DNA from: Kiritimatiellia bacterium
Lineage (GTDB): Bacteria > Verrucomicrobiota > Kiritimatiellia > RFP12 > UBA1067
Assembly: GCA_017403825.1 (NCBI GenBank)
Contig: JAFRDO010000066.1
Span: forward strand, 1 to 64,000
Length of the DNA stretch: 64,000 bases
Reading direction: 5' to 3'
Below are positions 1-64,000 of the stretch, piece after piece. The translations under genes and the position numbers were made by a program. How positions within the stretch are numbered: the first letter of the stretch is position 1; every line of letters begins with the position of its first letter. The notes under the pieces are model-generated. The model saw nothing but the letters and a program-made list of their open reading frames with translations. It had not been told where the DNA came from and searched no databases.

Positions 1-92
1 TCCCGCTGCGCACGCTCTACAAGTCAAACCGGCTGGACGAGTTCTTCAACCACCTCGTCAAGGATCTTCCACAGGTCGACTGCGCGGCATGA
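1..92 (+). CDS. C-terminal end of an unidentified protein (partial)
   Basis: An open frame entering from the left edge (first full codon at base 3) runs 29 codons to a TGA at 90-92. The visible residues include LYKSNRLDEFFNHLVKDLP and end in QVDCAA. This is too short to assign a family. It converges on the leftward DUF2400 gene with an 17-base gap, so both genes end here. Composition matches the surrounding genes. It could be spurious, but the frame is fully open and the residue content is protein-like. Confidence 0.4.
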   Translation, partial: PLRTLYKSNRLDEFFNHLVKDLPQVDCAA

Positions 93-109
93 TTCCGCCC
101 TTCACCTCA

Positions 110-781
110 TTAACCCTGCATAAAAGTCTCGTTACACCCCGCGGAGGGGCTTCCCAGCAAGCCAAGTCGCATCGCCTGATGCACGACGTGCGTGTCAAGC
201 GGCATCACGAGCGTGCGGCGGTCGATGAAACCGGACCACAAGCCGAGATCGACGGGCGACGAATCGCGCACCATCCACCTCAGGAACATGCAGACGCGCT
301 TGCAGGCTGACGTCGCGTCTTTTGGCACTACCGGAGCACGACAAGCCGAACCGAACCAGCGGCAAACGGCCTTCACCGCCTCGTGTCCGTCGCCGCCCGA
401 CTCCGCCTGCACGTATCCGCCGAGCGTACCGTGCGCATCCATCAGCCGCCTGTACGCATCAAGGAATTCGCACATGTCGCCGCACGAGAAGAACCTGTAG
501 AAGCAGTCGCGGCAGCCCGGTGAAAAAGTGCAAGCATAGCGTCCGTTCCGCACCCACGCGTCGACATCGCCCCCGGCGCAGTCCACGATATGACGAATCT
601 TCTCCATGAACAGCTTGCGGCTGCCGAAGCTCAGGCACGACGCGACAAAAGCCGTCGCCTCGCGGTTGTCGTCCCCTTCCACATGGTGCATGAACCAGGA
701 AGGGTCGCCCTCCAGGAACGCCGGCGTCTCGTAGAGCGTGGCGAACTTGCGCAGCATATCCCTCGTCGACGGATCAACCAC
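110..781 (-). CDS. TIGR02757/DUF2400 family protein, C-terminally short
   Basis: A 223-residue protein of the DUF2400 (TIGR02757) family, whose biochemical role is not established. The recognisable core is KRVCMFLRWMVRDSSPVDLG followed by W...IPLDTHV-type residues (here VMPLDTHVVHQAMRLGLL), the most conserved block of the family. An early FLEGDPSWFMHHV segment also fits. From memory, family members continue some 30-40 residues past the LGLLG block with an F-GLG-like end. Here the protein stops after GSPSAGCNETFMQG, and neither other frame restores the missing end, so I call it C-terminally truncated or diverged. Its start overlaps the end of the upstream XRE gene by 8 bases, which suggests co-transcription with that regulator. 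Confidence 0.8.
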   Translation of the reverse strand: MVDPSTRDMLRKFATLYETPAFLEGDPSWFMHHVEGDDNREATAFVASCLSFGSRKLFMEKIRHIVDCAGGDVDAWVRNGRYACTFSPGCRDCFYRFFSCGDMCEFLDAYRRLMDAHGTLGGYVQAESGGDGHEAVKAVCRWFGSACRAPVVPKDATSACKRVCMFLRWMVRDSSPVDLGLWSGFIDRRTLVMPLDTHVVHQAMRLGLLGSPSAGCNETFMQG

Positions 782-1259
782 GGCCTTGCAGAACGGCTAC
801 ATACGGATTGCCGCAGAAGGAACAGACCGCGCCATCGTGCACGGACGCTCCGCAGCTAGGACACTTCTTCACCAGCGCCTCTCCGCACATCGCACAAAAC
901 CGTCCGCCGACAGGATCCGCCGCGGCGCGGTCCGGCCTGCGGTACTCAAGCCCGTCAACTCGGTAGGCGTGGTTCGTAGGACAGTTCGGATTAGGACAGA
1001 ACCCGGCGGCAGGAACCGACGAAGCAACTACCGACTGAGCATCTTCGCCAGCACTTGAAGGCGCATCAAGGCTGATGCCGAACTTCTTCGCAAGCTTGAC
1101 AACCGCCTCTTCGGAAATCTTCGTTCCGTCCCCCTGCTCAAACATCGACAGCGCAGGCTGCTTGCAGCCAACCTCTTCGGCTACGACGTCCTGCGAAAGT
1201 TTCGCCGCCTTTCGCGCAGTACGAATGCGTCTGCAGATGTCTGGATCAAGTTTTTTCAC
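774..1259 (-). CDS. XRE-family helix-turn-helix regulator with C-terminal zinc ribbons
   Basis: 161 residues. Residues about 8-65 form an XRE/Cro-type helix-turn-helix (RKAAKLSQDVVAEEVGCKQPALSMFE), the usual DNA-binding domain of phage-type and metabolic repressors. A linker follows, then a cysteine-rich C-terminus with CPNPNC, FCAMCG, CPSCG and CSFCG pairs, read as one or two zinc ribbons. It is followed by the DUF2400 gene with an 8-base overlap. The start at 1259 lies only about 9 bases below a good -10 box, so the transcript may have almost no leader. The AT-rich upstream region holds a perfect inverted repeat that could be its own operator. Target genes are unknown. Confidence 0.8.
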   Translation of the reverse strand: MKKLDPDICRRIRTARKAAKLSQDVVAEEVGCKQPALSMFEQGDGTKISEEAVVKLAKKFGISLDAPSSAGEDAQSVVASSVPAAGFCPNPNCPTNHAYRVDGLEYRRPDRAAADPVGGRFCAMCGEALVKKCPSCGASVHDGAVCSFCGNPYVAVLQGRG

Positions 1260-1267
1260 CGACGCGT

Positions 1268-1296
1268 ATTATGGACTTTATTTTATAAATTGGCAA
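1268..1296 (-). promoter_or_regulatory. Promoter for the XRE regulator
   Basis: On the minus strand TTGCCA (1291-1296) and CATAAT (1268-1273) are separated by 17 bases, close to the sigma-70 consensus. The predicted transcription start is near 1260, at or next to the ATG at 1259, implying a leaderless or nearly leaderless mRNA. Confidence 0.55.
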
Positions 1297-1313
1297 GGGG
1301 TCTGTTATCAACG

Positions 1314-1365
1314 TTATAAACAGAATTATAAACTTATTAACATCATCAATTTCATAAGTTTATAA
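1314..1365. repeat. TTATAAAC[A/T] cluster with a perfect 12-bp inverted repeat
   Basis: Three copies of the 9-mer TTATAAAC[A/T] lie within 52 bases: 1314-1322 (+), 1326-1334 (+) and 1357-1365 (-). The second and third are part of a perfect inverted repeat, TTATAAACTTAT at 1326-1337 and ATAAGTTTATAA at 1354-1365, with a 16-base spacer. It sits upstream of the XRE regulator promoter and directly after the stop of the coiled-coil gene. The same 9-mer recurs at 6160, 8126 and 8279. It may be an XRE operator or a DnaA-type box cluster; the AT-rich stem is a poor terminator. Confidence 0.6.
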
Positions 1366-1379
1366 ATTCGTTAATAATA

Positions 1380-2015
1380 TCAATACGTCCGCTTGAGGAT
1401 TTCGGCCGGGAGGAGGTATTCTTCGCCGTTCTTGTGCGAAATACCCTCCTTTTTAAGGTAGTCCAGCACTTTGCCGGAGATTATGTTCCCGTTTTCTTCA
1501 AAAAGCTTTTCAAGGAATTCTCGGCGCTTCGCAAGTTCACCGTTAGGCTCGTTGGCTACAAGCACGGATTCAAGTAGTTGCGCCTTGCGCAGCCTGCCGT
1601 CTTTTTCCGCCGCATCGCGGGCTTCGCGAATGACTTCGATCACATGATCGCGCGTCTCGCCCGGGAATCGGTCGTCAATGTTCACGTTGCGGTCGATGAG
1701 CGCAATCTGGCTGGACTCTTCGCGTTCCGAATTTTTTGCGAGCAGGTCACCGGCGTTTTCAGCCGTCTTCTCAAGTTCTGAGGTTTTTGCCTGAAGTGCG
1801 TCCGCACGGCTCTTCAGTTCGGCGTTCTCGGCTTCAAGCTCCTGAACTTTCGCTTTCAGCGCGTTTATCTGCTCCTCCTGCTCGGCCTTCTCCGCGGCAA
1901 GGGACTCCACGACCGTCTTCTGAACAACTAGTTCGTCAGGAACGGCAGCGGAGATTACCTCTTCTTCGTTGTCAACCGGCGGTTCGTCATCTCTTAAAAA
2001 CTCTTCGAAGTTCAT
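1380..2015 (-). CDS. Coiled-coil protein of unknown function
   Basis: 211 residues, no family recognised. The N-terminus (1-30) is acidic. Residues about 40-100 are a clear coiled coil with heptad-like runs (EEQINALKAKVQELEAENAE, SRADALQAKTSELEK). The C-terminal third is mixed charged helix (RDHVIEVIREARDAAEKDGR, then a KVLDYLKKEGISH segment). It has no signal peptide or membrane segment, so it is probably cytoplasmic. Its ATG overlaps the TGA of the upstream methyltransferase gene (ATGA, 2012-2015), indicating translational coupling and membership of the dnaN-rlmL transcription unit. A structural or DNA/RNA-associated role is possible but not shown. Confidence 0.75.
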   Translation of the reverse strand: MNFEEFLRDDEPPVDNEEEVISAAVPDELVVQKTVVESLAAEKAEQEEQINALKAKVQELEAENAELKSRADALQAKTSELEKTAENAGDLLAKNSEREESSQIALIDRNVNIDDRFPGETRDHVIEVIREARDAAEKDGRLRKAQLLESVLVANEPNGELAKRREFLEKLFEENGNIISGKVLDYLKKEGISHKNGEEYLLPAEILKRTY

Positions 2016-3256
2016 GTCTGGTTATGGCCTTTCAGCTCGCACCCTTCGTAAACGAAGAGGCGGCAGTCTATCGGTCCGTTGAAGAACGGCACGCGTCTTT
2101 TGTAGTAGAGATCGACAAGATTTGCAAGATCGGGATTTCCGGTAATCAGCGCACCGGTCCAGCCATGGCACTTTTCGTGCAAGAAGGTTCCGATGCGCGT
2201 ATATATGGGGGCTAGTTCCTCTGGATCACCAAGGCGTATGCCGTATTCCGGATTGAAAAACACGCAACCGGGACGCTTTCCGTCGCACGCTGGAATCGGG
2301 GTTTCGCCGAAGTCGCATGATGCGAACTCGATGTACTGGGCAACTCCGGCGGTAATTGCGTTCATGTGCGCGTTGTCGACGGCCTCCGGCGAGATGTCAG
2401 TCGCAATGATCCGTGGAAGGTCTGTAGTTTTCTCCTCGGCCTTCGCTTCCATCACCATGGCCTTCCATATCTGTTCTGGCGAAGCCCCGGAATGCTGGCG
2501 AGAATACATGGCAGGAGTAGATTCTCCTGGAATGCTCTGGCCGTATCCCTTGATCGACTGAAAAGCGAAATGCCCCTTGAGAGAACCGGGTGCCTTGTTC
2601 ATAGCCATCATCGCGGCCTCTATTGCTGGAGTTCCGCTGCCGCACATGGGGGATATGAAAGGAGTGTTGCGGTCCCATTCCATCGCCATGATGCAGGCTG
2701 CCGCGAGAGTCTCCTGCATAGGGGCGGATCCTGGAATCTTGCGGTATCCTCGCTTAGAAAGCGGTTCTCCAGACGTGTCGAGGTATACAATCAGCTCGTT
2801 TCGTTCCCAATAGACGAACACGGCGGCCCCGATGTTCTCCCTGCCTGAATCAGGACGGGAATGGCACTTGTCGCGAATCCTGTCCACTACAGCGTCTTTA
2901 GTGTAGAGTGAAGGTATCCGCGTGTCGCGAATCGTGTTGTTGTGAACAACAGAAGAAACAGAGAAATATCCATCGGCCTCGAGAAGGTTCTCCCAGTCAA
3001 TGGAGTTGACGGCGTGATAGAGTTCCTTGATGTTACGGCAGAACGTTCGAAGAAGAGGAACAAGCACGCGGTGAGCGGTCCGAAGGCGGAGGTTGAGACG
3101 CATCACGTCCCTCATGTCTCCCCTCACGACAACAGTGTTCTCGGTGACCTCGACCGTCTTGTATCCCATTTCGGACACTTCACGTTCGGTCCAGCGCGAA
3201 AGTTCCTTTGCGCAGGATATGATTATCGGATAGTTCTTGTTAAGCCAGAGATTCAC
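2012..3256 (-). CDS. RlmL/YpsC-type THUMP-domain RNA methyltransferase
   Basis: 414 residues. This is the UPF0020/RlmL-N group of class I SAM-dependent methyltransferases, which modify guanine in 23S rRNA or related RNAs. A ferredoxin-like plus THUMP region covers about residues 1-165. The catalytic domain shows SAM-site residues FISPMCGSGTPAIEAAMMA and ATDISPEAVDNAHMNA. The usual catalytic NPPYG motif reads NPEYGIRLG here. The change P to E at the third position may be lineage-typical, but it is worth noting. The protein is typical in length for the group. It lies 28 bases below dnaN and overlaps the coiled-coil gene by ATGA, so it is likely co-transcribed with dnaN. The exact substrate cannot be read from sequence. 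Confidence 0.85.
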   Translation of the reverse strand: MNLWLNKNYPIIISCAKELSRWTEREVSEMGYKTVEVTENTVVVRGDMRDVMRLNLRLRTAHRVLVPLLRTFCRNIKELYHAVNSIDWENLLEADGYFSVSSVVHNNTIRDTRIPSLYTKDAVVDRIRDKCHSRPDSGRENIGAAVFVYWERNELIVYLDTSGEPLSKRGYRKIPGSAPMQETLAAACIMAMEWDRNTPFISPMCGSGTPAIEAAMMAMNKAPGSLKGHFAFQSIKGYGQSIPGESTPAMYSRQHSGASPEQIWKAMVMEAKAEEKTTDLPRIIATDISPEAVDNAHMNAITAGVAQYIEFASCDFGETPIPACDGKRPGCVFFNPEYGIRLGDPEELAPIYTRIGTFLHEKCHGWTGALITGNPDLANLVDLYYKRRVPFFNGPIDCRLFVYEGCELKGHNQT

Positions 3257-3284
3257 TCCGAAAACCCCTTGATGAAAATGCCTC

Positions 3285-4379
3285 TTAGTTTTGACGAAGA
3301 GGCATTATCACGTACAGGAACGGAATCGAGCAGGTTATGACCGCCGGTGAATGTCCGTCATTGAGATTGATCGTCACCTCATCGTCGTCAATCGCCTTCA
3401 GCGGATCCATCACGTATGTCGGATTGAACATTATCTCGATTGAAGGACCTGCATACTTTATCTCGACCTCGTCCCTTGCCTCCCCTATGTCGGAAGCTGT
3501 AGAGCTTACCGAAAGCTTGCCGCTTGAAAAGGTGAGCTTAGTAGAGTGAGCCTCGTCCATAGTCATGATGCTGGCGCGGTCAAGGGCGTCCAGAAGCAGC
3601 TGCCGATCGACAATTATGTGCTCCGCGGTATCCTTGGGAATAACCTGGCGGTAGTTTGGATACGCATCTTCCATCAGCTTGGAGTAAATCATCACGTTGT
3701 CAAGGCGGAAGCATATCTGCGACTTCTGCACCATCACTGAAGCCTCCCCTTCTCCGCAAAGCGAACGCTGGAGCTCGGCGACTGCCTTCGATGGAAGAAC
3801 GATGTCTTTCTCGGCGTTCTTCGGAAACTCCATCTCGTTTTCTACAAGGGCGAGGCGACGACCGTCGGTTGCAACCATCGTAAGCTTGGAATCAAGGAAA
3901 CTCATCAGCACGCCCTTTATGGTGCGGCGAGTATCGTCCTGGCTTGCGGCATATGCGACCTTACGGAGCATCTCGCGCAATGTCTGCTGCGGAACGGTGT
4001 AGGCATACGCGTCTTCGTCCTGTGGAAGCTTCGGAAAGTCGGCGCTGGGCATTCCGGCAAACCTGAACTTCGCACGGCCTGCCTTGATGGACGCGCGATC
4101 GTTTGAGTCGATGTCTACCTCAACCTCTCCTTCAGCCACTTTAGCTATCGCGTTGAAAAGCAGCTTAACAGGAAGCGTAGACGCACCGCTTTCCTGCACC
4201 TCGCACTGACAGACCGTCCTTATCGAAATGTCAAGGTCAGTAGTCGTCATCTTGAGTTCGCTCCCGTTGGCTTCAAGCAGCACGTTTTGAATGATCGGAA
4301 GTGATCCTCTGCCGGCCACTATGTTCTGTACGGCCTTTAGACCCTCTATGAACTTAGAGCGCATTATCTTGAATTTCAT
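3285..4379 (-). CDS. dnaN: DNA polymerase III beta subunit (sliding clamp)
   Basis: 364 residues, full length for the family. The beta clamp encircles DNA and tethers the replicative polymerase and other replication and repair proteins. Recognisable blocks are the start MKFKIMRSKFIEGLKAVQNIV, the LPIIQNVLLEA segment, the domain-2 FRFAGMPSADFPKLP segment and the C-terminal FLYVIMPLRQN, matching the usual YVIMPMR(L) end that forms part of the partner-binding pocket. The start at 4379 has an AAGGAG ribosome site about 7-12 bases upstream. It follows dnaA on the same strand after a 271-base gap with its own promoter, the classic dnaA-dnaN order. Confidence 0.97.
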   Translation of the reverse strand: MKFKIMRSKFIEGLKAVQNIVAGRGSLPIIQNVLLEANGSELKMTTTDLDISIRTVCQCEVQESGASTLPVKLLFNAIAKVAEGEVEVDIDSNDRASIKAGRAKFRFAGMPSADFPKLPQDEDAYAYTVPQQTLREMLRKVAYAASQDDTRRTIKGVLMSFLDSKLTMVATDGRRLALVENEMEFPKNAEKDIVLPSKAVAELQRSLCGEGEASVMVQKSQICFRLDNVMIYSKLMEDAYPNYRQVIPKDTAEHIIVDRQLLLDALDRASIMTMDEAHSTKLTFSSGKLSVSSTASDIGEARDEVEIKYAGPSIEIMFNPTYVMDPLKAIDDDEVTINLNDGHSPAVITCSIPFLYVIMPLRQN

Positions 4380-4390
4380 GGTACTGTTTC

Positions 4391-4423
4391 TCCTTATGAG
4401 TCTGTCTTGGTTGTGATTGTACC
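4391..4423 (-). promoter_or_regulatory. dnaN promoter and ribosome binding site
   Basis: On the minus strand an extended -10 reads TTTGGTACAAT (hexamer at 4416-4421), followed by an AAGGAG ribosome site at about 4391-4396 before the dnaN ATG at 4379. No convincing -35 is present, in keeping with the extended -10 class seen across the window. The rest of the dnaA-dnaN gap (4422-4650) is AT-rich with no gene and no canonical DnaA box. Confidence 0.45.
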
Positions 4424-4650
4424 AAATACTGACTGTAATATAAAGTACAATCTTTGTTATCAGTATCAGTTAGGTGTTCATGATGTATACAAGTCGTTGC
4501 GACCATTGCCATATGCGGCTTTCACGGACTTTATGATGTTCATTTTTCCATTCATGACTTGCATACTGAAGAAGACATTTTTACATGCCCTGTTGGCACG
4601 TGTTGACATCTGAATGTTTTTTCTTCATCTTGTATTCAGCTTGTGACAAT

Positions 4651-6057
4651 TCAGTATATCTTGTCGGACAGCTTGCAGCCAAGTTCCGAAAGAATCTCCT
4701 CAAGGCTTGCTTTCAGGTCTTCCTCTACATCAAGTCGTTTTTCGATTGTCTTTACTCCGTGAAGCACAGTAGAATGAGTCTTCTTGAATTGTTCGGCTAT
4801 TTCTGGAAGTCCCTTTGGTGTGAACTTTCGAGCAATGTACATCGCAAGCTGTCGCGGCGTAACAAGCGATTGAGTTCGCTCCATAGAAAGAATCTGGCTT
4901 ATGTCCACCGAATACTTCTTTGCAACGGTTGACTGTATTTCATCTATCGTCAGTTTCTTGAAATTGTTTTCTTTCTCTATGAAATCGCTTAGCAGCCTTG
5001 ACAGTATTTCTTTCGAAAGATGAGTTGCAGGATCCATCGTCCTGAATATGCTGACCTTTCTGAGAGCCCCTTCCATGGCGCGAACATGGCTCTTTATGTT
5101 GTCTGCGATGTATTCTAGCGCGTTGTCAGGTATCGGAGGCGTCATGCCCTCTGACTTCTTCTTCAGAATAGCAAGGCGAGTTTCGTAGTTTGGAGACTCT
5201 ATCTCCTGAACCATGCCGCCCTCAAAGCGAGAAATAAGCCTTTCTTCTATAAGAGGAAGGTTCTTAGGTGCAACGTCAGAAGTCATCACAATCTGCTTGT
5301 GAGCCTGCTGCAAGGCGTTAAAGGTGTTGAAGAACTCTTCCTGAAACTGCTTGCCCTTCTGAAGGAACTGCACGTCGTCCACCATCAGAAGATCTATGTT
5401 TCTGTAGCGGTTTCGGAATGATTCAGCCTGTGTGTTCTTCAGTGCGTTTACGTATTCGTTCAGGAATGTCTCTGCAGTGAGATAACAGATTGCAAGTTGC
5501 GGATTCTTTCGACGAAGCTCGTTTCCTATCGCTTGCATCAAGTGGGTCTTTCCAAGACCTGTTCCGCCATGTATGAAAAGAGGGTTGTAGCCACTTTTGC
5601 CAGGATTCGCCACCACGCCTTGGGCTGCAGCCAGTGCCCAGCTGTTTGACGGGCCTCTCACGAACTCGTCGAACGTGTATTCCTCGTTAAGAGGCATAGT
5701 GGAGGAAAAAGTGGATATTCTTTCGGTTCGCGCCGTGCCGCTTTTCTGTATGTCCGGCATTACGATTGCCGGTCGAGCGGTTTCGTCTAACTTGAACTCA
5801 ATGTCCAAGTCAGTCGCGCCGCCAGCCATGTTGAGACAGCTCTTTAGCTTGCTTGCGTATTGGATCTTGAGAAAATCGGCTGCGTATGCGTTTGATGTCA
5901 TGATCACAAAGACATTGCCTTTGCGCGTCACCGACGTGATCATTGAAAAATAACGCTCGACCTGACTTTTCTCATCGTCCGACTGCAACAGTGAAAGATA
6001 ACCGCTCTTGGCTCTCTCCCAGAGTAGCTTCGAATTGATGTCAATGGTTTCGTTCAT
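4651..6057 (-). CDS. dnaA: Chromosomal replication initiator DnaA
   Basis: 468 residues. DnaA binds origin boxes and opens the duplex as an ATP-bound filament. Domain I is at about 1-95 and a linker at 95-125. The AAA+ core begins at YTFDEFV with Walker A GGTGLGKTH (K170), Walker B LLMVDDVQFLQ and sensor regions. Domain IV has the SLVTPRQLAMYIARKFT helix and the recognition block KKTHSTVLHGVKTIEKRL. In E. coli this block is RDHTTVLHA. Here Asp433 is replaced by Thr and the next Thr by Ser at base-contacting positions, which suggests a shifted DnaA-box preference. It lies between mnmG and dnaN, all leftward. The start at 6057 is the only sensible one. Confidence 0.97.
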   Translation of the reverse strand: MNETIDINSKLLWERAKSGYLSLLQSDDEKSQVERYFSMITSVTRKGNVFVIMTSNAYAADFLKIQYASKLKSCLNMAGGATDLDIEFKLDETARPAIVMPDIQKSGTARTERISTFSSTMPLNEEYTFDEFVRGPSNSWALAAAQGVVANPGKSGYNPLFIHGGTGLGKTHLMQAIGNELRRKNPQLAICYLTAETFLNEYVNALKNTQAESFRNRYRNIDLLMVDDVQFLQKGKQFQEEFFNTFNALQQAHKQIVMTSDVAPKNLPLIEERLISRFEGGMVQEIESPNYETRLAILKKKSEGMTPPIPDNALEYIADNIKSHVRAMEGALRKVSIFRTMDPATHLSKEILSRLLSDFIEKENNFKKLTIDEIQSTVAKKYSVDISQILSMERTQSLVTPRQLAMYIARKFTPKGLPEIAEQFKKTHSTVLHGVKTIEKRLDVEEDLKASLEEILSELGCKLSDKIY

Positions 6058-6088
6058 TGCCTTTGTCTTCTTTTGTCAGTCAGCGGAA

Positions 6089-6097
6089 AATATACCA
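6089..6097 (-). promoter_or_regulatory. dnaA promoter (extended -10)
   Basis: Read on the minus strand the sequence is TGGTATATT (6089-6097), a TGn-extended -10 box about 30 bases before the dnaA ATG. A TTATAAACA motif (minus strand of 6160-6168) lies about 65 bases upstream and could serve autoregulation by DnaA. Confidence 0.45.
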
Positions 6098-6227
6098 AAA
6101 AATTTTGCTTGCGTGGGCTATGAGAAATAAACTTTTATTTTCAACTTATGAACATTTTGTGTTTATAAGAATGATAAATCGTAAATCATGCAAAATCGTT
6201 GTGTTTTATAACAAGTTTTTTGACAAA

Positions 6228-8084
6228 TCAAATATGGCCACGCTTTATTATAATGGCAAGTAATGAAATGTCGGCCGGGTTGACGCCTGGTATGCGTGAG
6301 GCTTGCGCGAGCGTTTCCGGCCGGACGCGCTTCAGTTTTTCCCTGCTTTCGAAGCGAAGTGCATTGCATGCGTCATAATCAAGCCAGGCTGGGATTTTCA
6401 GTGATTCACATTCCTTTGCGTAGGCGGCGGCTTTTTCCTCCTGCTTGATATACGGCGCATAATGACGCATAATATTTATTTCATTTTCAACCCTTCTAAG
6501 CTGTTCTGAATCTAGATGCGCTTGAAGTTCGACTTGACCGTTGCCTTGTAGTCCGCTACTAGCGTCAGATGATATCCGGCTGTTGATAAGTGCCAGTTCT
6601 TCTTCTATCGTTCTGATTTCGCTTGCGCTCTTGATGCATACAGATTTTGCATAATCAAGGAGCCGATAACGAGCGTTGTCTTGTCTTAGGAGCAGACGCC
6701 GTTCGGCACGGCTTGTGAACATGCGATACGGCTCGTCGGTGCCTTTTGTAATCAGATCATCTATCATTACCCCGATATAAGCTTCTTGCCGGCTTAGGAT
6801 CAAGGGTTCTTTTCCTTTAATCTTTAACGCGGCGTTTATTCCGGCAATCAAGCCTTGCGCGGCAGCCTCCTCGTAACCAGTTGTGCCGTTGACTTGTCCA
6901 GCGAAAAACAATCCGCTGATTCGCTTTGATTCCAGCGAATGAGTCAGTTCTCTGGCGTCAATGCTGTCGTATTCGATAGCGTAGGCATACTTTTGGAATC
7001 GCGCATTTTCTAGTCCGGCTACCGAGCGAACCATCTTTTCCTGTATTTCGCGTGGCAAACTGCAGCTGAGTCCGTTCGGATATATGATCGATCCACATGA
7101 ATCTTCCGGTTCAAGCATCACGTGATGTTGTTTTGCGGACGTAAAACGGACTATCTTATCTTCTATGCTCGGACAATACCGTACGCCAGTTCCCTTAATG
7201 TCACCGCCATAGAGTGCCGAAGTGCTTAGATTGTCGCTGATTATTCTATGCGTTTCAGCGTTCGTGTGCGTCAGCCAGCATGATATTTCTGGCAATGTTC
7301 CACGTGGAACATTTCCGCTAGAATGTTCCACGTGGAACAATGGACGAGGAATCTCGCCCTTTTGCTCCTGACACTTGGAAAAATCGCACGAATCCGCGTA
7401 AAGTCTGGGTGGCGTGCCTGTTTTTAGCCTGATTATCTGGAAACCTAGTCTAGAAAGACTCTCAGAAAGCTGGTTGACGGCAGGCCGCTCATCGCCTCCG
7501 CTTTCCGTCGTCTCGTGTCCGATCCAGATTCGTCCGCGGAGTGAAGTTCCGGCGGTAATGACGATTGCTTGAGCCGAAATTTCCCCATGTTTGGCTGTCT
7601 CGACTCCGTATGCCTGCAAGTGCAAGGTGTCGCTTGGATTGCATGCAATGCCTTTGTCTTCGCAAGAATGCTCTTGTGAACATGATGATTGTTGTTGTGA
7701 ACATGTCCGACAGAAAATGCCGATCACTGAGTCTTCAAGGACATCAAGATTGTCCTGATCGCGAATGACTTGCTGCATTCGTTCGGCGTATTCCCGCTTG
7801 GCACATTGGCAGCGCGTCGCCCATACTGCCGGACCCCGGCTGCGGTTTAGTATCTTGGATTGAAGGGCGGTCGCATCGGCGTTCTTTCCCATCTCGCCGC
7901 CCAAAGCGTCAACTTCATAGACGAGGTGGCTTTTCGCAAGTCCTCCGATGGACGGATTGCAGGGCATTCTGGCGATCGCATCAGCCGATGACGTCACGAG
8001 CAACGTTGAAACGCCCATGCGCGCCGCCGCAAGCGCAGCCTCCGTTCCGGCATGCCCGCCGCCAACGACAACGAGTTCATGCAT
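6228..8084 (-). CDS. mnmG: tRNA uridine-5-carboxymethylaminomethyl synthesis enzyme MnmG (GidA)
   Basis: FAD-dependent partner of MnmE that modifies the wobble uridine (U34) of certain tRNAs. The start [20 protein letters not shown] is the dinucleotide-binding motif. [35 protein letters not shown], and [19 protein letters not shown] are all family hallmarks. I prefer the start at 8084: a predicted promoter places the mRNA start near 8108, leaving a short leader with GGGAGGAG. A start at 8108 would add eight residues. Two oddities: a Cys/Gln/Ser-rich insert of about 30 residues after the VIGIF segment, and the loop before ISCWLTHTN, which is encoded by two parS palindromes in different frames. 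Length is otherwise normal (618 residues). Confidence 0.95.
7296..7311. other. parS centromere-like site 1
   Basis: TGTTCCACGTGGAACA is a perfect 16-bp palindrome matching the widely conserved bacterial parS consensus bound by ParB (the core GTTCCACGTGGAAC type). It lies inside mnmG, where the minus strand encodes NVPRGT. parS sites cluster near origins and direct ParABS/SMC chromosome segregation. The parA/parB genes are not in this window. Confidence 0.9.
7324..7339. other. parS centromere-like site 2
   Basis: A second perfect TGTTCCACGTGGAACA lies 28 bases from the first (start to start), also inside mnmG but read in another codon phase (LFHVEH). Two identical 16-mers this close are not expected by chance and are not forced by protein sequence, since the two copies encode different residues. 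Confidence 0.9.
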
Positions 8085-8114
8085 ATGACTAGCGGATTCT
8101 CCTCCCATGACCGT

Positions 8115-8144
8115 AGTATATCAAATTATAAACTGCGTTGTGAA
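8115..8144 (-). promoter_or_regulatory. mnmG promoter
   Basis: On the minus strand TTCACA (8139-8144) and TATACT (8115-8120) are 18 bases apart. The predicted start near 8108 leaves a leader of about 24 bases containing GGGAGGAG before the ATG at 8084. One TTATAAACT motif (8126-8134) falls within the -35/-10 spacer. Confidence 0.5.
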
Positions 8145-8388
8145 CATTTTTTTATTTGATGTTATGCGACGTACTGAAATCGGGAAATTCAAAAAAACCT
8201 TGAAAATAAAGGGCTAAATGGCTTTCTCGATTTTGTCAAGGGTAAAATTGTAATATCTTGACTACATTTATCTAATGGTTATAAACAGAAATTGTACACG
8301 AAACGCAACACCCCGCTTGAACAGTCGGCGTAGTCGGCTCCGACCAGGCAGCTCGTCCTGACGAACGCGCGAACTCATGAGTTCTTCG

Positions 8389-8458
8389 CGCTCGGGATTC
8401 GCGACACTGCTCGAAATGCGTCGTAGTGCTAGCCGTGCTTAGGTCGCTCATCACGTCG
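8389..8458 (+). repeat. Structured repeat, left copy of an inverted pair
   Basis: Contains CGCTCGGGATTCGCGACACT (8389-8408) and TAGGTCGCTCATCACGTCG (8440-8458), both matched perfectly in reverse complement in the right copy. The arms are separated by 31 bases in each copy, but those 31 bases differ. Just outside lies the perfect palindrome GAACTCATGAGTTC (8371-8384), in a GAACGCG...CGCGC hairpin context that the right copy resembles with a different stem. The pattern of conserved flanks and variable hairpins suggests a folded RNA or DNA element. Not a recognised family. Confidence 0.75.
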
Positions 8459-8703
8459 ACAGGGCGACTGCCCGTTCTCCGCCTCCTGCGCCAGCCGACA
8501 CAACGCATCAAGTTTTGGTGCAACGCTCGCGCTATCCATCGCTGACAGGAAACTTGCGACTACGTTGGAAATGACGGATACGCAAATAGATGGTCTTGTA
8601 GCCGTAGAGACGGTGCGTCTGGGATCCTCTCGCCAAGACATGGACATTATATGCCAAAGTGTGACGTGTCGTGTGCATAGCGAAGGGCGGGAGGCCGACT
8701 CGG

Positions 8704-8773
8704 CGACGTGATGAGCGACCTATACGCGGCCTGCACCGCGGTGAGCCCCGTCTAGTGTCGCGAATCCCGAGCG
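8704..8773 (-). repeat. Structured repeat, right copy of an inverted pair
   Basis: Reverse-complement copy: CGACGTGATGAGCGACCTA (8704-8722) and AGTGTCGCGAATCCCGAGCG (8754-8773) mirror the left arms exactly, with the same 31-base spacing. Outer flanks (8774-8860) resemble the left copy's outer flank loosely, including the CGTTCG and GAGTCG pieces. The axis of symmetry is near 8581, inside the proposed origin region. Confidence 0.75.
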
Positions 8774-8911
8774 TCGAGAGCGCGCGATGCGCCGAAGAAG
8801 CCGCCCGTAAGGGCTCGCGCGCGGAGTCGACGCGTTCGACGAGGCGAGCCACCCGCCCAGAGCCTTTTGCTAAAATAAGTCCCTCACCGGTGATTGCAGG
8901 AATGCAAGGCG

Positions 8912-8940
8912 TTGAGGACATGGGGCAATTATGGTATAAT
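8912..8940 (+). promoter_or_regulatory. Promoter for the metalloenzyme-superfamily gene
   Basis: TTGAGG (8912-8917), a 17-base spacer and TATGGTATAAT (hexamer 8935-8940, TGG-extended). The predicted start at about 8947 is very close to the GTG (8950) and ATG (8956), implying a very short or absent leader. Confidence 0.65.
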
Positions 8941-8955
8941 CTGCAAAACGTGAAG

Positions 8956-9801
8956 ATGATATTCCTGTTTGTCGACGGCATCGGCCTGCGAGAGCCGGCT
9001 TCGGACAACCCGGTCAACGCCGAGGTCTGCCCGACGCTGTGGCGTCTCCTTGAACGGCACTCCAAGCCCATAGACGCCTGTCTCGGCGTGGATGGCCTGC
9101 CGCAAAGCGCAACAGGACAGGCCACCATGTTCTCCGGCGTCAACAGCGCAAAGGCGGTCGGCCGCCATTGCGAAGGCTTCCCGGGTCCCGCCCTCCGCAA
9201 GATCATCGAGACGAACAACGTATTCCTCGAACTGAAGCGCCGCGGCCGCAGCATATGCTTCGCCGACGCCTACCTCATAGATTCCGCGGACGAGCTGGCC
9301 ATGCGCCGCTTCAAGTCGGTCACGACCGTCATGGCGCTCACCGTGCCAGAGTCCATCACGACCGCCGACGACCTTCTTGCCGACCGCGCCCTGATGCAGG
9401 ACCTGACGCGCGAAACCATACAGGACCGCTACCCGAACATCCCCGTCATACCGCCGCAGCGCGCAGCCGAACATCTCTTCGCACTGGCGCTGGAGCACGA
9501 CTTCACGCTGTTCGAGTTCTTCCAGACCGACATCGCCGGACATTCAATGGACTACGCGCGCGCGTGCGCGGTGCTGCGGGTCTTCGACCGCTTCCTCGCG
9601 GCGCTCGTGCACTTCGCCGAAGCCGCCGGCATAACGCTTGTGCTAACCTCCGACCACGGCAACATGGAGGCGATGGGCGAGCGCGGGCATACGCGCAACC
9701 CCGTCCCGTTCGTGGCCTTCGGACCGGGCGAGCGTCAGATAAGGGAACGGGTCGCGTCGCTCGTGGACGTGACGCCTGCCTTGCTGGAGGCCTTCGACTG
9801 A
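8956..9801 (+). CDS. Alkaline-phosphatase-superfamily metalloenzyme (phosphoglycerate mutase-like)
   Basis: 281 residues; GTG at 8950 could add two. Starts with IFLFVDGIGL, the first metal-binding Asp of the superfamily. SATGQATMFSGVN contains the likely nucleophile (Ser/Thr), and DIAGHSMDY and LVLTSDHGNMEAMGERGH supply the later Asp/His metal ligands. The SDHGN...HTRNPVPFV end resembles cofactor-independent phosphoglycerate mutases, but the protein is shorter than the roughly 510-residue bacterial form and lacks its inserted domain, so a related phosphomutase or phosphatase is likely. Cytoplasmic, no signal peptide. A longer frame reaching upstream to 8671 is rejected because it would run through the promoter and repeat. 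Confidence 0.8.
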   Translation: MIFLFVDGIGLREPASDNPVNAEVCPTLWRLLERHSKPIDACLGVDGLPQSATGQATMFSGVNSAKAVGRHCEGFPGPALRKIIETNNVFLELKRRGRSICFADAYLIDSADELAMRRFKSVTTVMALTVPESITTADDLLADRALMQDLTRETIQDRYPNIPVIPPQRAAEHLFALALEHDFTLFEFFQTDIAGHSMDYARACAVLRVFDRFLAALVHFAEAAGITLVLTSDHGNMEAMGERGHTRNPVPFVAFGPGERQIRERVASLVDVTPALLEAFD

Positions 9802-9817
9802 CAAGCAGATATAGCAA

Positions 9818-9842
9818 AGCCGCCAGTTTCAAACTGGCGGCT
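9818..9842. terminator. Bidirectional-type hairpin terminator
   Basis: AGCCGCCAGTTT and AAACTGGCGGCT form a perfect 12-bp inverted repeat around a single central base, between the stops of two convergent genes (9801 and 9868). The stem is GC-rich with a short T-containing 3' side (GATTTCGG), so it probably terminates both transcripts. Confidence 0.65.
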
Positions 9843-9867
9843 GCGGATTTCGGTTTCGGCCTTTAGT

Positions 9868-10578
9868 TCAGTCGCCGAAAAGCCAGTTCCAGAAACCTCT
9901 CCGGCGCGGCGGCGGGGGAGGGGGTGGTGGCTGCGGGACTACGACTGTCTGCGTTACGACCACCGGAGGCGTTGTGTAGTACGCCCCGTTGTAGTAGTAG
10001 TTGTACCCGTCGTAGTAGTAGCCGTCGCCATAATAGTAGATGCCGTCAACAGTCATGTTCCACGCGGCTTCGACCCATTCCCACGCCCTCCTTGCACCGT
10101 GATGCCGAGGGGGAACTACCGCCGGTCGCGCCCAATGGCGAGCGTGGGGCGGGTGATTGTGCGGTTTCGCCACCGGCGGATTCGGATTGTGCGGTTTCAC
10201 CACTACCGGCGGATTATGGGGTTTCGCAGCAGGCGGATTGTGCGGCTTCACCACAGGCTGATTCACTGGTTTTGCCACCGGCGGATTGTGTGGTTTCGCA
10301 GCAGGCGGGGTCTTCGGTTTCGCAGCAGGCGGAGTCGGTGCTTTGGCTGCTGGCGGATTTTTTGGTTTCGCCGGTGCTTTCTGCGCTCCACCATGCCGGT
10401 CGCCGCCCTTCGGGGCGGGCTTGACGGCTTTTTGCTGCTGTGGCTGCCCGCCGCGAGGCTGGACGCCAGGCTGTCCGTTTCCGCCCTTGGGCGGCGCACC
10501 TGCGCCAGGAGCTGCCATGAGACAGCACGCCGCTAACATCGTTCCTGCGATAACCATCATTTTCTTCTTGTTGTTCAT
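9868..10578 (-). CDS. Exported proline-rich / tyrosine-rich repeat protein
   Basis: 236 residues from the ATG at 10578; a longer frame to 10650 is less likely because a signal peptide (MNNKKKMMVIAGTMLAACCL, then MAAPGAGA) begins here. Residues 30-75 are Gly/Pro/Gln-rich. Residues about 75-150 are tandem P-[AV]-AKP-[HKV]-NPP-type repeats rich in Lys and His. A short globular segment (RAWEWVEAAWNMTVDGIYYY) leads into a Tyr/Gly/Asp block (GDGYYYDGYNYYYNGAYY), then a run of prolines and RRRGFWNWLFGD. It resembles cell-wall-spanning or envelope linker proteins; no enzymatic domain. It is one of only two leftward genes right of the putative origin. Confidence 0.75.
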   Translation of the reverse strand: MNNKKKMMVIAGTMLAACCLMAAPGAGAPPKGGNGQPGVQPRGGQPQQQKAVKPAPKGGDRHGGAQKAPAKPKNPPAAKAPTPPAAKPKTPPAAKPHNPPVAKPVNQPVVKPHNPPAAKPHNPPVVVKPHNPNPPVAKPHNHPPHARHWARPAVVPPRHHGARRAWEWVEAAWNMTVDGIYYYGDGYYYDGYNYYYNGAYYTTPPVVVTQTVVVPQPPPPPPPPRRRGFWNWLFGD

Positions 10579-10745
10579 ATCACACCATGCCTTTCTCCGC
10601 TTTTTACGGTTTCTACATGGATAGGGAACGTTCGAACGGCTTTCTGACAAAATTCAGGAATGGTTTTCCTTTTTAACAACAAAGGCCACAAAGGTGGCTG
10701 AAGAACATAAATTTCTCTTTGTGGTAAAATCGGCGGTGATTTTTT

Positions 10746-10797
10746 GGTATAATACATATCATGATACATTCTCGTCCTTCACCAGACTGGTAGGAGG
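10746..10797 (+). promoter_or_regulatory. Extended -10 promoter and leader with a two-codon ORF
   Basis: TTTGGTATAAT (hexamer 10748-10753) with no good -35. The leader contains a strong AGGAGG (10792-10797) that does not serve the main gene. It precedes ATG GAA TAA at 10810-10818. The main ATG at 10834 has its own weaker AAGAAGG. The strong site before a two-codon ORF could be regulatory or accidental. Confidence 0.5.
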
Positions 10798-10833
10798 AAT
10801 TTGCGCCTAATGGAATAAAGAAGGTAAAAGAAA

Positions 10834-13800
10834 ATGAAAATATCGATAATCTGTGTTGCGGCAATTGCCGTATGCGGAGCGACGAAAGCCGAAACGGTTG
10901 ACCTTGCTGGCGTGGACGCGACCGCCACGCTGCTGGCGTCGGATACCGTCTATGTCAATTCGTCCGAAACGACGGCGTCGCTGGTGTTCGACAGCGCGGA
11001 TGCGGTCACGTTCGCCGGGACGATCCAGGGCAACATCGCCGTGGTGAAGCAGGGCGCGGGCGAGCTGACGCTGACGGGCGCGAACACCTATTCCGGCGGC
11101 ACCTGCGTCAGCAACGGCTGGCTCAAGGTGAATAAGGATTCGCAGGTCGGCGGCGGCGCGGTTCGGCTTGGCGGCGGCAACCTGCGCCTTGGCGGGGCCT
11201 GGACGCCCTCGACATCCTGCATCACGCTTGACGTGGATGCCACAATTGATGTGGGCGGTGCCGACAACTATTTGTGGATAAAGCCCAGCACCTTCGTGAC
11301 AGCCGGCCATACTATGACCAAGATCGGTGCCGGATATCTGTATGTCGGCGATACTGGATTCACCGGTGCCATTGTGAATGGAGCGACGTGGGTCATCGAC
11401 GAGGGTTGGATGGCTGTTGCGTCCAAAAGCGATCCCTTTGGCGGCGCATACGGCACGAATCTTGCAGATCTTACGCTGGAATTGCATGAAGGCACCTACC
11501 TTACGGCGGAGGCCCATCTGCCGTTCCCGGCGCGGGTCGTGCTGCGTGGTGCGGAACTGCGTGGGTTGAGGCATGAATTTGGCGGTCCCGAGACAACGGA
11601 AAAATGGAGATCCTTCAGCCTCAACAGGACCTTGACGGTCGTGCCGTCCGCGAACGGCAAGGCGAGCGTGATCCACGCCAACGCCATGCACATGGGGCAC
11701 CAAGGCAACGTCCCGACCATTGTTGTGCAAGATGGTGCGGAACTCGTTATGAACGTATCCCCTGTGTGCGGATACATGAGCAGCGGTGTGCCGACCCCTG
11801 GCACGTTCGTGAAGCGCGGCGCGGGCAAACTTACGATTGCGCAGCCCGGTACGCTTGCGGGCGTGGTGCGCATCGAGGAGGGGACGCTGCGCTTCGGCAA
11901 GGACGGCAGTCTTGGAAAAGAAGCCACTTTGCTCACGTCGCCCTCGGCGAAGGTCGAGCTGGATGACGGTGCCGTTCTGGATTGCCGCTATGGCGGCGAC
12001 AACCTGCTCTCCTCCGCCGACATCTGGATCGACGCCACGGCGCAAGTGACGACCGAGGGTTCTACGCTCTCCTCCATCGTCAACCGCGGACAATGCGGAG
12101 GCGTTTTTGTGCAGGGCACGGGCAAGAGCGGAAACCCTGACTGCCCAACCTATTCGAGCTCCGCCTTGAATGGACGACCGGCATTTTGCTTCAACGGAGC
12201 GCAGGCGCTCGTCCTGAACACCTACACCAACAGATCCAAGGCAATCACGGTGTTCGCCGTGGCGCGCTGCACACACTGGGAAGCCGAGGGCAACAAGGGC
12301 AAGTGGGCCGCCTATCTTGCCATGCATTCGGCGGCTACGAACAAGAACGACAATGCCGTCTATACTTCACTTTACCATCAGGACAACGGCGGTTACGACT
12401 GGATGTTCGGTAGCAACGCCTCTCTCGTTCTGGACCATAACGCGACCATCAACTACCTGCCTGTCATCGACTGCGTACGACGGAACGGCAATTCGGCAAA
12501 TGCGATCCAGTATGTGTACAACAACGGCGAAGTGTCGAGCAAGACCGATACGGCGAGCCCTGCCTATTCGTTCAACATCGATATGACTGCGCTCGGCTGC
12601 CGGATAAGCGATGGTGGCAAGCTGGAGTACTATGGCACCGCCAACGGTTCGACCCGCTGCTTCTACGGCGACATTGGCGAAATCCTGGTGTTCTCCCGCT
12701 CCGTGACGGATGACGAACGCGCCGCCGTGAACGAGTATCTTTCGCGCAAGTGGTTCGGCGTCACGAACACCGCCGTCACGGCGAGCATCTATAATGGCAG
12801 TGCACAGCCCGCCGCCGTTTCCGTGCCGAGCGGCACGGCGACGCTTGTCACGCCCCAGACGATGCCGGGAAATCTGGAGAAGGAAGGAGGCGGGACGCTT
12901 CAGCTGAACGTCATGGCGGATCGGCACGAGGTGCGCGTGAAGGAGGGGACGCTCGCGCTGATGCCGACCTCCGTGGTGGCGCACATCGACGTGTGGATGG
13001 ATGCGGCGGATGCCTCCACAGTGACCACGAATGCCAACGGCCGGATTGCATCTCTTCGAAACAAGGGCAACGCGGGCGGCGCGTTCGGGGCGAGTCCGTC
13101 GCCGCAGTCGGCCTCCTATGGCGCACCGACGCCGATGTGGGAACTTTCGGGCATCAATTCGCTGCCGAGCCTGAAGTTCGCCGGCGATTCGGCATTGGTA
13201 CTCGATAGTTACGTCAACACAAACGCCTACGGATTCCTCAACATCTTCATGGTGGCGGAGCGTTCTCCGGTTTTTGACGGTACTGTTGCAGGGAAGGGCA
13301 AGTGGTCTGCGCCAATTTCCATGATGTCGAAGAACAGCACCAGTCCCGACAATAATCAGGCTGGCGCCTTCGTGTATGAAGAGAGTCCTAACGGCAGCAT
13401 TAACAGTTTCGAAGCCCGGTTGCACCGTGGCCCGCAAGAGGTGACCATCGCAAACATTACGAACAAGGTGCCCAACGCCGCCGCGTTCGTGTTTACCGCC
13501 TACCTGTGCGGCTATCGGCAGCACTACAACTTCGAGAGCCTTGCGGATAGCGCCGGCGGCGGAACGTCCGCAACGAAGGGCCTCAACTACAATCATATGT
13601 GGCCGACCGACATCAACCGCGTACAGCTGGGCTGCCGCCTTAACGGAAATGGCAATGCGCCGTTGTACGGAGATGGCAACAGCAATTCGCGCGCCTGGTA
13701 CGGGCGGATCGGTGAAGTCATCATCTGCACGGCCACGCTCTCGGATGCGGAGAAGTCGGCGATTCTCGGTTATCTGCGCAAGAAGTGGATGAACAAGGGT

Positions 13801-14217
13801 ACGGCGTCCGGCGAGGCGCCTGCCGGGCTGACGGGAACCTCGCTTGCGGGAACGCTTGGCGCGGACACGGCGCTCGCGCTCTCTGGCGGTGCCGCGGTCG
13901 CAAGCGGCGCCGCCACGCAGCCGATCGCCTCGCTCGCCGCGAGCGGCGCGGCGACGCTGGCGAGGAGCGGCGTCACCGATCCGGCTGGGTATTCGATGTT
14001 CACCGTGGGCGGCAACGTGACGCTGCCCGCCGCCATGACGTTCCGTGCATACGACCTTCCGACTGAAGACGCGAACATCTTCACTTACGGCGGCACTTTG
14101 ACCTCTCCGGGGACGCAGTGGAGTGTCGTGTCGGAGAAGAGGGCACCGCATATCGACATTGCAGACGATGCGTTTCGGTTGATTGTCCACTATGGATTCC
14201 TGATGATGGTCAAATAA
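10834..14217 (+). CDS. Giant exported protein: beta-strand repeat plus two LamG-like domains, LMMVK C-terminus
   Basis: 1,127 residues with signal peptide MKISIICVAAIAVCGATKAE. Residues 20-400 carry autotransporter-associated beta-strand repeats (GAGELTLTGANTYSGGTCVS, later GAGKLTIAQPGTLAGVVRIEEGTL). Two laminin-G/concanavalin-like modules follow. Each is introduced by an IW(I/M)DA segment and ends in FYGDIGEILVFSRSVTDDER or WYGRIGEVIICTATLSDAEK, followed by a YLRKKW-type helix. A Ser/Ala/Gly-rich tail leads to HYGFLMMVK at the stop. No catalytic domain is seen, so I infer a surface or secreted binding/structural protein. There is no autotransporter barrel. Its stop overlaps the start of the EEP gene (TAATG), and the pair recurs at 38-41 kb. 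Confidence 0.85.
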   Translation: MKISIICVAAIAVCGATKAETVDLAGVDATATLLASDTVYVNSSETTASLVFDSADAVTFAGTIQGNIAVVKQGAGELTLTGANTYSGGTCVSNGWLKVNKDSQVGGGAVRLGGGNLRLGGAWTPSTSCITLDVDATIDVGGADNYLWIKPSTFVTAGHTMTKIGAGYLYVGDTGFTGAIVNGATWVIDEGWMAVASKSDPFGGAYGTNLADLTLELHEGTYLTAEAHLPFPARVVLRGAELRGLRHEFGGPETTEKWRSFSLNRTLTVVPSANGKASVIHANAMHMGHQGNVPTIVVQDGAELVMNVSPVCGYMSSGVPTPGTFVKRGAGKLTIAQPGTLAGVVRIEEGTLRFGKDGSLGKEATLLTSPSAKVELDDGAVLDCRYGGDNLLSSADIWIDATAQVTTEGSTLSSIVNRGQCGGVFVQGTGKSGNPDCPTYSSSALNGRPAFCFNGAQALVLNTYTNRSKAITVFAVARCTHWEAEGNKGKWAAYLAMHSAATNKNDNAVYTSLYHQDNGGYDWMFGSNASLVLDHNATINYLPVIDCVRRNGNSANAIQYVYNNGEVSSKTDTASPAYSFNIDMTALGCRISDGGKLEYYGTANGSTRCFYGDIGEILVFSRSVTDDERAAVNEYLSRKWFGVTNTAVTASIYNGSAQPAAVSVPSGTATLVTPQTMPGNLEKEGGGTLQLNVMADRHEVRVKEGTLALMPTSVVAHIDVWMDAADASTVTTNANGRIASLRNKGNAGGAFGASPSPQSASYGAPTPMWELSGINSLPSLKFAGDSALVLDSYVNTNAYGFLNIFMVAERSPVFDGTVAGKGKWSAPISMMSKNSTSPDNNQAGAFVYEESPNGSINSFEARLHRGPQEVTIANITNKVPNAAAFVFTAYLCGYRQHYNFESLADSAGGGTSATKGLNYNHMWPTDINRVQLGCRLNGNGNAPLYGDGNSNSRAWYGRIGEVIICTATLSDAEKSAILGYLRKKWMNKGTASGEAPAGLTGTSLAGTLGADTALALSGGAAVASGAATQPIASLAASGAATLARSGVTDPAGYSMFTVGGNVTLPAAMTFRAYDLPTEDANIFTYGGTLTSPGTQWSVVSEKRAPHIDIADDAFRLIVHYGFLMMVK

Positions 14218-15173
14218 TGCTGGCGAATATGAAGAGAGCGACGATTGGCGTGTGTCGTTGTTGGGTGCTTGCCGCACTATGCAGTGCGGCGGTGTTGGCT
14301 GGAGCGAACGCGGATTCCGCCAATGCCATCCGCGTTGGCTCCTACAACATCCGGTATGTTGCGGGCGACAAGGGGACGGATAACGACTGGACGAAGCGTC
14401 GTGACGATCTGGTGGCGCTGGTGCGCGGCTTCAACCTCGATGCGTTCGGCCTGCAGGAGGTCGATCCCGAGCAGATGCAGTATCTGCGGGTGAAGATGCC
14501 GGGGTACGGGTTCGTGGGCGAACACCGCAATGCCGACAGGAAGAGCGGCGAGGCGTCGCCGGTCGCGTACCGCAAGGCTCGTTTCGACCTCGAGAAGCAG
14601 AACACGTTCTGGCTTTCCGAAACGCCGGAGGTGCCCGGCTCCAGAAGTTGGGGCGCGATGTGCCGACGCGTGTGCACGTATGCGGTGCTGAAGGACAAGA
14701 TCACCGGAAAGCGTCTCTGCTTTGTGAACACGCATCTGGACCACAAGAGCGAATTGGCCAACACAAACGGCATGCGCCTGATCCTCGAACGGATGAAGGA
14801 GTTCGCCGCTGGCATGCCAGTTGTGCTTACGGGCGACCACAACTGCTACGAGACGTCCAATACCGCGAAGATGGCGACCAAGGTCTTGAGGAATGCGCTC
14901 TATGTTTCCGAGCGTCCGCCGGAAGGGCCGTGGCTTTCGCTCTGTCTTTTCCCGCGCCGCAAGAAGCTGTCGCCCTGCATGGAGGCGATGAAGACGCCTG
15001 AAAAGGAGCGGAACTCGAACGAAGGGCGGAAGAAATTCGGCGCACGTATCGACTACATCTACGTGTCTCAAGGCGTACGCGTTCTGGACTACAGGACTGA
15101 TCCGACCCTGCGTCCTGGTCTTGACTTGTATCCAAGCGATCACTTCCCAATCATTGCGACATTGGAACTTTGA
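14217..15173 (+). CDS. Secreted endonuclease/exonuclease/phosphatase (EEP) family hydrolase
   Basis: 318 residues from the ATG that overlaps the previous stop (TAATG); ATG 14229 is an alternative. A signal sequence (about 1-32) precedes the EEP fold. Family residues are visible: YNIRY (metal-side Asn), GLQEVDPEQ (metal-binding Glu), VNTHLDHKS (catalytic His), GDHNCY (Asp and Asn of the usual GDFN) and SDHFPI (final Asp-His). Members hydrolyse phosphodiester or phosphomonoester bonds in nucleic acids, lipids or sugars; the substrate here is not determinable. It is coupled to a giant LamG protein, as is its paralogue at 40733, so the pair probably acts on the same surface or extracellular target. 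Confidence 0.85.
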   Translation: MLANMKRATIGVCRCWVLAALCSAAVLAGANADSANAIRVGSYNIRYVAGDKGTDNDWTKRRDDLVALVRGFNLDAFGLQEVDPEQMQYLRVKMPGYGFVGEHRNADRKSGEASPVAYRKARFDLEKQNTFWLSETPEVPGSRSWGAMCRRVCTYAVLKDKITGKRLCFVNTHLDHKSELANTNGMRLILERMKEFAAGMPVVLTGDHNCYETSNTAKMATKVLRNALYVSERPPEGPWLSLCLFPRRKKLSPCMEAMKTPEKERNSNEGRKKFGARIDYIYVSQGVRVLDYRTDPTLRPGLDLYPSDHFPIIATLEL

Positions 15174-15296
15174 GTTGAGAGACGACTGAAAGGCGAAAGC
15201 TGTTTTCCTTTTGGCCGATATCGGGGGAGTAGTGCAGAGTCCTGTGGTTCTCCGATGGCCCTGATATGCCGCCGGCCGACTGCAGCTGCCGTTTAT

Positions 15297-15304
15297 GGTA
15301 TAAT
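15297..15304 (+). promoter_or_regulatory. Promoter of homoserine dehydrogenase
   Basis: TTTATGGTATAAT with the -10 hexamer at 15299-15304 and a TGG extension; no good -35. The leader is about 44 bases, with a GGGAG ribosome site about 10 bases before ATG 15355. Confidence 0.6.
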
Positions 15305-15354
15305 ACGCAAAAAGCCGGTCGCATGGCGACGCGGCCATCGGGAGAAAAACGCAC

Positions 15355-16647
15355 ATGAAGCAGATCGGAGTTGGCATACTTGGTTTCGGAACCGTCGGCG
15401 CAGGCGTCGCGGACGGGTTGCTGAAGCACCGCGACGTAATGGCGAAGCGGCTTGACGTGGACATCGCGCTCAAGCGCATCGCAGACCTTGACATAACCAC
15501 CGACCGCGGCGTGGCGGTCCCCGAAGGCGTCCTCACCACCGACGCGTCCTCCGTGATCGCGGACCCGGACGTGCGGATCGTGGTCGAGACGATCGGCGGC
15601 ACCGGCATCGCCAAGAAGCTCGTGCTGGACGCCCTGAACGCCAAGAAGTGCGTCGTCACGGCGAACAAGAAGCTGCTGGCCGAGCACGGGCGCGAGATAT
15701 TCGACGCGGCCGCCGCCAACGGCGTCGACATCTACTTCGGCGCGTCCGTCGGCGGAGGAATCCCGATAATCCGCGTCCTGCGCGAAGGGCTCGCGGGCAA
15801 CGAGATCGAGTCCATTCACGGCATACTCAACGGAACGTGCAACTATATCCTCACCCGCATGGAGAACGAGGGCCTGCCGTTCGACGTCGTGCTGAAGGAC
15901 GCCCAGCGTCTCGGCTACGCCGAGGCCGACCCGTCGCTCGACATCGACGGCTTCGACACCGCGCACAAGGCCTGCATCCTCACCGCGCTCGCCTACGGCT
16001 TCCAGCCGACGCTCGACCAGGTGCAGGTGGAGGGCATACGCAATCTCTCCGGCACCGACGTCAGGTATGCGGCGGACTTCGGATACCGCATCAAGCTCCT
16101 GGCGGTCGTGGCCAGGGACGGCGACGAGGTCGAGGTCGGCGTGCACCCGACGCTCATTCCGTTCTCGCACATGCTCGCAAACGTCAACGACGCGTTCAAT
16201 GCGGCAATGGTGAAGGGCGACATGAGCGACTACACCATGTACTACGGTCGCGGCGCCGGACGCCAGCCTACGGCCTCCACCGTTGTCGGCGACATCGGCG
16301 ACATCGCGCGCAACCTCGCCCACGGTGAGACGCGCTACGTTCGCGGCGCCCCGTGCTATGCGGAAGGCAACGTGCGCCTGCGCGCAGCCGGCGACATATT
16401 CTCCAAGTCGTACGTGCGCTTCATGGTCGCGGACCGCCCCGGCGCGTTCGGCCTTATCGCGACCATACTTGGCAAGCACTGCGTGTCCATCTCTGCCGCA
16501 ACGCAGAAGGAGTCGGGCGAGTCCGGCTTCGTTCCCGTCGTCGCCCTCATGCACCGCGCGAAGGCTTCCGCGCTTGAGGCCGCCCTTGCCGAGATCAAGG
16601 CGTCCGGCGTCGTCTCCGAGGATCCTATCCGCCTCCGCATGATCTGA
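15355..16647 (+). CDS. hom: Homoserine dehydrogenase
   Basis: 430 residues, normal length. It reduces aspartate semialdehyde to homoserine, the branch point to threonine, methionine and isoleucine. N-terminal NAD(P) site GVGILGFGTVGAGVADGL, then VVETIGGTG, the conserved CVVTANKKLLAEHG, FGASVGGGIPIIRVLREGLAGN, GILNGTCNYILTRME and the catalytic DPSLDIDGFDTAHKACIL block. A C-terminal ACT domain (about 350-430, FMVADRPGAFGLIATILGKH) suggests threonine feedback. Own promoter upstream. It is followed after 4 bases by the DUF4838 gene, with which it may be co-transcribed although no functional link is evident. Confidence 0.96.
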   Translation: MKQIGVGILGFGTVGAGVADGLLKHRDVMAKRLDVDIALKRIADLDITTDRGVAVPEGVLTTDASSVIADPDVRIVVETIGGTGIAKKLVLDALNAKKCVVTANKKLLAEHGREIFDAAAANGVDIYFGASVGGGIPIIRVLREGLAGNEIESIHGILNGTCNYILTRMENEGLPFDVVLKDAQRLGYAEADPSLDIDGFDTAHKACILTALAYGFQPTLDQVQVEGIRNLSGTDVRYAADFGYRIKLLAVVARDGDEVEVGVHPTLIPFSHMLANVNDAFNAAMVKGDMSDYTMYYGRGAGRQPTASTVVGDIGDIARNLAHGETRYVRGAPCYAEGNVRLRAAGDIFSKSYVRFMVADRPGAFGLIATILGKHCVSISAATQKESGESGFVPVVALMHRAKASALEAALAEIKASGVVSEDPIRLRMI

Positions 16648-16651
16648 CGCC

Positions 16652-18991
16652 ATGCGCAAAGTTCTAGCCGCCGCCTTCGCGGTGCTCTTCGCAGTCGCGG
16701 CGTCGTCCGCCGCAGACGTTCTTGTCGTCGCCGAGCGCGGCAAGGCGGCGGAGTATTCCATCGTCGTGCCGGCGGACGCTTCGCCGGCGCATAAATACGC
16801 GGCGGAAGAGCTGCGCGACTTCACAGAGCAGGCGACAGGCGTCCGGCTGCCGATCGTCACGGACTCAAATCAGCTGCCGGCCAAGGCGATTCTGCTTGGC
16901 GGGACGAAGCATACGGTCGGCCTGACAGGCGCCCCCGCCGCGCCTAACGTCGGCACGGACGGTTTCCGCCTCGTGGCGCGTCCGCCGCATCTGCTTGTAA
17001 TCGGCTCGCCGGAACGCGGCACGCTCTACGGCGCTTACGAGTTCCTAGAACGGTTCGTCGGCTGCCGCTGGTACTCCTCGTGGCATTCCGTCGTGCCGCG
17101 CCTCGACCGCATCGAGGTGCCGGCGGACCTCGACGAGACGCAGGTTCCGGCGTTCGCCATGCGCGAGCCGTTCTGGTACGACGTGTCCGAGCACCCCGAG
17201 TTCTCGGCGCGGCTCCGCGTGAACAGTCGCTCGTGGCGCAGGCTGGGCGAGAAGTACGGCGGCGAACCCTACCGCTTCGGCGGCGGACTCGGCAGCTGCC
17301 ATACGTTCAACACGCTCCTTCCGCCGGACAAGTACTTCGACGCGCACCCCGAATACTTCAGCATGGTGAAGGGCCGGCGCATGAAGAACAGCTCTCAGCT
17401 GTGCCTCACCAATCCCGACGTCCTCAAGATCGTCACCTCTAACGTGCTGGAGCGCATACGCAAGGACCCAGGCGCGAAGTTCTACGGCGTAAGCCAGAAC
17501 GACTGGTATAACTTCTGCGAGTGCCCGTCGTGCAAGGCGGTGGACGACGAGGAAGGCTCCCACTCCGGCACCATGATCCGCTTCGTGAACGCCATCGCCG
17601 AAGCGGTGGAGAAGGAGTTCCCCGACGCTATCATCGAGACGCTCGCCTACCAGTACACGCGCAAGGCGCCGAAGAAGACGAAGCTCCGCCACAACGTCGT
17701 GCCGTGCCTCTGCACCATCGAGTGCGACTTCTCTCGTCCTATCGACAAGAGCCAGTTCAAGGAGAACGTCGCGTTCTGCAAGGACATCGAGGACTGGAGC
17801 CGCCTTACGGACTTTCTCTACATCTGGGACTACACGACGGACTTCGCGAACTACACGATGCCATGGCCCAACGCATACGCGCTCCAGGGCAACATCAAGT
17901 TCTTCCTGCGCCACAACGTCAAGGCGCTCTTTGAGCAGGGCGCGCACCAGGGGCGGCACGCCGACTTCGCAGAGCTGAAGGCGTGGTTGCTCGCCAAGTG
18001 GATGTGGAACCCCAACCTGCCGATGCGGACGCTTCTCGACGACTTCTTCCCGGGCTACTACGGCAAGGGCGCGCCGTTCGTGCGCGAATACTTCAAGAAG
18101 GTGCATCAGCTCCAGGTAAGGTATTCCGAGCAGCCCGACAAGCCGCTCCTCATCTTCGACGGGGTGGCGAACCCGGCCATTCCGGACTCCTTCCTCGAAG
18201 AGGCGGCCGCGCTGTGGGACAAGGCCGCCTCCGCCACGAAGGATGATCCGGCGACGTCATACAACGTGCGCATGGGCGCGTTCTCCGTGGACTACATGCG
18301 CCTGGAGCGGTCGCACAGGCTCCTGAACCTGACGAAGGCCAAGTCGGTCCTACCGCCGGAGAAGATAAAGGCGATAGCCCAGTCATTGCTCGACCGCATG
18401 GCCGAGGCCAAGGACATTCGCCTCGCGGAAGGCGACCGCACGGCGATGAAGCAGGAATGGAAGAAGATCGCAGATGGAGAATGGGTAGCGTCGCGCGGCG
18501 CAGAGTCCGGCGAACTGGAGGAGTGCCTGATACCTGTCCTTAATCGCGGCACGTGGGGCGACTACGTCGACGACCCGAAGGCAGAGGACGGCAGGGCGCT
18601 TAAGCTCTACAACACGCATTTCCAATGGTGCACGCAGCTCTCGATGGGCAAGATCGCGTTCGAGCCGGGAAAGAAGTACCGGCTGAGCGCGAGGGTGCGC
18701 GTAGACAAGGCGCGTGACGGCGAGGCGTTCTGGGCCGGCGTGTACAGCCTGGGGGCGTTGCGCGGACGCGGCGGCGTCGAGCCCCGCACGGCGGATGTGC
18801 CGGACGGCGAATACCGCTGGTACGACGTGCTAACCTGGGTCCCCGCGCCCGACGAGTATTTCTGGATAGGTCCGGGCCGCTTCACGCCGGACGGCAAGTC
18901 GCCTGTCAACGGCGTCTACCTCGACAAGATAAAGTTCACCCTCGCCGACGCGCCGGACGATGGGCACCATCCCGGCGGTGTTCCTCTTTGA
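16652..18991 (+). CDS. DUF4838 family exported glycoside-hydrolase-like protein
   Basis: 779 residues with signal peptide (MRKVLAAAFAVLFAVAASSA). Residues 25-140 form an alpha-glucuronidase/hexosaminidase-type N-terminal domain (HKYAAEELRDFTEQATGVRL, GTLYGAYEFLERFVGCRWY). The DUF4838 core (about 180-520) includes YGVSQNDWYNFCECPSC, VNAIAEAVEKEFPDAIIETL, FLYIWDYTTDFANYTMPWPN and a FEQGAHQGRHADFAELKAWL block. The last 130 residues look like a carbohydrate-binding module (FEPGKKYRLSARVRVDK). The family is common in polysaccharide-degrading bacteria of the Bacteroidota and PVC groups; precise chemistry is unproven. Starts 4 bases after hom. Confidence 0.85.
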   Translation: MRKVLAAAFAVLFAVAASSAADVLVVAERGKAAEYSIVVPADASPAHKYAAEELRDFTEQATGVRLPIVTDSNQLPAKAILLGGTKHTVGLTGAPAAPNVGTDGFRLVARPPHLLVIGSPERGTLYGAYEFLERFVGCRWYSSWHSVVPRLDRIEVPADLDETQVPAFAMREPFWYDVSEHPEFSARLRVNSRSWRRLGEKYGGEPYRFGGGLGSCHTFNTLLPPDKYFDAHPEYFSMVKGRRMKNSSQLCLTNPDVLKIVTSNVLERIRKDPGAKFYGVSQNDWYNFCECPSCKAVDDEEGSHSGTMIRFVNAIAEAVEKEFPDAIIETLAYQYTRKAPKKTKLRHNVVPCLCTIECDFSRPIDKSQFKENVAFCKDIEDWSRLTDFLYIWDYTTDFANYTMPWPNAYALQGNIKFFLRHNVKALFEQGAHQGRHADFAELKAWLLAKWMWNPNLPMRTLLDDFFPGYYGKGAPFVREYFKKVHQLQVRYSEQPDKPLLIFDGVANPAIPDSFLEEAAALWDKAASATKDDPATSYNVRMGAFSVDYMRLERSHRLLNLTKAKSVLPPEKIKAIAQSLLDRMAEAKDIRLAEGDRTAMKQEWKKIADGEWVASRGAESGELEECLIPVLNRGTWGDYVDDPKAEDGRALKLYNTHFQWCTQLSMGKIAFEPGKKYRLSARVRVDKARDGEAFWAGVYSLGALRGRGGVEPRTADVPDGEYRWYDVLTWVPAPDEYFWIGPGRFTPDGKSPVNGVYLDKIKFTLADAPDDGHHPGGVPL

Positions 18992-19055
18992 CAGCCGTCC
19001 GGGTTCGTATTTCTGAATCGAAGGACTGCGATGAAGAGAAGTTTCAAGCTATCGC

Positions 19056-19092
19056 TATAATTATCGGCAACAACTTGTAAAAGCGAAGGAAG
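19056..19092 (+). promoter_or_regulatory. Promoter and leader shared with the phosphodiesterase gene at 23219
   Basis: TATAAT at 19056-19061, then a leader beginning TATCGGCAACAACTTG and continuing to AAAAGC. The leader after the 23182 promoter reads TTCTGGCAACAAGCTTG then GAAAGC, so about 30 bases from the -10 onward are closely similar although the genes are unrelated. AAGGA-type ribosome sites follow before ATG 19106. No consensus -35. Confidence 0.5.
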
Positions 19093-19105
19093 GACAAGCC
19101 AAGTT

Positions 19106-21691
19106 ATGACGAACGGGTACGCGGCAACGCCGAGGCATGGGTCTCTACTCTACCGAAGAACTGCTCCGCTTCTTGCCGCCGTGTTCGCTTCGGCCTTCTG
19201 TCTGGCCGCGGTCAAGCCAGGTGAAAACCTCCTTCTGAACGGACGGCTTGAATGCGATCAAGTTGACTTCCCGCCGTTCTGGAAGGTCTATTCGTTATCG
19301 TCGAATTACCTGAAGTGGCACCCTAGCGGTGGCCCGGGCGGGTTGCCGTACATCTCCGTGCTGGGCCAGAAGGCGCCGGACGTGCGGCTGTATCAGTATG
19401 GTCTTAATCTTGCGGAAGGCGGGAAATACCGAATCTCCATGCAGGTGAGGACGAAGGGACTCACCACCGGTTCGTACAGCGGCGTGATGATCGTGAACGG
19501 CGGCTTGTGGCGTTCGACCGCCGGAATCATGTCGTTGCCGAGGGATACGACCGGGCTATGGACGCGCGTGAGCTGCGATTTCAAGTGTTTTTCCTCGGTT
19601 GATGGCTATTGGGTGCTGATTCGCTCGAATGCCCAGCGGGGCGATCTTGACATCGCCGACGTCAAGCTCGAAGCCCTGGATGAGATTGCCCTGCAAAAAT
19701 CCGGCCCTTCAGTGTTGATTGAATGCGAACATCGTCCGCGCCTTGTGCCGATGCCGGCTCCTCTTCTCTCCAAGATTCCCGCCGAGGCCCCCAACGCGAC
19801 CTTTTTCTTCTTTGGCAATCTGGAGAAGCCGGACGAAGCGTACGAGATCGTTCTTGCGGCCGAGGGCGCGTCCGCGCCGGTACATCGTCCGCTCCTGCGC
19901 CATGCGATGCGGATTCCGCTTCCGTCGGGAGCGACGAACGGCATCTTGACGGCCCGTGTGGCGGAGAAGACCACCGGCAAGACCATCTTGGAACGGCGGT
20001 ACAACTTCCGTGTGGTGCGCGGCGCTTTGGGCGGGGCGTCCTCCCGGCGTACAAGGCGCAACAACCTTTGCGCGGAGGTGCTGTCGGCGACACTATCGCC
20101 GGATGTCACGAACAGTCATTCGTTTGCCATGGCGCGCGACGGCTGGGCGTTCGCCGCCATCAAGGCGCGGCCGTGCGCGGGTTTTTCGGTGAAGATCGAC
20201 GGGCGCGAGGTCATCGATGCCGCGACGCCTCGCCTTGAGACGTTCCGTCAGCTGACTGCGGGAGAGCATGTGCTGGAGGTGGTTGGCGTCGAGGACGGGT
20301 GCGCGGTCGTGCGGGAGATCGCCGAGATCCTGAACTATTGCCCTGGCGTGAACAGCTGTGTGAAGGAGAATCCTCCCTACGACTGGGATTTCAACGAGCG
20401 CTATGTGCTGCCGGCAGTGACGACGCAGCAGGGCGGCAACGTCCCGAAGGAACACCTTGAGGAATTTCACAAGCGCGGATACAAATGGATGGGTAACCTG
20501 AACCTCACGGGCGGTGCGGCGGACTTCATGATCAAGAAGCTGTCCTCTTGCCCTGGCATGTCCGATTCCTTTATGGACGGTGTGGCCTGCGATGAGCAGA
20601 ACTGTGCCGATGTGACGGCGAGCGAGGCCTACGCAAATGGGTTATGGACCTACGATCTGGAAAAGCATCCTGACCGGCCCGTGTACACATGGGCGTATGG
20701 CAAGCCGGAATCCCCGGCCGTCGCTTCCGAATTTCTCTCCGCCTGCATCAACGTCGCGGGTAGCTCGGGGAAACTTCTCCGCGAACACTACTGTTCCACG
20801 AAGGAGACGGAGGAGGGGGCGCGGCAGGTGCTGCAGGTCAATGTCGCCGACATCCTGAAACGTTACCGCAACCTGTGCCCGGCGGCCATGCCGTCCATCG
20901 GTCTCGTATTCGGAAACTTCAACCAGGTGCCGATTCTCTCGAAGGCGCATCATCCCGAAGTCGATTACAAATACTATCTTGACATGCAGATGAACTTTGC
21001 GGCGAACGATCCTGCCTGTCGCGACCTCGGGTTGATCGGCTATTGGGGCAGCTACTACGCCGACGACGAACTGCACCGCTGGTCGTTCGCGCTGACGCGC
21101 CATTACGTCGTAGAGGGGAACACTAACATGCTTTCGGAGGCATACGGCTTCCGCTACCGTCCTGACCACGTTCTCAACGGCGATTTTCGCGGGACGCTTG
21201 CGCCGTGGACGGCGAAGGGCGAAGTGCGGACGGATTCCCATCCCAATTTCGCCTCGCGGAGCCAGAACCGCTGGGGCGGTAGCGACAACATCGGCGACAC
21301 CTTTGCCGTTCTGGTCCGGCAAGAAGGGGAACCCTCCTCGCTGTCGCAGACCGTGAAGGGACTTGAGCCGGGCCGGAAATACTGTCTTCAGTTCGCGACG
21401 TTTGACGTCAGGGATGTGAAGGCCAACCGCATCGCCCCTCGTCGGTTCGGCATTGCCGCCACGCTTTCGGAAGGCGTTGAGATCGACAGGGCGCTTTCGT
21501 GGGTGCATGTGGACGAACGTACCAAGGGACGCTACGAGATGAACAACGACACCGCGCGGATCAATCTTCATCACATCGTATTTACGGCAAAATCGCAGGA
21601 GGTGGAGTTGACGATTGACAATGCCGCCGCATCGCCTGGCGAGGAGCTGGGGGTGAACTACCTTTCCCTCAATCCATATTTCGCGCGATAG
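19106..21691 (+). CDS. Exported protein with carbohydrate-binding-like modules, family not identified
   Basis: 861 residues. The N-terminus has a basic stretch then a hydrophobic signal (APLLAAVFASAFCLAAV). Residues 35-190 resemble a CBM4/9-type jelly roll (GENLLLNGRLECDQ, GKYRISMQVRTKGL). The middle (about 420-690) looks like a TIM-barrel-type segment with EFHKRGYKWMGNLNLTGGA, DGVACDEQNCADV, and GLIGYWGSYYADDELHRWS, though no catalytic pair is certain. Residues 700-861 repeat a CBM-like domain (VLNGDFRGTLAPWTAKGEV, GLEPGRKYCLQF). I infer a glycan-binding or glycan-cleaving enzyme. It ends LNPYFAR, basic but without the Gly seen in the C-terminal motif proteins. Followed by a convergence-free 150-base gap. 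Confidence 0.75.
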   Translation: MTNGYAATPRHGSLLYRRTAPLLAAVFASAFCLAAVKPGENLLLNGRLECDQVDFPPFWKVYSLSSNYLKWHPSGGPGGLPYISVLGQKAPDVRLYQYGLNLAEGGKYRISMQVRTKGLTTGSYSGVMIVNGGLWRSTAGIMSLPRDTTGLWTRVSCDFKCFSSVDGYWVLIRSNAQRGDLDIADVKLEALDEIALQKSGPSVLIECEHRPRLVPMPAPLLSKIPAEAPNATFFFFGNLEKPDEAYEIVLAAEGASAPVHRPLLRHAMRIPLPSGATNGILTARVAEKTTGKTILERRYNFRVVRGALGGASSRRTRRNNLCAEVLSATLSPDVTNSHSFAMARDGWAFAAIKARPCAGFSVKIDGREVIDAATPRLETFRQLTAGEHVLEVVGVEDGCAVVREIAEILNYCPGVNSCVKENPPYDWDFNERYVLPAVTTQQGGNVPKEHLEEFHKRGYKWMGNLNLTGGAADFMIKKLSSCPGMSDSFMDGVACDEQNCADVTASEAYANGLWTYDLEKHPDRPVYTWAYGKPESPAVASEFLSACINVAGSSGKLLREHYCSTKETEEGARQVLQVNVADILKRYRNLCPAAMPSIGLVFGNFNQVPILSKAHHPEVDYKYYLDMQMNFAANDPACRDLGLIGYWGSYYADDELHRWSFALTRHYVVEGNTNMLSEAYGFRYRPDHVLNGDFRGTLAPWTAKGEVRTDSHPNFASRSQNRWGGSDNIGDTFAVLVRQEGEPSSLSQTVKGLEPGRKYCLQFATFDVRDVKANRIAPRRFGIAATLSEGVEIDRALSWVHVDERTKGRYEMNNDTARINLHHIVFTAKSQEVELTIDNAAASPGEELGVNYLSLNPYFAR

Positions 21692-21763
21692 CCGAGAATC
21701 CTAGCATTGCATAACGCATGTCAGTGTAGTCTTCGCCAGCCTACGAGATATTCCGAATGTGTG

Positions 21764-21838
21764 TTTGGAATGGCATAAACCATTCCAAACTTATATTTGG
21801 AATGGCATTGACGGTTTGTGGTCATTTTATGCTATAAT
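21764..21838 (+). promoter_or_regulatory. Promoter with three operator-like TTTGGAATGG copies, leaderless start
   Basis: TTTGGAATGGCAT occurs twice as a direct repeat (21764-21776, 21796-21808), with an inverted ATTCCAAA (21782-21789) between. The second copy abuts the -35 TTGACG (21808-21813). The -10 is TATGCTATAAT (hexamer 21833-21838). The predicted transcription start falls at 21845-21846, the A of the ATG at 21846, so the mRNA would be leaderless. The arrangement suggests a dedicated repressor or activator. Confidence 0.6.
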
Positions 21839-21845
21839 ACACGCC

Positions 21846-23051
21846 ATGAGCGATAGAATCGAACGAATGTATGAATCGATGTTTGCTAATCACTTTGCAA
21901 ACAATAGACAGATGATTCTTCTTTCTGGGCCTCGTCAGGTTGGCAAGACCACTATAGCCAAGGCTATGGCTGATTTGTACCTCAATTGGGACAGGCGCAA
22001 GGACAGGGGCTTGTTTCTGAAGGGCGAGGACGAGGTTGCAAAGGCGGCTAAGCTTGATGTTCGCCGCGAAGGACGTCCGCTAGTTGTATTTGACGAGATA
22101 CATCATTATCCGAAATGGCGGCAATTCCTCAAGGGGTATTTCGACACTTACGGAGAAGATTCGCGTACGCTCGTGACGGGATCTGCACGGTTGGATCTCA
22201 AGAAACGCGGCAAGGGCGACAGTTTGATGGGGCGGTATTTCCCGTTCAGGATGCATCCGCTTTCCGTTGGCGAGCTTTTGCGTCCCAGAATGCCGGCGAC
22301 GGAAATTGCGAAGCCTGAGGCATTGGACGACGACGGTTGGCGCGCATTGGTAGAGTTCGGCGGATTTCCGGAGATGTTCCATATGCGCTCGGCTGCGTTC
22401 GCGGTCAGGTGGCGTAGGCTTCGGCGCGAACAGCTTGTGCGGATTGACATCGCAAACGAGACGAACATTCGCGATCTGGATCAGCTGGACGCGGTTGCCG
22501 AGATACTTGCGCAAAGGTCGGGCCGGCAGGTTGTTTACTCTTCGCTCGCGTCTGAAGTCCAAACCAATGAGGTGACGATGCGCCAATGGCTGGTGACGCT
22601 CAATTCGTTCTTCTACGGCTTTACCGTCCGCCCCTGGTTTAGAAACGTCGCCAATTCCATCCGCAAAACGCCCAAGTGGTACATGCGGGACTGGTCGGGG
22701 ATAAAGGATGTCGGAGCGAGGAATGAGACGATTGTCGCATGTCACCTGCTGAAGGCCGTGGAGACGTGGACGGATCTTGGTTTTGGGGACTATGGCTTGT
22801 TTTATCTTCGCGACAAGAACAAGAACGAGGTTGATTTTCTAGTGTCAAGAGGCGGAGAACCGTGGTTGCTTGTGGAAGTCAAGACGTCCGACACTTCTGC
22901 GTCTCTTGCACTGAAGGGCATGCAGCGGCAGTTGGGCGCGGAACTTGCGCTTCAGGTTGTGGCGGATCTGCCGTATGAGGCTGTTGACTGTTTTGCGCCA
23001 GGCAGGAGGATGGTCGTTCCGATGCGCACGTTCCTCAGCCAGTTGCCATGA
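21846..23051 (+). CDS. AAA ATPase with DUF4143 domain (first of three)
   Basis: 401 residues. Walker A is LLSGPRQVGKTTIAKAM (about residue 25) and Walker B is PLVVFDEIHHY. Sensor segment LVTGSARLD follows, and SLMGRYFPFRMHPLSVGEL is typical of this ATPase family. The C-terminal DUF4143 domain shows the PD-(D/E)XK-like FYLRDKNKNEVDFLV...WLLVEVKTSD. The family is abundant in gut and PVC genomes and its role is unknown; toxin-like, defence or mobile-element roles are proposed. I start it at 21846 because the promoter lies immediately upstream; a longer frame from 21759 would cross the promoter. Unrelated to the flanking exported proteins, with its own operator-rich promoter. Confidence 0.88.
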   Translation: MSDRIERMYESMFANHFANNRQMILLSGPRQVGKTTIAKAMADLYLNWDRRKDRGLFLKGEDEVAKAAKLDVRREGRPLVVFDEIHHYPKWRQFLKGYFDTYGEDSRTLVTGSARLDLKKRGKGDSLMGRYFPFRMHPLSVGELLRPRMPATEIAKPEALDDDGWRALVEFGGFPEMFHMRSAAFAVRWRRLRREQLVRIDIANETNIRDLDQLDAVAEILAQRSGRQVVYSSLASEVQTNEVTMRQWLVTLNSFFYGFTVRPWFRNVANSIRKTPKWYMRDWSGIKDVGARNETIVACHLLKAVETWTDLGFGDYGLFYLRDKNKNEVDFLVSRGGEPWLLVEVKTSDTSASLALKGMQRQLGAELALQVVADLPYEAVDCFAPGRRMVVPMRTFLSQLP

Positions 23052-23158
23052 TTTTATGACGTAATTGGAGAAGAAAAGGGATTCGATGGGAAAAGGTACC
23101 GGCCTCTGCGGTTTCTGCGACTGCCGCAACCGAGTATCCGGTCGCCTTGCCCGCGGCA

Positions 23159-23187
23159 TTGACAAAGAAAAAAGGAACGGCTATAAT
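23159..23187 (+). promoter_or_regulatory. Perfect sigma-70 consensus promoter
   Basis: TTGACA (23159-23164), a 17-base spacer and TATAAT (23182-23187): full consensus at both boxes. The only such site noticed in the window, suggesting strong expression of the downstream phosphodiesterase and SUMF1 cluster. The leader resembles the one after the 19056 promoter. Confidence 0.8.
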
Positions 23188-23218
23188 TTCTGGCAACAAG
23201 CTTGGAAAGCAAAAATTA

Positions 23219-24214
23219 ATGGCGCAAAAAATGACACGGGGCTGGTTAGTCGTTTTCCTCCTCGCGGCCGTTGCAGTGTTTTCGGCAGCAACACTGGACG
23301 CCGCGGCTCCGGAATGCGGCGGCGCCGCGGGCCCTTCATGCGCGAAGCGCGTGAACCACGTTGTGCTGATCGGCATCGACGGGCTCGGCGCACAGAACAT
23401 TCCCTGGGCGAAGATGCCGAATCTCGCCAAGCTGCGCGAGCGCGGCAAGTACACCGTCGGGCGCTGCCTGTACCCTACTTCGTCCGGATACAACTGGGCA
23501 TCGTGCCTCTACGGAACGGTAGCTGACCTGCACGGCTTCCGCGATGCGACGCCGGCTCCGCACGTGAAGCCGATGGTCGTGACGGCGAAGGGCAGATATC
23601 CCTGCATCTTCTCGGAAATCAGGCGGCAGGAGCCTGCCGCATTTACGTGCTCGCTCTACAACTGGGGACCCATCGGCAACTGCTACGAGAAGACGGACGT
23701 CTCCTGCGACCGCTGCTACAACGACAAGTTCACGCACGAGCAGGAGTCCGCGTACACCGACGAGTTCATAAAGGAGCTTCTGCCGCGCAAGCCGCGTTTC
23801 ACCTTCCTTTATTATGGCTCTGTCGACGAGACCGGCCACTTCAAGGGCGGGTGGAACTCCCCCGCGTACGATGCCGCCTGCGCCGACGTCGACAAGCTAG
23901 TCGGGCGCGTTGTCGCGGCCGTGGACGCGGCATTCCCCGGCGACGCGGCGATTGTCGTCGTCGCCGACCATGGCGGACACGGCACCGGGCATGGCGACCT
24001 GGAACTGATCTCCTACGAGATACCGTTCATCGTCTGCGCCCCCGGGCTTGACGGGTACGAGCTTCGCGACCCCGTCATCATCTGCGATGTCGTGCCAACG
24101 GTGGCGTGGCTGCTGGGAATGGAGATTCCGGAGTGCTGGCGGGGCCGCCCGGCCCTGCGCCGCGCTGCGAAGAAGCCGTGCAACAACGATACAACGAAAG
24201 GAAACAGCAAATGA
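23219..24214 (+). CDS. Exported NPP-type phosphodiesterase / nucleotide pyrophosphatase
   Basis: 331 residues from ATG 23219; ATG 23231 is also possible. Signal sequence (about 5-30). Alkaline-phosphatase superfamily, type I phosphodiesterase group: VVLIGIDGLG (metal Asp), LYPTSSGYNWASCLYG (Ser/Thr nucleophile region), GSVDETGHFK (Asp...His), VVADHGGHGTGHGD (Asp-His and His). There is no sulfatase-type C/S-x-P-x-R motif, so it should not need formylglycine despite the nearby SUMF1-fold genes. Close paralogue of the N-terminal half of the 30460 fusion protein. It overlaps the next small gene by ATGA (24211-24214). Confidence 0.87.
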   Translation: MAQKMTRGWLVVFLLAAVAVFSAATLDAAAPECGGAAGPSCAKRVNHVVLIGIDGLGAQNIPWAKMPNLAKLRERGKYTVGRCLYPTSSGYNWASCLYGTVADLHGFRDATPAPHVKPMVVTAKGRYPCIFSEIRRQEPAAFTCSLYNWGPIGNCYEKTDVSCDRCYNDKFTHEQESAYTDEFIKELLPRKPRFTFLYYGSVDETGHFKGGWNSPAYDAACADVDKLVGRVVAAVDAAFPGDAAIVVVADHGGHGTGHGDLELISYEIPFIVCAPGLDGYELRDPVIICDVVPTVAWLLGMEIPECWRGRPALRRAAKKPCNNDTTKGNSK

Positions 24215-24570
24215 AGATGCTTGACTGGGCGGCCTGTGCACTGTCCGTGGCGCTGCCGCTGGCGATGTTCGCAGAGACGGACATCTGCGGCAACGAGGTC
24301 CGGGAATACACCGAGGGTGGTGTCACCAAGACGTACAAGTTCATCTCGTCCGGCGACCCGCGCATCAACATCGGCTCAGCCGCGGTTTCCGCCGCGTCCC
24401 ACGCCAGAACAAGCACTGCGGACGGGCCGGGCGTCGCGCTCGCGTCGTCCACGCATTCGCTCGCCGCGTCTTCCCAGAAGCTCGAAGGCCGTTACTTCAC
24501 GGAGTTTTTCTCGGAAGGCACGGCTCTTCAGTCGGACAAGTTTCCGTCAATGGAAATCATATTCAGGTGA
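24211..24570 (+). CDS. Small exported protein ending in the [G/S]xxhhhR motif
   Basis: 119 residues with signal peptide MKMLDWAACALSVALPLAMF. The mature part is Ser/Ala/Thr-rich without a recognisable fold (NIGSAAVSAASHARTSTADG) and ends FPSMEIIFR at the stop, fitting the C-terminal pattern shared by seven exported proteins here. AAAGGA ribosome site; starts inside the stop of the phosphodiesterase gene (ATGA). It heads the SUMF1 pair as the 85-residue gene at 27542 heads the second pair. Function unknown; a secreted tag, scaffold or carrier for the C-terminal motif is a guess. Confidence 0.75.
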   Translation: MKMLDWAACALSVALPLAMFAETDICGNEVREYTEGGVTKTYKFISSGDPRINIGSAAVSAASHARTSTADGPGVALASSTHSLAASSQKLEGRYFTEFFSEGTALQSDKFPSMEIIFR

Positions 24571-24624
24571 TAAACCACACAAATTCAAACCCCACAAGAA
24601 AAGTCCAAAAAGGAAAACAGACCC

Positions 24625-26052
24625 ATGAATGCAAGGAATGCAGTTCTCGGAGCGCTCGCCATCTGCGTGACGTCCGCGTTAGCGACGGTTCCGGAAGTGA
24701 CCTACGTCAGCATGGAACAGTCGTCCTCGAGCCGTCAGGTGACGATACAGTACAAGTTCTCCGGCGACGATGCGGTAATCACGCTCGACGTGCAGACGAA
24801 CGCCAACACGAGCGCGTCGGCGAGCGATCCGGGCTGGACGTCGATCGGCGGACCGGCCGTCTGCAACGCGAAGGGCGAGGTGTGGAGGAAGGTCGAAAAG
24901 GTGTCCGACGACACGCTTCACACCATCACCTGGCGTCCCGACAAGTCGTGGGCCGGCGAGAACGGCGAGGGTTTCGTCATCGCGGCCAACGGCGCGCGCG
25001 CGGTGGTCAAGGCGTGGGCGGTGAACAACACTCCCGACTACATGGTCGTGGACATCTCGAACAGCTCGATACCACATACGCAGGACGCGCGGTGCCGGTA
25101 CTATCCGTCCGTAGACTTCCTGCCGGGTTCCAAGCCGGGACAGGTCGGGGCCGTCACGAACAACGCGAACTTCAAGACTTCGCTGCTTGTCATGCGCAAG
25201 ATCTGCGCGAGAGACATTACGTGGATTATGGGATCGACGGCGTTGGAGACTGAACGTTCAAGAGTTGATTCCGGCAACTGGGAAAGGACTCATCCCGTCA
25301 CGCTTACGAACGACTACTACATTGGCGTGTTCGCGGTGACGCAGGGGCAATGGGCAGAGGTCGTGCCTGTCGGCCGTTCCTACCCGTCGCGCTTCCAAAA
25401 TCTGGCGTATCGCGCTGGACGCCCTGTCGAGCAGATATGTTACAACGATCTTCGTTGCGGAGACTGCAACACTTCCTCCTCTTCTGATTACGGTGGCCAC
25501 TATCCGGACCCTCCCTACGCTGATTCCTTCCTTGGCCGAATAAGGAACAGGACCGGGGTCGACTTCGACTTGCCGAGCGATGCGCAGTGGGAATTCGCCT
25601 GCCGCGCCGGACATGGAGACACCAAATATGGCGACGGCAGCACGATTCTTAACATGTACACCTCTGCTGACGCAAACCTCGGTCGAATCGCATGGTATGC
25701 GCAGCATCCTGCCGGCACCAGTGCAAGCGCTGATGCGAATTGCGACACGACGCAGGGTACTAAAACCGTGGGCACCTGCGCTCCGAACGACTGGGGCCTT
25801 TACGACATGCTTTGAAACGTCCAGGAGCTAGTCCTTGACAAGTTTGTCAAGGACAACACGACGCTCAATGGAGCCGTGTGCACCTCGACGCCCGACTTGT
25901 TCGACGGGAAAGAGAAGATCATCGGGAGAGGCGGACACTATGCGACGGCTTCCGTGTGGTGTCGCCCGGCGTACCGTGAACACTACTTCCCGGATGACCG
26001 GAGCAGGCCGCAGCTGGGCTTCCGCGTCGCATGCCGCGCCGGGCTGGACTGA
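24625..26052 (+). pseudogene. SUMF1/formylglycine-enzyme-fold exported protein, interrupted by TGA
   Basis: The frame opens at 24625 with a signal peptide and a beta-rich N-domain, then the SUMF1-fold core (NDYYIGVFAVTQGQWAEVV, FDLPSDAQWEFACRAGHGD). It reads GLYDML then TGA at 25813-25815 where the 26080 paralogue reads GLYEMLGNVMELCLD, so Gly GGA became TGA. In the same frame the missing end continues (NVQELVLDKFVKD..., GRGGHYATASVWCRPAYREH) to the TGA at 26050-26052. It is a one-base nonsense change, true or a sequencing error. TGA is used as a normal stop elsewhere, so recoding is unlikely. About 80% identical by eye to 26080 over its N-terminal 200 residues. Confidence 0.85.
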
Positions 26053-26079
26053 GTCTAAGCGACGAGAGGATGCATACCA

Positions 26080-27498
26080 ATGAGAGCGAAGAAGACAGTT
26101 CTCGGAGTGCTCGCCGTAGTCGCGGCGTCCGCGTTCGCGATGGTTCCGGAAGTGACGTATGTCCACATGGAGCAGTCATCTTCGAGCCGCGAGGTGACGG
26201 TACAGTACAAGTTCTCTGGCGACGACGCGGTGATCACGCTCGACGTGCAGACGAACGCGAACACGAGCGCGTCGGCGAGCGATCCGGGCTGGACGTCGGT
26301 CGGAGGACCGGTTGTCTGCACGGCGCAGGGCGAGGTGTGGAAGAAGGTCGAAAAGGTGTCTGACGACACGCTTCACACCATCACTTGGGCTCCCGACAAT
26401 GTGTGGATCGGCGCTAACGGCGACGGGTTCTCCGTCGCGGCCAACGGCGCGCGCGCGGTGGTCACGGCGTGGGCGACGAACAACACTCCCGACTACATGG
26501 TCGTGGACATCTCGAACAGCTCGACTCCCAACACGCAGGCCGCCCGGTGCAGATACTATCCGTCCGTCGACTTCCTGCCGGGCTCCGTGCCCGGACAGGT
26601 CGGAGCCGTCACGAACAACGCGAACTTCAAGACCTCGCTGCTTGTTATGCGCAAGATATATGCGAAGGACGTGACGTGCATTCTGGGTTCGACGCCGCAG
26701 GAACCAAAACACGGTGCGAACGAGTACACCCGTCAAGTCACGATTGCCAACAACTACTACATCGGGATATTCGAGCTGACACAGGGGCAGTGGGCCGAGG
26801 TGGTGCCGGAACGTCCTCGTCCGGCGTATTTCGAGAATCCGACTTATCGTGCCGCGCGACCGGTTGATAAGGTTTGCTACAACGACATCCGCTGCGCCGA
26901 CTGCACCGTGGCCACCAGTGGAACCGGTCAAAATGCAATGGGGCCTGATACCCTTGGCGGACTTTACCCGGATCCGCCTTACACGGGATCGTTCCTCGAT
27001 CGCCTGAGAGGCAGGACTGGCATGGACTTCGACCTGCCAAGCGAAACGCAGTGGGAGTTCGCCTGCCGCGCCGGACATGGAGACGGCAAATATGGTAACG
27101 GTAGCGAAATTCTCAACACTGGCAACAATGATGCCAATCTCGCCCCGCAGACGCGTTACCTTGGCAACAATGCCTCTAGCAACAACGAACCAGGTGTTAA
27201 TGTCGATACGACGAAAGGCTCAGTCACCGTTGGCTCCTGTGTTCCGAACGACTGGGGGCTTTACGAAATGCTCGGAAACGTGATGGAACTCTGTCTCGAC
27301 AAGTATCAAGCGAACGTCTCTGGGCTTGCCGGTGCTGTGAATGTGAATTCAGGCATATCGTCTGTCGTGGGTAAAGGCGGGCACTTCATCAATCCTGCGT
27401 CTGCGTGCCGTCCGGCCTACCGCACAGACTATGAGATGAACAAACGGCACAGGCCGCAGCTGGGATTCCGCGTTGTCTGTCGCGCTGGCTTGTACTGA
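26080..27498 (+). CDS. SUMF1-fold exported protein (second of four)
   Basis: 472 residues with signal peptide (MRAKKTVLGVLAVVAASAFA). N-terminal beta domain about 20-190 (VPEVTYVHMEQSSSSREVTV, KFSGDDAVITLDVQTNAN). The C-terminal formylglycine-generating-enzyme/SUMF1 fold has NNYYIGIFELTQGQWAEVV, FDLPSETQWEFACRAGHGD, DWGLYEMLGNVMELCLD and PQLGFRVVCRAGLY. The last part has a single Cys (ASACRPAYR) instead of the CxxxxC pair that true FGEs use for copper and catalysis, so I read it as a C-type-lectin-like binding protein, not an FGE. Intact duplicate of the interrupted neighbour 27 bases upstream. Confidence 0.85.
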   Translation: MRAKKTVLGVLAVVAASAFAMVPEVTYVHMEQSSSSREVTVQYKFSGDDAVITLDVQTNANTSASASDPGWTSVGGPVVCTAQGEVWKKVEKVSDDTLHTITWAPDNVWIGANGDGFSVAANGARAVVTAWATNNTPDYMVVDISNSSTPNTQAARCRYYPSVDFLPGSVPGQVGAVTNNANFKTSLLVMRKIYAKDVTCILGSTPQEPKHGANEYTRQVTIANNYYIGIFELTQGQWAEVVPERPRPAYFENPTYRAARPVDKVCYNDIRCADCTVATSGTGQNAMGPDTLGGLYPDPPYTGSFLDRLRGRTGMDFDLPSETQWEFACRAGHGDGKYGNGSEILNTGNNDANLAPQTRYLGNNASSNNEPGVNVDTTKGSVTVGSCVPNDWGLYEMLGNVMELCLDKYQANVSGLAGAVNVNSGISSVVGKGGHFINPASACRPAYRTDYEMNKRHRPQLGFRVVCRAGLY

Positions 27499-27541
27499 TC
27501 GCGTAATGTCTTTGGAAAATCGAAAATTAAGGACGCAAAAA

Positions 27542-27799
27542 ATGACAAACGCAGCTAGTCTTTGCAAACGACTTCTGGCAATTGGAGCGGCGACTATGGT
27601 CGCGATGGAAATTTGCGCGGCGGTGCGGTCCCCGGCGGCGTACGGCGATTCCGAAGCGCAGCCGATTGATACGCGCGTAGGCGCGGTTCTGGCTTTGACT
27701 GATCAGTCCCTCGACTCCCGCGTCAGCTCGTGGGACGTTTCGGGCTTTGGCGGCCTGGACACCTTCAATAGTCTGGGCCTCAACATCATCATTCGTTAA
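27542..27799 (+). CDS. Small exported protein with PIDTR-LDSR tail and [G/S]xxhhhR end
   Basis: 85 residues. Signal peptide to about residue 27 (KRLLAIGAATMVAMEICA). The mature 55 residues contain QPIDTRVG, then QSLDSRVSS, GFGGLDTF and the end SLGLNIIIR. The same order (KPIDTRIG, MDLDSRTGS, NLGGLTT, GGSRMLLH) closes the GDPD protein at 37071, so this gene encodes a free-standing form of that tail. The start at 27542 is set by GGACGC-AAAAA-ATG spacing and the signal peptide. It lies between the two SUMF1 pairs. Function unknown. Confidence 0.75.
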   Translation: MTNAASLCKRLLAIGAATMVAMEICAAVRSPAAYGDSEAQPIDTRVGAVLALTDQSLDSRVSSWDVSGFGGLDTFNSLGLNIIIR

Positions 27800-27826
27800 C
27801 AACCATATCATCTAAGGAGCAGAACA

Positions 27827-29116
27827 ATGAACATCACAAGCAAACTGTTGGCGGTTCTCGCGTGCGCGTCGTGCGCGGCAACCCTGTTTGGCACGGCGAC
27901 GGATGTGCCTGTAATCTCAGACGTCACATTCAACCAGTCAGGCGGCGGATTCCCAGTGACGGTCACTTACAATCTCCAGTATGCTCCTGCGATTGTGACG
28001 GTCGATGTGCTGACGAACGGCGTGAGCATCGGCGCGGACAAGGTTACGCATCTTCAGGGTGACGTGAACAAGGTCGTGCAGGCAGGTGCGCACCAGTTCA
28101 AGTGGTTCGCCAAGCGCGACTGGCCGGGACATCTGATAACGGATAACAGTGTTTCGGTGAAGCTTACGGCATGGTCTCTCGTAGAGCCGCCGCCGTACAT
28201 GGTGGCCGACCTCGAAACGCCGTCGAACGTCACGTACTACGTGAGTGCCGAGGCGATTCCCGGAGGCGTCACGAACGACCTCTACAAGACGGCGCGCCTC
28301 GTGATGCGCCGTATCGATGCGGTGGGCGTCCGGTGGAACATGGGCAGGCACCCGACTGAAAATGGATATACCAGCTCCAGGCCACAGGATCAAATCCATT
28401 CGGTACAGCTGACGAACGACTACTACATCGGCGTCTTCGAACTGACGCAGGGGCAGTGGAAGCGTATCGCGGGATTCTATCAGTACTCGGACGTGACAAC
28501 GGATGGCGTCCGTGAGGTTTATCCTTTGCAGTACGTTGCGTTTACGGAGATGAGAGAGGCCGCACCCGTGTCGAGTGGCAATCCACCGGCTCTTGACAGC
28601 AATAGCAGCTACATATTCCCTGCTCCTCCTGCTCCGAATTCTTTCCTTGGAAAACTTTCAAGCCTGACGGGGGTCGCGTTCGACCTGCCGAGTGAATGTG
28701 AATGGGAATATGCGTGCCGCGCCGGAAATTATGGCGCGAAGTGGGGCGATGGATCTTTGATTCAGCTTAAGGGCGGCGCGGATGCCGGAGAAGACACGAA
28801 TCTCACTCGGCTTGGAGCGTACAAAAAGAATGCAGACTTCATTCAGCCTGTCGGAAGTTACGAGCCGAATTCGTGGGGGCTCTACGATATGCATGGAAAT
28901 CTTTGGGAAATGTGCCTTGACTGGTTCGGGGTCGACATCACGGGACTGGACGGTGCCGTCAACCCGACACCGCCCTCCAATAACAGACGCGTAGATCGCG
29001 GCGGCGCCAAGCACAGCACACAGTACCAATGCCATTCGGCCTACCGTGACAGCGACAATCCTGAAGGGCGCTCCCTCGGCATTGGCTATCGTCTCGTCTC
29101 GCGCATTGCGCAGTAA
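27827..29116 (+). CDS. SUMF1-fold exported protein (third of four)
   Basis: 429 residues, signal peptide about 1-25 (KLLAVLACASCAATLFG). N-terminal beta domain (VPVISDVTFNQSGGGFPVTV), then the SUMF1 core: NDYYIGVFELTQGQWKRIA, FDLPSECEWEYACRAGNYG, WGLYDMHGNLWEMCLDWFG, RVDRGGAKHSTQYQCHSAYR, IGYRLVSR. Only one Cys lies in the final loop, so the copper/Cys pair of genuine formylglycine-generating enzymes is absent. More diverged from 26080 than from its neighbour 29129. The start is preceded by AAGGAGCAGAACA. Probably a surface ligand-binding protein. Confidence 0.85.
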   Translation: MNITSKLLAVLACASCAATLFGTATDVPVISDVTFNQSGGGFPVTVTYNLQYAPAIVTVDVLTNGVSIGADKVTHLQGDVNKVVQAGAHQFKWFAKRDWPGHLITDNSVSVKLTAWSLVEPPPYMVADLETPSNVTYYVSAEAIPGGVTNDLYKTARLVMRRIDAVGVRWNMGRHPTENGYTSSRPQDQIHSVQLTNDYYIGVFELTQGQWKRIAGFYQYSDVTTDGVREVYPLQYVAFTEMREAAPVSSGNPPALDSNSSYIFPAPPAPNSFLGKLSSLTGVAFDLPSECEWEYACRAGNYGAKWGDGSLIQLKGGADAGEDTNLTRLGAYKKNADFIQPVGSYEPNSWGLYDMHGNLWEMCLDWFGVDITGLDGAVNPTPPSNNRRVDRGGAKHSTQYQCHSAYRDSDNPEGRSLGIGYRLVSRIAQ

Positions 29117-29128
29117 GGAGAGGTCGTC

Positions 29129-30409
29129 ATGACGAAGCGAATCCTATTGGTGCTGGGAGTGGTCGCGACAAGCGCGTCACTCCTTGCCGCGCCGTCCGTG
29201 ACGAGCGTGTCGTTCTCGCAGGAGACGACAGGCCCGCGCACTGTTACCGTCAACTACACGCTTGCCGGCGAGGAAGCCATAGTCACGATGGATGTGTTGA
29301 CGAACAATGTGTCGATCGGCGAGGAGAATATTCATTTCCTCGAAGGCGACGTGAACCGGCTCGTGCAGCCGGGCAACCGCAAGATCAAGTGGTTTGCACA
29401 GAAGTCATGGCCGGGACATCAGATCGACAGCAACACGGTCAAGGTGCGCATCAACGCCTGGTCGAAGTCCGCACCGCCCAACTACATGGTGGTTGACCTT
29501 GAAACGCCAAACAACGTGAGGTACTACACCAGCACGAATGCGTTGCCGGACGGGGGGCTCACTAATCGTGTATATGCGACGACCCGCCTTCTAATGAAAT
29601 ATGTGGAGGCGAAAGATGTCACGTACACGATGGGACAGACGGGAGGCTCTGAGGCTGTTGCACCGCACTCTGTAACGCTATCGAAGAACTACTACATCGG
29701 CGTCTATCTGATAACTCAGGGGCAGTGGAAGCGGATTATCGGCTGGTATCCGAGCTACAACTACAAGCCGACACCTGAAGTGAATCGCGAATTCTATCCG
29801 GTTCAGTATACGGCGTACAATGAGATCCGCGAGGTCGCGCCAGTGGATGACAATACGCTTCTTACGCCGAGCAATATCGATTCATGGGGGGCAAAGGACG
29901 TAGTCGGCGACGCGACATACGCCTATCCGGCGGCGCCGGCGCCCGCATCATGGCTAGGTGTTCTTTCGAGTCACGCAGGAATCGCGTTCGATCTGCCGAG
30001 CGATTGCGAGTGGGAATACGCCTGCCGCGCCGGAAACTATGGTAACACGTGGGGCGATGGATCGTCGGTGTCCATTTCCAATAACAAGGACGCCAACCTT
30101 GATCGACTTGGATACTACACCGGAAATTCCAGCAACATTCAGCCAGTCGGCACCCTTGCGCCAAACTCGTGGGGGCTCTACGACATGCATGGCAATGTCT
30201 GGGAGTGGTGTATCGACTTTTACAATGCGGACATCACGGGTTTGAATGGTGCGGTAGATACAAGAACGAACGGTGTGAGACGCGTGGAACGTGGCGGTAC
30301 ATTCGCGAATCCACCCGCTTCCTGCACCTCCTACAACCGTACGTCCGATCCGGGTAACACACGCCTTCGCCGTGTCGGCTTCCGCGTCGTCTCGCGCATC
30401 GAGCCGTAG
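29129..30409 (+). CDS. SUMF1-fold exported protein (fourth of four)
   Basis: 426 residues, 12 bases after the previous stop. Signal peptide MTKRILLVLGVVATSASLLA. N-domain VTSVSFSQETTGPRTVTVNY; core has KNYYIGVYLITQGQWKRII, FDLPSDCEWEYACRAGNYG, GLYDMHGNVWEWCIDFYNA, RVERGGTFANPPASCTSYNR and RVGFRVVSRIEP. Again one Cys in the last loop, so no FGE activity is expected. The tandem array of four suggests recent duplication and diversification of binding specificity. The GGAGAGG before the ATG is a good ribosome site. Confidence 0.85.
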   Translation: MTKRILLVLGVVATSASLLAAPSVTSVSFSQETTGPRTVTVNYTLAGEEAIVTMDVLTNNVSIGEENIHFLEGDVNRLVQPGNRKIKWFAQKSWPGHQIDSNTVKVRINAWSKSAPPNYMVVDLETPNNVRYYTSTNALPDGGLTNRVYATTRLLMKYVEAKDVTYTMGQTGGSEAVAPHSVTLSKNYYIGVYLITQGQWKRIIGWYPSYNYKPTPEVNREFYPVQYTAYNEIREVAPVDDNTLLTPSNIDSWGAKDVVGDATYAYPAAPAPASWLGVLSSHAGIAFDLPSDCEWEYACRAGNYGNTWGDGSSVSISNNKDANLDRLGYYTGNSSNIQPVGTLAPNSWGLYDMHGNVWEWCIDFYNADITGLNGAVDTRTNGVRRVERGGTFANPPASCTSYNRTSDPGNTRLRRVGFRVVSRIEP

Positions 30410-30414
30410 CAGGT

Positions 30415-30439
30415 TTTCGTGTGTTTCGTGTATTTCGTG
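30415..30439 (+). repeat. Short 9-bp-period tandem repeat TTTCGTGTG (three copies)
   Basis: TTTCGTG recurs at 30415, 30424 and 30433, exactly 9 bases apart, between the last SUMF1 gene and the fusion phosphodiesterase gene. The period matches that of the CTAG arrays at 49-52 kb although the sequence is different. It lies upstream of the AAGGAA ribosome site and could be a leader element. Confidence 0.7.
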
Positions 30440-30459
30440 GTTTAGAAAATAAGGAAAAA

Positions 30460-32172
30460 ATGAACAAGAAATTGCTTCTGGCAGGCTGCTGCGCAGCCAT
30501 GTCTGCGATGGTGTTTGCCGCGCCTGCGGATCAGGGGAAGGCGCGCGGACGCGGCGTTGACCACGTCGTGCTGATCGGCGTGGACGGCATGGGGATCCGA
30601 AACATCGCCTGGGACAAGATGCCGAACCTGCGCAAGCTGCGCGACAAGGGAGCGTTTACGGTTGCGCGCAGCACGTTCCCGACGTCGTCCGGCGTCAACT
30701 GGTCGTCCGCCCTCTGCGGCACTACGCCCGACCTCCACGGCGTGAGAGACAACACGCCAAAGCCCGGTGTGCCGCCAGCCGTCACCACCGCGAAGGGAGT
30801 GCACCCATGCATCTTCTCGGAAATACGTAAGCAGGAGCCGAACGCGTACACCTGCTCGCTCTACGACTGGAACGGCATCGGCTGGTACCACGATTCGGCG
30901 TCCGCAAACTTCACGAAGCTCTATCCGTCGAACTTCGAGAGCGAGTCGCAGTACACCGGCGAGTTCATCGAGCTCCTGAAGAAGAACGGTCCGCGCCTCG
31001 CGTTCATCACCTACGACATGCTCGACCACACGGGACACGCCTCGCGATACGACTCTCCCGAGTACACGAACGCCTGTGCGGAGGTGGACAAGTTCATCGG
31101 CCGTATAGCAGACTACGTCGCCGCCAATATGGCCAAGGATACGGCTATTGTCCTCTTTGCTGACCATGGCGGACACGACAAGGGGCACGGCGACGCAACG
31201 CTCGAATGTTACGAGATACCGTTCCTCGTGGTCGCGCCGGGGTTGGACGGCTTCGTCTTCCGCGAGCCTGTCACGATCAGCGACGTCGCGCCGACGGTCG
31301 CGTGGCTGCTCGGCTACAAGGTCCCCGAGTTCTGGCGCGGCAGGCCCGCTCTGCGCAGGAGCGTCAAGTATCCGCTGCAGAAGCGGCTGATCGTGCATGC
31401 GGGCATCGGGAACGGCGCGCCGCAGAACACGCTGCCAGCGTTCAAGGCTGCCGTCGCCACCGGCTTCGGCTTCGAATGCGACATACAGATGTCCGCCGAC
31501 CATCAGATCTTCGCCGCGCACAACGGCTCGGCGCTGGCATACGGCGGCGGGGACGTTCCGTTCAAGACGATGCCGTGGTCGGAGATAGAGAAGCTCGACG
31601 TCGGGCTCAAGCTCGGCGGGATCAGGTGGGCGGGAACGCCGCCGCCGCGCTTCGAGGATATCCTTGCGCTCATGCGCGACGGGCGCAAGTCGTTTGTCGA
31701 GGTGAAGGAGGCTGCGGGAACGGAAATCGTGCCGTATATTAAGAAGGCCGTCGAGAGCCAGCGCAACGCGACGCCCGACAACATGCTCTTCATCTCGTTC
31801 GACAGGGAGATATGCCGCGCGCTCCGCAAGGCGCTGCCGAAGTACGAGGTGATGTGGATCATTCTCCCGCGTAAGGACTTGGAGCGCCCCGACGACCAGA
31901 AGGGGTCGCCGTACACGGCTGAAGAGGTGATTGCGCTCCTGAAGGAAGCGAATCTCACTGGCGTGGACATGGCCGGCAACATGTCGGTCGCGACCGAGGA
32001 TTTCATCAGGAAGGTGAAGGCGGCGGGATTCAAGTTCGGCGTGTGGACGGTTGACGACACGAAGACTGCGAGAATCTTCCTCGAGCGTGGCGTTGACGCG
32101 GTTACGACCAATCGCTCCAAGGAGATTGCCGAAGAGCTGAAGGACTGGCAGTGGCCGGCAGGCGTGCTGTAA
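30460..32172 (+). CDS. Fusion: NPP-type phosphodiesterase plus glycerophosphodiester phosphodiesterase (GDPD) domain
   Basis: 570 residues from ATG 30460 (AAGGAA upstream, signal peptide NKKLLLAGCCAAMSAMVFA). Residues 30-310: VVLIGVDGMGIRN, TFPTSSGVNWSSALCG, MLDHTGHAS, LFADHGGHDKGHGD, close to the 23219 enzyme. Residues 315-565: a GDPD TIM barrel, VHAGIGNGAPQNTLPAFKAA, GFECDIQMSADHQIFAAHN, KSFVEVKEAAG, FKFGVWTVDD, VDAVTTNRSKEI. The GDPD motif HRG reads HAG and the usual HD reads HN, both here and at 37071, so substrate or chemistry may differ. The fusion implies consecutive cleavage of a phosphodiester such as a glycerophospho-headgroup or teichoic-acid-like polymer. Confidence 0.85.
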   Translation: MNKKLLLAGCCAAMSAMVFAAPADQGKARGRGVDHVVLIGVDGMGIRNIAWDKMPNLRKLRDKGAFTVARSTFPTSSGVNWSSALCGTTPDLHGVRDNTPKPGVPPAVTTAKGVHPCIFSEIRKQEPNAYTCSLYDWNGIGWYHDSASANFTKLYPSNFESESQYTGEFIELLKKNGPRLAFITYDMLDHTGHASRYDSPEYTNACAEVDKFIGRIADYVAANMAKDTAIVLFADHGGHDKGHGDATLECYEIPFLVVAPGLDGFVFREPVTISDVAPTVAWLLGYKVPEFWRGRPALRRSVKYPLQKRLIVHAGIGNGAPQNTLPAFKAAVATGFGFECDIQMSADHQIFAAHNGSALAYGGGDVPFKTMPWSEIEKLDVGLKLGGIRWAGTPPPRFEDILALMRDGRKSFVEVKEAAGTEIVPYIKKAVESQRNATPDNMLFISFDREICRALRKALPKYEVMWIILPRKDLERPDDQKGSPYTAEEVIALLKEANLTGVDMAGNMSVATEDFIRKVKAAGFKFGVWTVDDTKTARIFLERGVDAVTTNRSKEIAEELKDWQWPAGVL

Positions 32173-32183
32173 GGTGCCCCAAA

Positions 32184-33560
32184 ATGTCCAGCATTTCGAG
32201 AAGGGCGTTTCTTTCATCTGCTGCCGCTACGGTCGGCACGTCCATGTTCGGCGGCGTCGCGAAAGGGCCGAACGTCACGTTTGGCGTATTGAGCGACGTA
32301 CATCTCAACAAAGCTGGCGACGAAGACACGCTGCTCAAGGCGTTTGCGTATTTCCGCGACAACGGCGTTGACGGCGTGCTCATCGCTGGCGACATAGCCG
32401 ACCGTGGCTTCATCGAGCAAATGGAACGTTGCGCCGACTGCTGGTGGCGCACGTTCCCGGACGGCAAGGCGCCCGACGGCCGTCACGTCGAGCAGCTTTT
32501 CATCTATGGAAACCATGACATCGACGGCTGGAAATGGCACGAGAAGGACGACTGGATTCTCGCGCATGGAATCGGCTGTGGTGACAACCGCGTGAAGACA
32601 TGGGAGCGTCTCTTCAAGGAACCGTACACTCCGATCTGGGCCAAGAAGGTCAAGGGATATACGTTCATCGGCGCACATTGGAGCAGCGAGAAGGATCTTG
32701 ACGAATTCCTGCAGGCGAACGCCGAGAAACTCGGCCTTCGTAGCGGAAGGCCGTTCTTCTACACGCAGCATGCTCATCCCGGCAACACCGTGCAGGGGCC
32801 ATGGGCGTGGGGCAACGACGGCGGCACTACTACGCGCGCCCTGGAGAAGTTCCCGAACGCCGTGGCGTTCTCCGGCCATTCACACTATTCGCTCACTGAC
32901 GAGCGGAGCATTTGGCAAGGCAAGTTCACGTCCATCGGTACTAGCTCGCTCAGGTACATCTTTTCCCAGTACTGGCGCGAGAACGGCGAGGACCACCCTG
33001 GAATCGTGAAGCAGATGAAGATGCTCCCCGAGGGCAATGGCCGCCAGGGAATGCTCGTGCGCGTCTATGATGATATGATTGCCATCGCGCGCCGCGAGTT
33101 CGTGTACGGCGAGAGCCTTGGCGCGGACTGGATCGTGCCGCTTGACGGCTCGCGTCCGTTCGCGTTCGACGTTCGCACGCGGGAGAAGGTCGCCCCCGCG
33201 TTTGCGCCGGATGCCAAGGTGACGGTGTCGCGCGCCATGGGCAAGGACCGCAATGGGAAGGAGACTGACCAGATCACGGTGTCGTTCCCGGCTGCGCTCC
33301 CCAGCGCGACTTCCCGTGTGTTTGACTACGAAGTGGCGGCGCTCGCGTACCATGAGGACGTGGACTATCCGGTGGCCGTGAAAAGGGTTCTCTCCGAGAG
33401 CTTTTTCCTGCCGGCATCGCGGGAAGCGAAGAGTGGCCACATCGTCTTCTCCGTGGCCGAGCTGAATGGCGCAAAGAATGTCCGCTTCGCGGTGCGTCCG
33501 CTGGAATGCTTCGGACGCAAGGGCGCCGAGATCCGCTCAGAGATGTTTTCATGTGGGTAA
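32184..33560 (+). CDS. Tat-exported calcineurin-like metallophosphoesterase
   Basis: 458 residues from ATG 32184. Twin-arginine signal SSISRRAFLSSAAATVG. Metallophosphoesterase motifs in order: VLSDVHLNK (D-x-H), IAGDIADRG (GDxxDRG), YGNHDID (GNHD), FYTQHAHPG (His), AFSGHSHYS (GHxH). All metal ligands are present. The C-terminal 150 residues are beta-rich, perhaps a purple-acid-phosphatase-type or carbohydrate-interaction domain. It follows the PDE-GDPD fusion after 11 bases and probably completes the phosphate-release chain outside the cytoplasm. A hairpin follows at 33564-33580. Confidence 0.88.
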   Translation: MSSISRRAFLSSAAATVGTSMFGGVAKGPNVTFGVLSDVHLNKAGDEDTLLKAFAYFRDNGVDGVLIAGDIADRGFIEQMERCADCWWRTFPDGKAPDGRHVEQLFIYGNHDIDGWKWHEKDDWILAHGIGCGDNRVKTWERLFKEPYTPIWAKKVKGYTFIGAHWSSEKDLDEFLQANAEKLGLRSGRPFFYTQHAHPGNTVQGPWAWGNDGGTTTRALEKFPNAVAFSGHSHYSLTDERSIWQGKFTSIGTSSLRYIFSQYWRENGEDHPGIVKQMKMLPEGNGRQGMLVRVYDDMIAIARREFVYGESLGADWIVPLDGSRPFAFDVRTREKVAPAFAPDAKVTVSRAMGKDRNGKETDQITVSFPAALPSATSRVFDYEVAALAYHEDVDYPVAVKRVLSESFFLPASREAKSGHIVFSVAELNGAKNVRFAVRPLECFGRKGAEIRSEMFSCG

Positions 33561-33873
33561 AATTGGGGAGGCACCCCATTTTCAGTGTAAAAAATGATTG
33601 ATAAACTGGAGTTTTTCATCAGGTATCTAGGCTGCCATTGAAATATGAGAATTATATGCGGAATAATCTTAGCCCAAGTATGAGCATTGAGTATATCTGT
33701 GATGCTAATGGTATTATAATATTAGCCGATGAGGCCTATAGTGACAGACAAGTATGGAAGTAAGTGTCCGAGAGTCTAACATATTGCCAAGTATGCGGAA
33801 TAATCATTGGGATACTTGTCAGCAAACGCCTGATATGGTATAATACTGCCGCTTTTGTTGAAAGGAGTGTTGT
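33561..33873. other. Gene-free spacer with terminator-like hairpin, repeats and a promoter
   Basis: 313 bases with no gene, AT-rich and unlike the GC-rich flanks. GGGG-AGGCA-CCCC followed by ATTTTC (about 33566-33584) may end the upstream transcript. TATGCGGAATAAT occurs twice (about 33655 and 33791), each near a CCAAGTATG copy. A strong promoter is at 33816-33844. The composition suggests a boundary of acquired DNA. Confidence 0.55.
33816..33844 (+). promoter_or_regulatory. Promoter of the frameshifted ATPase gene
   Basis: TTGTCA (33816-33821), 17 bases, TATGGTATAAT (hexamer 33839-33844). A ribosome site AAAGGAG at about 33861-33867 lies 7 bases before GTG 33874, which supports that start and the reconstruction of the gene. 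Confidence 0.65.
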
Positions 33874-35308
33874 GTGCAGCTTGTCGGCAGAAGAAACGAA
33901 ATAAAAAATCTCGAATGGGATTTGCAGAAAAGGCGAATCCCAGTTTATTGCCATCTATGGACGTCGGCGGATCGGGAAAACTTATCTCGTGCGAGAAATG
34001 TTTGCCGATCGCTTCACGTTTATGCATGCCGGTCTTAGGGGTGGCGACAAAAGGACACAGTTGGAGGCGTTCCGTTCGTCGCTCGTCCGCTATGGACTCG
34101 GAAAATGTCCCAAACTGAAGAGTTGGCCTCAGGCTTTCGACGAGCTGGACAGGTTGATTGCCGCCGCACCTCCCGGGCGCAAGGTCGTGTTTATCGACGA
34201 ACTGCCATGGATGGATACTCCACGATCGGGCCTCCTCATCGGGCTGGAAGCGTTTTGGAACGCTCGCATCTCGGCGCGTCCGGAAAAGGACGTGTTTTTG
34301 GTCGTCTGCGGTTCGGCGTCCTCGTGGATTGTCAAGAATCTGCTTGACGATACCGGCGGGCTATACGGTCGGCTCACGGACAGAATCTGGCTTCGTCCGT
34401 TTACGCTCGCCGAATGCGAAAAATACGCGGACCGACTCGGGCTGTCGCTTTCGCGACAAGAACTATGCGAAGCCTATATGATATTCGGCGGTGTTCCATA
34501 CTACTGGAATCTGCTGCGTCCGGACATGAGCCTCGCACAGAACATCGATACGCTTTTCTTCTCCGAACACGGGGCGCTCAGGGACGAATTCAAGTTTCTT
34601 TACGCATCGCTCTTCCGTAACGCCGGCGAGCATGTCGCGATAGTAGAGGCGCTTTCAAGGAAGAAGAGCGGCATGACGCGCGAAGAGATTGCGTCTGTCG
34701 CCGGACAGAAGATGGGCGGCAACTTCAAGACGCGACTTGAAGAGCTGGAGCAGTGTGATTTCATCAGGCGCTACCTGCCGCCGGACAGGAAGAACAGGGG
34801 GGCTGTTTTCCAGCTCATTGACAATTTCACGCTATTCCATTATGCGTTCGCGTCAGTACGCGGAGAACGCGATGAACATCGCTGGACGAACTCGCAGCGT
34901 ACCCCGCAGCTTGCCGCATGGAGAGGTCTTGCGTTCGAGCGCGTCTGCCTCCAGCATGTAGAGCAGATCAAGGCGGCGCTCGGAATCGCTGGCGTTAGGA
35001 CGAGCGCATACTCGTGGCGGGCGCGGACGGATGGGGTTGGAAGTGGCGCCCAGATCGATCTCGTGCTTGATCGCGATGATGGCGTGGTCAATCTTTGCGA
35101 AATCAAGTATTCCGCGACTCCGTATGAAATAGATGCTGACGAGGCGGATCGGCTCAAGAACCGCAAGGAGCTTTTCATGCGCGAGACGGGTACGCGCAAA
35201 ACCTGTCGGACGACGCTCATCACATCGTGCGGACTCAAGGTCGGGAAGTACCGTTGGACAGCCGAGATGGAACTTTCACTTGACGATCTCTTTGGAGGAA
35301 GAAAATGA
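33874..35308 (+). pseudogene. AAA ATPase with nuclease-like C-terminus, frameshifted near the start
   Basis: From GTG 33874 (good ribosome site) the frame reads MQLVGRRNEIKNLEWDLQK, a typical beginning of this ATPase family. The next residues appear only in the +1 frame: GESQFIAIYGRRRIGKTYL, which is the Walker A region. The shift is at the AAAA run 33928-33931; removing one A restores one frame. From 33989 the frame is open to 35308 with VVFIDELPWMDTPRSG (Walker B), VCGSASSWIVKNLL, and a C-terminal PD-(D/E)XK-like domain (IDLVLDRDDGVVNLCEIKYS). It is either a true frameshift, a sequencing error, or slippage on AAAAG. Overlaps the next gene by ATGA. Confidence 0.8.
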
Positions 35309-37074
35309 CATTCAAGTTTGCTGTCTCAATATGTCCAATGCGCAATTTGCCCAAGGCGATGTCTTTGCCGGTGCTGTTTTTGGGAGCATGTCTGCCGTTA
35401 GCGGCGTTGGATGCGTCGCAGCATACCGGCAAGAGTGCCTTTCCCGGTAGAGGTGCGCCGAAGGCGCTGGTCATCATGCTCGACGGCATGCGGGCGGATA
35501 CGGTGGATAACGGCCTCGCTCCGAACCTGAAGGCGCTTGCGGACGGCAAGTGGCGGCCAGGCTACCGCGGCGCGTGGTCGCTAGGCGCTAACACGCTCCG
35601 CGACGGCACCACGGAGAGCGCGCCCAACCACGTCGCCATCGCGACAGGCATGACTACGAAGAAGACAGGCATCGACGACAACGGCGACCTCGTCCGGCGC
35701 GGCACGGCCACTGAAAAGCTGCCGACATGGCTCGCACGCCTTAAATCGTCAACTCCTAACTCCCAACTCCCAACTCCTAACGCTCTCAAACTGCTGCACA
35801 TCTTTGCATGGTACGGCGACCTGCGGCTGAGCCCTGACTACGGAGTGCAGTTCATCTTCGACCGGGACAAGGCCAACGCCAAGACTCTCGCCAAAATGAT
35901 GGGCGATGCCGATGCGCCGGACGCTGTCATGTGGTACATCGACCTTCCGGACCACGCCGGCCACGGCCACGGCTACTATCCGTATTCTAAGCAGTACATG
36001 GATGCGGTGCGTGAATCGGATAAATACGTCGGCGAGGTGCTGTCGGCAATCGCGGCGCGCCCGACGTTCGCCGAAGAGGACTGGCTCGTCGTCGTCACGG
36101 CGGACCACGGCGGTTGGGAGCGCTCCCACGGCCAGATGAGTACGCAGTGCTACACGATACCTTTTATCATGGCCGGTCGCCGCGTTCAGCAGGGACGCAT
36201 TCCGGGCGTTCCGCATAACTACGACGCCGCGCCGACGGCGCTCGCGCACTTCGGCGTTGACGTGTCGAAAATTGATTTTGACGGCAAGGTGCGGGGCGGT
36301 GAGGTCGCGGCGGTGCCGAAGACGCGGGCGCTCGGCGATGGGTTGGCCGTGTATCTTCCGTTTTCGGACGGGGCGGTTGTAAACAAATGCTCGTCAGGCG
36401 TCGCGGCGGAACTGTGCGGCAAGGCTGCGCCGATAGCGGACGGCGCGGCGGGCGGAGGGCTTCGCGTATCCTCATCGACAAACAGCGCCGGCGGCGTCTG
36501 CCTCAAAGGTTCGGAAAAGCTGAAGTTCGAGAACGGCGCGGACTTCGGATTCGCCGTTTGGGTGCGCACGTTCGGTCCGCAGATAGGCGACCCGGTCGTG
36601 TTCGGCAACAAGAACTGGTCGGGCGGCTCCAATCCCGGCGTGCTCCTCACCGCGTCCAGGGGAGTGGACATGTCGCGGGTCTGCCACGCCCACTACGACG
36701 TCAAGAAGCGCGGCAAGAGTCCGGGCTTCATGTTCAACTGCGGACGCGCCGGGAAGCGTCGCGAGGACCTTGGCGTCTACAATCCCGACTTCGGGCAGTG
36801 GACGTTCTACGCGGCGACGCGCGGGGCCGATGGCGTGGTGCGGTTCTACCAGGGGCGGCGCGACGGCTATCTGTATTGCGTCGCGGACGACCTCTCCGAC
36901 ATTGCGTTCGACACTGGAATGCCGTTCTGCATCGGGCAGGACGGGCGCGGCGTGGCCGAATACACGTTTGTGGGAGATGTCGACGAGTTCGCGATTTGGA
37001 CGCGCACGCTTGCGCACGACGAGGTCAGGCGCATCTTCGAGGCCGGGCTCGCCGGCAAGGGGCTGCCGGAATGA
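35305..37074 (+). CDS. Exported alkaline-phosphatase-superfamily phosphodiesterase with C-terminal LamG domain
   Basis: 589 residues; ATG 35305 has GGAGGAAG upstream and overlaps the ATPase stop. Hydrophobic signal AMSLPVLFLGACLPLAALDA. Catalytic residues: VIMLDGMRAD, TTESAPNHVAIATG (Ser nucleophile in the S-x-PNH context), DLPDHAGHGHG, VTADHGGWERSHGQ. From about 350 a LamG-like jelly roll (LAVYLPFSDGAVVNKCSSG, DFGFAVWVRTFGPQ, EYTFVGDVDEFAIWTRTL). An insert SSTPNSQLPTPNALK at about 150 is coded by a 7-bp tandem repeat and is not expected in the family. Overlaps the GDPD gene by ATGA, so the PDE/GDPD pair is fused at 30460 but separate here. Confidence 0.85.
   Translation: MTFKFAVSICPMRNLPKAMSLPVLFLGACLPLAALDASQHTGKSAFPGRGAPKALVIMLDGMRADTVDNGLAPNLKALADGKWRPGYRGAWSLGANTLRDGTTESAPNHVAIATGMTTKKTGIDDNGDLVRRGTATEKLPTWLARLKSSTPNSQLPTPNALKLLHIFAWYGDLRLSPDYGVQFIFDRDKANAKTLAKMMGDADAPDAVMWYIDLPDHAGHGHGYYPYSKQYMDAVRESDKYVGEVLSAIAARPTFAEEDWLVVVTADHGGWERSHGQMSTQCYTIPFIMAGRRVQQGRIPGVPHNYDAAPTALAHFGVDVSKIDFDGKVRGGEVAAVPKTRALGDGLAVYLPFSDGAVVNKCSSGVAAELCGKAAPIADGAAGGGLRVSSSTNSAGGVCLKGSEKLKFENGADFGFAVWVRTFGPQIGDPVVFGNKNWSGGSNPGVLLTASRGVDMSRVCHAHYDVKKRGKSPGFMFNCGRAGKRREDLGVYNPDFGQWTFYAATRGADGVVRFYQGRRDGYLYCVADDLSDIAFDTGMPFCIGQDGRGVAEYTFVGDVDEFAIWTRTLAHDEVRRIFEAGLAGKGLPE
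35751..35778 (+). repeat. In-gene heptanucleotide tandem repeat AACTCC[C/T], four copies
   Basis: AACTCCT, AACTCCC, AACTCCC, AACTCCT follow each other at 35751, 35758, 35765 and 35772 inside the phosphodiesterase gene. Because 7 is not a multiple of 3, gain or loss of a copy would shift the reading frame, so this could be a contingency (phase-variable) tract or an inserted microsatellite. Confidence 0.8.
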
Positions 37075-38078
37075 AAGCGCTGCCCGTTCTCGCCGCTGCC
37101 GCGACAGCGCTTGCTGCCGGAACACTGCTTGCGGACGGCGGTTTGGCAGCAATGCCTCTCAAGACCATGCTCGTGGCGCATGCCGGGAAGGGCTATGGTG
37201 CTCCGGAGAACACTCTGCCTGCTTTCCAGGCCGCCATCGATGCCGGCTTCGGCTTCGAATGCGACATACAGATGTCCGCCGACCATCAGATCTTCGCGGC
37301 GCACAATCCCACGGCCTCGGCATACGGCGGCGGGAACGTTCCGTTCAAGGAGATGCAGTGGTCCGAGATTGCGCAGCTCCGGTGCGCGGGGACGCCTCTG
37401 CCGCGCTTCGAGGACATACTGGCGCTTATGCGCGATGGGCAGAAGTCGTTCGTCGAGGTAAAGGAATCTGCCGGCACCGAGATCGTGCCCTACATCAAGT
37501 CGGCGGTCGAGAGCCAGAGTGTGGCTACGCCGGCGAACATGCTCTTCATTTCGTTCGATAGGGAAATCTGCCGTGCGCTCCGCCAGGCCCTGCCGGCCTA
37601 TGAGGTGATGTGGATCATTTTCTCGCATAAGGATCTTGAAGTCCACGACGACCAGAGGGGACCGGCGTACACGGCGGCCGAGGTAATTGAGCTTTTGCAG
37701 GAAGCGAACCTTACCGGTGTCGATATGGCCGGCGACAAGTCGGTGGTGACCGAGGCGTTCGTGCGGCAGGTCAAGGCCGCCGGGTTCAAGTTTGGCGTGT
37801 GGACTGTAGACTCCATAGACAACGCTCGCATATTTCTGAAGCGCGGTGTTGACGCGGTGACGACCAATCGCACCAAGGAGATAGAAGAAGAGCTTGCGGA
37901 CTCTCCGTGGCGGTTGGCGGAGTTTCTCGACTCTGCGGCGAAGCCGATCGATACGCGCATCGGGACTAAATGCGACGTGTCGGACATGGACCTTGACTCG
38001 CGCACCGGCTCGCAAGCCGAATCGAACCTTGGCGGCCTGACCACAACTCAGGGCGGAAGCCGCATGCTACTCCACTAA
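37071..38078 (+). CDS. Exported GDPD-domain protein with PIDTR-LDSR tail
   Basis: 335 residues from ATG 37071 (ATGA overlap with the phosphodiesterase). Signal peptide MKALPVLAAAATALAAGTLL. GDPD barrel: LVAHAGKGYGAPENTLPAFQ, GFECDIQMSADHQIFAAHN, KSFVEVKESAG, FKFGVWTVDSIDNARIFLK, VDAVTTNRTKEI. Very close to the C-terminal half of the 30460 fusion, including the HAG-for-HRG and HN-for-HD changes. Unlike the fusion it continues about 45 residues with KPIDTRIGTK, DMDLDSRTGS, NLGGLTT and ends GGSRMLLH, the tail shared with the small protein at 27542. Confidence 0.85.
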   Translation: MKALPVLAAAATALAAGTLLADGGLAAMPLKTMLVAHAGKGYGAPENTLPAFQAAIDAGFGFECDIQMSADHQIFAAHNPTASAYGGGNVPFKEMQWSEIAQLRCAGTPLPRFEDILALMRDGQKSFVEVKESAGTEIVPYIKSAVESQSVATPANMLFISFDREICRALRQALPAYEVMWIIFSHKDLEVHDDQRGPAYTAAEVIELLQEANLTGVDMAGDKSVVTEAFVRQVKAAGFKFGVWTVDSIDNARIFLKRGVDAVTTNRTKEIEEELADSPWRLAEFLDSAAKPIDTRIGTKCDVSDMDLDSRTGSQAESNLGGLTTTQGGSRMLLH

Positions 38079-38093
38079 AAGTCTTGAATTTAT

Positions 38094-38101
38094 GTTATAA
38101 T
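38094..38101 (+). promoter_or_regulatory. Extended -10 promoter of the 38150 gene
   Basis: TTTATGTTATAAT, hexamer 38096-38101 with the TGT extension, and no -35. The leader of about 40 bases carries GAGGAG about 8 bases before ATG 38150. Confidence 0.55.
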
Positions 38102-38149
38102 GCACCCGCAAGTGAATGTTGAAGATCGTTGGAAACGAGGAGAACAGGC

Positions 38150-40726
38150 ATGAAAAGAATGCTGATGATAGCGATGTGGATTTTGGCCGGTGCGGCGTTT
38201 GGCGGGGTCATCTACGAGAACGACTTCGCGACGCGCACGAGCGCGGGCGTGGTTCCGATGTCTGAATGGCGCACCTACGACTACGTGGCCGACTTCATCG
38301 CCCACACGAACGGAGCAAGCCCCTTCGCCGATTCGGATAACGTGAGCAAGATGCAGGACGGATGGATCAAGACGGCAGACAGCACTACAGACGCCCGCGT
38401 GTGGAGGGGTACGACCGGCACTGCCGACTCCGCCGTCGTCCTTGGGCTTTCCAGTACCGGCAGCAGTAAAACGACATGCTTCGTGAAGCAGCGTATCGGC
38501 AATACCTTCACGAACGGCACGGTCACGATCCAGTTTGATTTCCAGCCGCCCGAGAATTGGGGTGCCTACAATGATGAAAACATATTGCGCCGCGCAACCC
38601 TCTCTTTTGGCGACGAGGCGTTCTACTCCCCCGATTTCAAACAGAATATCGTGGATATCAAAGAGTACCAGCATACCGTCGGCAGCGTCGGCGTGGCGAT
38701 CCACGGCCCGGAAGGAGGCCGCAAGCGCAAGGTCTATTACAATGCCCGGCAGGACTTCGCCAACACCAACATGACGGAACAGGTGGTGACGCAGGGCAAC
38801 TGGCTCCGCGCCGTTGCGACCATCGACCTCGACGACAGGAAGTGGGGCTTTTCGATGTATGACATGGGTTCGCATCCTGTCTTTGACGCCGCGACGCCCG
38901 CCTCGGCGGTCTATTCCGCGAGCGATCTCCCCTTTGCCGACAACTCCGTGACGAGCATCTCCTCGATCGCCCTCGGCGGTATCAGCGTCTACTGGCGTAC
39001 CGGCAGCGGCTACAGTCCGTCCACAGTCCCCACGCACGTCGCGAGGTTCGACAGCATCCGCATCTGGCACAATGGCGAGGCATGCTACGAAAACGACTTT
39101 GACACGCGCCGCTGGCGCACCTTCGGCGGCACGGCGTCGCACACATACGTCGCCGACTGCCTTGTCACTAACCGCGTGGAAAGCGAGGTCTATGTCTTGG
39201 AGCAGAATCTCGTTCCTGCTCGTGAGAATAATGGTACCACGGTTCAGCCTGAAGGCATCGACCGCTGGCGGCGTGTCAACAAGGACGGCACGGGGAACGC
39301 CGCAGTCAGGTCGGATAGTAGTGGAACCGTTCTGCGCTTCGACCTTTCGCGTGACGGCAACAAGAAAAATTACTACGCATTTCTTGCTCAGCCACTTGAA
39401 ACGACCTTCTCTTCTGGTAAGTTGAAGTTCTCGGTGGATACGCGTCTGCCATCTAACGATTACTGGAAATATCAATCAGGACTCGCGAGCGTCCTCTGGG
39501 TGACGCTTGGGAGCGCAAGCTACTACGCTGGAGACCCCGACAATTACAACAAATGGCGTTGGGCCGCTGTCGGCATTCGCGCCCAAAGTGACGGCAACAA
39601 GGTGACATACGTGCCGAGCAGTGGTGATTCGCCGAATTTTGTGCCAGACACCGGAAGTATCACCAATGCCGCTTGGTATCGTATCGTCATCGAGGCGGAC
39701 ATTGATGCGAAGAATTACGCTTTCAAGGTTTATTCGCAGGGAGCGAAATATCCTGACAGCGAAACCGCCGACAAGACGCTCATCTACACGAGTCCAACCA
39801 TACCACAGAAGGACACCCTCAATACCATTTCCAGCTTCTCCCTCGCCGCCTACTACTGCCCGGTCTATTTCGACAACATCAAGATTTGGCACACGCCGAC
39901 GGGATCGGAATCGGGAACGCTCATTTACTGCAACTATTTCACCTCCCGCACGATCTATGCGCAGGACACGCGCGTTGCATCGCTCGGCGGAACGCTGAGT
40001 TTCAACCCCGTTGGCCAGGACGGCTGGACACACCTCTACGTAAACGCCCCGCCCATATTCATAGACTGGGCGGACGGCAATCCTGCGCTCACAATCTCCC
40101 GCTACAAATTTGAACTCTACGCTGCGCAGGATTTGGGGCAGACGGTGAAGAACGGGACGCTCATTGCGCAAGCCGACATGAGGCCGCCGAAGGGATGGCT
40201 GGCGAGCGGCGGATCGGCGTACCTCCGATTGGGCGGCGACGCGCACATCCAGGGGGCTCTCCGCGACGATGACACTTATTTCCTCAAGAATATTGCTACT
40301 GGCTTCGGCTTCAAGAACAGGAATTCCGGGAAGGAAGGCAACATCTACACCAATTCGACGATAGTCGCCTATCGCGGCGACCTCGCCGGCGGCGGCGCGA
40401 TGGAGAACGCTGCCGTCGACGTGGACACTACGCATTGGTACCGTTTCGTCGCTGCGGCCGATATGTCGCAGAGTCAATGTGACGTAGCCGTTTACGACAT
40501 GGGCACGACGCACCCGACGCTCGCCACGGCCACGCCGGGAACGCCCGTCGCGACCTTCTCCGCCCTGCCGTTCCGCCGCGCCAAGCGCGACCTCGGCGGC
40601 ATTTCCTGCGTTTCTGTATCCTCCGACAAGACCCTGCAGAGCATGTACGACCAGTCGCTCGAGCCGATGATCGACAACATTCGCGTCTCGCACGAGACGG
40701 ACGGCTGCTGCATCATGATACGATAA
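38150..40726 (+). CDS. Giant exported protein of three LamG-like modules, CCIMIR C-terminus
   Basis: 858 residues from ATG 38150 with signal peptide MKRMLMIAMWILAGAAFG. Three homologous modules of about 270-290 residues begin VIYENDFATRTSAGV, ACYENDFDTRRWRTFGG and LIYCNYFTSRTIYAQD. Each has a PP(E/K)-containing jelly-roll centre (FDFQPPENWGAYND, ADMRPPKGWLASGG) and ends in an ISSIALGGISVYWR-type segment. No enzymatic motif, so probably binds glycans or forms surface structure. Ends DGCCIMIR. Followed after 6 bases by an EEP hydrolase, the same pairing as 10834/14217. Confidence 0.82.
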   Translation: MKRMLMIAMWILAGAAFGGVIYENDFATRTSAGVVPMSEWRTYDYVADFIAHTNGASPFADSDNVSKMQDGWIKTADSTTDARVWRGTTGTADSAVVLGLSSTGSSKTTCFVKQRIGNTFTNGTVTIQFDFQPPENWGAYNDENILRRATLSFGDEAFYSPDFKQNIVDIKEYQHTVGSVGVAIHGPEGGRKRKVYYNARQDFANTNMTEQVVTQGNWLRAVATIDLDDRKWGFSMYDMGSHPVFDAATPASAVYSASDLPFADNSVTSISSIALGGISVYWRTGSGYSPSTVPTHVARFDSIRIWHNGEACYENDFDTRRWRTFGGTASHTYVADCLVTNRVESEVYVLEQNLVPARENNGTTVQPEGIDRWRRVNKDGTGNAAVRSDSSGTVLRFDLSRDGNKKNYYAFLAQPLETTFSSGKLKFSVDTRLPSNDYWKYQSGLASVLWVTLGSASYYAGDPDNYNKWRWAAVGIRAQSDGNKVTYVPSSGDSPNFVPDTGSITNAAWYRIVIEADIDAKNYAFKVYSQGAKYPDSETADKTLIYTSPTIPQKDTLNTISSFSLAAYYCPVYFDNIKIWHTPTGSESGTLIYCNYFTSRTIYAQDTRVASLGGTLSFNPVGQDGWTHLYVNAPPIFIDWADGNPALTISRYKFELYAAQDLGQTVKNGTLIAQADMRPPKGWLASGGSAYLRLGGDAHIQGALRDDDTYFLKNIATGFGFKNRNSGKEGNIYTNSTIVAYRGDLAGGGAMENAAVDVDTTHWYRFVAAADMSQSQCDVAVYDMGTTHPTLATATPGTPVATFSALPFRRAKRDLGGISCVSVSSDKTLQSMYDQSLEPMIDNIRVSHETDGCCIMIR

Positions 40727-40732
40727 GGGGAT

Positions 40733-41647
40733 ATGGGAATGAGGCTTGCTTGTTGCTGTGCGGCGGCGGTCCTTTCGTCAGCTGCCGTGGTTGCGTTCCA
40801 AGGCACGGACAACGTTTCGCGTACCAAGCCAATCCGTTTCGGCACGTGGAACATCCGCCTTTCATCGATGGACAACTGGGAGAAGGACCCGCGCTTCCCG
40901 AAGTGGGAGGCCCGCATGCCGCACGTCACCGGACTCATCGAGGAGAAGGGCTTCGACCTGATGGGCCTTCAGGAGGTCGCCTCGCCGCAGGCCGACTTCA
41001 TCCGCAAGGCGATGCCGGACTGGGGACTTGTCGGCGTGGCGACTAACGACGCCGAGCGTTCGCGAACGAGCCACGCGAACGGCATCTTCTACCGCAAGGA
41101 CCGTTTCCGCGTGGACGAATGGGGCTGGTTCGGGCTTTCCGAGACGCCCGACGTGCCAGGCGTGAAGTCGTGGGGCACGATGTGCGTTCGAGCCTGCACG
41201 TGGGCGCGCATGACCGACCTTGCCGCCTGCCGCAGGTTCCTGTTCTTCAACACGCATTTCGACCACCGCAGCCAGCTGGCGCGCGAGAAGGGCATGGAGC
41301 TGATACTCGCGAAGATCAACGAAAAGAACCGGGACGGCCTGCCCGTTATCCTTTGCGGCGACTTCAATTCGTCCGCGGAATCGCCGCAAATCAAGCTAGC
41401 CAAGAAGTCCCTCGCCCGTGCCTACGAAATCAGCGCTACGCCGCCCAAGGGACCGTTCCGCACGGACAACTGCTGGAAGTTCGTTCCGCCGGAGAAGGAG
41501 GACGCGAAGGCCGGCAACCGAATCGACCACATCTTCCTCACGCCCGGCACGAAGGTGTCGAGCTATGAGACGTTCGGCGACTTCTACGGCGACAACTTCT
41601 ACCCGTCGGACCATTTTCCCATCAAGGTGGTCATTGCATGGCCGTGA
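40733..41647 (+). CDS. Secreted EEP family hydrolase (second copy)
   Basis: 304 residues; ATG 40739 (MRLACC) is an alternative with better AGGGG spacing. Signal peptide to about 24. EEP residues: FGTWNIRLSS, LMGLQEVASPQ, FFNTHFDHRSQ, ILCGDFNSSAE, NRIDHIFLTPG, PSDHFPIKVV: the complete set of metal-binding and catalytic residues, including the canonical GDFN that is GDHN in the 14217 paralogue. Both share FGLSETPDVPG-type and SWGTMC-type segments, marking a subfamily. Substrate unknown; its coupling to a LamG protein is conserved within the window. Confidence 0.87.
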   Translation: MGMRLACCCAAAVLSSAAVVAFQGTDNVSRTKPIRFGTWNIRLSSMDNWEKDPRFPKWEARMPHVTGLIEEKGFDLMGLQEVASPQADFIRKAMPDWGLVGVATNDAERSRTSHANGIFYRKDRFRVDEWGWFGLSETPDVPGVKSWGTMCVRACTWARMTDLAACRRFLFFNTHFDHRSQLAREKGMELILAKINEKNRDGLPVILCGDFNSSAESPQIKLAKKSLARAYEISATPPKGPFRTDNCWKFVPPEKEDAKAGNRIDHIFLTPGTKVSSYETFGDFYGDNFYPSDHFPIKVVIAWP

Positions 41648-41745
41648 TGCTTATGGTTTGAGTTCCTGACTGCGCCAAATTACCGAACGGAACTGTGCCA
41701 AACTGTGGCAACAAAGCCGTGAATACGCTTTTTCATCAGATTCTC

Positions 41746-43122
41746 CTATAGCTGGTCGAACATGACGCTGTTGCCGTCTTCGATCTCGTGTGCGATGCTG
41801 GAGACTGCATAGAGCGGCACCCCCTCCGGCTCTGCGTCGGGATGCCATTCAAGAAGTGAGGTTCTGTATGACTTGGACGGCTTGAACGTATTCCGGTACA
41901 GCCTGAGGCTCTTCGCCTTTGTGTTAATGCCGGCCTTGGCCTCGATCGGGTATACGGCCTTTGCACCCTGCACGACGAAATCGAGTTCTGCGTCCCCGTC
42001 ATCCGGCGTCCAATAGCCGGACACCACGTCCGCCGCCACAAGCTCCTGCAGGACGTACTGCTCCGTCAGCGCACCGTTGAAGTTCGTGAAGATGTCGCTG
42101 CCTTCGAGGAGCGTCTTGGCGGGAAGCTTGCTCATGGCCCCGAGAAGTCCCACGTCGTGCATGAAGAGCTTGAACGATGAATAATCCTCATACGACCTAA
42201 GCGGCATGCGCGGGGGGTTGACCCTGAAGTGCTGGTACACCATGCCGGCGTCCTTCAGCCATTGAAGCGCCTCTTCGTATTCCCGGGCTCTCGCCCCGGT
42301 CCTGAGCGACTTGTAGATGAACTTCTTGTTTTCTTTCGCAAGCTGCGCGGGGATATTGTTCCACAGAAGCCGCAGCTTGGCGAGGAGATAGGGACTTTCC
42401 GCATGCTTGGCGAAGTCCTTGTCGTATGCCATGAGAATGTCCCTCTGCGTCTTCCTGGCCAGACGGAAGTCCCTCGTCTCGGAAAAGACCTTGACTGCTT
42501 CCGGCATCCCGCCGACGAAAAGATACGCCTTGAGAAGCTTGACTAAAACAGAGTGTTGGACATCAATCATCTTGTAGTCGCGCCTCTCAATGATCTCCAG
42601 ATACCGCTCTTCGTCCGTGGCTTTGAGAAATTCGCGGAAGGTCAGCGGACGGATGTCGAGGAAGTCCACCTTCCCCACCGGGAAGGACGCCCTGTCGCCG
42701 CCCTGGTTGCGCCCTCCGCCGCGCTTCTTGCGGTTTAGGGCAAGTCCCAGAAGCGAACCGGCGGCCATCACCGCCAGGTGCGGCGTCTCTTCGCAGAGAA
42801 ACTTCAGGCTTGTCAGGGCGCGAGGCGACTCCTGTATTTCATCAAGGATGAGGAGGGTCTTGCCTTCGACGATGCTCTTTCCGGTCGCGAGTCTTATCGT
42901 CTCGATTACCGAACGCGCGTCGATGTTGATGTCGGCGAACTGGGCGCGGAGGAGGTCGTTGTCCATAAAGTTCACGTACACGGTGTCCTGCGGGTAGCGC
43001 TGGCTTGCAAATTCCCTCAGCAGCCAAGTCTTACCGACCTGTCTCGCCCCCATGAGAATCAGAGGCTTGCGGTAGGCGCTTTTTTCCCAGTTGGCAATAG
43101 AAACTATTATGTCTCTTTCCAT
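41746..43122 (-). CDS. AAA ATPase with DUF4143 domain (leftward)
   Basis: 458 residues. Walker A LILMGARQVGKTWLLREFA, Walker B KTLLILDEIQESPRALTSL, AAGSLLGLAL and VDFLDIRPLTFREFL are family blocks. C-terminal DUF4143 with YWTPDDGDAELDFVVQGAKAVYPIEAKAG, the nuclease-like fold. About full length. Convergent with the EEP gene (98-base gap holding a weak TGCCA-aactg-TGGCA hairpin at 41696-41710). One of three such ATPases in the window and one of only two leftward genes beyond the origin; has its own promoter, so likely an independent insertion. Confidence 0.9.
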   Translation of the reverse strand: MERDIIVSIANWEKSAYRKPLILMGARQVGKTWLLREFASQRYPQDTVYVNFMDNDLLRAQFADINIDARSVIETIRLATGKSIVEGKTLLILDEIQESPRALTSLKFLCEETPHLAVMAAGSLLGLALNRKKRGGGRNQGGDRASFPVGKVDFLDIRPLTFREFLKATDEERYLEIIERRDYKMIDVQHSVLVKLLKAYLFVGGMPEAVKVFSETRDFRLARKTQRDILMAYDKDFAKHAESPYLLAKLRLLWNNIPAQLAKENKKFIYKSLRTGARAREYEEALQWLKDAGMVYQHFRVNPPRMPLRSYEDYSSFKLFMHDVGLLGAMSKLPAKTLLEGSDIFTNFNGALTEQYVLQELVAADVVSGYWTPDDGDAELDFVVQGAKAVYPIEAKAGINTKAKSLRLYRNTFKPSKSYRTSLLEWHPDAEPEGVPLYAVSSIAHEIEDGNSVMFDQL

Positions 43123-43155
43123 CGATTTCTTCTCTCAAGTTTGGAAATCAAGCGC

Positions 43156-43184
43156 AATTATATCATTTCTTCCACGCAGAATCA
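43156..43184 (-). promoter_or_regulatory. Promoter of the leftward DUF4143 ATPase
   Basis: On the minus strand TTGATT, 17 bases, then TGATATAAT with the hexamer at 43156-43161. Leader about 25-30 bases to the ATG at 43122. Confidence 0.55.
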
Positions 43185-43281
43185 AGCGAGCAACCACATT
43201 TTCAAGGGGAATACTCGCCTTCAGAATCACATAAATGGCACGAATATCGAAACATGCAACCACAAAAGCAGCATGAAAAAT

Positions 43282-43301
43282 CCGCCTTTTCATCAAGGCG
43301 G
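43282..43301. terminator. Hairpin CCGCCTT/AAGGCGG upstream of the LamG promoter
   Basis: Perfect 7-bp inverted repeat with a 6-base loop (43282-43288, 43295-43301). An A tract (43276-43280) precedes it on the plus strand, which makes it a terminator for leftward transcription. No leftward gene ends here, so it may insulate the ATPase gene from antisense reads. Confidence 0.4.
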
Positions 43302-43366
43302 CCATTGCATAGCCGTGACTTTTATGGTATTATTCGCGTAGAAAATAAAACCAAGGAACAATTCTC
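43301..43366 (+). promoter_or_regulatory. Duplicated promoter-leader cassette, copy 1
   Basis: TTGCAT (43305-43310), 17 bases, TATGGTATTAT (hexamer 43328-43333), then a leader with CCAAGGAACAATTCTC before ATG 43367. The whole 66 bases match 55135-55200 with two differences (positions 43319 and 43327). Confidence 0.75.
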
Positions 43367-46300
43367 ATGAAGAACATGCTCCATGCCGTTGTCGCCGCTG
43401 CACTTGTCGTGGTGTTCGCAGTATCCTCAAATGCCACCACCTATACCAGCGCAAGCTACGTGCAAAACGGCTTGATTGCGCAATGGGACGGCATCGACAA
43501 TGCTGGAACGGGTACGCACGACCCGACCACAAACATCTGGAAGGACCTGAGGGGCAGCCTCGACATGACGCTCACGGACAAGGGTTCGTGGACGGCTGAT
43601 GGCAACGCGCTCTTTTGTAATAACGGCGCGGGTGCGCAGGGCGCAAGCGCGACGCCCGCCTACAAGACCATTGAAATCGTTTACAAGATGACATGGGCCG
43701 GCGGGCGCATCCTGTTCAGCAGCGGAATTGCGACGCGGTTCGCTGTTTTCGACAACGATGGCACCAGGCTCTATTTCGACGGGGAGAAGACGACAAAGAC
43801 CATCGTTTGTACGCATGACCCGAGCGCAATCTGTTTTACGACGGCGACATACGACGACAGTTCGACGGTGAGCAACCTCTATTTCAATGGCAACCTCCGA
43901 AACGACGACATCAAACTGAATACATGGGGCACGGGTGACGGCAAGGTCGCGGTCGGCGACAGGTCGCTTTCTGCATCATATCCTTGGATAGGCGAGGTCT
44001 ATGCAATCCGTCTTTATGACCGCGTCCTGACGGCGGAGGAGATTGCCTTGAACTGCGCGATCGACAAGGCGAGGTTCATGCCGTCGGATTACGCGGAGGA
44101 TGATTCGGTGACGAGTTCAAGCTATGTCCAGGATGGACTGATGGCTCAGTGGGACGGCATCGACAACCAAGGCACGGGAACGCACGACCCGACCGCAACA
44201 ACATGGAAAGACCTCGCCGGCAACAACGACCTCACCATTGTCGGTGGACTCCACGCCGAAGGCCGCAACGCCGAATGGCGGCGCGGCATCGCGCTCTACT
44301 TCAACAACGTCTCCCTCGGCAAGGCCGCAGTCTGCGGCGTCGACGGCATTGTTCCGAAGTACAAGACGATAGAGGTGGTGTACAAGATGACGTCAAGGTC
44401 AGCGCGCATCCTGTTCTGGGGCGGCGACCGTTCGCGCTATGTCTTGTTCGACCACAACGTTGACGATCCCTTCAGCACGGTGTACTTTGACGGAAGGGAA
44501 ATAACGAGAACGGACAGGACGTTCTGGGCCAAGGTGAAGTCCTATGATCCGACCTCTGCCGTCGCCACATACGACGACAACGACAACGTAACCGACGTCT
44601 TCATAGACGGCGCAGGGAAATCAGACAACAGGCAGTACAACACGTGGGGTGCCGGCGACAATCGTGTCACGCTCGGCTGGCGCTCGGTGGATACAGCTGG
44701 TACGACCTACGGCTGGGAAGGCGAGGTGTACGCGATTCGTCTCTACAACCGCGTCCTGACGCCCGAGGAGATCGCCAAGAACCACGCCATCGACGTGAAG
44801 CGCTTCTTCACGTCCGCGATGTACGATACGACCGGCATGGTCTCGTTCTGGGACGCGAAAGACAATGCCGGCACGGGAACGCACAGCCCGGCGGCGACGA
44901 CCTGGAAGAACCTCGTTCCCGGCGGTCAGGACATGACGGTTGACACGAGGATCGCCCAGTGGACCGCAGGCGCGATGCTCTGCAACGATGGAGTGACAAA
45001 CGACGCCGGCATCTACCGTCCCGCCGCGTACGGCACGGCGCCGCTTGAGTACAGCTCGCTTGAGGTGGTGTTCCGCAACGAGCGGTTGAACGGAACGTGG
45101 AACGCCTGGCTGCTCTCGAATGGCATCGACCGCTACTGCGTTCTCGCCGGAAACCGCACGATGTGGCAAAACTACATCGCGACCTACGCGATGGATTCCA
45201 CGCAGGGCGGCAACCATTCGCTTTCTTGGGTGAGGCGTTCCGGCGAGTCCGATGCCGACGCTGTCCCATACGTCGATGGCGAGAAAAAGAACTATGAATC
45301 GTATGGAGACTATTGGGGCGTTGGCGACAACGTCGTCCACGTTGGCGGACGCACAGGTTCCTACAGCTTCAGCGGACGCATCTATTCCGTGCGTGCATAC
45401 AGCAGCCAGCTTTCCACGGTGAAAGTTTATGAGAACAGGAAGATCGACGAGGTGCGCTATGCGAACTCGAAGTGGTGGAGCGGCGGCGACGGCTCGTTCG
45501 GGACTGTCGGCAACTGGCGCAGCGTGGACGTGGCGAAGGCGGTTCCCGGCACCGAGAGCACGGTTGAGCTGCCGTACGGCACCTACACGATTTCGCTGGA
45601 TCGTGACAGGACGGTCGGCGCGATGCGGGCGCGGAACGGCCACGTGTACTACTTCCCCACGCGCCTAATCGACGCGACGGTGGACATGGGCGGGCACAAG
45701 CTGACGCTCATGGGTTCGTACAGGGGCGAGGCGAGAAGCGGCTACAACGACAGGCGGTTTGCCCGCCTAAGCCTCACCAACGGCACGTTTCAGTCCGAGT
45801 CCATCCGCATCGGCGATCTTGCGGATCGCATTGTTGACAACGTGACATGGAAGGACTACGAGGATGCCTTAAAGTATGGCTCCGGCACGTTCTGCGTGGA
45901 AGGACCTGATACGACCGCGACGATTCGCAAGGACGTGGCGCTGGAAGGTCCGTGCACGACGCTTCGCGTTGCGGGTGGCGCGACGTTCTCGTGCAGCGAC
46001 CTGCGGATGTACAGCACGAAGAACCGCCTCGATTCCTATCCTTCCGGGAAGTACGACAGGGCGCTCGCCGAATTTACGGGAGCCGGCACGACGGCGACCC
46101 TTGGCAAGTTCTGCGGCTACAACGATGTGGATGTCGTGGTCAGCAACGGCGCATCCGTTGCCGTGAATGCCAGTACGGAGTATTTCTCGGCGGCGGAATG
46201 CTGGATCAGCAGCATCGGGCGCAGCTTCGAAGGCCTGCCCGGTTCCGGCAGCATTGTCGTGGATGACGCGACGCTCACGATGAAGAGCACGGGTTTTGCG

Positions 46301-46996
46301 GTCGGTGTGACGTATCTCGCTTCCGGCAGCGGCAATTCGTCGATGACGCTCAGGAACAATGCCACGCTTACGCTGACGGGCATGAGCCGGTTCTTCGTCG
46401 GAGTGGGTGCAAACGACAACAGGATGAGCGAGACGGGCTGCTTCCTCAACGTGTTGAGCGGATCGACGCTCGACGGCGGCTCCACGCAGCTTGAGGTCGG
46501 ACCTGTCGGCAACACGTCGTTCAGCGGAATTAATGTCGATAACGCAACGGTGAACTGCGGCGTTATCTATCTGGGCTCGAAATCGTCCGAAACATGCAGC
46601 TCCAACGATCTCCTGCACGTCTCAGGTGCGGCTCCGCGCATCAATCTCGCCAGCGAAGCCAGCACTTCGCTTCAGCTGCGCATGGGTACGCGGCTCAAGT
46701 TCACGATTCCCGAAAACGGCTTCGCGGCGACGCCGATCGTCACTGCCGGCGGTGTGCATGTGGAGTCGGACGAAGCTCAATACGCCGTCGATCCCGTCAA
46801 GCTGGTCATCGACGCCTCGGCGTTCAAGGGCGACAGGCAGACGCTTGTCAAGACTGCGACGGATTCGACGGCGGCGTTCCAGAAGCTCATCGGCAACATC
46901 AATTTCGTCGGCAGAAAACGCGGCTTGCTCACCATCGAAGCAGGTGGCACGGAGCTGGTATATTCCGTTCCCGGCGCACTTCTGATAATCCGCTGA
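43367..46996 (+). CDS. Giant exported protein of three LamG-like modules plus beta-strand region, LLIIR C-terminus
   Basis: 1,209 residues, signal peptide MKNMLHAVVAAALVVVFAVS. Three modules of about 230 residues: SYVQNGLIAQWDGIDNAGTG, SYVQDGLMAQWDGIDNQGTG and a third opening MVSFWDAKDNAGTG. They contain AYKTIEIVYKM-type strands, RILFSSG, and WIGEVYAIRLYDRVLTAEEI ends with IDKARF. Residues about 700-1180 are beta-strand-rich with autotransporter-repeat character (VEGPDTTATIRKDVALEGPC, GSGSIVVDDATLTMKSTG). Ends VPGALLIIR. Close relative of the 55201 protein. No catalytic site seen. Confidence 0.85.
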   Translation: MKNMLHAVVAAALVVVFAVSSNATTYTSASYVQNGLIAQWDGIDNAGTGTHDPTTNIWKDLRGSLDMTLTDKGSWTADGNALFCNNGAGAQGASATPAYKTIEIVYKMTWAGGRILFSSGIATRFAVFDNDGTRLYFDGEKTTKTIVCTHDPSAICFTTATYDDSSTVSNLYFNGNLRNDDIKLNTWGTGDGKVAVGDRSLSASYPWIGEVYAIRLYDRVLTAEEIALNCAIDKARFMPSDYAEDDSVTSSSYVQDGLMAQWDGIDNQGTGTHDPTATTWKDLAGNNDLTIVGGLHAEGRNAEWRRGIALYFNNVSLGKAAVCGVDGIVPKYKTIEVVYKMTSRSARILFWGGDRSRYVLFDHNVDDPFSTVYFDGREITRTDRTFWAKVKSYDPTSAVATYDDNDNVTDVFIDGAGKSDNRQYNTWGAGDNRVTLGWRSVDTAGTTYGWEGEVYAIRLYNRVLTPEEIAKNHAIDVKRFFTSAMYDTTGMVSFWDAKDNAGTGTHSPAATTWKNLVPGGQDMTVDTRIAQWTAGAMLCNDGVTNDAGIYRPAAYGTAPLEYSSLEVVFRNERLNGTWNAWLLSNGIDRYCVLAGNRTMWQNYIATYAMDSTQGGNHSLSWVRRSGESDADAVPYVDGEKKNYESYGDYWGVGDNVVHVGGRTGSYSFSGRIYSVRAYSSQLSTVKVYENRKIDEVRYANSKWWSGGDGSFGTVGNWRSVDVAKAVPGTESTVELPYGTYTISLDRDRTVGAMRARNGHVYYFPTRLIDATVDMGGHKLTLMGSYRGEARSGYNDRRFARLSLTNGTFQSESIRIGDLADRIVDNVTWKDYEDALKYGSGTFCVEGPDTTATIRKDVALEGPCTTLRVAGGATFSCSDLRMYSTKNRLDSYPSGKYDRALAEFTGAGTTATLGKFCGYNDVDVVVSNGASVAVNASTEYFSAAECWISSIGRSFEGLPGSGSIVVDDATLTMKSTGFAVGVTYLASGSGNSSMTLRNNATLTLTGMSRFFVGVGANDNRMSETGCFLNVLSGSTLDGGSTQLEVGPVGNTSFSGINVDNATVNCGVIYLGSKSSETCSSNDLLHVSGAAPRINLASEASTSLQLRMGTRLKFTIPENGFAATPIVTAGGVHVESDEAQYAVDPVKLVIDASAFKGDRQTLVKTATDSTAAFQKLIGNINFVGRKRGLLTIEAGGTELVYSVPGALLIIR

Positions 46997-47051
46997 TGTC
47001 GGGCAAAGCGCGGCGTCCCAAAAATGACAAAACCGCCGGAATCCGTCGATC

Positions 47052-47819
47052 GTGGAGACGTTGAAGACATCACGCCGTAATGGCGGGCTGAAGAAAATCG
47101 TGCGGGAATCCGGGTCGGCGATGCTGCCCCGGGAGAAGTTGCTTTCCGGCACGAGCGCCGCCGATCTCACCGACCAGGAGTTGTTGGCCGTCCTTTTGAA
47201 AACCGGCACGCACGACTGCAACGTTCTCGATCTCGCCGGCAGAATCCTCCGGCAGTTCGGTTCGATTTTCGATTTGTCACTTGCCGACTGGCGCGAGCTG
47301 AAGGAAGTACACGGGCTTGGAATCGTGCGCAGTCTCGAGCTTTACGCGATGTTCGAATTCGGGCGTCGCGCAATCAAGCAGCCCGTCCGCGATTTCCGGC
47401 GCGAGCCGTTCGATTCCCCGGACAAGGTTGCGCGGCTCTTGAAGCCATACGTCATCGGGAATCCGCAGGAAGAGTTCTACGCGATGTTCCTGGACGCCCG
47501 CGGCTATCTCCTTTGCGAGCCGAAGCCGATGACGCGCGGATCGCGCCGCGAGGCGACTGTCGGCGCGAGCGATGTGTTCCGCGAGGCCGTGAAGCGCAAC
47601 GCAAGCGCGGTCGTAGCCGCGCACAACCATCCGGGCGGCGGTTCGTCGCCAAGCCGGGCGGACATCGAAATCACGCGCCGGTTGATCGAGGCGGGAAGGG
47701 CTCTCGACATCGACTTCAAGGACCACGTGATCATCGGAGGCGCGCCAGACGGCGACGACTGGACCTCCATCCGCGAAAGCGGGCTTGTGGACTTCACCGG
47801 CAAAAGGCAACGGCAATGA
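47052..47819 (+). CDS. radC: RadC family JAB/MPN-domain protein
   Basis: 255 residues from a GTG at 47052; ATG 47121 (MLPREKLLSG) is possible. N-terminal helix-hairpin-helix region LPREKLLSGTSAADLTDQEL...LAVLLKTGT, then the JAB domain with VVAAHNHPGGGSSPSRADIE, the His-x-His and Asp metal ligands of the JAMM motif. RadC is not a proven repair protein and is often found in mobile and defence loci. Its TGA overlaps the ATG of hsdM (ATGA at 47816), so it is the first gene of this restriction-modification operon. Confidence 0.93.
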   Translation: METLKTSRRNGGLKKIVRESGSAMLPREKLLSGTSAADLTDQELLAVLLKTGTHDCNVLDLAGRILRQFGSIFDLSLADWRELKEVHGLGIVRSLELYAMFEFGRRAIKQPVRDFRREPFDSPDKVARLLKPYVIGNPQEEFYAMFLDARGYLLCEPKPMTRGSRREATVGASDVFREAVKRNASAVVAAHNHPGGGSSPSRADIEITRRLIEAGRALDIDFKDHVIIGGAPDGDDWTSIRESGLVDFTGKRQRQ

Positions 47820-49759
47820 CAGACGCGGACATCCAGACTCTTGAAAAGAAACTTTGGAAGACGGCGGACGACCTTCGACAGGGCGCAGGGCTCAAGGCGT
47901 CCCAGTACGCCCAGCCGATCTTCGGGCTCATCTTCCTCCGCTTCGCGGACAACAAGTACCGTCGCTTCGAGCCGCAGATCAAGGCCGAATTCGAAAAGCG
48001 GAAAGGCAAGCTGACCGAGCGCCCCTTGAAGGAAATCGCCATCAGTACTTGCGGATTTTCGCTCCCCGACTGCGCCCGCTACGACTACATTCTCAGCCAG
48101 CCCGCCGCCTCCCTCGCCAAAGTCATCCACGACGCGATGGAGGCCGTGGAAAGCGAGAACGAGGATTTGCGGGGCGTCCTCCCGAAGAACGTCTATTCGC
48201 AGATCGGACAGAGCAAGGACGAGAACCTTCTCAAGAAGCTCGTGCAGAATTTCAAGGACATTCCCGACGACGTCGAGATCGACGTGTTCGGCAAGATCTA
48301 CGAATACTTCCTCGGCGAGTTCTCGCTCAAGGAGGGACAGGGCGGCGGCGAGTTCTTCACGCCGACTTCCGTGGTGCAGTACATGGTGAAGGTCTTGAAG
48401 CCGACCGGCGGCAGAATCCTCGATCCCGCCTGCGGCTCGGGCGGCATGTTCGTGCAGGCGGCGCGCTACATGCACGCGAAAGGCGGCATCGACCTGAGCG
48501 TCTGCGGCGTGGAGAAGGACGGCGAGACGGTGAAGCTCGCCCGCATGAACCTTGCGCTCAACAACGTGAACGGCACGATCTACAACGCCAACACGTTCTA
48601 CGAAGACCCGGCAAAGTCGTTCGGGAACTACGACTACGTGATGGCCAATCCGCCGTTCAACGTCGATGGCGTAAACTATGCGTCCGTCCAGAACGAGCCG
48701 CGCTTCAACTCCTACGGCATTCCGAGGAACAAGTCGAAGCAGAAGAAGGGCACGGACGAGACCGTGCCCAACGCGAACTACCTGTGGATCAACCTTTTCG
48801 CGACATCGCTCAAGCCGAAGGGACGAGCCGCGCTCGTCATGCCGTGCGGCGCGGAGTCGGCGGGCGACAGCGAGCTTGAAATAAGGCGGCGTCTCGTCGA
48901 GGCCGGCATCATCAAGCAGCTGACGGTTCTTCCGAGCAACATGTTCAACACGGTCGTCCTCCCGGCCATGCTCTGGTTCTTCGACCGCGCGAAGCCGGAT
49001 ACGCCGAAGCGGGACGAGGTGCTTTTCGTCGATGCGCGGAAAATATACACGCAGGTCGATACGACGCACCGGAAGTTCACCGAGGAGCAGCAGCGCTGCC
49101 TTGCCTTGATTACGCGCCTCTACGAGGGCGACGGGGAGGAATACGCCGCACTCCGGGGCGACCTCGACGCGGCGGTCGCCAAGGCGAAATCAGATGCTTC
49201 CTCCCGATGTGCGGCAGAAGAGGCGTCCTTTGCGGAGGCAGCCGCGAAGATCGGAGAGGGCAAGGCGAACGCGAAGAAACTTGCCAAGGCGAAGGAGCGC
49301 CACGAGAAGACCATCGCGGAAATCAAGAAGGCGGCCGAGACGGAGATTGCGCGCCTCGAAGGGCATCTTGCGTGGATCAAGGAGAATTTCCCCGAAGGCA
49401 AGTACCGTGACGTGACGGGGCTTTGCAAGGTCGCGAAGATCAAGGGCGAGGGCGGCATCGAGGAAAACGGCTGGAGCCTCAATCCTGGGCGCTACGTGGG
49501 CGTGGTGCAGGAGGTCGATACGACCACCCCGGAAGAGTTCAAGGCGAAGATGCAGGCGATGTATGGCGAATTCGCCGCGCTTTCGGCCGAGGCGCACAAG
49601 ATCGAGAAGCGCATCGCGGAGAACATTTCTAGAATCGCTAGCGGGGCTAGTGATTCTAGGAGCTCTAGCGGCTCTAGCGGCTCTAGGAGCTCTAGCCTTT
49701 CTAGCAATTCTAGCAGTTCTAGAACCTCTAGCTCATCTAGAAAGGGGCCCGCCCGATGA
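47816..49759 (+). CDS. hsdM: Type I restriction-modification DNA methyltransferase, M subunit, with array-encoded SR-rich tail
   Basis: 647 residues. N6-adenine methyltransferase subunit that pairs with HsdS. HsdM N-terminal helical domain about 1-140 (LEKKLWKTADDLRQGAGLKA, SQYAQPIFGLIFLRF). Catalytic domain: EFFTPTSVVQYMVKVLKPTG, motif I DPACGSGGMF at D203, motif IV NPPF at N278. C-terminal coiled region binds HsdS. Normal family proteins would end near AHKIEKRIAENI. Here about 40 more residues follow in S-[S/R]-x triplets (SRI ASG ASD SRS SSG ...), encoded by a 9-nt CTAG array in frame, ending SSRKGPAR. Stop overlaps the hsdS start (ATGA). Confidence 0.95.
   Translation: MTDADIQTLEKKLWKTADDLRQGAGLKASQYAQPIFGLIFLRFADNKYRRFEPQIKAEFEKRKGKLTERPLKEIAISTCGFSLPDCARYDYILSQPAASLAKVIHDAMEAVESENEDLRGVLPKNVYSQIGQSKDENLLKKLVQNFKDIPDDVEIDVFGKIYEYFLGEFSLKEGQGGGEFFTPTSVVQYMVKVLKPTGGRILDPACGSGGMFVQAARYMHAKGGIDLSVCGVEKDGETVKLARMNLALNNVNGTIYNANTFYEDPAKSFGNYDYVMANPPFNVDGVNYASVQNEPRFNSYGIPRNKSKQKKGTDETVPNANYLWINLFATSLKPKGRAALVMPCGAESAGDSELEIRRRLVEAGIIKQLTVLPSNMFNTVVLPAMLWFFDRAKPDTPKRDEVLFVDARKIYTQVDTTHRKFTEEQQRCLALITRLYEGDGEEYAALRGDLDAAVAKAKSDASSRCAAEEASFAEAAAKIGEGKANAKKLAKAKERHEKTIAEIKKAAETEIARLEGHLAWIKENFPEGKYRDVTGLCKVAKIKGEGGIEENGWSLNPGRYVGVVQEVDTTTPEEFKAKMQAMYGEFAALSAEAHKIEKRIAENISRIASGASDSRSSSGSSGSRSSSLSSNSSSSRTSSSSRKGPAR
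49629..49745 (+). repeat. CTAG 9-nt periodic array 1 (13 units)
   Basis: CTAG starts at 49629 and recurs every 9 bases without exception to 49737 (13 copies). The other five bases vary: examples CTAGAATCG, CTAGCGGGG, CTAGGAGCT, CTAGCAATT. The last unit, CTAGAAAGG, supplies the ribosome site for hsdS. It lies at the 3' end of hsdM and is translated in the phase TCT-AGN-NNN, which avoids TAG stops. Confidence 0.95.
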
Positions 49760-51000
49760 GCACCATCGCAGAGCGCAAGGCCAAGGGTGCTCCGCCCCCC
49801 GCCGCCGAATGGCGCAAGGTGCGGCTGGGGGAGATTTGCTCAAAGATTGGTAGCGGAGCAACTCCAAGAGGAGGTGCTCAAGTTTATATTGATTCAGGTG
49901 TGTCTCTAATAAGAAGCCAGAATGTTTACAATAGCCATTTCAAGTATGAAGGTCTTAGCCACATAAGCGAAGAAGCGGCAAACAAACTCAAGAATGTTAC
50001 GGTAAAGCCCAATGACATACTGCTCAATATCACAGGTGATTCTGTAGCGAGATGCTGCATTGTTCCGGATGAAATACTACCAGCTAGAGTTAATCAGCAT
50101 GTTGCAATATTGCGGCCGAATATACATGAATTATTGCCAGAATATCTTCAGAGAGTCATGGTTGCTCCTTATATGCAGGCGTTTATGGTTGGGTTGGCAT
50201 CAAGTCAAGGAGGCTCTCGCAATGCATTGACGAAAGGGAATATTGAAGAATTTGAAATCTCCCTTCCCCCTCTTCCCGTTCAGCGGCGGATTGCGGAGAT
50301 TCTGGGGGCGTATGACGATTTGATCGAGAACAACCGGCGGCGCATCGCGCTACTCGAAAACATGGCCCGCGAGCTCTACCGCGAGCGGTTCGTGAGAAGG
50401 GCGGGAGATGGGCGGAAGGTCGCGCTGGGGGAGGTATTTTCAATTATAAGAGGACTGTCCTATTCGTCAAAGGAAATAGATGCTGATGAAGGTGTGAATC
50501 TCATCAACCTGAAAAACATCAAGGCGTTTGGAGGTTTTCGCGAGGAGGGTACGAAAAAGTATTCGGGCGCGTACAAGGTTGAGCAATCGGTAAAGCAGGG
50601 TGATTTGGTGATGGGTGTAACCGACATGACCCAGGATAGGCGAACTGTGGGCGCGGTTGCGCTTCTTCCCGACGTTGAAGGGGAAAGCGTGATTTCCGCT
50701 GATTTGATAAAGATCATTTCGAATGTTGGCAATCATTTCCTGTATTGCATGTTTTGCTTTGGGGGAGTTTCGCGGCAAGTTGGCCAATTTGCAACAGGCG
50801 CAACCGTGCTGCATTTGCGCCCGCAGGCGGTGCTTGATTTTGCAGTTGCCTTGCCAAATTCAGAAGAGATTGCGCCCTTCGAGGCACAGGTGGCGCCGCT
50901 TTTCGACGAGCAGGCGAATCTGCTGGCGCAGAATCGCAACCTTGCGCGGCAGCGGGATGCGCTTTTGCCGCGATTGATGCGGCCCGGGGAGGGGCGATAG
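49756..51000 (+). CDS. hsdS: Type I restriction-modification specificity subunit
   Basis: 414 residues. HsdS binds the bipartite target and holds two HsdM. Two target-recognition domains: TRD1 about 20-165 (WRKVRLGEICSKIGSGATPR ... SLPPLPVQRRIAEILGAYDD), central helix to about 215, TRD2 about 220-365 (KVALGEVFSIIRGLSYSS). It ends with a second conserved helix (APFEAQVAPLFDEQANLLAQ ... LLPRLM). TRD-coding DNA (about 49850-50260 and 50430-50850) is visibly more AT-rich than the flanks, typical of exchanged recognition domains. The site recognised cannot be read. ATGA overlap with hsdM. Confidence 0.93.
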   Translation: MSTIAERKAKGAPPPAAEWRKVRLGEICSKIGSGATPRGGAQVYIDSGVSLIRSQNVYNSHFKYEGLSHISEEAANKLKNVTVKPNDILLNITGDSVARCCIVPDEILPARVNQHVAILRPNIHELLPEYLQRVMVAPYMQAFMVGLASSQGGSRNALTKGNIEEFEISLPPLPVQRRIAEILGAYDDLIENNRRRIALLENMARELYRERFVRRAGDGRKVALGEVFSIIRGLSYSSKEIDADEGVNLINLKNIKAFGGFREEGTKKYSGAYKVEQSVKQGDLVMGVTDMTQDRRTVGAVALLPDVEGESVISADLIKIISNVGNHFLYCMFCFGGVSRQVGQFATGATVLHLRPQAVLDFAVALPNSEEIAPFEAQVAPLFDEQANLLAQNRNLARQRDALLPRLMRPGEGR

Positions 51001-51005
51001 ATTGG

Positions 51006-51162
51006 CTAGAGAAGCTAGAACTGCTAGAAACGCTAGAAACGCTAGAATGGCTAGAGAAGCTAGATTTGCTGGAATTTCTAGGTTTTCTAGAACCTCTAGG
51101 TCTCCTAGAATCTCTAGACCTTCTAGACCTTCTAGACCTTCTAGAACTTCTAGCCCCTCTAG
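51006..51162 (+). repeat. CTAG 9-nt periodic array 2 (18 positions)
   Basis: From 51006 to 51159 CTAG occurs at every ninth base, with one degenerate unit (CTGG at 51069). Units drift gradually: CTAGAGAAG, CTAGAAACG, CTAGAACCT, CTAGACCTT (three in a row), CTAGAACTT. The array fills the gap from the hsdS stop (51000) to the AAAGG ribosome site of the four-helix-bundle gene. It looks like slipped-strand expansion followed by divergence, with the CTAG core held. Confidence 0.95.
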
Positions 51163-51182
51163 CCTCACAGAAAGGCCTTTCC

Positions 51183-51827
51183 ATGAAACCTGAAATGCCG
51201 ATACTCAAGAAGCAGACCAACTGGCAGAATCTCTACTTCTACCAGAAGACCGTCGTGCTCTACCAGATGACAGTCGTGTTCTGCCGACGGTTTCTGCCAA
51301 AATTCGGCGACCGCACGGTCGATCAGATGGTGCAGGCGGCCCGGAGCGGAAAGCAAAACATAGTCGAAGGCTTCGCCGACGGTGTGACTTCCACGGAAAT
51401 GGAGCTGAAGCTCCTGAACGTTGCCCGCGCGAGCATCAAAGAACTCAAGGAAGACTATCTCGACTATCTCCGGTCGCATCAATTGACCCTTTGGCGCCCG
51501 AAGATTCACCCTCGCTACGACGGGATGCTGAAATTCTGCCGTGCGCACAACACGCTTGATGACTACGAGCCTTATTTCGCCAAGTGGAGCGACGAGGAAT
51601 TCGCCAACTGCGCCAACACGCTTTGCCACATGGTCGACAAGATGATGAGCACGCACATGGCGAAAATGGCGGCAGACTTCAAGGAAAACGGCGGCATCCG
51701 CGAGCGCATGACAGCCGCCCGGCTTGGACGCCGCCAGACCCAGAACGAGGAAATCGCCGCGCTCAAGGCGGAGAATGCCGCACTTCGGGCCGAAATCGCC
51801 AGATTGAAAGGAAATCTAAATGGCTAG
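51183..51827 (+). CDS. Four-helix-bundle (S23-like, suffix-domain type) protein within the R-M operon
   Basis: 214 residues. Residues 10-120 match the four-helix-bundle family once called S23 (NLYFYQKTVVLYQMTVVFCR, VDQMVQAARSGKQNIVEGFA, ELKEDYLDYLR). A longer C-terminus ends in a coiled coil (NEEIAALKAENAALRAEIAR). The family includes Avd of diversity-generating retroelements by fold, but no reverse transcriptase is here. I start at ATG 51183; the frame upstream is array sequence. The stop TAG is part of the first CTAG of array 3. Placement between hsdS and hsdR suggests a role in, or hitch-hiking with, the R-M system. Confidence 0.85.
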   Translation: MKPEMPILKKQTNWQNLYFYQKTVVLYQMTVVFCRRFLPKFGDRTVDQMVQAARSGKQNIVEGFADGVTSTEMELKLLNVARASIKELKEDYLDYLRSHQLTLWRPKIHPRYDGMLKFCRAHNTLDDYEPYFAKWSDEEFANCANTLCHMVDKMMSTHMAKMAADFKENGGIRERMTAARLGRRQTQNEEIAALKAENAALRAEIARLKGNLNG

Positions 51828-51895
51828 AAAATCTAGAATCTCTAGATTGGCTAGAACTTCTAGAACTGCTGGCATAGCTAGTACTCCTAGAAAGG
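51824..51895 (+). repeat. CTAG 9-nt periodic array 3 (8 units)
   Basis: CTAG at 51824, 51833, 51842, 51851, 51860, (CTGG at 51869), 51878 and 51887: strict 9-base spacing. The first CTAG supplies the stop of the upstream gene. The last unit, CTAGAAAGG, supplies the ribosome site of hsdR, exactly as array 1 does for hsdS. Confidence 0.93.
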
Positions 51896-51905
51896 AGCCC
51901 TGCTG

Positions 51906-54900
51906 ATGGCTAAGATCCTCACCGAGGACGACATCGAGAAAGCCCTTGTGAAATTCCTGACCGGCGCGGGCTGGGGCTATTCCGAAATCAACGCCATGAC
52001 GGCGGTGCGGGAAAAGCTGTCCGACGGCACGGGTCGTGATGACAAGAGCCAGTGCGTCCTGCCGGCGATCCTGCGCGAGAGCCTGAAGGCGCTGAACCCG
52101 GAGATTCCCGAAGCGAAACTTGAAGAGGTTGCGAGCGAGCTGAGTGAATATCGCGGCGCGGACGGCGTGAACATGACGGTGAACCGCGAGTTGTACGAAC
52201 GCATCCGCAATGGCGTCCCGGTGCAGTTTGTGAAAGATGGCGAGGAGAAGAGCGAGACGGTCCGGCTGGTGAATTTCGACGAACCCTACAAGAATGATTT
52301 CCGCGCCGTCCGGCAGATGTGGATTCGGGGCGTAAACGACGCGTGGAGGCGTCCGGACGTGCTCATCTTCGTGAACGGCCTGCCGCTCGTGTTCATCGAG
52401 CTCAAGAACGCCGACAGGAAGGTGGAGAACGCATTCAACGACAACCTCGCGAACTACAAGAAGGACATCCCGAACCTCTTCGCCTTCAACCAGGTTTGCG
52501 TCCTCTCGAATGCGGGCGAGACGCGCGTCGGCGCGTTTGCGAGTCCGTGGGAACATTTCTTCGAGTGGTTGCGGCTGGACGAGAAGGGCGAGCGCGCCGA
52601 CCGCGAGACGCTGAGGAAGAACGTGACGGACTACGCCGGATGCTCGCTGGAGCTGCTGGCGAAAGGGCTTCTCGATCCTCAGCGGCTTATCGACTACGTG
52701 GAGAACTTCGTCCTTTTCGACGGACTTGAGGCGAAGGTGAACAAGATACTCGCCAAGAACCACCAGTACCTTGGCGTGAACGCGGCGATGGCGAGCCTTG
52801 CGAACCGAAAGACGTTGAAAGGAAAGCTCGGCATCTTCTTCCACACGCAGGGCAGCGGCAAGAGCTATTCCATGGTCTTTCTCGCGCGCAAGGCGATCCG
52901 GAAGCTTCGCGGCAATTTCTCGTTCCTTGTCGTCACCGACCGCGAGAACCTCGACGGGCAGATCGCCAAGACGTTCGTGAGGTGCGGCGTCGTGAAAGCG
53001 GAGGACGAGGCGCGTCCGAAGAACGCGGAGAAACTGCGAGAGGCGCTCTCGGACAACAAGCTCTTCACCTTCACGCTGATCCAGAAGTTCCGATACGACC
53101 CTGGGCGCGAATATCCGGTGCTGTCCACGCGCGACGACATCATCGTCATGGTGGACGAAGCCCACCGCACGCAGTACAAGGACCTCGCGGCGAACATGCG
53201 CAAGGGATTGCCGAACGCAAACTACCTGGCGTTCACGGGAACGCCGCTCGGCAAGACGGGCGAATGGTTCGGCGGGACGATTTCCGAATACAACTTCGCC
53301 GACGCGATAGCCGACGGCTCGACGTGCCCGATCTACTACCGCAACATGGCTCCGACGGTCGATTTCTGCAAGAACATGATGGATTCCGACGTCGAGGCCA
53401 TCGGTGACGAGGAAGAGCTTTCGCTGGACGAACGCGAGAAGCTCGAGCGCAGGTTCGCGGCGGAAATCGAGGTTCTGACGCGGGACGAACGGATTACGGA
53501 CAACGCGAAGAAAATCGTCGAGCACTTCGTGACGCGCGAGTGGCGCGGCAAGGCGATGGTTGTTGCTGTTGACCGCTATACGGCGGTGAAGTACCACAAC
53601 GCCGTGAACAAGTACTGGCCGGAGTTCCGCAAGGAACTGAACGTGCGGCGCATCCATGCGGCGACGGCGGAGGAGCGCGACCGTTGGCAGAAGGCCATCG
53701 ACTACATGGACAAGGTCGAACGGGCGGTTGTGATCTCCGGGGACGCCAACGAAGAGCAGCAGTTCGCGAAGAAGGGGATTCCCGGCATCAGGGAAATACG
53801 CGAGCGCATCGACAAAATCGACAGCGAAGGTGCTGACATAGAAGACAACTTCAAGGATCCAAACCACCCGCTGTCGCTTGTGTTCGTCTGCGCGATGTGG
53901 CTTACCGGCACGGACATCCCCTGCATGAGCACGATGTACCTCGACAAGCCAATGAAGGGGCATACGCTCATGCAGACCATCGCCCGCGTGAACAGGGTGT
54001 TTCCCGGCAAGAACCACGGACTGATAGTCGATTTCGTCAACATCTTCAAGTACGTCGAAAAGGCGCTGGGCATCTACGTCAAGCCAGGCGCTGGTATCAC
54101 AATGCCGGTCAAACCGATAGACGATTTGATCGAATCGCTCAACAAGGGCGTTGAAGACACGAAAGCCTTTCTCGGGACAATCGGAATCGATCTCGGCAAA
54201 GTGTCGAACCTGCCGAAGAACCAGAGTTTCGACAAGGTCGAGGCGTTCAACGATTTCCTGGACAGGATTCTGTCCAAAGACGACTGGCGGAACAGGTTCT
54301 TCATCTACACAAACAAAGTTGACGCGGTCTGGACGGCGTCGAAACCCGAAGTGTTCGATTTCCTGGGCCGTGTGAGCAAGTATCTCTCGCCGGTTCTTTA
54401 TTTGCGGAAGATGATGGACGCACGGGCTGATTCGTCGCGGCTTGAGAAGGCGATAGCGAGGCTCGCGGCGGAGCTGGATTCGCGCGTCACGATAAAGGTC
54501 TCCGGCGTGCAGAACGGAGAAGGCCGCGAAATCGACCTTGCAAAGATCGACGTCACGAAAATCGACGAGAAGCTCAAGCAGACGAACTATCCGAACCTCA
54601 TGATCGACGACTTGCGCAAAGTCGTCGAGGACGAGCTTGCGAAACTGCTTGGAAAGAACAAGACGCGAACGGTGTTCAGCGAGCGGTACCAGAAGATCGT
54701 CGACGAATACAATGCCGGGAGCGTCGAGTCGGAAGAGGCGTTCAAGCGCCTGATGGAGCTTCTGGACCGGATGAAGGAAGAGGAGAAGCGCGCCGAACGC
54801 GAAGGGCTCACGGAACAGCAGCTTGAGATATTCGACCTTCTTTGCTCCGGCAGGAAGCTGACAAAGGCGCAGGAGCTGGCGGCAAAGCTTGCGGCCAAGG

Positions 54901-55124
54901 AGCTTGTCGAGAAGATCGAGGCGAATGTGGACGCGGCGTTTCCGCCGGACTGGTTCAAGTATCAGGCGCGGAAACTGCAGGTGAGGGATTTCATAAGCGA
55001 GACGTGCGCAGACCGCCTCGACGGACAGTTTGACAAAACGATGTTCGACGACGGCATGCGGCGCATCTACCGGCTTTTTCTCGATCGTGCGCTCAACAAC
55101 GAGCCGATACTGCACGTGGCGTAA
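51906..55124 (+). CDS. hsdR: Type I restriction enzyme R subunit (nuclease and translocase)
   Basis: 1,072 residues, usual length. N-terminal PD-(D/E)XK nuclease with D151 (RPDVLIFVNG) and E165-L-K167 (VFIELKNADRK). SF2 translocase: Walker A HTQGSGKSY (K319), DEAH box VDEAHRTQY (D417), LAFTGTPLG, and the later VVAVDRYTAVKYHN and MQTIARVNRVFPGKNHGLIVDF motif VI block. The C-terminal region for HsdM/HsdS assembly ends FLDRALNNEPILHVA. All key residues are present, so restriction should be active. Preceded by array 3. Confidence 0.95.
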   Translation: MAKILTEDDIEKALVKFLTGAGWGYSEINAMTAVREKLSDGTGRDDKSQCVLPAILRESLKALNPEIPEAKLEEVASELSEYRGADGVNMTVNRELYERIRNGVPVQFVKDGEEKSETVRLVNFDEPYKNDFRAVRQMWIRGVNDAWRRPDVLIFVNGLPLVFIELKNADRKVENAFNDNLANYKKDIPNLFAFNQVCVLSNAGETRVGAFASPWEHFFEWLRLDEKGERADRETLRKNVTDYAGCSLELLAKGLLDPQRLIDYVENFVLFDGLEAKVNKILAKNHQYLGVNAAMASLANRKTLKGKLGIFFHTQGSGKSYSMVFLARKAIRKLRGNFSFLVVTDRENLDGQIAKTFVRCGVVKAEDEARPKNAEKLREALSDNKLFTFTLIQKFRYDPGREYPVLSTRDDIIVMVDEAHRTQYKDLAANMRKGLPNANYLAFTGTPLGKTGEWFGGTISEYNFADAIADGSTCPIYYRNMAPTVDFCKNMMDSDVEAIGDEEELSLDEREKLERRFAAEIEVLTRDERITDNAKKIVEHFVTREWRGKAMVVAVDRYTAVKYHNAVNKYWPEFRKELNVRRIHAATAEERDRWQKAIDYMDKVERAVVISGDANEEQQFAKKGIPGIREIRERIDKIDSEGADIEDNFKDPNHPLSLVFVCAMWLTGTDIPCMSTMYLDKPMKGHTLMQTIARVNRVFPGKNHGLIVDFVNIFKYVEKALGIYVKPGAGITMPVKPIDDLIESLNKGVEDTKAFLGTIGIDLGKVSNLPKNQSFDKVEAFNDFLDRILSKDDWRNRFFIYTNKVDAVWTASKPEVFDFLGRVSKYLSPVLYLRKMMDARADSSRLEKAIARLAAELDSRVTIKVSGVQNGEGREIDLAKIDVTKIDEKLKQTNYPNLMIDDLRKVVEDELAKLLGKNKTRTVFSERYQKIVDEYNAGSVESEEAFKRLMELLDRMKEEEKRAEREGLTEQQLEIFDLLCSGRKLTKAQELAAKLAAKELVEKIEANVDAAFPPDWFKYQARKLQVRDFISETCADRLDGQFDKTMFDDGMRRIYRLFLDRALNNEPILHVA

Positions 55125-55134
55125 GGTTTTCCTC

Positions 55135-55200
55135 GCCATTGCATAGCCGTGAGTTTTATGCTATTATTCGCGTAGAAAATAAAACCAAGGAACAATTCTC
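55135..55200 (+). promoter_or_regulatory. Duplicated promoter-leader cassette, copy 2
   Basis: TTGCAT (55139-55144), 17 bases, TATGCTATTAT (hexamer 55162-55167) and the same leader as 43301-43366, ending in the same CCAAGGAACAATTCTC before ATG 55201. Two base differences in 66. The cassette starts just 10 bases after the hsdR stop. Confidence 0.75.
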
Positions 55201-57747
55201 ATGAAGAAGGTCTCGCTTCTCGCCGTTGTCGCCGCTGCGTTCGCAGTTTCGGCGCATGCCACCCCATACACCAGTGCGAGCTACGTGCAGAGGGAGCATC
55301 TGATCGCCCAATGGGACGCCATCGACAACGTCGGCACGGGAACGCACGACCCGAACGCGAAGGTCTGGAAGAACCTCGCCGGTACCGGCAGCATCTACGA
55401 CCTGACGCTCACGAACAGCGCATGCTGGAAGAACGGCGACAGGCTCGTCGTCAACAAGACTTCCGCCGTCGGCACGAGTACCATGCCTGCCTACAAGACC
55501 ATCGAGGTCGTCTTCAGAGCGACGATGGCTCCCGGTGCGAACAATGGGCGCATTCTCTTCACCAGTGGAGACGGTGATAAACGTCAACTTGTGGTGTTCG
55601 ACTATGGTGACAATGCCACGAAGGGTTATTTCTCCGGTACGAAGGCGTATCATCAATGCGTCAATTGGCATAACGAAGCCGACAACCTGCGTTCGCTGCG
55701 CTCGATGGCGGGCGTGTTCGCCAACACCAGCGCAAATACCTCAGCCGTGTACGGCGATGGCATAGAGCGAACCACTACGATGTCCAACGACTTCTGGTCT
55801 GGTTCCGTGATGATGATCGGCGCCCGGCGAGGCAGTTCTGGCGAGGAATTTGGCTGGTACGGCGAAGTCTCGACAATCCGCATCTATGACTGCGCACTGA
55901 CGGCTGAGGAAATCGCCCAGAACCACGCGATCGACGTGGCGCGTTTCGGTGAGCAGTTGCCTTCAAGCGCGGACTACGTTCAGGACGGACTTCTCGTGCA
56001 GTGGGACGGCATCGACAACGCAGGCACGGGCGTCCACGATCCGGCCGCGACGACGTGGAAGAACCTTGCGGGCGGCGGCTACGACCTGACGCTCACGAAC
56101 AGTGCAACCTGGAATGCGGAGGGTCGGGCACTTGTGATAAATGGCGTTTCGGCGGTTGCGGATGGCGTCACGCCGGAGTACAAGACGATCGAGGTTGTCT
56201 GCAAGCGGACGAGTTCGGGTGCGCGCATGATGTTCCATAGCGGACATAAGACGAGGTTTGTCCTTTTCGATGCTGACGGCGGAAATCAGCGCGCCTATTT
56301 CTCTGGCGACACGGCAGACAACCAATCTACCGTAACGAAATATGTCAAGCAGCCGTTTTTGGGATCTGAAATAGACTTTCTTGCCGGACGGTATGACGAT
56401 GACGGCAAGGTGACGGATGTGTTCAAGGACGCGAATCAGCGCGAAGACGGTGCACGCGGAAACAGCTGGGGCGTAGGGACGGGCATATCGATTGGCGGGC
56501 GCTTGAACACGTCAAATCCCTATCTGTGGTACGGCGAGGTGTATGCAATCCGTCTCTACAGCCGACGCCTCACTAAAGCCGAACTGGCGCGTAACCACCA
56601 GATCGACTGCAAGCGGTTCTTGACAAGCTCAAGCTATATTCAGGAAGGGCTGACCGCGCATTGGGACGGCACGGACAACGTCGGCAGGGGACAGCACGAC
56701 TCGTCCGCGACCACATGGAAGAATCTTGTTTCGGGCGGCATGGATCTGACAATCGGCTCCGGCGTGTGGACCGATACGGCGTTGATGTGCGTCGGCAGCA
56801 GCACGATGGCGGCGACGGGAACCAACTATCAGGCATACAACACGCTTGAAGTCGTGCTTATGAACGCCAATCACGGTGCCGCATCCATGCCGTTCAGTGC
56901 CGGCCTTGCCAACAGAGTTCTTGCGTTAGCGGGGAATCGTGTCCAGTGGCGGAGCCAGTGGGCGACAACCAATTTCACGCAATCTACGGTCGGGCGTTAT
57001 TCGCTGACGGGAATTCTGACAGACGGGAGTGAGGCGGCCTACGCAAATGGCGCAAAGATTCAGTATGGTGCGTATAATGACAACTGGGGCCAAGGGGCGA
57101 GCTATGTTCAGGTCGGCGGACGAATACAGTCGGGCAGCTATTATGCCTTTACGGGCGACATCTTCGCCATCCGCACCTACAACAACGCATCAATTCCCGA
57201 ACGGGTTGCCTACAACTACAAGGTTGATCGTCGTCGCTTCAGCCTTGATGCGAACACCTTCACATGGGCGAGCGCAGGCGACGGGTTCTTTACGAACAGT
57301 AACTGGACGGTTTACGGGCAGGCCTCGGTGAAAGCTCCGGGCGCGTCGGATGCAGTTGCGTTGCCGGACGGAGACTACACGGTGACGCTGGACGAGACGG
57401 TCGTCGAATCGCTTTCCGTCGGTGCGGGGGCAAAACTTAAGATGTTGCTGCCGTCCGGTGCAGATGCGACGAACGCGGCGATGCTCACGGTGGTCGGCGG
57501 CATGACCGCTGCGTCCGGCGCTGGGCTTGTGCTTGATGCGCAGTCGTTCGGCAAGAAGCATCCAGAGGAAAGCATCACGATTGTCGAGTGCGCGAATGAT
57601 TCTGCCGCCGCGCTTCAGGCGTTGGCCGACAACCTCTCCTTCGACAATACCGACAGTCTGCATCAGGGTACGGTTGCAGTTGTCGATGGCAAGAAGCTCG
57701 TCTATACCGCACCGGTCAAAGCTGGCGTGATTCTCATTATCCGCTGA
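55201..57747 (+). CDS. Giant exported protein of three LamG-like modules, ILIIR C-terminus
   Basis: 848 residues; signal peptide MKKVSLLAVVAAAFAVSAHA. Three modules open SYVQREHLIAQWDAIDNVGT, DYVQDGLLVQWDGIDNAGTG and SYIQEGLTAHWDGTDNVGRG. Each has an AYKTIEVVF-type strand and ends like GWYGEVSTIRIYDCALTAEE with NHAIDVARF. A short C-terminal region with a beta-repeat flavour (GDYTVTLDETVVESLSVGAG) leads to KAGVILIIR. Paralogue of 43367, sharing its promoter; this copy lacks the 480-residue beta-strand region. No catalytic residues. Next gene begins directly after the stop. Confidence 0.85.
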   Translation: MKKVSLLAVVAAAFAVSAHATPYTSASYVQREHLIAQWDAIDNVGTGTHDPNAKVWKNLAGTGSIYDLTLTNSACWKNGDRLVVNKTSAVGTSTMPAYKTIEVVFRATMAPGANNGRILFTSGDGDKRQLVVFDYGDNATKGYFSGTKAYHQCVNWHNEADNLRSLRSMAGVFANTSANTSAVYGDGIERTTTMSNDFWSGSVMMIGARRGSSGEEFGWYGEVSTIRIYDCALTAEEIAQNHAIDVARFGEQLPSSADYVQDGLLVQWDGIDNAGTGVHDPAATTWKNLAGGGYDLTLTNSATWNAEGRALVINGVSAVADGVTPEYKTIEVVCKRTSSGARMMFHSGHKTRFVLFDADGGNQRAYFSGDTADNQSTVTKYVKQPFLGSEIDFLAGRYDDDGKVTDVFKDANQREDGARGNSWGVGTGISIGGRLNTSNPYLWYGEVYAIRLYSRRLTKAELARNHQIDCKRFLTSSSYIQEGLTAHWDGTDNVGRGQHDSSATTWKNLVSGGMDLTIGSGVWTDTALMCVGSSTMAATGTNYQAYNTLEVVLMNANHGAASMPFSAGLANRVLALAGNRVQWRSQWATTNFTQSTVGRYSLTGILTDGSEAAYANGAKIQYGAYNDNWGQGASYVQVGGRIQSGSYYAFTGDIFAIRTYNNASIPERVAYNYKVDRRRFSLDANTFTWASAGDGFFTNSNWTVYGQASVKAPGASDAVALPDGDYTVTLDETVVESLSVGAGAKLKMLLPSGADATNAAMLTVVGGMTAASGAGLVLDAQSFGKKHPEESITIVECANDSAAALQALADNLSFDNTDSLHQGTVAVVDGKKLVYTAPVKAGVILIIR

Positions 57748-59856
57748 TTGCTCTTGATCCAGTGCGTCATAGCAATATGCGCCGCAGTCATGTCGGCTGC
57801 GGCGGTTGAGCCTCGGCTCGAGGCTCCAAATGACGGTTTCTACAGTGTCCGCAAGAGTGACAGCGGAAGATGGTGGGTCGTCGGACCGGACGGACGCAAG
57901 GTTTTTCTGCGCGGCGTTGACCATGCCAACTGGAATGGGCATTTCTGCGAGGCGCTCGGGGTCTGTCCGTACAACGAAGAGATGAAGAAGCGCTTTGCGG
58001 ATCGCGGCGAGTGGGAGGCCGAGACGCTCTCGCGCCTCAAGGCGTGGGGCTTCAACGCACTCGGCGCGGGATGCTCCCCTGAACTTCGAAATCGCGGTCT
58101 TGTGCACATCGAGTTCCTTGGCGTCGGTCAGAGTTTCTGCGCAAAAGGAGGCGATTGCGCGATCAGCAAGTTCGAAGGGACTCCCGGCTCGGCCTTTCCC
58201 AACGTGTTTCATCCAGACTTTGCGGCGTACTGCGATCAATGTGCGGCACGGCTCTGCGCACCGCAGAAGGAAAACCGCTCCCTTCTCGGCTACTTCTTCG
58301 ACAACGAACTCGCATGGGACGCGAGGGGAGCGTCTTCGACCGGCATTTTTGACGCCGTGGCCTCAATGCCGCCTTCGCATTCGGCGAGAGCCGCGCTTGA
58401 CGGTTTTCTAGCAGGGCGGAAAATCGCCGCCGGCTCCATTCCCGAGTCCGTGAAGACGGAATTCCTCCGTCTCGCCGCCCGCCGGTATTTCGAGACGATA
58501 GCCGCGGCAATCCGTCGCCACGACCCCAACCATCTTCTTCTCGGTGCGCGGTTCGCCGGTCTCAGTTCGGCGCACAAGGTCGTGTGGGAAGAAGCGGGCC
58601 GGACATGCGACATCCTCACGTTCAACAACTATCCTTGGGCGGACTTGGACGAGAACGTCGTTTACTTCTCGCGCAAGGACGGGATAAAGGCGGCTGATGC
58701 ATATGCGCTTCGCTATAAATGGGCGAAGAAGCCGATGATCATTACGGAATGGAGCTTCCCTGCGCTCGATGCGGGGCTTCCGTCGTCCAGCGGCGCAGGC
58801 CAGAGATTCCGCACGCAGGCGGAACGCACAAAGGCGACGGAGCTCTTCGCGCACACGCTTCTCGCCTTGCCATTCATGGTCGGCTACGACTATTTCATGT
58901 GGGTTGACGAGCCCGCGCTCGGCATAAGCCGCAAGTTTCCCGAAGACTCGAACTACGGCCTTGTCAACGAGCGCGGCGAACCATACAAGGAACTCACCGG
59001 GATGTTCGCGCGCATCCACCGCAACGCGGAGGAACTCCATGCGCGCGGCGAGATGCCAATGGCCAGGTCTGTTGACAGGCAGACAATGAAAAAGGCGGCC
59101 GTCTTTCCCGGAAACGCAGCGGTGCCGGCATCCTCCGAATTTTCGCGCGACGGCGATGCGTATGCGCTTGCGACCAAGTCGGGACTTGTCATGAACGGAA
59201 AAGTCGGGGGAAACAATCTCTTCGACTCGATTGTCGCCAACGGCATAGACATCGGAAGATTCACCCTTATGCTCTTCCACGGAAGATATCAGGACATCGA
59301 CCGCGTCGAATCCGCCGAGTGGTTGCAGAATCGCGGAGTCCTTCGCGTCGCAACGGCCGGCGCAAGTGGAGCGAAATCGTTCAGGATCGTCTGCGAAATC
59401 GTGCCTTTTTCGGACCGACCCTGGTTCGCCTGCAACATGACGAGCGTCGAAAACACCGGCAGCGAGACGTTCGACGACGTCAAGGTGTTCTTCAGGCAGT
59501 ATGCGCCATGGGCGGCAGACTGGACGAAGAAAGGCGGATTCAAGGCTCCGCAGAACGTCTGGAAAGCGCCGTCCTCGTCCGTCTGGATCCGCTCGGACGA
59601 TGGCGCGTGGTGCGGCGCGGCGACTTACGCCGAAACGGTCAGGTACTTCATCTACTGGATCTCCGGCGACGGCGCAGCCCATCCGGACGCGATGTTCTCG
59701 CCGATCGGCTCCACCCGCCTCGTTGGTGGAGAGAAGTGGGAGCCTCATGGACGCGTCTGGATGGTCGCCGCGGCAGGCAAGGGCGGACCGGACGGCTGGC
59801 GCCGCTTCGTCAACGAATTTATCGATACGCAGTCAAAAGGAATAGATCTTAATTGA
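57748..59856 (+). CDS. Exported clan GH-A-like glycoside hydrolase (agarase-like)
   Basis: 702 residues from a TTG at 57748, immediately after the previous TGA (TGATTG), which gives a good signal peptide (LIQCVIAICAAVMSAAA). TIM-barrel enzyme: VVGPDGRKVFLRGVDHANWN, LKAWGFNALG, SLLGYFFDNELAW (acid/base Glu), ILTFNNYPWAD, KPMIITEWSFPAL (nucleophile Glu). The order and motifs fit clan GH-A, closest in feel to agarase-type families, but the family number is uncertain. Residues 480-700 are a beta-sandwich domain. Likely cleaves a polysaccharide outside the cell; co-transcribed with the LamG protein. Confidence 0.8.
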   Translation: MLLIQCVIAICAAVMSAAAVEPRLEAPNDGFYSVRKSDSGRWWVVGPDGRKVFLRGVDHANWNGHFCEALGVCPYNEEMKKRFADRGEWEAETLSRLKAWGFNALGAGCSPELRNRGLVHIEFLGVGQSFCAKGGDCAISKFEGTPGSAFPNVFHPDFAAYCDQCAARLCAPQKENRSLLGYFFDNELAWDARGASSTGIFDAVASMPPSHSARAALDGFLAGRKIAAGSIPESVKTEFLRLAARRYFETIAAAIRRHDPNHLLLGARFAGLSSAHKVVWEEAGRTCDILTFNNYPWADLDENVVYFSRKDGIKAADAYALRYKWAKKPMIITEWSFPALDAGLPSSSGAGQRFRTQAERTKATELFAHTLLALPFMVGYDYFMWVDEPALGISRKFPEDSNYGLVNERGEPYKELTGMFARIHRNAEELHARGEMPMARSVDRQTMKKAAVFPGNAAVPASSEFSRDGDAYALATKSGLVMNGKVGGNNLFDSIVANGIDIGRFTLMLFHGRYQDIDRVESAEWLQNRGVLRVATAGASGAKSFRIVCEIVPFSDRPWFACNMTSVENTGSETFDDVKVFFRQYAPWAADWTKKGGFKAPQNVWKAPSSSVWIRSDDGAWCGAATYAETVRYFIYWISGDGAAHPDAMFSPIGSTRLVGGEKWEPHGRVWMVAAAGKGGPDGWRRFVNEFIDTQSKGIDLN

Positions 59857-59879
59857 GGCTGTATCCTGCCGACGAATGT

Positions 59880-59937
59880 AAAACGTGCAATAAGATCGGC
59901 AAAGTCATTGCCAAAACGTGCAGGCATTTGGTATAAT
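59880..59937 (+). promoter_or_regulatory. Promoter with 10-bp direct repeats
   Basis: TTGCCA (59908-59913), 18 bases, TTTGGTATAAT (hexamer 59932-59937). AAAACGTGCA is repeated at 59880-59889 and 59913-59922, 33 bases apart; the second copy lies in the -35/-10 spacer. This fits a regulator binding two sites on about the same DNA face. Confidence 0.55.
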
Positions 59938-59939
59938 GC

Positions 59940-59960
59940 CTCCAAATAAAGGATTTGGAG
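59940..59960 (+). promoter_or_regulatory. Leader hairpin sequestering the ribosome binding site
   Basis: CTCCAAAT (59940-59947), loop AAAGG, ATTTGGAG (59953-59960): a perfect 8-bp stem. The GGAG in the right arm is the only ribosome site, 7 bases before ATG 59968. When folded, the site would be fully paired, so translation of the glycoside hydrolase may be controlled by this hairpin. Confidence 0.6.
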
Positions 59961-59967
59961 TCAAATA

Positions 59968-62379
59968 ATGAACATAAACGGCAAACTGCTTACAGCGATT
60001 ATCACCGTTGTTGCGGGGACGATGCTTTACGGGGTGGACGTTTCCGACGATCTGCCGGTAAGCGTTGTGCAGTGGGTCTGCCCGGACGAGCCGTTCACGG
60101 ACGGCATAGGTAAGTCGCGCTACTACCGCAAGACGTTCGAGACAAAAGAGGGGCTGGTGAAGGCGACGGCCCGCTGGTGGGTGGACGATACGGGCACGGT
60201 CTTTGTCGATGGCGAGAAGATGCCCCATTCCGCCATGCTTGTCGATAAGGCTGCCGACCTGACCGTGCTTCTGAAGAAGCCTGGCCGCCATGTGCTGGCG
60301 ATCGAGGGGCAGAACCTTGCCGCCGCCGGGGGCGTGTGCGTCTCGCTCGACCTGGAGTACGCCGACGGACGGCACGACAGCGTCTATACGGACAGCAGCT
60401 GGCTCTGCACTACTTGCCCACCACCAGCGACTAACTGGACTGCAATCGACTTTGACGATTCCGAGTGGAGCCGGGTGAAGGTCTACGGAGACCTGTTCGC
60501 CGCGCCTTGGACGTCCGTCGCCGACATGACGCAGATGGAGCTTTACGGCGAGCGCCGCCGCCGGGCCAAGGTCGAGGCTGCGCGCGAGGCCCGTGCCAAG
60601 AAGGCGCTGGCGGCGATGGAGCGCGAGACCAAGCCGGTCTGCAAGGTCGCTTACGAAAACGGCAAGTCCTATTTCGACATCGGCGGGAAGCGGTTCGAGA
60701 CTGCGTATTACAATGTTAACGAGAACTGGAACGGCGGCAACCGCAGCCTGCGGCGGCAGGTGGCGGCGTTCCGCGACGCCGGCATGCACGTGTACGGGCT
60801 AGGCGTCCTCACGCCCAACGTGTGGCGGCCGGACGGTTCCATCGACTTCGCCGACGCCGAACGCAAGATGCACGACGTGCTGTCCATCGACCCGGAGGCG
60901 CGCTTCCAGTTCTGCATCACGACCAGCTTCCCGCCGAAGTGGTGGATGGACCGGCACCCCGATGAGTTGGTCGCCTACGCCAACGCGGAGGTGAACCCGA
61001 CCGAGTGGGACCACATCAAGAACTGCCGTGCGCCGTCGTTCGCGTCGAAGCTGTGGCGGCGCGACATGTGCGACTACATTTCGCGCCTCGTGAGCCATCT
61101 TGAATCGACGCCCTACGCGAAGCGCATCTTCGCGTATCGTCCGGACTTCGGCGTCTACCACGAGTGGCACTACTACGGCATGGCGACGTGCATGCCCGAC
61201 ACCGGCAAGGCGATGGCGGCGGCGTTCGGCAAGCTGATTCCGTCGAAGGAGGAGCGGCTTCGCACTTCTGCCGGCGTTATGCGCGACCCGGTGAAGGACC
61301 GCGCCGCGCTCGACTTCGTGCGCTTCATGGGCCGGGAAGTGCGCGACTGCCTGCTGGAATTCGACAAGGCGGTGAAGGACGCCTGTGGTGGACGCGCCCT
61401 CGTGGGCAACTACTACGGCTACTTCTTCGGCATGCCGTTCCGCGCCGAGGGCTGGCACATAGAGACGGACGCGGTTCTCGACTCGCCCTACGTCGACTTC
61501 CTCTGCTCGCCATACGACTACGCGGTCGCCGCGCGTGGCGGCGGAAACCTGGAATATGCACGGTGCCTCCTTGAGGGCTTCCGTCGGCGCGGCAAGCTGG
61601 CCGTTCTCGAAGCCGACACGCGCACGACGCTGCACAAGGCAGTCGGCGACAACCTGCATGCGAAGACGCGCTCGGACGACATCGCGCTCTTGGCGCGCGA
61701 CTTCGCCGGGTCGCTCTGCTGGGGGTGCGGGTTCTGGTACTACGACTTCGGCTATGGCTGGTACGACGCGCCGGAGTTCACGGAACTGTTCAGTAAGATA
61801 TATCCTATCCGCCGCGAGATCAAGGACTGCCGCAGCGTTGCCGAGGTGCTTGTCGTTGGCGACTTCGAGAGCGTCCTCTACACTAACGCCGACTCCGCGC
61901 TGTTCTGCCACGAGCGGACGAGCGGACTCGTCTACGCGCTCGGGCACACCGGCGTGCCGTTCGACTCGGCGTCCGTCGCGGACGTCGCCTACGGCAAGCT
62001 GAAGGACTACAAGATGTACATCTTCTGCAACCTGCACCATATGACGCCTGGCAAGGAGAGGCTTGTCGCGAATCTGCGGGCGAAGGGCAAGACCGTGCTT
62101 CTGCCGGAGAAACCGATGACGACGGCGGAGCTGCGGACGATTTTCGCGAAGGAGGGCATTCACATCTGGAACGACGACGCGGATTCAGCCGTCTACGCCA
62201 GTGCGGCCTGCGTGGCGCTCCACTGCGCGACGCCGGGTGAGAAGACGATCCGCCTGCCGCGCCGGGCGAAGGTGACGATGTTGTACCCCGAGCGGCGCGA
62301 GGTTTCCTCCGGCACCGACCGCATCGTCTTCACGCCACAGGGCGACGGCATGTCAACTACGATCTTCCGCTACCAGTAG
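59968..62379 (+). CDS. Exported beta-galactosidase/GH42-like glycoside hydrolase
   Basis: 803 residues; signal peptide MNINGKLLTAIITVVAGTML. Residues 25-195 are a GH2/CBM-type sugar-binding jelly roll (YYRKTFETKEGLVKATARWW, GRHVLAIEGQNLAAAGGVCV). A TIM barrel follows (RSLRRQVAAFRDAGMHVYGL, FQFCITTSFPPKWWMDRHPD) with GVYHEWHYYG as the likely acid/base region and KLAVLEADTRTTLHKA as the likely nucleophile region. The C-terminal domain (VLVVGDFESVLYTNADSALF) is like the GH42 trimerisation or glutamine-amidotransferase-like fold. Exact family uncertain. Ends TTIFRYQ, without the GxxhhhR pattern. Controlled by the hairpin and promoter upstream. Confidence 0.78.
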   Translation: MNINGKLLTAIITVVAGTMLYGVDVSDDLPVSVVQWVCPDEPFTDGIGKSRYYRKTFETKEGLVKATARWWVDDTGTVFVDGEKMPHSAMLVDKAADLTVLLKKPGRHVLAIEGQNLAAAGGVCVSLDLEYADGRHDSVYTDSSWLCTTCPPPATNWTAIDFDDSEWSRVKVYGDLFAAPWTSVADMTQMELYGERRRRAKVEAAREARAKKALAAMERETKPVCKVAYENGKSYFDIGGKRFETAYYNVNENWNGGNRSLRRQVAAFRDAGMHVYGLGVLTPNVWRPDGSIDFADAERKMHDVLSIDPEARFQFCITTSFPPKWWMDRHPDELVAYANAEVNPTEWDHIKNCRAPSFASKLWRRDMCDYISRLVSHLESTPYAKRIFAYRPDFGVYHEWHYYGMATCMPDTGKAMAAAFGKLIPSKEERLRTSAGVMRDPVKDRAALDFVRFMGREVRDCLLEFDKAVKDACGGRALVGNYYGYFFGMPFRAEGWHIETDAVLDSPYVDFLCSPYDYAVAARGGGNLEYARCLLEGFRRRGKLAVLEADTRTTLHKAVGDNLHAKTRSDDIALLARDFAGSLCWGCGFWYYDFGYGWYDAPEFTELFSKIYPIRREIKDCRSVAEVLVVGDFESVLYTNADSALFCHERTSGLVYALGHTGVPFDSASVADVAYGKLKDYKMYIFCNLHHMTPGKERLVANLRAKGKTVLLPEKPMTTAELRTIFAKEGIHIWNDDADSAVYASAACVALHCATPGEKTIRLPRRAKVTMLYPERREVSSGTDRIVFTPQGDGMSTTIFRYQ

Positions 62380-62675
62380 CCTCAAGGCGCATCGGCGTAA
62401 TTCACTGCCTTAAGCGTGGCTGGACAGTGCGGAGCGCGAGGCGCAGCGGTAGCGGAGCCACTTTGCCAGACTCGGAGTTTCTTCCCATATGGTTGAAAAA
62501 CGTCGTAAGTTTGGCAACGATTTTAGACGATAAGATTTTTCCGCATAGAATTCTCAAAATAAGCGGATTCCTGTCTTGTGTGCGCCAACTGCCGGGTCGG
62601 TGTGCACCTGTCTATACAGGGGTTGCGGCAGGGCGGTACATTATGGTATATTGCGAACATAAGGAGAAAACTACA
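62380..62675. other. Gene-free spacer with promoter
   Basis: About 296 bases without a gene. The first 90 are GC-rich with GCGGAGC/GCGGTAGCGGAGC repeats; the rest is more AT-rich. CCTGT-CTAT-ACAGG (62607-62620) is a small inverted repeat just above the -35 TTGCGG (62623-62628). After 18 bases comes TATGGTATATT (hexamer 62647-62652). AAGGAG at 62661-62666 is the ribosome site of the next gene. Confidence 0.6.
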
Positions 62676-63281
62676 ATGAAAAAAGTTGCTGACAAACAGA
62701 TTCTTATGGCTGCGGACTTTGCGGGCTACCCGCTGAAGGAAGCGATAAAGGAGTATCTGGAAAAGAAGGGCTGGACGGTCACCGACATCGGCGTGAAGGC
62801 CGATTCCGACCCGAACGACACCGAGCTGATGTTCCACCGCATCGGGCTTCGCGTGGGCGCAATGATCACGGAGAAGGAGTTCGAGCGCGCGCTCATCTTC
62901 TGCGGCACCGGAATGGGAATCCACATCGCGGCGTCGAAGTGCCCGGGCGTGCATGCGGGCGTCGTCGAGTCCGTGCCCGCCGCGTTCCGCGCCATCACAG
63001 GCAACGGCGTGAACGTCCTTGCGATGGGAGCGTTCTACGTGACGCCGGAGCTGGGCAAGCAGTGCGCCGATGCATTCCTCTACAACGACTTCGGCAGCGG
63101 CTGGGAGTGGTGGCCCGACTTCGACAAGTTCCACCAGATCGCCATCGACGAGCTGAACGCCTTCAACTACGAGGAGTACAAGGCGAACGGCTTCAAGGTG
63201 AAGCATCTCGGCGACTGCCACTGCGAGCTGTACGACCGTCCGGAGGGCTTCTCCTCCGTGCCGCTCATGTGCAAGCGCTAA
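62676..63281 (+). CDS. RpiB/LacAB-family sugar-phosphate isomerase
   Basis: 201 residues from ATG 62676 (AAGGAG 9 bases upstream). The RpiB/LacAB fold is visible: ILMAADFAGYPLKEAIKEYL (substrate Asp), IGVKADSD, then ALIFCGTGMGIHIAASKCPG, the active-site Cys/GTG-G loop, and VHAGVVESVPAAFRAITGNG. About 50 extra C-terminal residues (GFKVKHLGDCHCELYDRPEG) exceed the usual 150-residue RpiB, as in sugar-isomerase variants. Cytoplasmic. It would convert a phosphorylated pentose or hexose released from polysaccharides; substrate not certain. Own promoter; the next exported protein follows after 35 bases. Confidence 0.88.
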   Translation: MKKVADKQILMAADFAGYPLKEAIKEYLEKKGWTVTDIGVKADSDPNDTELMFHRIGLRVGAMITEKEFERALIFCGTGMGIHIAASKCPGVHAGVVESVPAAFRAITGNGVNVLAMGAFYVTPELGKQCADAFLYNDFGSGWEWWPDFDKFHQIAIDELNAFNYEEYKANGFKVKHLGDCHCELYDRPEGFSSVPLMCKR

Positions 63282-63316
63282 ATCAAAGTCAAAAACAAAC
63301 AAAAGGAGCCGCAGTC

Positions 63317-64000
63317 ATGAGAGCAAACGAACAGACCTGGGAACTTCTGTCGGGTCAAGCGCAGTTTACCCGTTTCGCTGTCGCGGCAGCTTGCATGGCT
63401 GCGGCTCTTTGCGCGAACGCCGCCGAAAACTTCATGTGGCGCGGTACGACGGAGAACGCTGTTTGGGATACGACGTCACTGAACTGGGCTTCGGACGGAT
63501 CGACGACGGCACGAAAGGCTTGGGTCAACTCGTCATCCAACTCCAATCCGCGCTTTGACTCGCAGGGCGCGACGGACATCACGGTCGTCTCAGAAGGCGT
63601 GGAGGGCTTCGAACTCGACATCTACGGCGGGAATCATACGCTTTCGGGCGGTCCAGTCACAGTCCATGTCCTCGACACCGATGGTGGCAATCTCACGATT
63701 TACAACCGCTTGAATTGCACCGACACCGGATCCAACCTCGGCTTCCGCATGCATGGCGGCAATGGGACGTTCACCGTCGGTGACGGCGGTTACCTCGACG
63801 CCTATTTTTCGCCGTGGAATGGGGATTATTCGGGCAAGGTGATCGTCCTCACGAACGGCACGTTCCAGGCGACGTTCAACACAGGCGCCCTCAACAACAG
63901 CAACAAGCCCACGATCTACTTCAACGGCGGTGCGCTGCTTCATACATGGAACGACTGGAAGAATCATGTCACCTTTGGAAACACCAAGATGGTCATTGGT
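63317..64000 (+). CDS. Start of an exported beta-strand-repeat protein (partial)
   Basis: ATG 63317 with AAAAGGAG 8 bases upstream; the frame is open to the window edge (228 codons). Signal sequence FAVAAACMAAALCANAAEN after a 20-residue N-terminal extension. It then reads FMWRGTTENAVWDTTSLNW and DSQGATDITVVSEG. Beta-strand-rich segments follow (LTIYNRLNCTDTGSNLG, GKVIVLTNGTFQATFN), the style of autotransporter-associated repeat proteins that open with a W-x-G...W-x(5)-NW motif. The C-terminus, and so the presence of a [G/S]xxhhh[R/K] end, is outside the window. Confidence 0.8.
   Translation, partial: MRANEQTWELLSGQAQFTRFAVAAACMAAALCANAAENFMWRGTTENAVWDTTSLNWASDGSTTARKAWVNSSSNSNPRFDSQGATDITVVSEGVEGFELDIYGGNHTLSGGPVTVHVLDTDGGNLTIYNRLNCTDTGSNLGFRMHGGNGTFTVGDGGYLDAYFSPWNGDYSGKVIVLTNGTFQATFNTGALNNSNKPTIYFNGGALLHTWNDWKNHVTFGNTKMVIG

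Follow-up and report, generated by a model that had tools for sequence, protein, structure and literature searches.

New membrane enzymes and secretion systems, among them exosortase, rhombosortase, myxosortase and the type IX system, have time and again come to light through C-terminal sorting signals. The PEP-CTERM, GlyGly-CTERM, MYXO-CTERM and LPXTG signals combine a motif with a transmembrane helix and a basic cluster and are served by a membrane enzyme, type I secretion signals are hydrophobic C-termini on proteins without an N-terminal signal peptide, and the outer-membrane beta-signal is a terminal strand ending in F or W. Type IX secretion relies on C-terminal domains (CTDs) of type A (TIGR04183/PF18962) or type B (TIGR04131/PF13585). 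Two reports describe shorter forms: Prevotella intermedia carries type IX signals of 40-55 residues with three predicted strands (PMC11969387), and GFP is secreted when it carries just the final 22 residues of HBP35 (PMC10202324).

The C-terminal ending described here, hereafter the tag, resembles each of these signals in part. Like those read by exosortase, rhombosortase, myxosortase and sortase, it is a short signature with a terminal basic residue on dozens of unrelated exported proteins; unlike them, it lacks a helix, and its occurrence does not follow that of the resident exosortase. With the outer-membrane beta-signal it shares the idea of a C-terminal strand as targeting signal, but the barrel-like proteins read here keep their F ending whereas the last residue of the tag, by the pattern used, is R, K, Q or H. 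It has the hydrophobic extreme C-terminus of type I substrates, yet those lack the N-terminal signal peptide that tagged proteins possess. Similarity to the type IX CTDs, including the short P. intermedia forms, extends to C-terminal position, beta-type character, a conserved basic residue near the end and occurrence on signal-peptide proteins with many passenger types, and the last strand of type B domains resembles the tag strand. However, CTDs fold as units of 40-100 residues and contain several motifs, whereas the tag comprises about seven shared residues and matched no such domain. By analogy, type IX domains are the closest working model for the tag, which, as it fails the type IX domain test, is not classed as type IX.

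The window, the whole 64,000-nucleotide stretch that was analyzed, lies on contig C43 of a draft genome (G000; 3.93 Mb, 90.8% complete). A preliminary description had reported seven exported proteins in it with the shared ending [G/S]-x-x-h3-[R/K/H]-stop, where h is hydrophobic. These proteins and one untagged relative are as follows.

10834..14217, + strand: exported PATR (passenger-associated repeat) protein, 1127 aa, with the divergent tag GFLMMVK at 14194-14217
24211..24570, + strand: small exported protein, 119 aa, with signal peptide, linker and the tag variant SMEIIFR at 24547-24570
27542..27799, + strand: mini-protein (start codon picked by eye) with signal peptide, 43-residue DTR/DSR module and tag GLNIIIR at 27776-27799
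30460..32172, + strand: untagged relative of the GDPD protein, 74% identical over 104 aa to the 37071 protein
37071..38078, + strand: exported GDPD enzyme with an appended DTR/DSR module and the divergent tag GSRMLLH at 38055-38078
38150..40726, + strand: exported protein, 858 aa, with a predicted concanavalin-A-like C-terminal domain and tag GCCIMIR at 40703-40726, conserved in homologues
43367..46996, + strand: exported LamG protein, 1209 aa, with tag GALLIIR at 46973-46996
55201..57747, + strand: exported LamG protein, 848 aa, with tag GVILIIR at 57724-57747

All seven endings are present where they had been placed, each within an open reading frame accepted by an independent caller, and all seven proteins score as having a signal-peptide-like start (2.4 to 3.5 against a threshold of 2.2, using a heuristic that allows the best upstream start), with only three of the seven reaching a stricter threshold of 2.6. 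The claim that cytoplasmic proteins of the window lack the ending also held, as G..h.h[RKQH]-stop occurs on none of 18 proteins without a signal peptide versus six of 20 with one, where about 0.01 would be expected from the rate inside proteins; the seventh case, at 24570, falls outside this pattern through its Ser at -7. As had been noted, the gene at 24211 encodes little beyond signal peptide, linker and ending. Other parts of the preliminary description needed revision. GFLMMVK (14217) and GSRMLLH (38078) are divergent and convince by context alone, and of the three hydrophobics proposed at -4 to -2, those at -4 and -2 stand while -3 is not always hydrophobic in 13 tagged homologues of the 38150-40726 protein; judged from these homologues, in which Gly is invariant, the motif is better written G-x-x-h-x-h-[RKQ]. 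The window does not hold four giant LamG proteins by Pfam, since the 10834 protein is a PATR protein and the 38150 protein, concanavalin-like by model, has no Pfam match. Nor do the seven lack any other shared fold: the 43367 and 55201 proteins are visibly similar LamG proteins, and the 27542 mini-protein has in common with the C-terminal part of the 37071 GDPD protein the 43-residue DTR/DSR module (49% identity), for which phmmer found no further occurrence in the sampled loci. By sequence comparison, then, the seven examples are not all mutually independent.

An exported FGE-sulfatase-type cluster spans 24625-30409 (24625, 27827 and 29129 by Pfam, 26080 because it starts similarly). Its members 24625 and 27827 are each immediately preceded by one of the two tiny tagged genes, and exported FGE-type proteins of this kind recur in the sampled genome stretches. 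Between the two tagged LamG genes, 47816-55124 encodes a type I restriction-modification system (HsdM at 47816 and HsdR at 51906 by Pfam, an HsdS-like gene at 49756), and 16652-18991 encodes an exported, untagged DUF4838/GH67-N-like protein.

Beyond the window, the ending can be searched for as a DNA pattern because every codon for I, L, V, M or F has T as its second base. In the window's own genome, the strict pattern G-x-x-h-I-I-R-stop gave 17 matches versus none for the reversed pattern, the intermediate G-x-x-h-[IV]-[IV]-[R/S]-[stop/W] gave 29 versus one, and the loose G-x-x-h-h-h-[R/S]-[stop/W], which also lets in Ser for Arg and TGG for stop, gave 87 versus 32. These counts exclude chance as the genome-wide source of the ending. 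For comparison at the protein level, we sampled 669 genes with complete 5' ends from 61 stretches (1.19 Mb) of this genome, using our own ORF caller and a hydrophobicity-based heuristic score for signal peptides (threshold 2.2); the sample is partly targeted, as it consists of the window, 40 stretches chosen at motif matches and 20 hand-picked regardless of matches. In this sample G..h3[RK]-stop ends 45 of 304 signal-peptide proteins versus three of 365 others, with 0.05 and 0.08, respectively, expected from internal occurrences. Shuffling of the last seven residues over 500 rounds yielded 0.87 cases of [GS]..h3[RKH] on average and never more than 4, against 50 real cases in the same partly targeted set. 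The preliminary description had proposed a test for enrichment among signal-peptide proteins against shuffled controls, and the ending in its broader form, G..h.h[RKQH]-stop, is indeed rare without a signal peptide (7/365 versus 60/304, again in the partly targeted sample).

The 20 untargeted stretches, a small sample taken alone, agree for the broader form (6/84 versus 1/162, p 0.007, 0.07 expected), while the strict form is found on 2/84 versus 0/162 (p 0.12). At a signal-peptide threshold of 2.6 the G..h3[RK] contrast weakens to 34/226 versus 14/443. On reading, four of the seven tagged proteins without a called signal peptide are gene fragments or have borderline signal peptides (L085, L103, L097 and L105), two look cytoplasmic (L098 and L128) and one is ambiguous (L086). 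The ending is thus largely confined to signal-peptide proteins, and as 244 of the 304 do without it, it is not required for export in general.

The anatomy of the tag was read from the 60 tagged signal-peptide proteins, in which Gly at -7 is present by definition. Position -6 is most commonly A, M, L or T, I, L or V predominates at -4 and -2, position -3 is I in 30 of 60, and the chain terminates with R in 47 proteins, K in eight, Q in three and H in two; upstream, the residue seen most often at -9 is P, and that at -8 is R, followed by P. The best 17-residue hydropathy within the last 30 residues reaches 1.6 in only three of the 60, so that, as predicted from sequence, the tag contains no C-terminal membrane helix and the PEP-CTERM arrangement of helix and basic cluster is lacking. 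Tagged proteins are long, with a median of 857 residues versus 478 for the untagged signal-peptide proteins, and also include mini-proteins of 67-119 residues. Pfam-scanned carriers include PATR, LamG, right-handed beta-helix, FGE-sulfatase-type and GDPD proteins, six of the 17 scanned having no match at the thresholds used. With the tag removed, the 57 carriers longer than 170 residues fall into 28 groups without between-group BLAST similarity at E 1e-3, some of which may still have a fold in common, and the DNA sequences of the strict tags differ in 17 of 17 cases. Together, the dissimilar groups and differing DNAs make the tag look selected as a peptide, not copied as DNA, and spread by DNA copying is disfavored. 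A short C-terminal signature on mainly exported proteins with dissimilar passengers, which characterizes C-terminal sorting signals, is what was found.

The position of the tag relative to folded domains points to an add-on. Four LamG proteins keep the tag behind linkers of differing length, and in one of them (L070, 810 residues) the LamG profile ends at position 149 of 151, at residue 793. Choice-of-anchor Q matches end 13 residues before the C-terminus in L075 of the window's genome (23.8 bits, cut-off 25) and 10 residues before it in L213 of G165, from another family of the class (25.7 bits). An AlphaFold2 model of the last 285 residues of the 38150-40726 protein, built from 13 input sequences, has a concanavalin-like domain at residues 81-280 with block pLDDT of 61-93 (matched best in the PDB by calreticulin and lectins, with E near 1e-6 and TM near 0.4-0.5) and pLDDT below 50 at residues 281-285. 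This one usable model suggests that most of the tag lies outside the confident fold, the low confidence fitting a free tail without proving one; a second model, of a LamG protein from four sequences, is uninformative on the tag (mean pLDDT 44.8).

Relatives with and without the tag point the same way. The 30460 protein ends without module or tag despite its 74% identity over 104 aa to the tagged GDPD protein, and of the FGE-type homologues 18 are untagged while the one that is tagged carries a long extension ahead of the tag. Outside the tagged set, 31 sampled proteins resemble tagged C-terminal regions: 18 are these FGE-type proteins, and of the other 13, eight are tagged (short, cut or borderline entries), one is degenerate and four have no tag (the window's 30460 protein, L071, L106 and L073). 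The third of these, a LamG-type protein at L106:11469-14294 (G000:C83), has a GVCILVR-coding stretch about 60 bases downstream, possibly through a frameshift.

The preliminary description had also expected orthologues to keep the ending. The 38150-40726 protein has matches in nine of 57 family genomes, its own included, and among the 14 of 30 homologue loci whose C-terminal ends were read, 13 (from nine genomes, window protein included) keep Gly at -7, hydrophobics at -4 and -2 and a terminal R, K or Q. Their identity to the window protein is 25-35%, and their linkers vary in length. The fourteenth (L276) has an in-frame stop, and its downstream piece (L085:3163-3423) ends in GMTLLIH. The exception was the GDPD protein, for which a contig scan found a single relative, an untagged GDPD-containing protein on DFGM01000104.1 (Verrucomicrobia bacterium UBA3750); the 884-residue protein encoded just upstream of that gene ends in GLMIVIR.

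We assessed the distribution of the tag in 345 genomes of the class by comparing real and control matches to G-x-h-h-[IV]-[IV]-[R/S]-[stop/W]. The window's genus (61 genomes) gave 176 versus 23 and the remainder of its family (53 genomes) 236 versus 23, for 412 versus 46 in the whole family of 114 genomes. Counts fall to 51 versus 36 in the remainder of the order (47 genomes) and to near control, 173 versus 159, in the remainder of the class (184 genomes). A simple excess test (at least three matches and at least three times control) is passed by 54 of the 114 family genomes, many of those not passing being small or incomplete. Excesses outside the family (real/control) are seen in G110 (8/0), G389 (4/0), G165 (7/0), G396 (6/1) and G595 (5/0), and within the order in G457 (6/0). 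Beyond family and order, 14 genomes have an excess of the tag and eight the opposite excess, which makes single outliers with few matches uncertain; reading of the ends confirmed G110 and G165. Direct reading also found tagged proteins in G259, G332, G230 and G203 and variant forms in G253, and none on the three PATR giants of the genus-mate G377. Two genomes without a real DNA-pattern match, G465 and G469, are nevertheless tagged by reading, with variants such as GTMIRIQ that the patterns miss, so per-genome counts are lower bounds. The tag is therefore not peculiar to the window: it is enriched across one family and a few outliers, and not in most of the class.

A co-occurring membrane enzyme, the partner anticipated by the preliminary description, did not emerge. 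No receptor, translocon or protease tracks the tag in a search covering exosortase, SprA_N, CHU_C, Peptidase_C25 and PorV. Exosortase (PF09721) was present in 22 of 22 genomes, whether these were rich or poor in tags; in the window's genome it is a single gene (G000:C1:32200-32934, in a 729-residue frame), and 13 sampled proteins with a C-terminal helix have no PEP-type motif by eye. The SprA_N profile matched none of the 22 genomes and was silent in the control genome as well. Among 16 genomes, CHU_C (PF13585) had no match above cut-off, with one sub-threshold match in G259 (E 0.049) and none in G000; Peptidase_C25 was found in six (five of nine tag-rich genomes and one of seven others, the tag-poor G359) and was absent from G000; and PorV-family matches were found in ten, tag-rich and tag-poor alike, all below cut-off, with none in G000. 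These last look FadL-like from their sequences. When 48 C-terminal tails of 59 residues, a length that may truncate a type IX domain, were scanned against NCBIfam (E <= 5), no model matched more than one tail, and neither TIGR04183 nor TIGR04131 was among the ten families listed. One tail domain searched against plasmids gave no match, and no published description of the ending was found among the matches listed, by titles and opening abstract lines.

The likeness to a type IX last strand without the domain itself, as originally noted, is consistent with the silence of TIGR04131, TIGR04183 and, above cut-off, CHU_C. A known type IX system is not supported by the TIGR, CHU_C, Peptidase_C25 and PorV searches, the SprA search having a silent control. 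A true type IX system that has diverged, with the tag as its minimal signal, is unlikely. It would account for the shared position, beta character and terminal basic residue, the precedents of 40-55 residues in P. intermedia and 22 in HBP35 (PMC11969387 and PMC10202324) make so short a signal conceivable, and Peptidase_C25, the PorU sortase fold, is present in five of nine tag-rich genomes. However, the window's own genome lacks this peptidase and tag-poor G359 has it, CHU_C gave one sub-threshold match in 16 genomes, no TIGR04131 or TIGR04183 was among the families matched by the 48 tails, SprA_N was found in none of 22 genomes (the control being silent too), and the PorV-family matches are sub-cut-off, FadL-like and indifferent to tag content. 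It is decidedly unlikely that the tag is a processing signal, with an envelope protease or transpeptidase cutting near the Gly to release or anchor the protein in the manner of sortases and exosortases: the conserved Gly and the frequent preceding Pro or basic residues could form a cleavage region, and the tag comes after choice-of-anchor Q matches, but the signals of this type known to us have the transmembrane helix that is absent here, and the exosortase of 22 of 22 genomes is unrelated to the tag. The PEP-CTERM/exosortase system itself is rejected on the lack of both helix and co-occurrence, in line with the original distinction from PEP-CTERM; the distinction from a beta-barrel terminal Phe likewise stands, given endings in R, K, Q or H.

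Three further readings carry little probability. A strand that inserts into a neighboring surface protein, akin to donor-strand complementation and with no transport role, would suit a strand-like, hydrophobic peptide apparently outside the domain fold of several large LamG, PATR or beta-helix proteins; it is improbable in light of the tags on GDPD-, FGE-type and mini-proteins and the need for partner grooves to suit 28 dissimilar C-terminal groups. The resemblance of G-x-x-h-x-h to the eukaryotic beta-signal would favor a lineage-specific assembly signal for the outer-membrane beta-barrel machine, yet all six barrel-like proteins read (weak PorV-family matches from genus-mates and relatives) end in F and the Pfam scan of 17 tagged proteins gave no match to a barrel family, which leaves this a very faint prospect and disfavors the outer-membrane beta-signal as such. 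Finally, last strands are often hydrophobic, and the strict form in the untargeted stretches (2/84 versus 0/162, p 0.12) would accommodate chance or the ordinary last strand of common folds. The whole-genome real versus control counts and the 28 dissimilar groups run against this, and an ordinary last strand is disfavored because the tag sits past the end of a complete domain, behind linkers of variable length; we regard the combination as next to negligible.

We therefore favor, at somewhat better than an even chance, a linear, modular C-terminal targeting signal that is read by an envelope machine sorting periplasmic proteins to the surface. The proposal of an undescribed sorting, secretion or processing signal is partly supported and remains the best available reading; a partner enzyme that tracks the tag was not found. 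The tag exists, is strongly biased toward exported proteins, is modular and conserved and has no transmembrane helix; the receptor, the outer-membrane step and surface display are what we infer from these observations. In such a scheme, tagged proteins would enter the periplasm through Sec by virtue of their predicted N-terminal signal peptides, with the C-terminal peptide hanging free of the last folded domain, as one model suggests. A periplasmic or outer-membrane receptor of the envelope would bind the tag as a short beta-strand. The hydrophobic side chains at -4 and -2 would point toward this receptor, Gly at -7 would serve as a bend or clearance residue and the terminal basic side chain or carboxylate as the anchor point. 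The protein would then be handed on to the outer membrane, or across it, and displayed at the surface. In its logic the tag would be a type IX CTD reduced to its final strand. With neither a helix nor a recognizable folded domain to bind, the receptor would have to work unlike those of the compared systems.

More tentatively, and with the balance leaning against it, a new outer-membrane export or surface-anchoring machine of this bacterial family may read an unstructured seven-residue C-terminal peptide and serve about 7% of the exported proteome, a figure taken from the six of 84 signal-peptide proteins in the untargeted stretches. To our knowledge, seven residues would be shorter than any known sorting signal for large Gram-negative surface proteins. 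The tag is probably, judging from sequence, an undescribed address label by which dozens of mostly large exported proteins, in this bacterium and many relatives, reach the cell surface. Its role can be tested directly on paralogues that differ in the tag, like the window's two GDPD-type proteins, and if the reading is true, likely surface proteins of uncultured bacteria could be listed from sequence alone.

What the first reader, a model, noticed from the sequence alone, without database searches (positions are those of the whole stretch)
49629..51895. Three strict 9-nt-period CTAG arrays at the gene junctions of a type I R-M locus
CTAG recurs at exactly 9-base steps: 13 of 13 positions (49629-49737), 17 of 18 (51006-51159) and 7 of 8 (51824-51887). 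The two exceptions are both CTGG. CTAG is usually one of the rarest tetranucleotides in bacteria, so selection or a generating mechanism must keep it. Each array sits between genes; arrays 1 and 3 end with an identical CTAGAAAGG that supplies the next ribosome site. The five other bases drift. Possibilities include a protein-binding platform on palindromic TTCTAGAA-like sites, an mRNA element setting subunit ratios, or self-limiting tandem expansion. I know of no described element like it.
Basis: seen in the sequence. Interest (0 to 1): 0.88.

Follow-up and report, generated by a model that had tools for sequence, protein, structure and literature searches.

The report
Repeat arrays flanking a four-helix-bundle gene
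The CTAG arrays are the flanking repeats of a small, widespread gene for a four-helix-bundle protein that has settled in a restriction-modification operon; across at least three phyla such genes sit inside short tandem repeats whose repeat length follows the type of protein, which gives long-unexplained bacterial intergenic repeats a candidate protein partner.

Summary
In detail: CTAG recurs every 9 nt 13/13, 17/18 and 7/8 times. The R-M locus is one of many hosts; the constant partner is the 4-helix-bundle gene between arrays 2 and 3 (TIGR02436 + TIGR04258 suffix; S23/IVP fold). Of 110 loci of such genes, 94 have short-period arrays within 300 bp, at step 9 in 71; array coverage is 20 times that of nearby control DNA. 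The motif follows the protein, not the host: on a protein tree CTAG needs 9 changes against 46 shuffled, and in 30 new loci CTAG flanks marked 10/10 close homologues and 0/20 others. Plain 4-helix-bundle genes have 7-nt arrays instead, in genomes of the window's phylum and on cyanobacterial plasmids, like the heptamers before S23p in the Coxiella rRNA intervening sequence (PMC4990558). CTAG is conserved while spacers change (0/28 against 12/30). Solo arrays also lie at gene junctions and in frame inside genes. Best reading: an IVS-like element whose protein recognises its own repeats; binding and RNA processing are inferred, not shown.

The parts
47816..49759 (+). hsdM, type I R-M methyltransferase; last ~39 codons are encoded by array 1
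   Evidence: ORF; homologous HsdM proteins in L166/L172 end about where the array begins
49629..49740 (.). array 1: 13 CTAG at 9-nt step, in frame in the hsdM 3' end
49756..51000 (+). hsdS, specificity subunit
   Evidence: PADLOC Specificity_I 1e-88
51006..51162 (.). array 2: 17 of 18 CTAG at 9-nt step, begins 5 bp after the hsdS stop; folds as a long imperfect hairpin
51183..51827 (+). four-helix-bundle suffix protein, 214 aa; the cognate gene of the arrays
   Evidence: TIGR04258 5e-16, TIGR02436 1e-6; AlphaFold model mean pLDDT 85, best PDB match 2gsc Z 15.2
51824..51890 (.). array 3: 7 of 8 CTAG at 9-nt step; its first TAG is the stop codon of the four-helix-bundle gene
51906..55124 (+). 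hsdR, restriction subunit
   Evidence: TIGR00348 7.5e-142

Best explanation
The arrays are the cognate flanking repeats of a small IVS-like genetic element whose only gene codes for a four-helix-bundle (S23/IVP-type) protein. The element has settled in the hsd operon: array 2 - gene - array 3 between hsdS and hsdR, plus a solo array in the last codons of hsdM. Shown here: the gene-array association, the dependence of motif and period on the protein, conservation of CTAG over spacers, whole-unit length changes, and occurrence of solo arrays at other genes. Inferred: the oligomeric protein recognises one motif per repeat on RNA or single-stranded DNA, and complementary arms (inverted for non-palindromic motifs, automatic for CTAG) fold and are processed or insulated in the operon transcript, so that the insertion is tolerated.
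For: Tetramer runs within 300 bp in 94/110 four-helix-bundle-suffix loci, step 9 in 71; coverage 14.9% against 0.74% in control DNA of the same loci. Motif clustered on the protein tree: 39 changes against 77.9 shuffled, 0/200; the CTAG and CCGG clades each hold Kiritimatiellae and Bacteroidales members. New loci: 10/10 proteins at >=70% identity have 5-24 flanking CTAG, 0/20 others have more than 2 (p=3e-8). Plain four-helix-bundle genes: period 7 in 26/33 loci with runs, period 9 in none; suffix genes: period 9 in 95/129, 7 in 3. Plain genes have inverted arms 23 to 2 (plus 11 to 2 on cyanobacterial plasmids), palindromic-motif genes mostly direct arms. CTAG 0/28 substituted against 12/30 spacer sites between orthologous arrays (L166/L172), with exact 9-nt indels. 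Period-8 solo arrays occur in the 4 genomes whose own gene has period-8 arrays (in one of them possibly only beside the gene), against 4/57 others. Coxiella's rRNA IVS has strain-variable heptamers in front of S23p, with the RNase III site at the first repeat (PMC4990558).
Against: No binding or processing was tested. Several array-rich genomes (G297, G046, G266) lack a detected CTAG-type gene, although assemblies are incomplete. In a broader class sample only 10/36 suffix genes had strict runs. Permuting spacers shows no general selection for spacer pairing in CTAG arrays (43 arrays, mean z 0.12), which argues against stable hairpins as the selected trait there. Loci are related, so the counts are not fully independent. 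No mobility enzyme is encoded.
Confidence: 0.62

Rival explanations
1. Hitchhiking microsatellites: arrays are tandem-slippage products; the small gene merely tolerates or prefers such neighbourhoods, and gene plus flanks are copied together, so motif tracks the protein by descent without recognition.
For: Copy-number changes are whole units; neighbouring spacers in array 2 are more alike than shuffled (lag 1 p=0.008, lag 2 p<0.002); solo arrays exist without the gene.
Against: Drift should erode CTAG as fast as spacers, but it is 0/28 against 12/30. The period differs with protein architecture in several phyla. CTAG is otherwise rare.
Confidence: 0.22
2. Arrays are mobile repeats of REP type (MITE-like) copied by an unknown enzyme elsewhere in the genome; the four-helix-bundle gene is one cargo.
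For: About 45 dispersed four-unit copies in G271; arrays at ackA-pta-kpsF junctions and in frame inside MnmG and a transporter.
Against: Motif and period follow the four-helix-bundle protein; no transposase stood out beside the arrays looked at (not screened systematically).
Confidence: 0.13
3. Regulatory element of the R-M operon (subunit ratio, or specificity switching by recombination between arrays flanking hsdS).
For: Arrays flank hsdS on both sides and hsd neighbours recur (13/79); arrays supply the next ribosome sites.
Against: Most copies lie at unrelated genes; the close hsdR homologue in G297 has no array or four-helix-bundle gene at the hsdS-hsdR junction.
Confidence: 0.03

Closest known systems
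23S rRNA intervening sequences (IVS) with S23p, e.g. Coxiella burnetii (PMC4990558)
   Same: Four-helix-bundle S23/IVP protein gene flanked by repeats; the Coxiella IVS has tandem heptamers before the ORF that vary between strains, and complementary ends cut by RNase III.
   Different: Here in protein-coding operons, 9-nt CTAG units, a suffix domain on the protein; RNA processing not shown.
Heptamer repeats of cyanobacteria, Beggiatoaceae and Bacteroidetes (TAACTGA repeats, MacGregor 2015, PMC4679880; STRR)
   Same: Intergenic short tandem repeats near start and stop codons, patchy between species; a repeat-binding protein as the mobile part was suggested there.
   Different: Period 7 and no protein partner identified; here a partner gene is proposed and the period is 9.
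REPtrons (TnpA-REP/RAYT with cognate REPs, PMC8266576)
   Same: A protein gene next to its cognate repeats, with further copies dispersed in the genome.
   Different: No HUH transposase; units are tandem arrays, not 20-40 nt hairpins.
Rickettsia palindromic elements (RPE; reviewed in PMC10969869)
   Same: Repeats inserted in frame inside housekeeping ORFs.
   Different: RPEs are ~150-bp families with conserved peptides; these are arrays of degenerate 9-mers.
Avd of diversity-generating retroelements
   Same: Same four-helix-bundle fold (4dwl Z 11.3, 8ub7 Z 11.2), although Z in this range is common for helical bundles.
   Different: 8-10% sequence identity; a reverse transcriptase neighbour was not noticed but not screened for.

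Membership tests
TIGR02436/TIGR04258 four-helix-bundle suffix proteins | profile match over the curated cut-off | tested here: met
   58.3 bits (cut-off 40) and 29 bits (cut-off 24)
S23/IVP fold | four-helix-bundle fold like 2gsc | tested here: met
   Z 15.2, 115 residues, rmsd 2.4; Pfam PF05635 only below its cut-off
S23/IVP fold | homopentamer | not testable with these tools
   pentamer known for 2gsc (PMC4990558); only a monomer was modelled here
23S rRNA IVS | located in an rRNA gene | tested here: not met
   lies between hsdS and hsdR
23S rRNA IVS | complementary arms around the ORF | tested here: inconclusive
   inverted arms for plain four-helix-bundle genes (23 to 2); CTAG arrays are self-complementary but spacers do not pair better than permuted ones
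23S rRNA IVS | RNase III excision | not testable with these tools
   needs RNA data
STRR/TAACTGA heptamer repeats | tandem unit of 7 nt | tested here: not met
   unit is 9 nt; plain four-helix-bundle genes do have 7 nt
REPtron | HUH (TnpA-REP) transposase next to the repeats | tested here: not met
   the gene is a four-helix bundle
REPtron | cognate repeats dispersed in the genome | tested here: met
   solo arrays in relatives; weak in the window's own genome, one on C80
Rickettsia palindromic element type | in-frame insertion inside ORFs | tested here: met
   22 of 67 period-9 solo arrays inside ORFs, 0 of 23 period-8; MnmG
Diversity-generating retroelement | reverse transcriptase and template repeat nearby | not tested
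   neighbour ORFs were not screened for reverse transcriptase

The most novel reading that the evidence does not exclude
Four-helix-bundle (S23/IVP/TIGR04258) proteins are a general class of repeat-recognising proteins that carry, keep and spread their own short tandem repeats; the repeat length (7 or 9 nt) is set by protein architecture. This would explain heptamer repeats of cyanobacteria and others as well as the CTAG arrays, and would be a new kind of mobile element without a nuclease of its own.
Probability: 0.35. Interest if true: 0.92.

Novelty: new variant of a known kind. Interest (0 to 1): 0.8.

Why it matters
Short tandem intergenic repeats have been described in bacteria for decades without a protein partner or mechanism, and S23/IVP proteins without a function. 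The link proposed here makes both testable in culturable bacteria (Prevotella nigrescens, Nostoc). It may also explain why four-helix-bundle genes keep turning up inside R-M and CRISPR-cas operons.

Tried and rejected
R-M-specific element: rejected, most loci are elsewhere. Selection for spacer-level RNA hairpins in CTAG arrays: not supported over 43 arrays, though the window arrays fold better than shuffled sequence. Phage or plasmid gene: no phage hit, one weak viral contig, one Prevotella replicon. Anti-phage family: no PADLOC match for the four-helix-bundle protein. A first fold-statistics script timed out. Literature searches for CTAG arrays, TIGR04258 or nonamers beside this gene found nothing; the library holds open-licence papers only. 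Genome-level co-occurrence of arrays and CTAG-type gene (11/22 against 6/42, p=0.006) is suggestive only: partly cis arrays, and incomplete genomes.

Full report
Observation. CTAG recurs at exactly 9-nt steps 13/13, 17/18 and 7/8 times, both exceptions being CTGG. CTAG occurs only 31 times in the rest of the window, so a run of four at this step is not a chance event. In the whole genome four in a row are found only in these arrays and at one place on contig C80. Array 1 is read in frame as the last ~39 codons of hsdM; homologous HsdM proteins end about where it begins. The first TAG of array 3 is the stop codon of the four-helix-bundle gene.

What the arrays go with. The pattern is common but patchy in relatives: 21 of 58 genomes with four in a row, 21 of 288 genomes of the class with six in a row, reversed control near zero. 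The steady partner is the gene between arrays 2 and 3. It matches TIGR02436 plus TIGR04258, the four helix bundle suffix domain; the predicted structure (pLDDT 85) matches S23/IVP structures 2gsc (Z 15.2) and 2rld (13.7), and more weakly Avd. Its closest homologues in the genus have CTAG arrays on one or both sides at unrelated sites, at 9-nt or 8-nt step. More distant homologues have arrays with other motifs, such as TCCGG, GAGAC, GGGAC, GGGAT.

Statistics. A scan of public genomes gave more than 570 relatives, the 80 best mostly from Bacteroidales and Kiritimatiellae of animal guts. Over 110 loci, 94 have runs of a tetramer at constant step in the 300-bp flanks, step 9 in 71, 8 in 8, 10 in 10; coverage is 14.9% against 0.74% in DNA further away in the same loci. 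In a wider class sample strict runs were found in 10 of 36, coverage 4.4% against 0.5%; by eye several of the others have short inverted GGGAC/GTCCC arms. On a tree of 145 proteins the motif label needs 39 changes, 77.9 when shuffled; CTAG alone 9 against 46. The CTAG and the CCGG clade each hold members of both phyla, so motif follows the protein rather than the host. The rule was then tried on 30 new loci: all 10 proteins at 70% identity or more to the window protein had 5-24 CTAG in 600 bp of flank, the other 20 had 0-2.

Period and architecture. As a specificity control, plain four-helix-bundle genes (no suffix) were taken: 22 of 30 have runs, but at step 7 in 18. On 14 plasmid loci, 13 of them cyanobacterial, 11 have runs, step 7 in 8. 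Together, plain 26/33 at step 7 and none at 9; suffix 95/129 at step 9 and 3 at 7. Plain genes have inverted arms on the two sides (23 to 2; 11 to 2), CTAG-type genes mostly direct arms (30 to 11), as expected if the palindromic core makes orientation irrelevant. Independently, the Coxiella rRNA IVS has tandem heptamers before its S23p ORF, variable between strains, with the RNase III site at the first repeat (PMC4990558).

Evolution of the arrays. Between two Bacteroidales species with the same insertion at an hsdM junction (L166, L172), CTAG is unchanged at 28 sites while 12 of 30 spacer sites and 39 of 315 flanking sites differ, and length differs by exact 9-nt steps; L173/L174 show the same (0/20 and 3/24; 18-nt steps). 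In the more scrambled pair L092/L093 the difference is smaller (9/113 against 20/129). Neighbouring units of array 2 are more alike than distant ones. So units are duplicated and lost whole, and CTAG is kept by selection or by the mechanism. Spacer order does not improve folding in general.

Solo arrays. Arrays without the gene lie at junctions of ordinary genes (ackA-array-pta-array-kpsF in G296, named by reading the sequences) and in frame inside genes: 25 units in MnmG of G005, five in a transporter of the window's genome. Of 67 period-9 solo arrays 22 are inside ORFs, of 23 period-8 ones none: steps of nine keep the frame. Some of these ORF calls are mechanical. Period-8 solo arrays occur in the four genomes whose own gene has period-8 arrays and in 4 of 57 others; in one of the four, G264, the listed ones are beside the gene itself (3/4 without it, p=0.004).

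Host sites. 13 of 79 loci are next to hsd genes, others in cas operons (known co-occurrence, PMC3936711). The upstream gene is codirectional in 59 of 72. The closest hsdR homologue (G297, 78%) has no array and no four-helix-bundle gene between hsdS and hsdR, so the hsd operon can do without them.

Interpretation. The best-supported reading is an IVS-like element: a small gene within arrays that its product recognises. Recognition explains why the motif follows the protein, why the period follows the architecture, and why CTAG is kept. Binding, oligomer geometry and RNA processing are inference. The chief rival is co-inheritance of slippage-prone flanks; conservation of CTAG and the change of period with architecture speak against it, but only a binding test decides. 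Limits: the loci are related to one another and were taken from the best-scoring hits, most genomes are metagenome assemblies, and array-rich genomes without a detected cognate gene exist (G297, G046, G266).

Noticed in passing
window 35751-35777: A short period-7 array (AACTCCC-like, four units) lies inside the ORF of a phosphatase-like protein (35305-37074); no four-helix-bundle gene beside it.
   Followed up: partly
G000:C58:15941-16216 (L117): A broken second copy of a four-helix-bundle-suffix gene (one TAG in frame); G000 has further copies on C58 and C39 with other flank motifs.
   Followed up: partly
L116, L119, L132 (and L114): Some four-helix-bundle-suffix proteins end in a cysteine-rich, topoisomerase-like zinc ribbon, which hints at nucleic-acid binding.
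   Followed up: no
genomes G074, G151, G106 (control column): The reversed control pattern shows that GATC arrays at 9-nt step exist in a few other genomes of the class.
   Followed up: no
genome G008: 180 matches of five CTAG at 8-nt step, the most in the genus, with no CTAG-type four-helix-bundle gene found in the assembly.
   Followed up: no
L370, L373, L376: On cyanobacterial plasmids a four-helix-bundle gene sits between cas6 and cas4 or between cas10 and cmr3, flanked by short repeats.
   Followed up: partly
L131 (G297:C45): The hsdS-hsdR interval of a close homologue of this R-M operon holds about 700 bp of other DNA with no array or four-helix-bundle gene; content not identified.
   Followed up: no
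window 43367-46996 and 55201-57747: The R-M operon is flanked by two large related surface-type ORFs, and a RadC-like ORF (47052-47819) directly precedes hsdM (named by eye).
   Followed up: no
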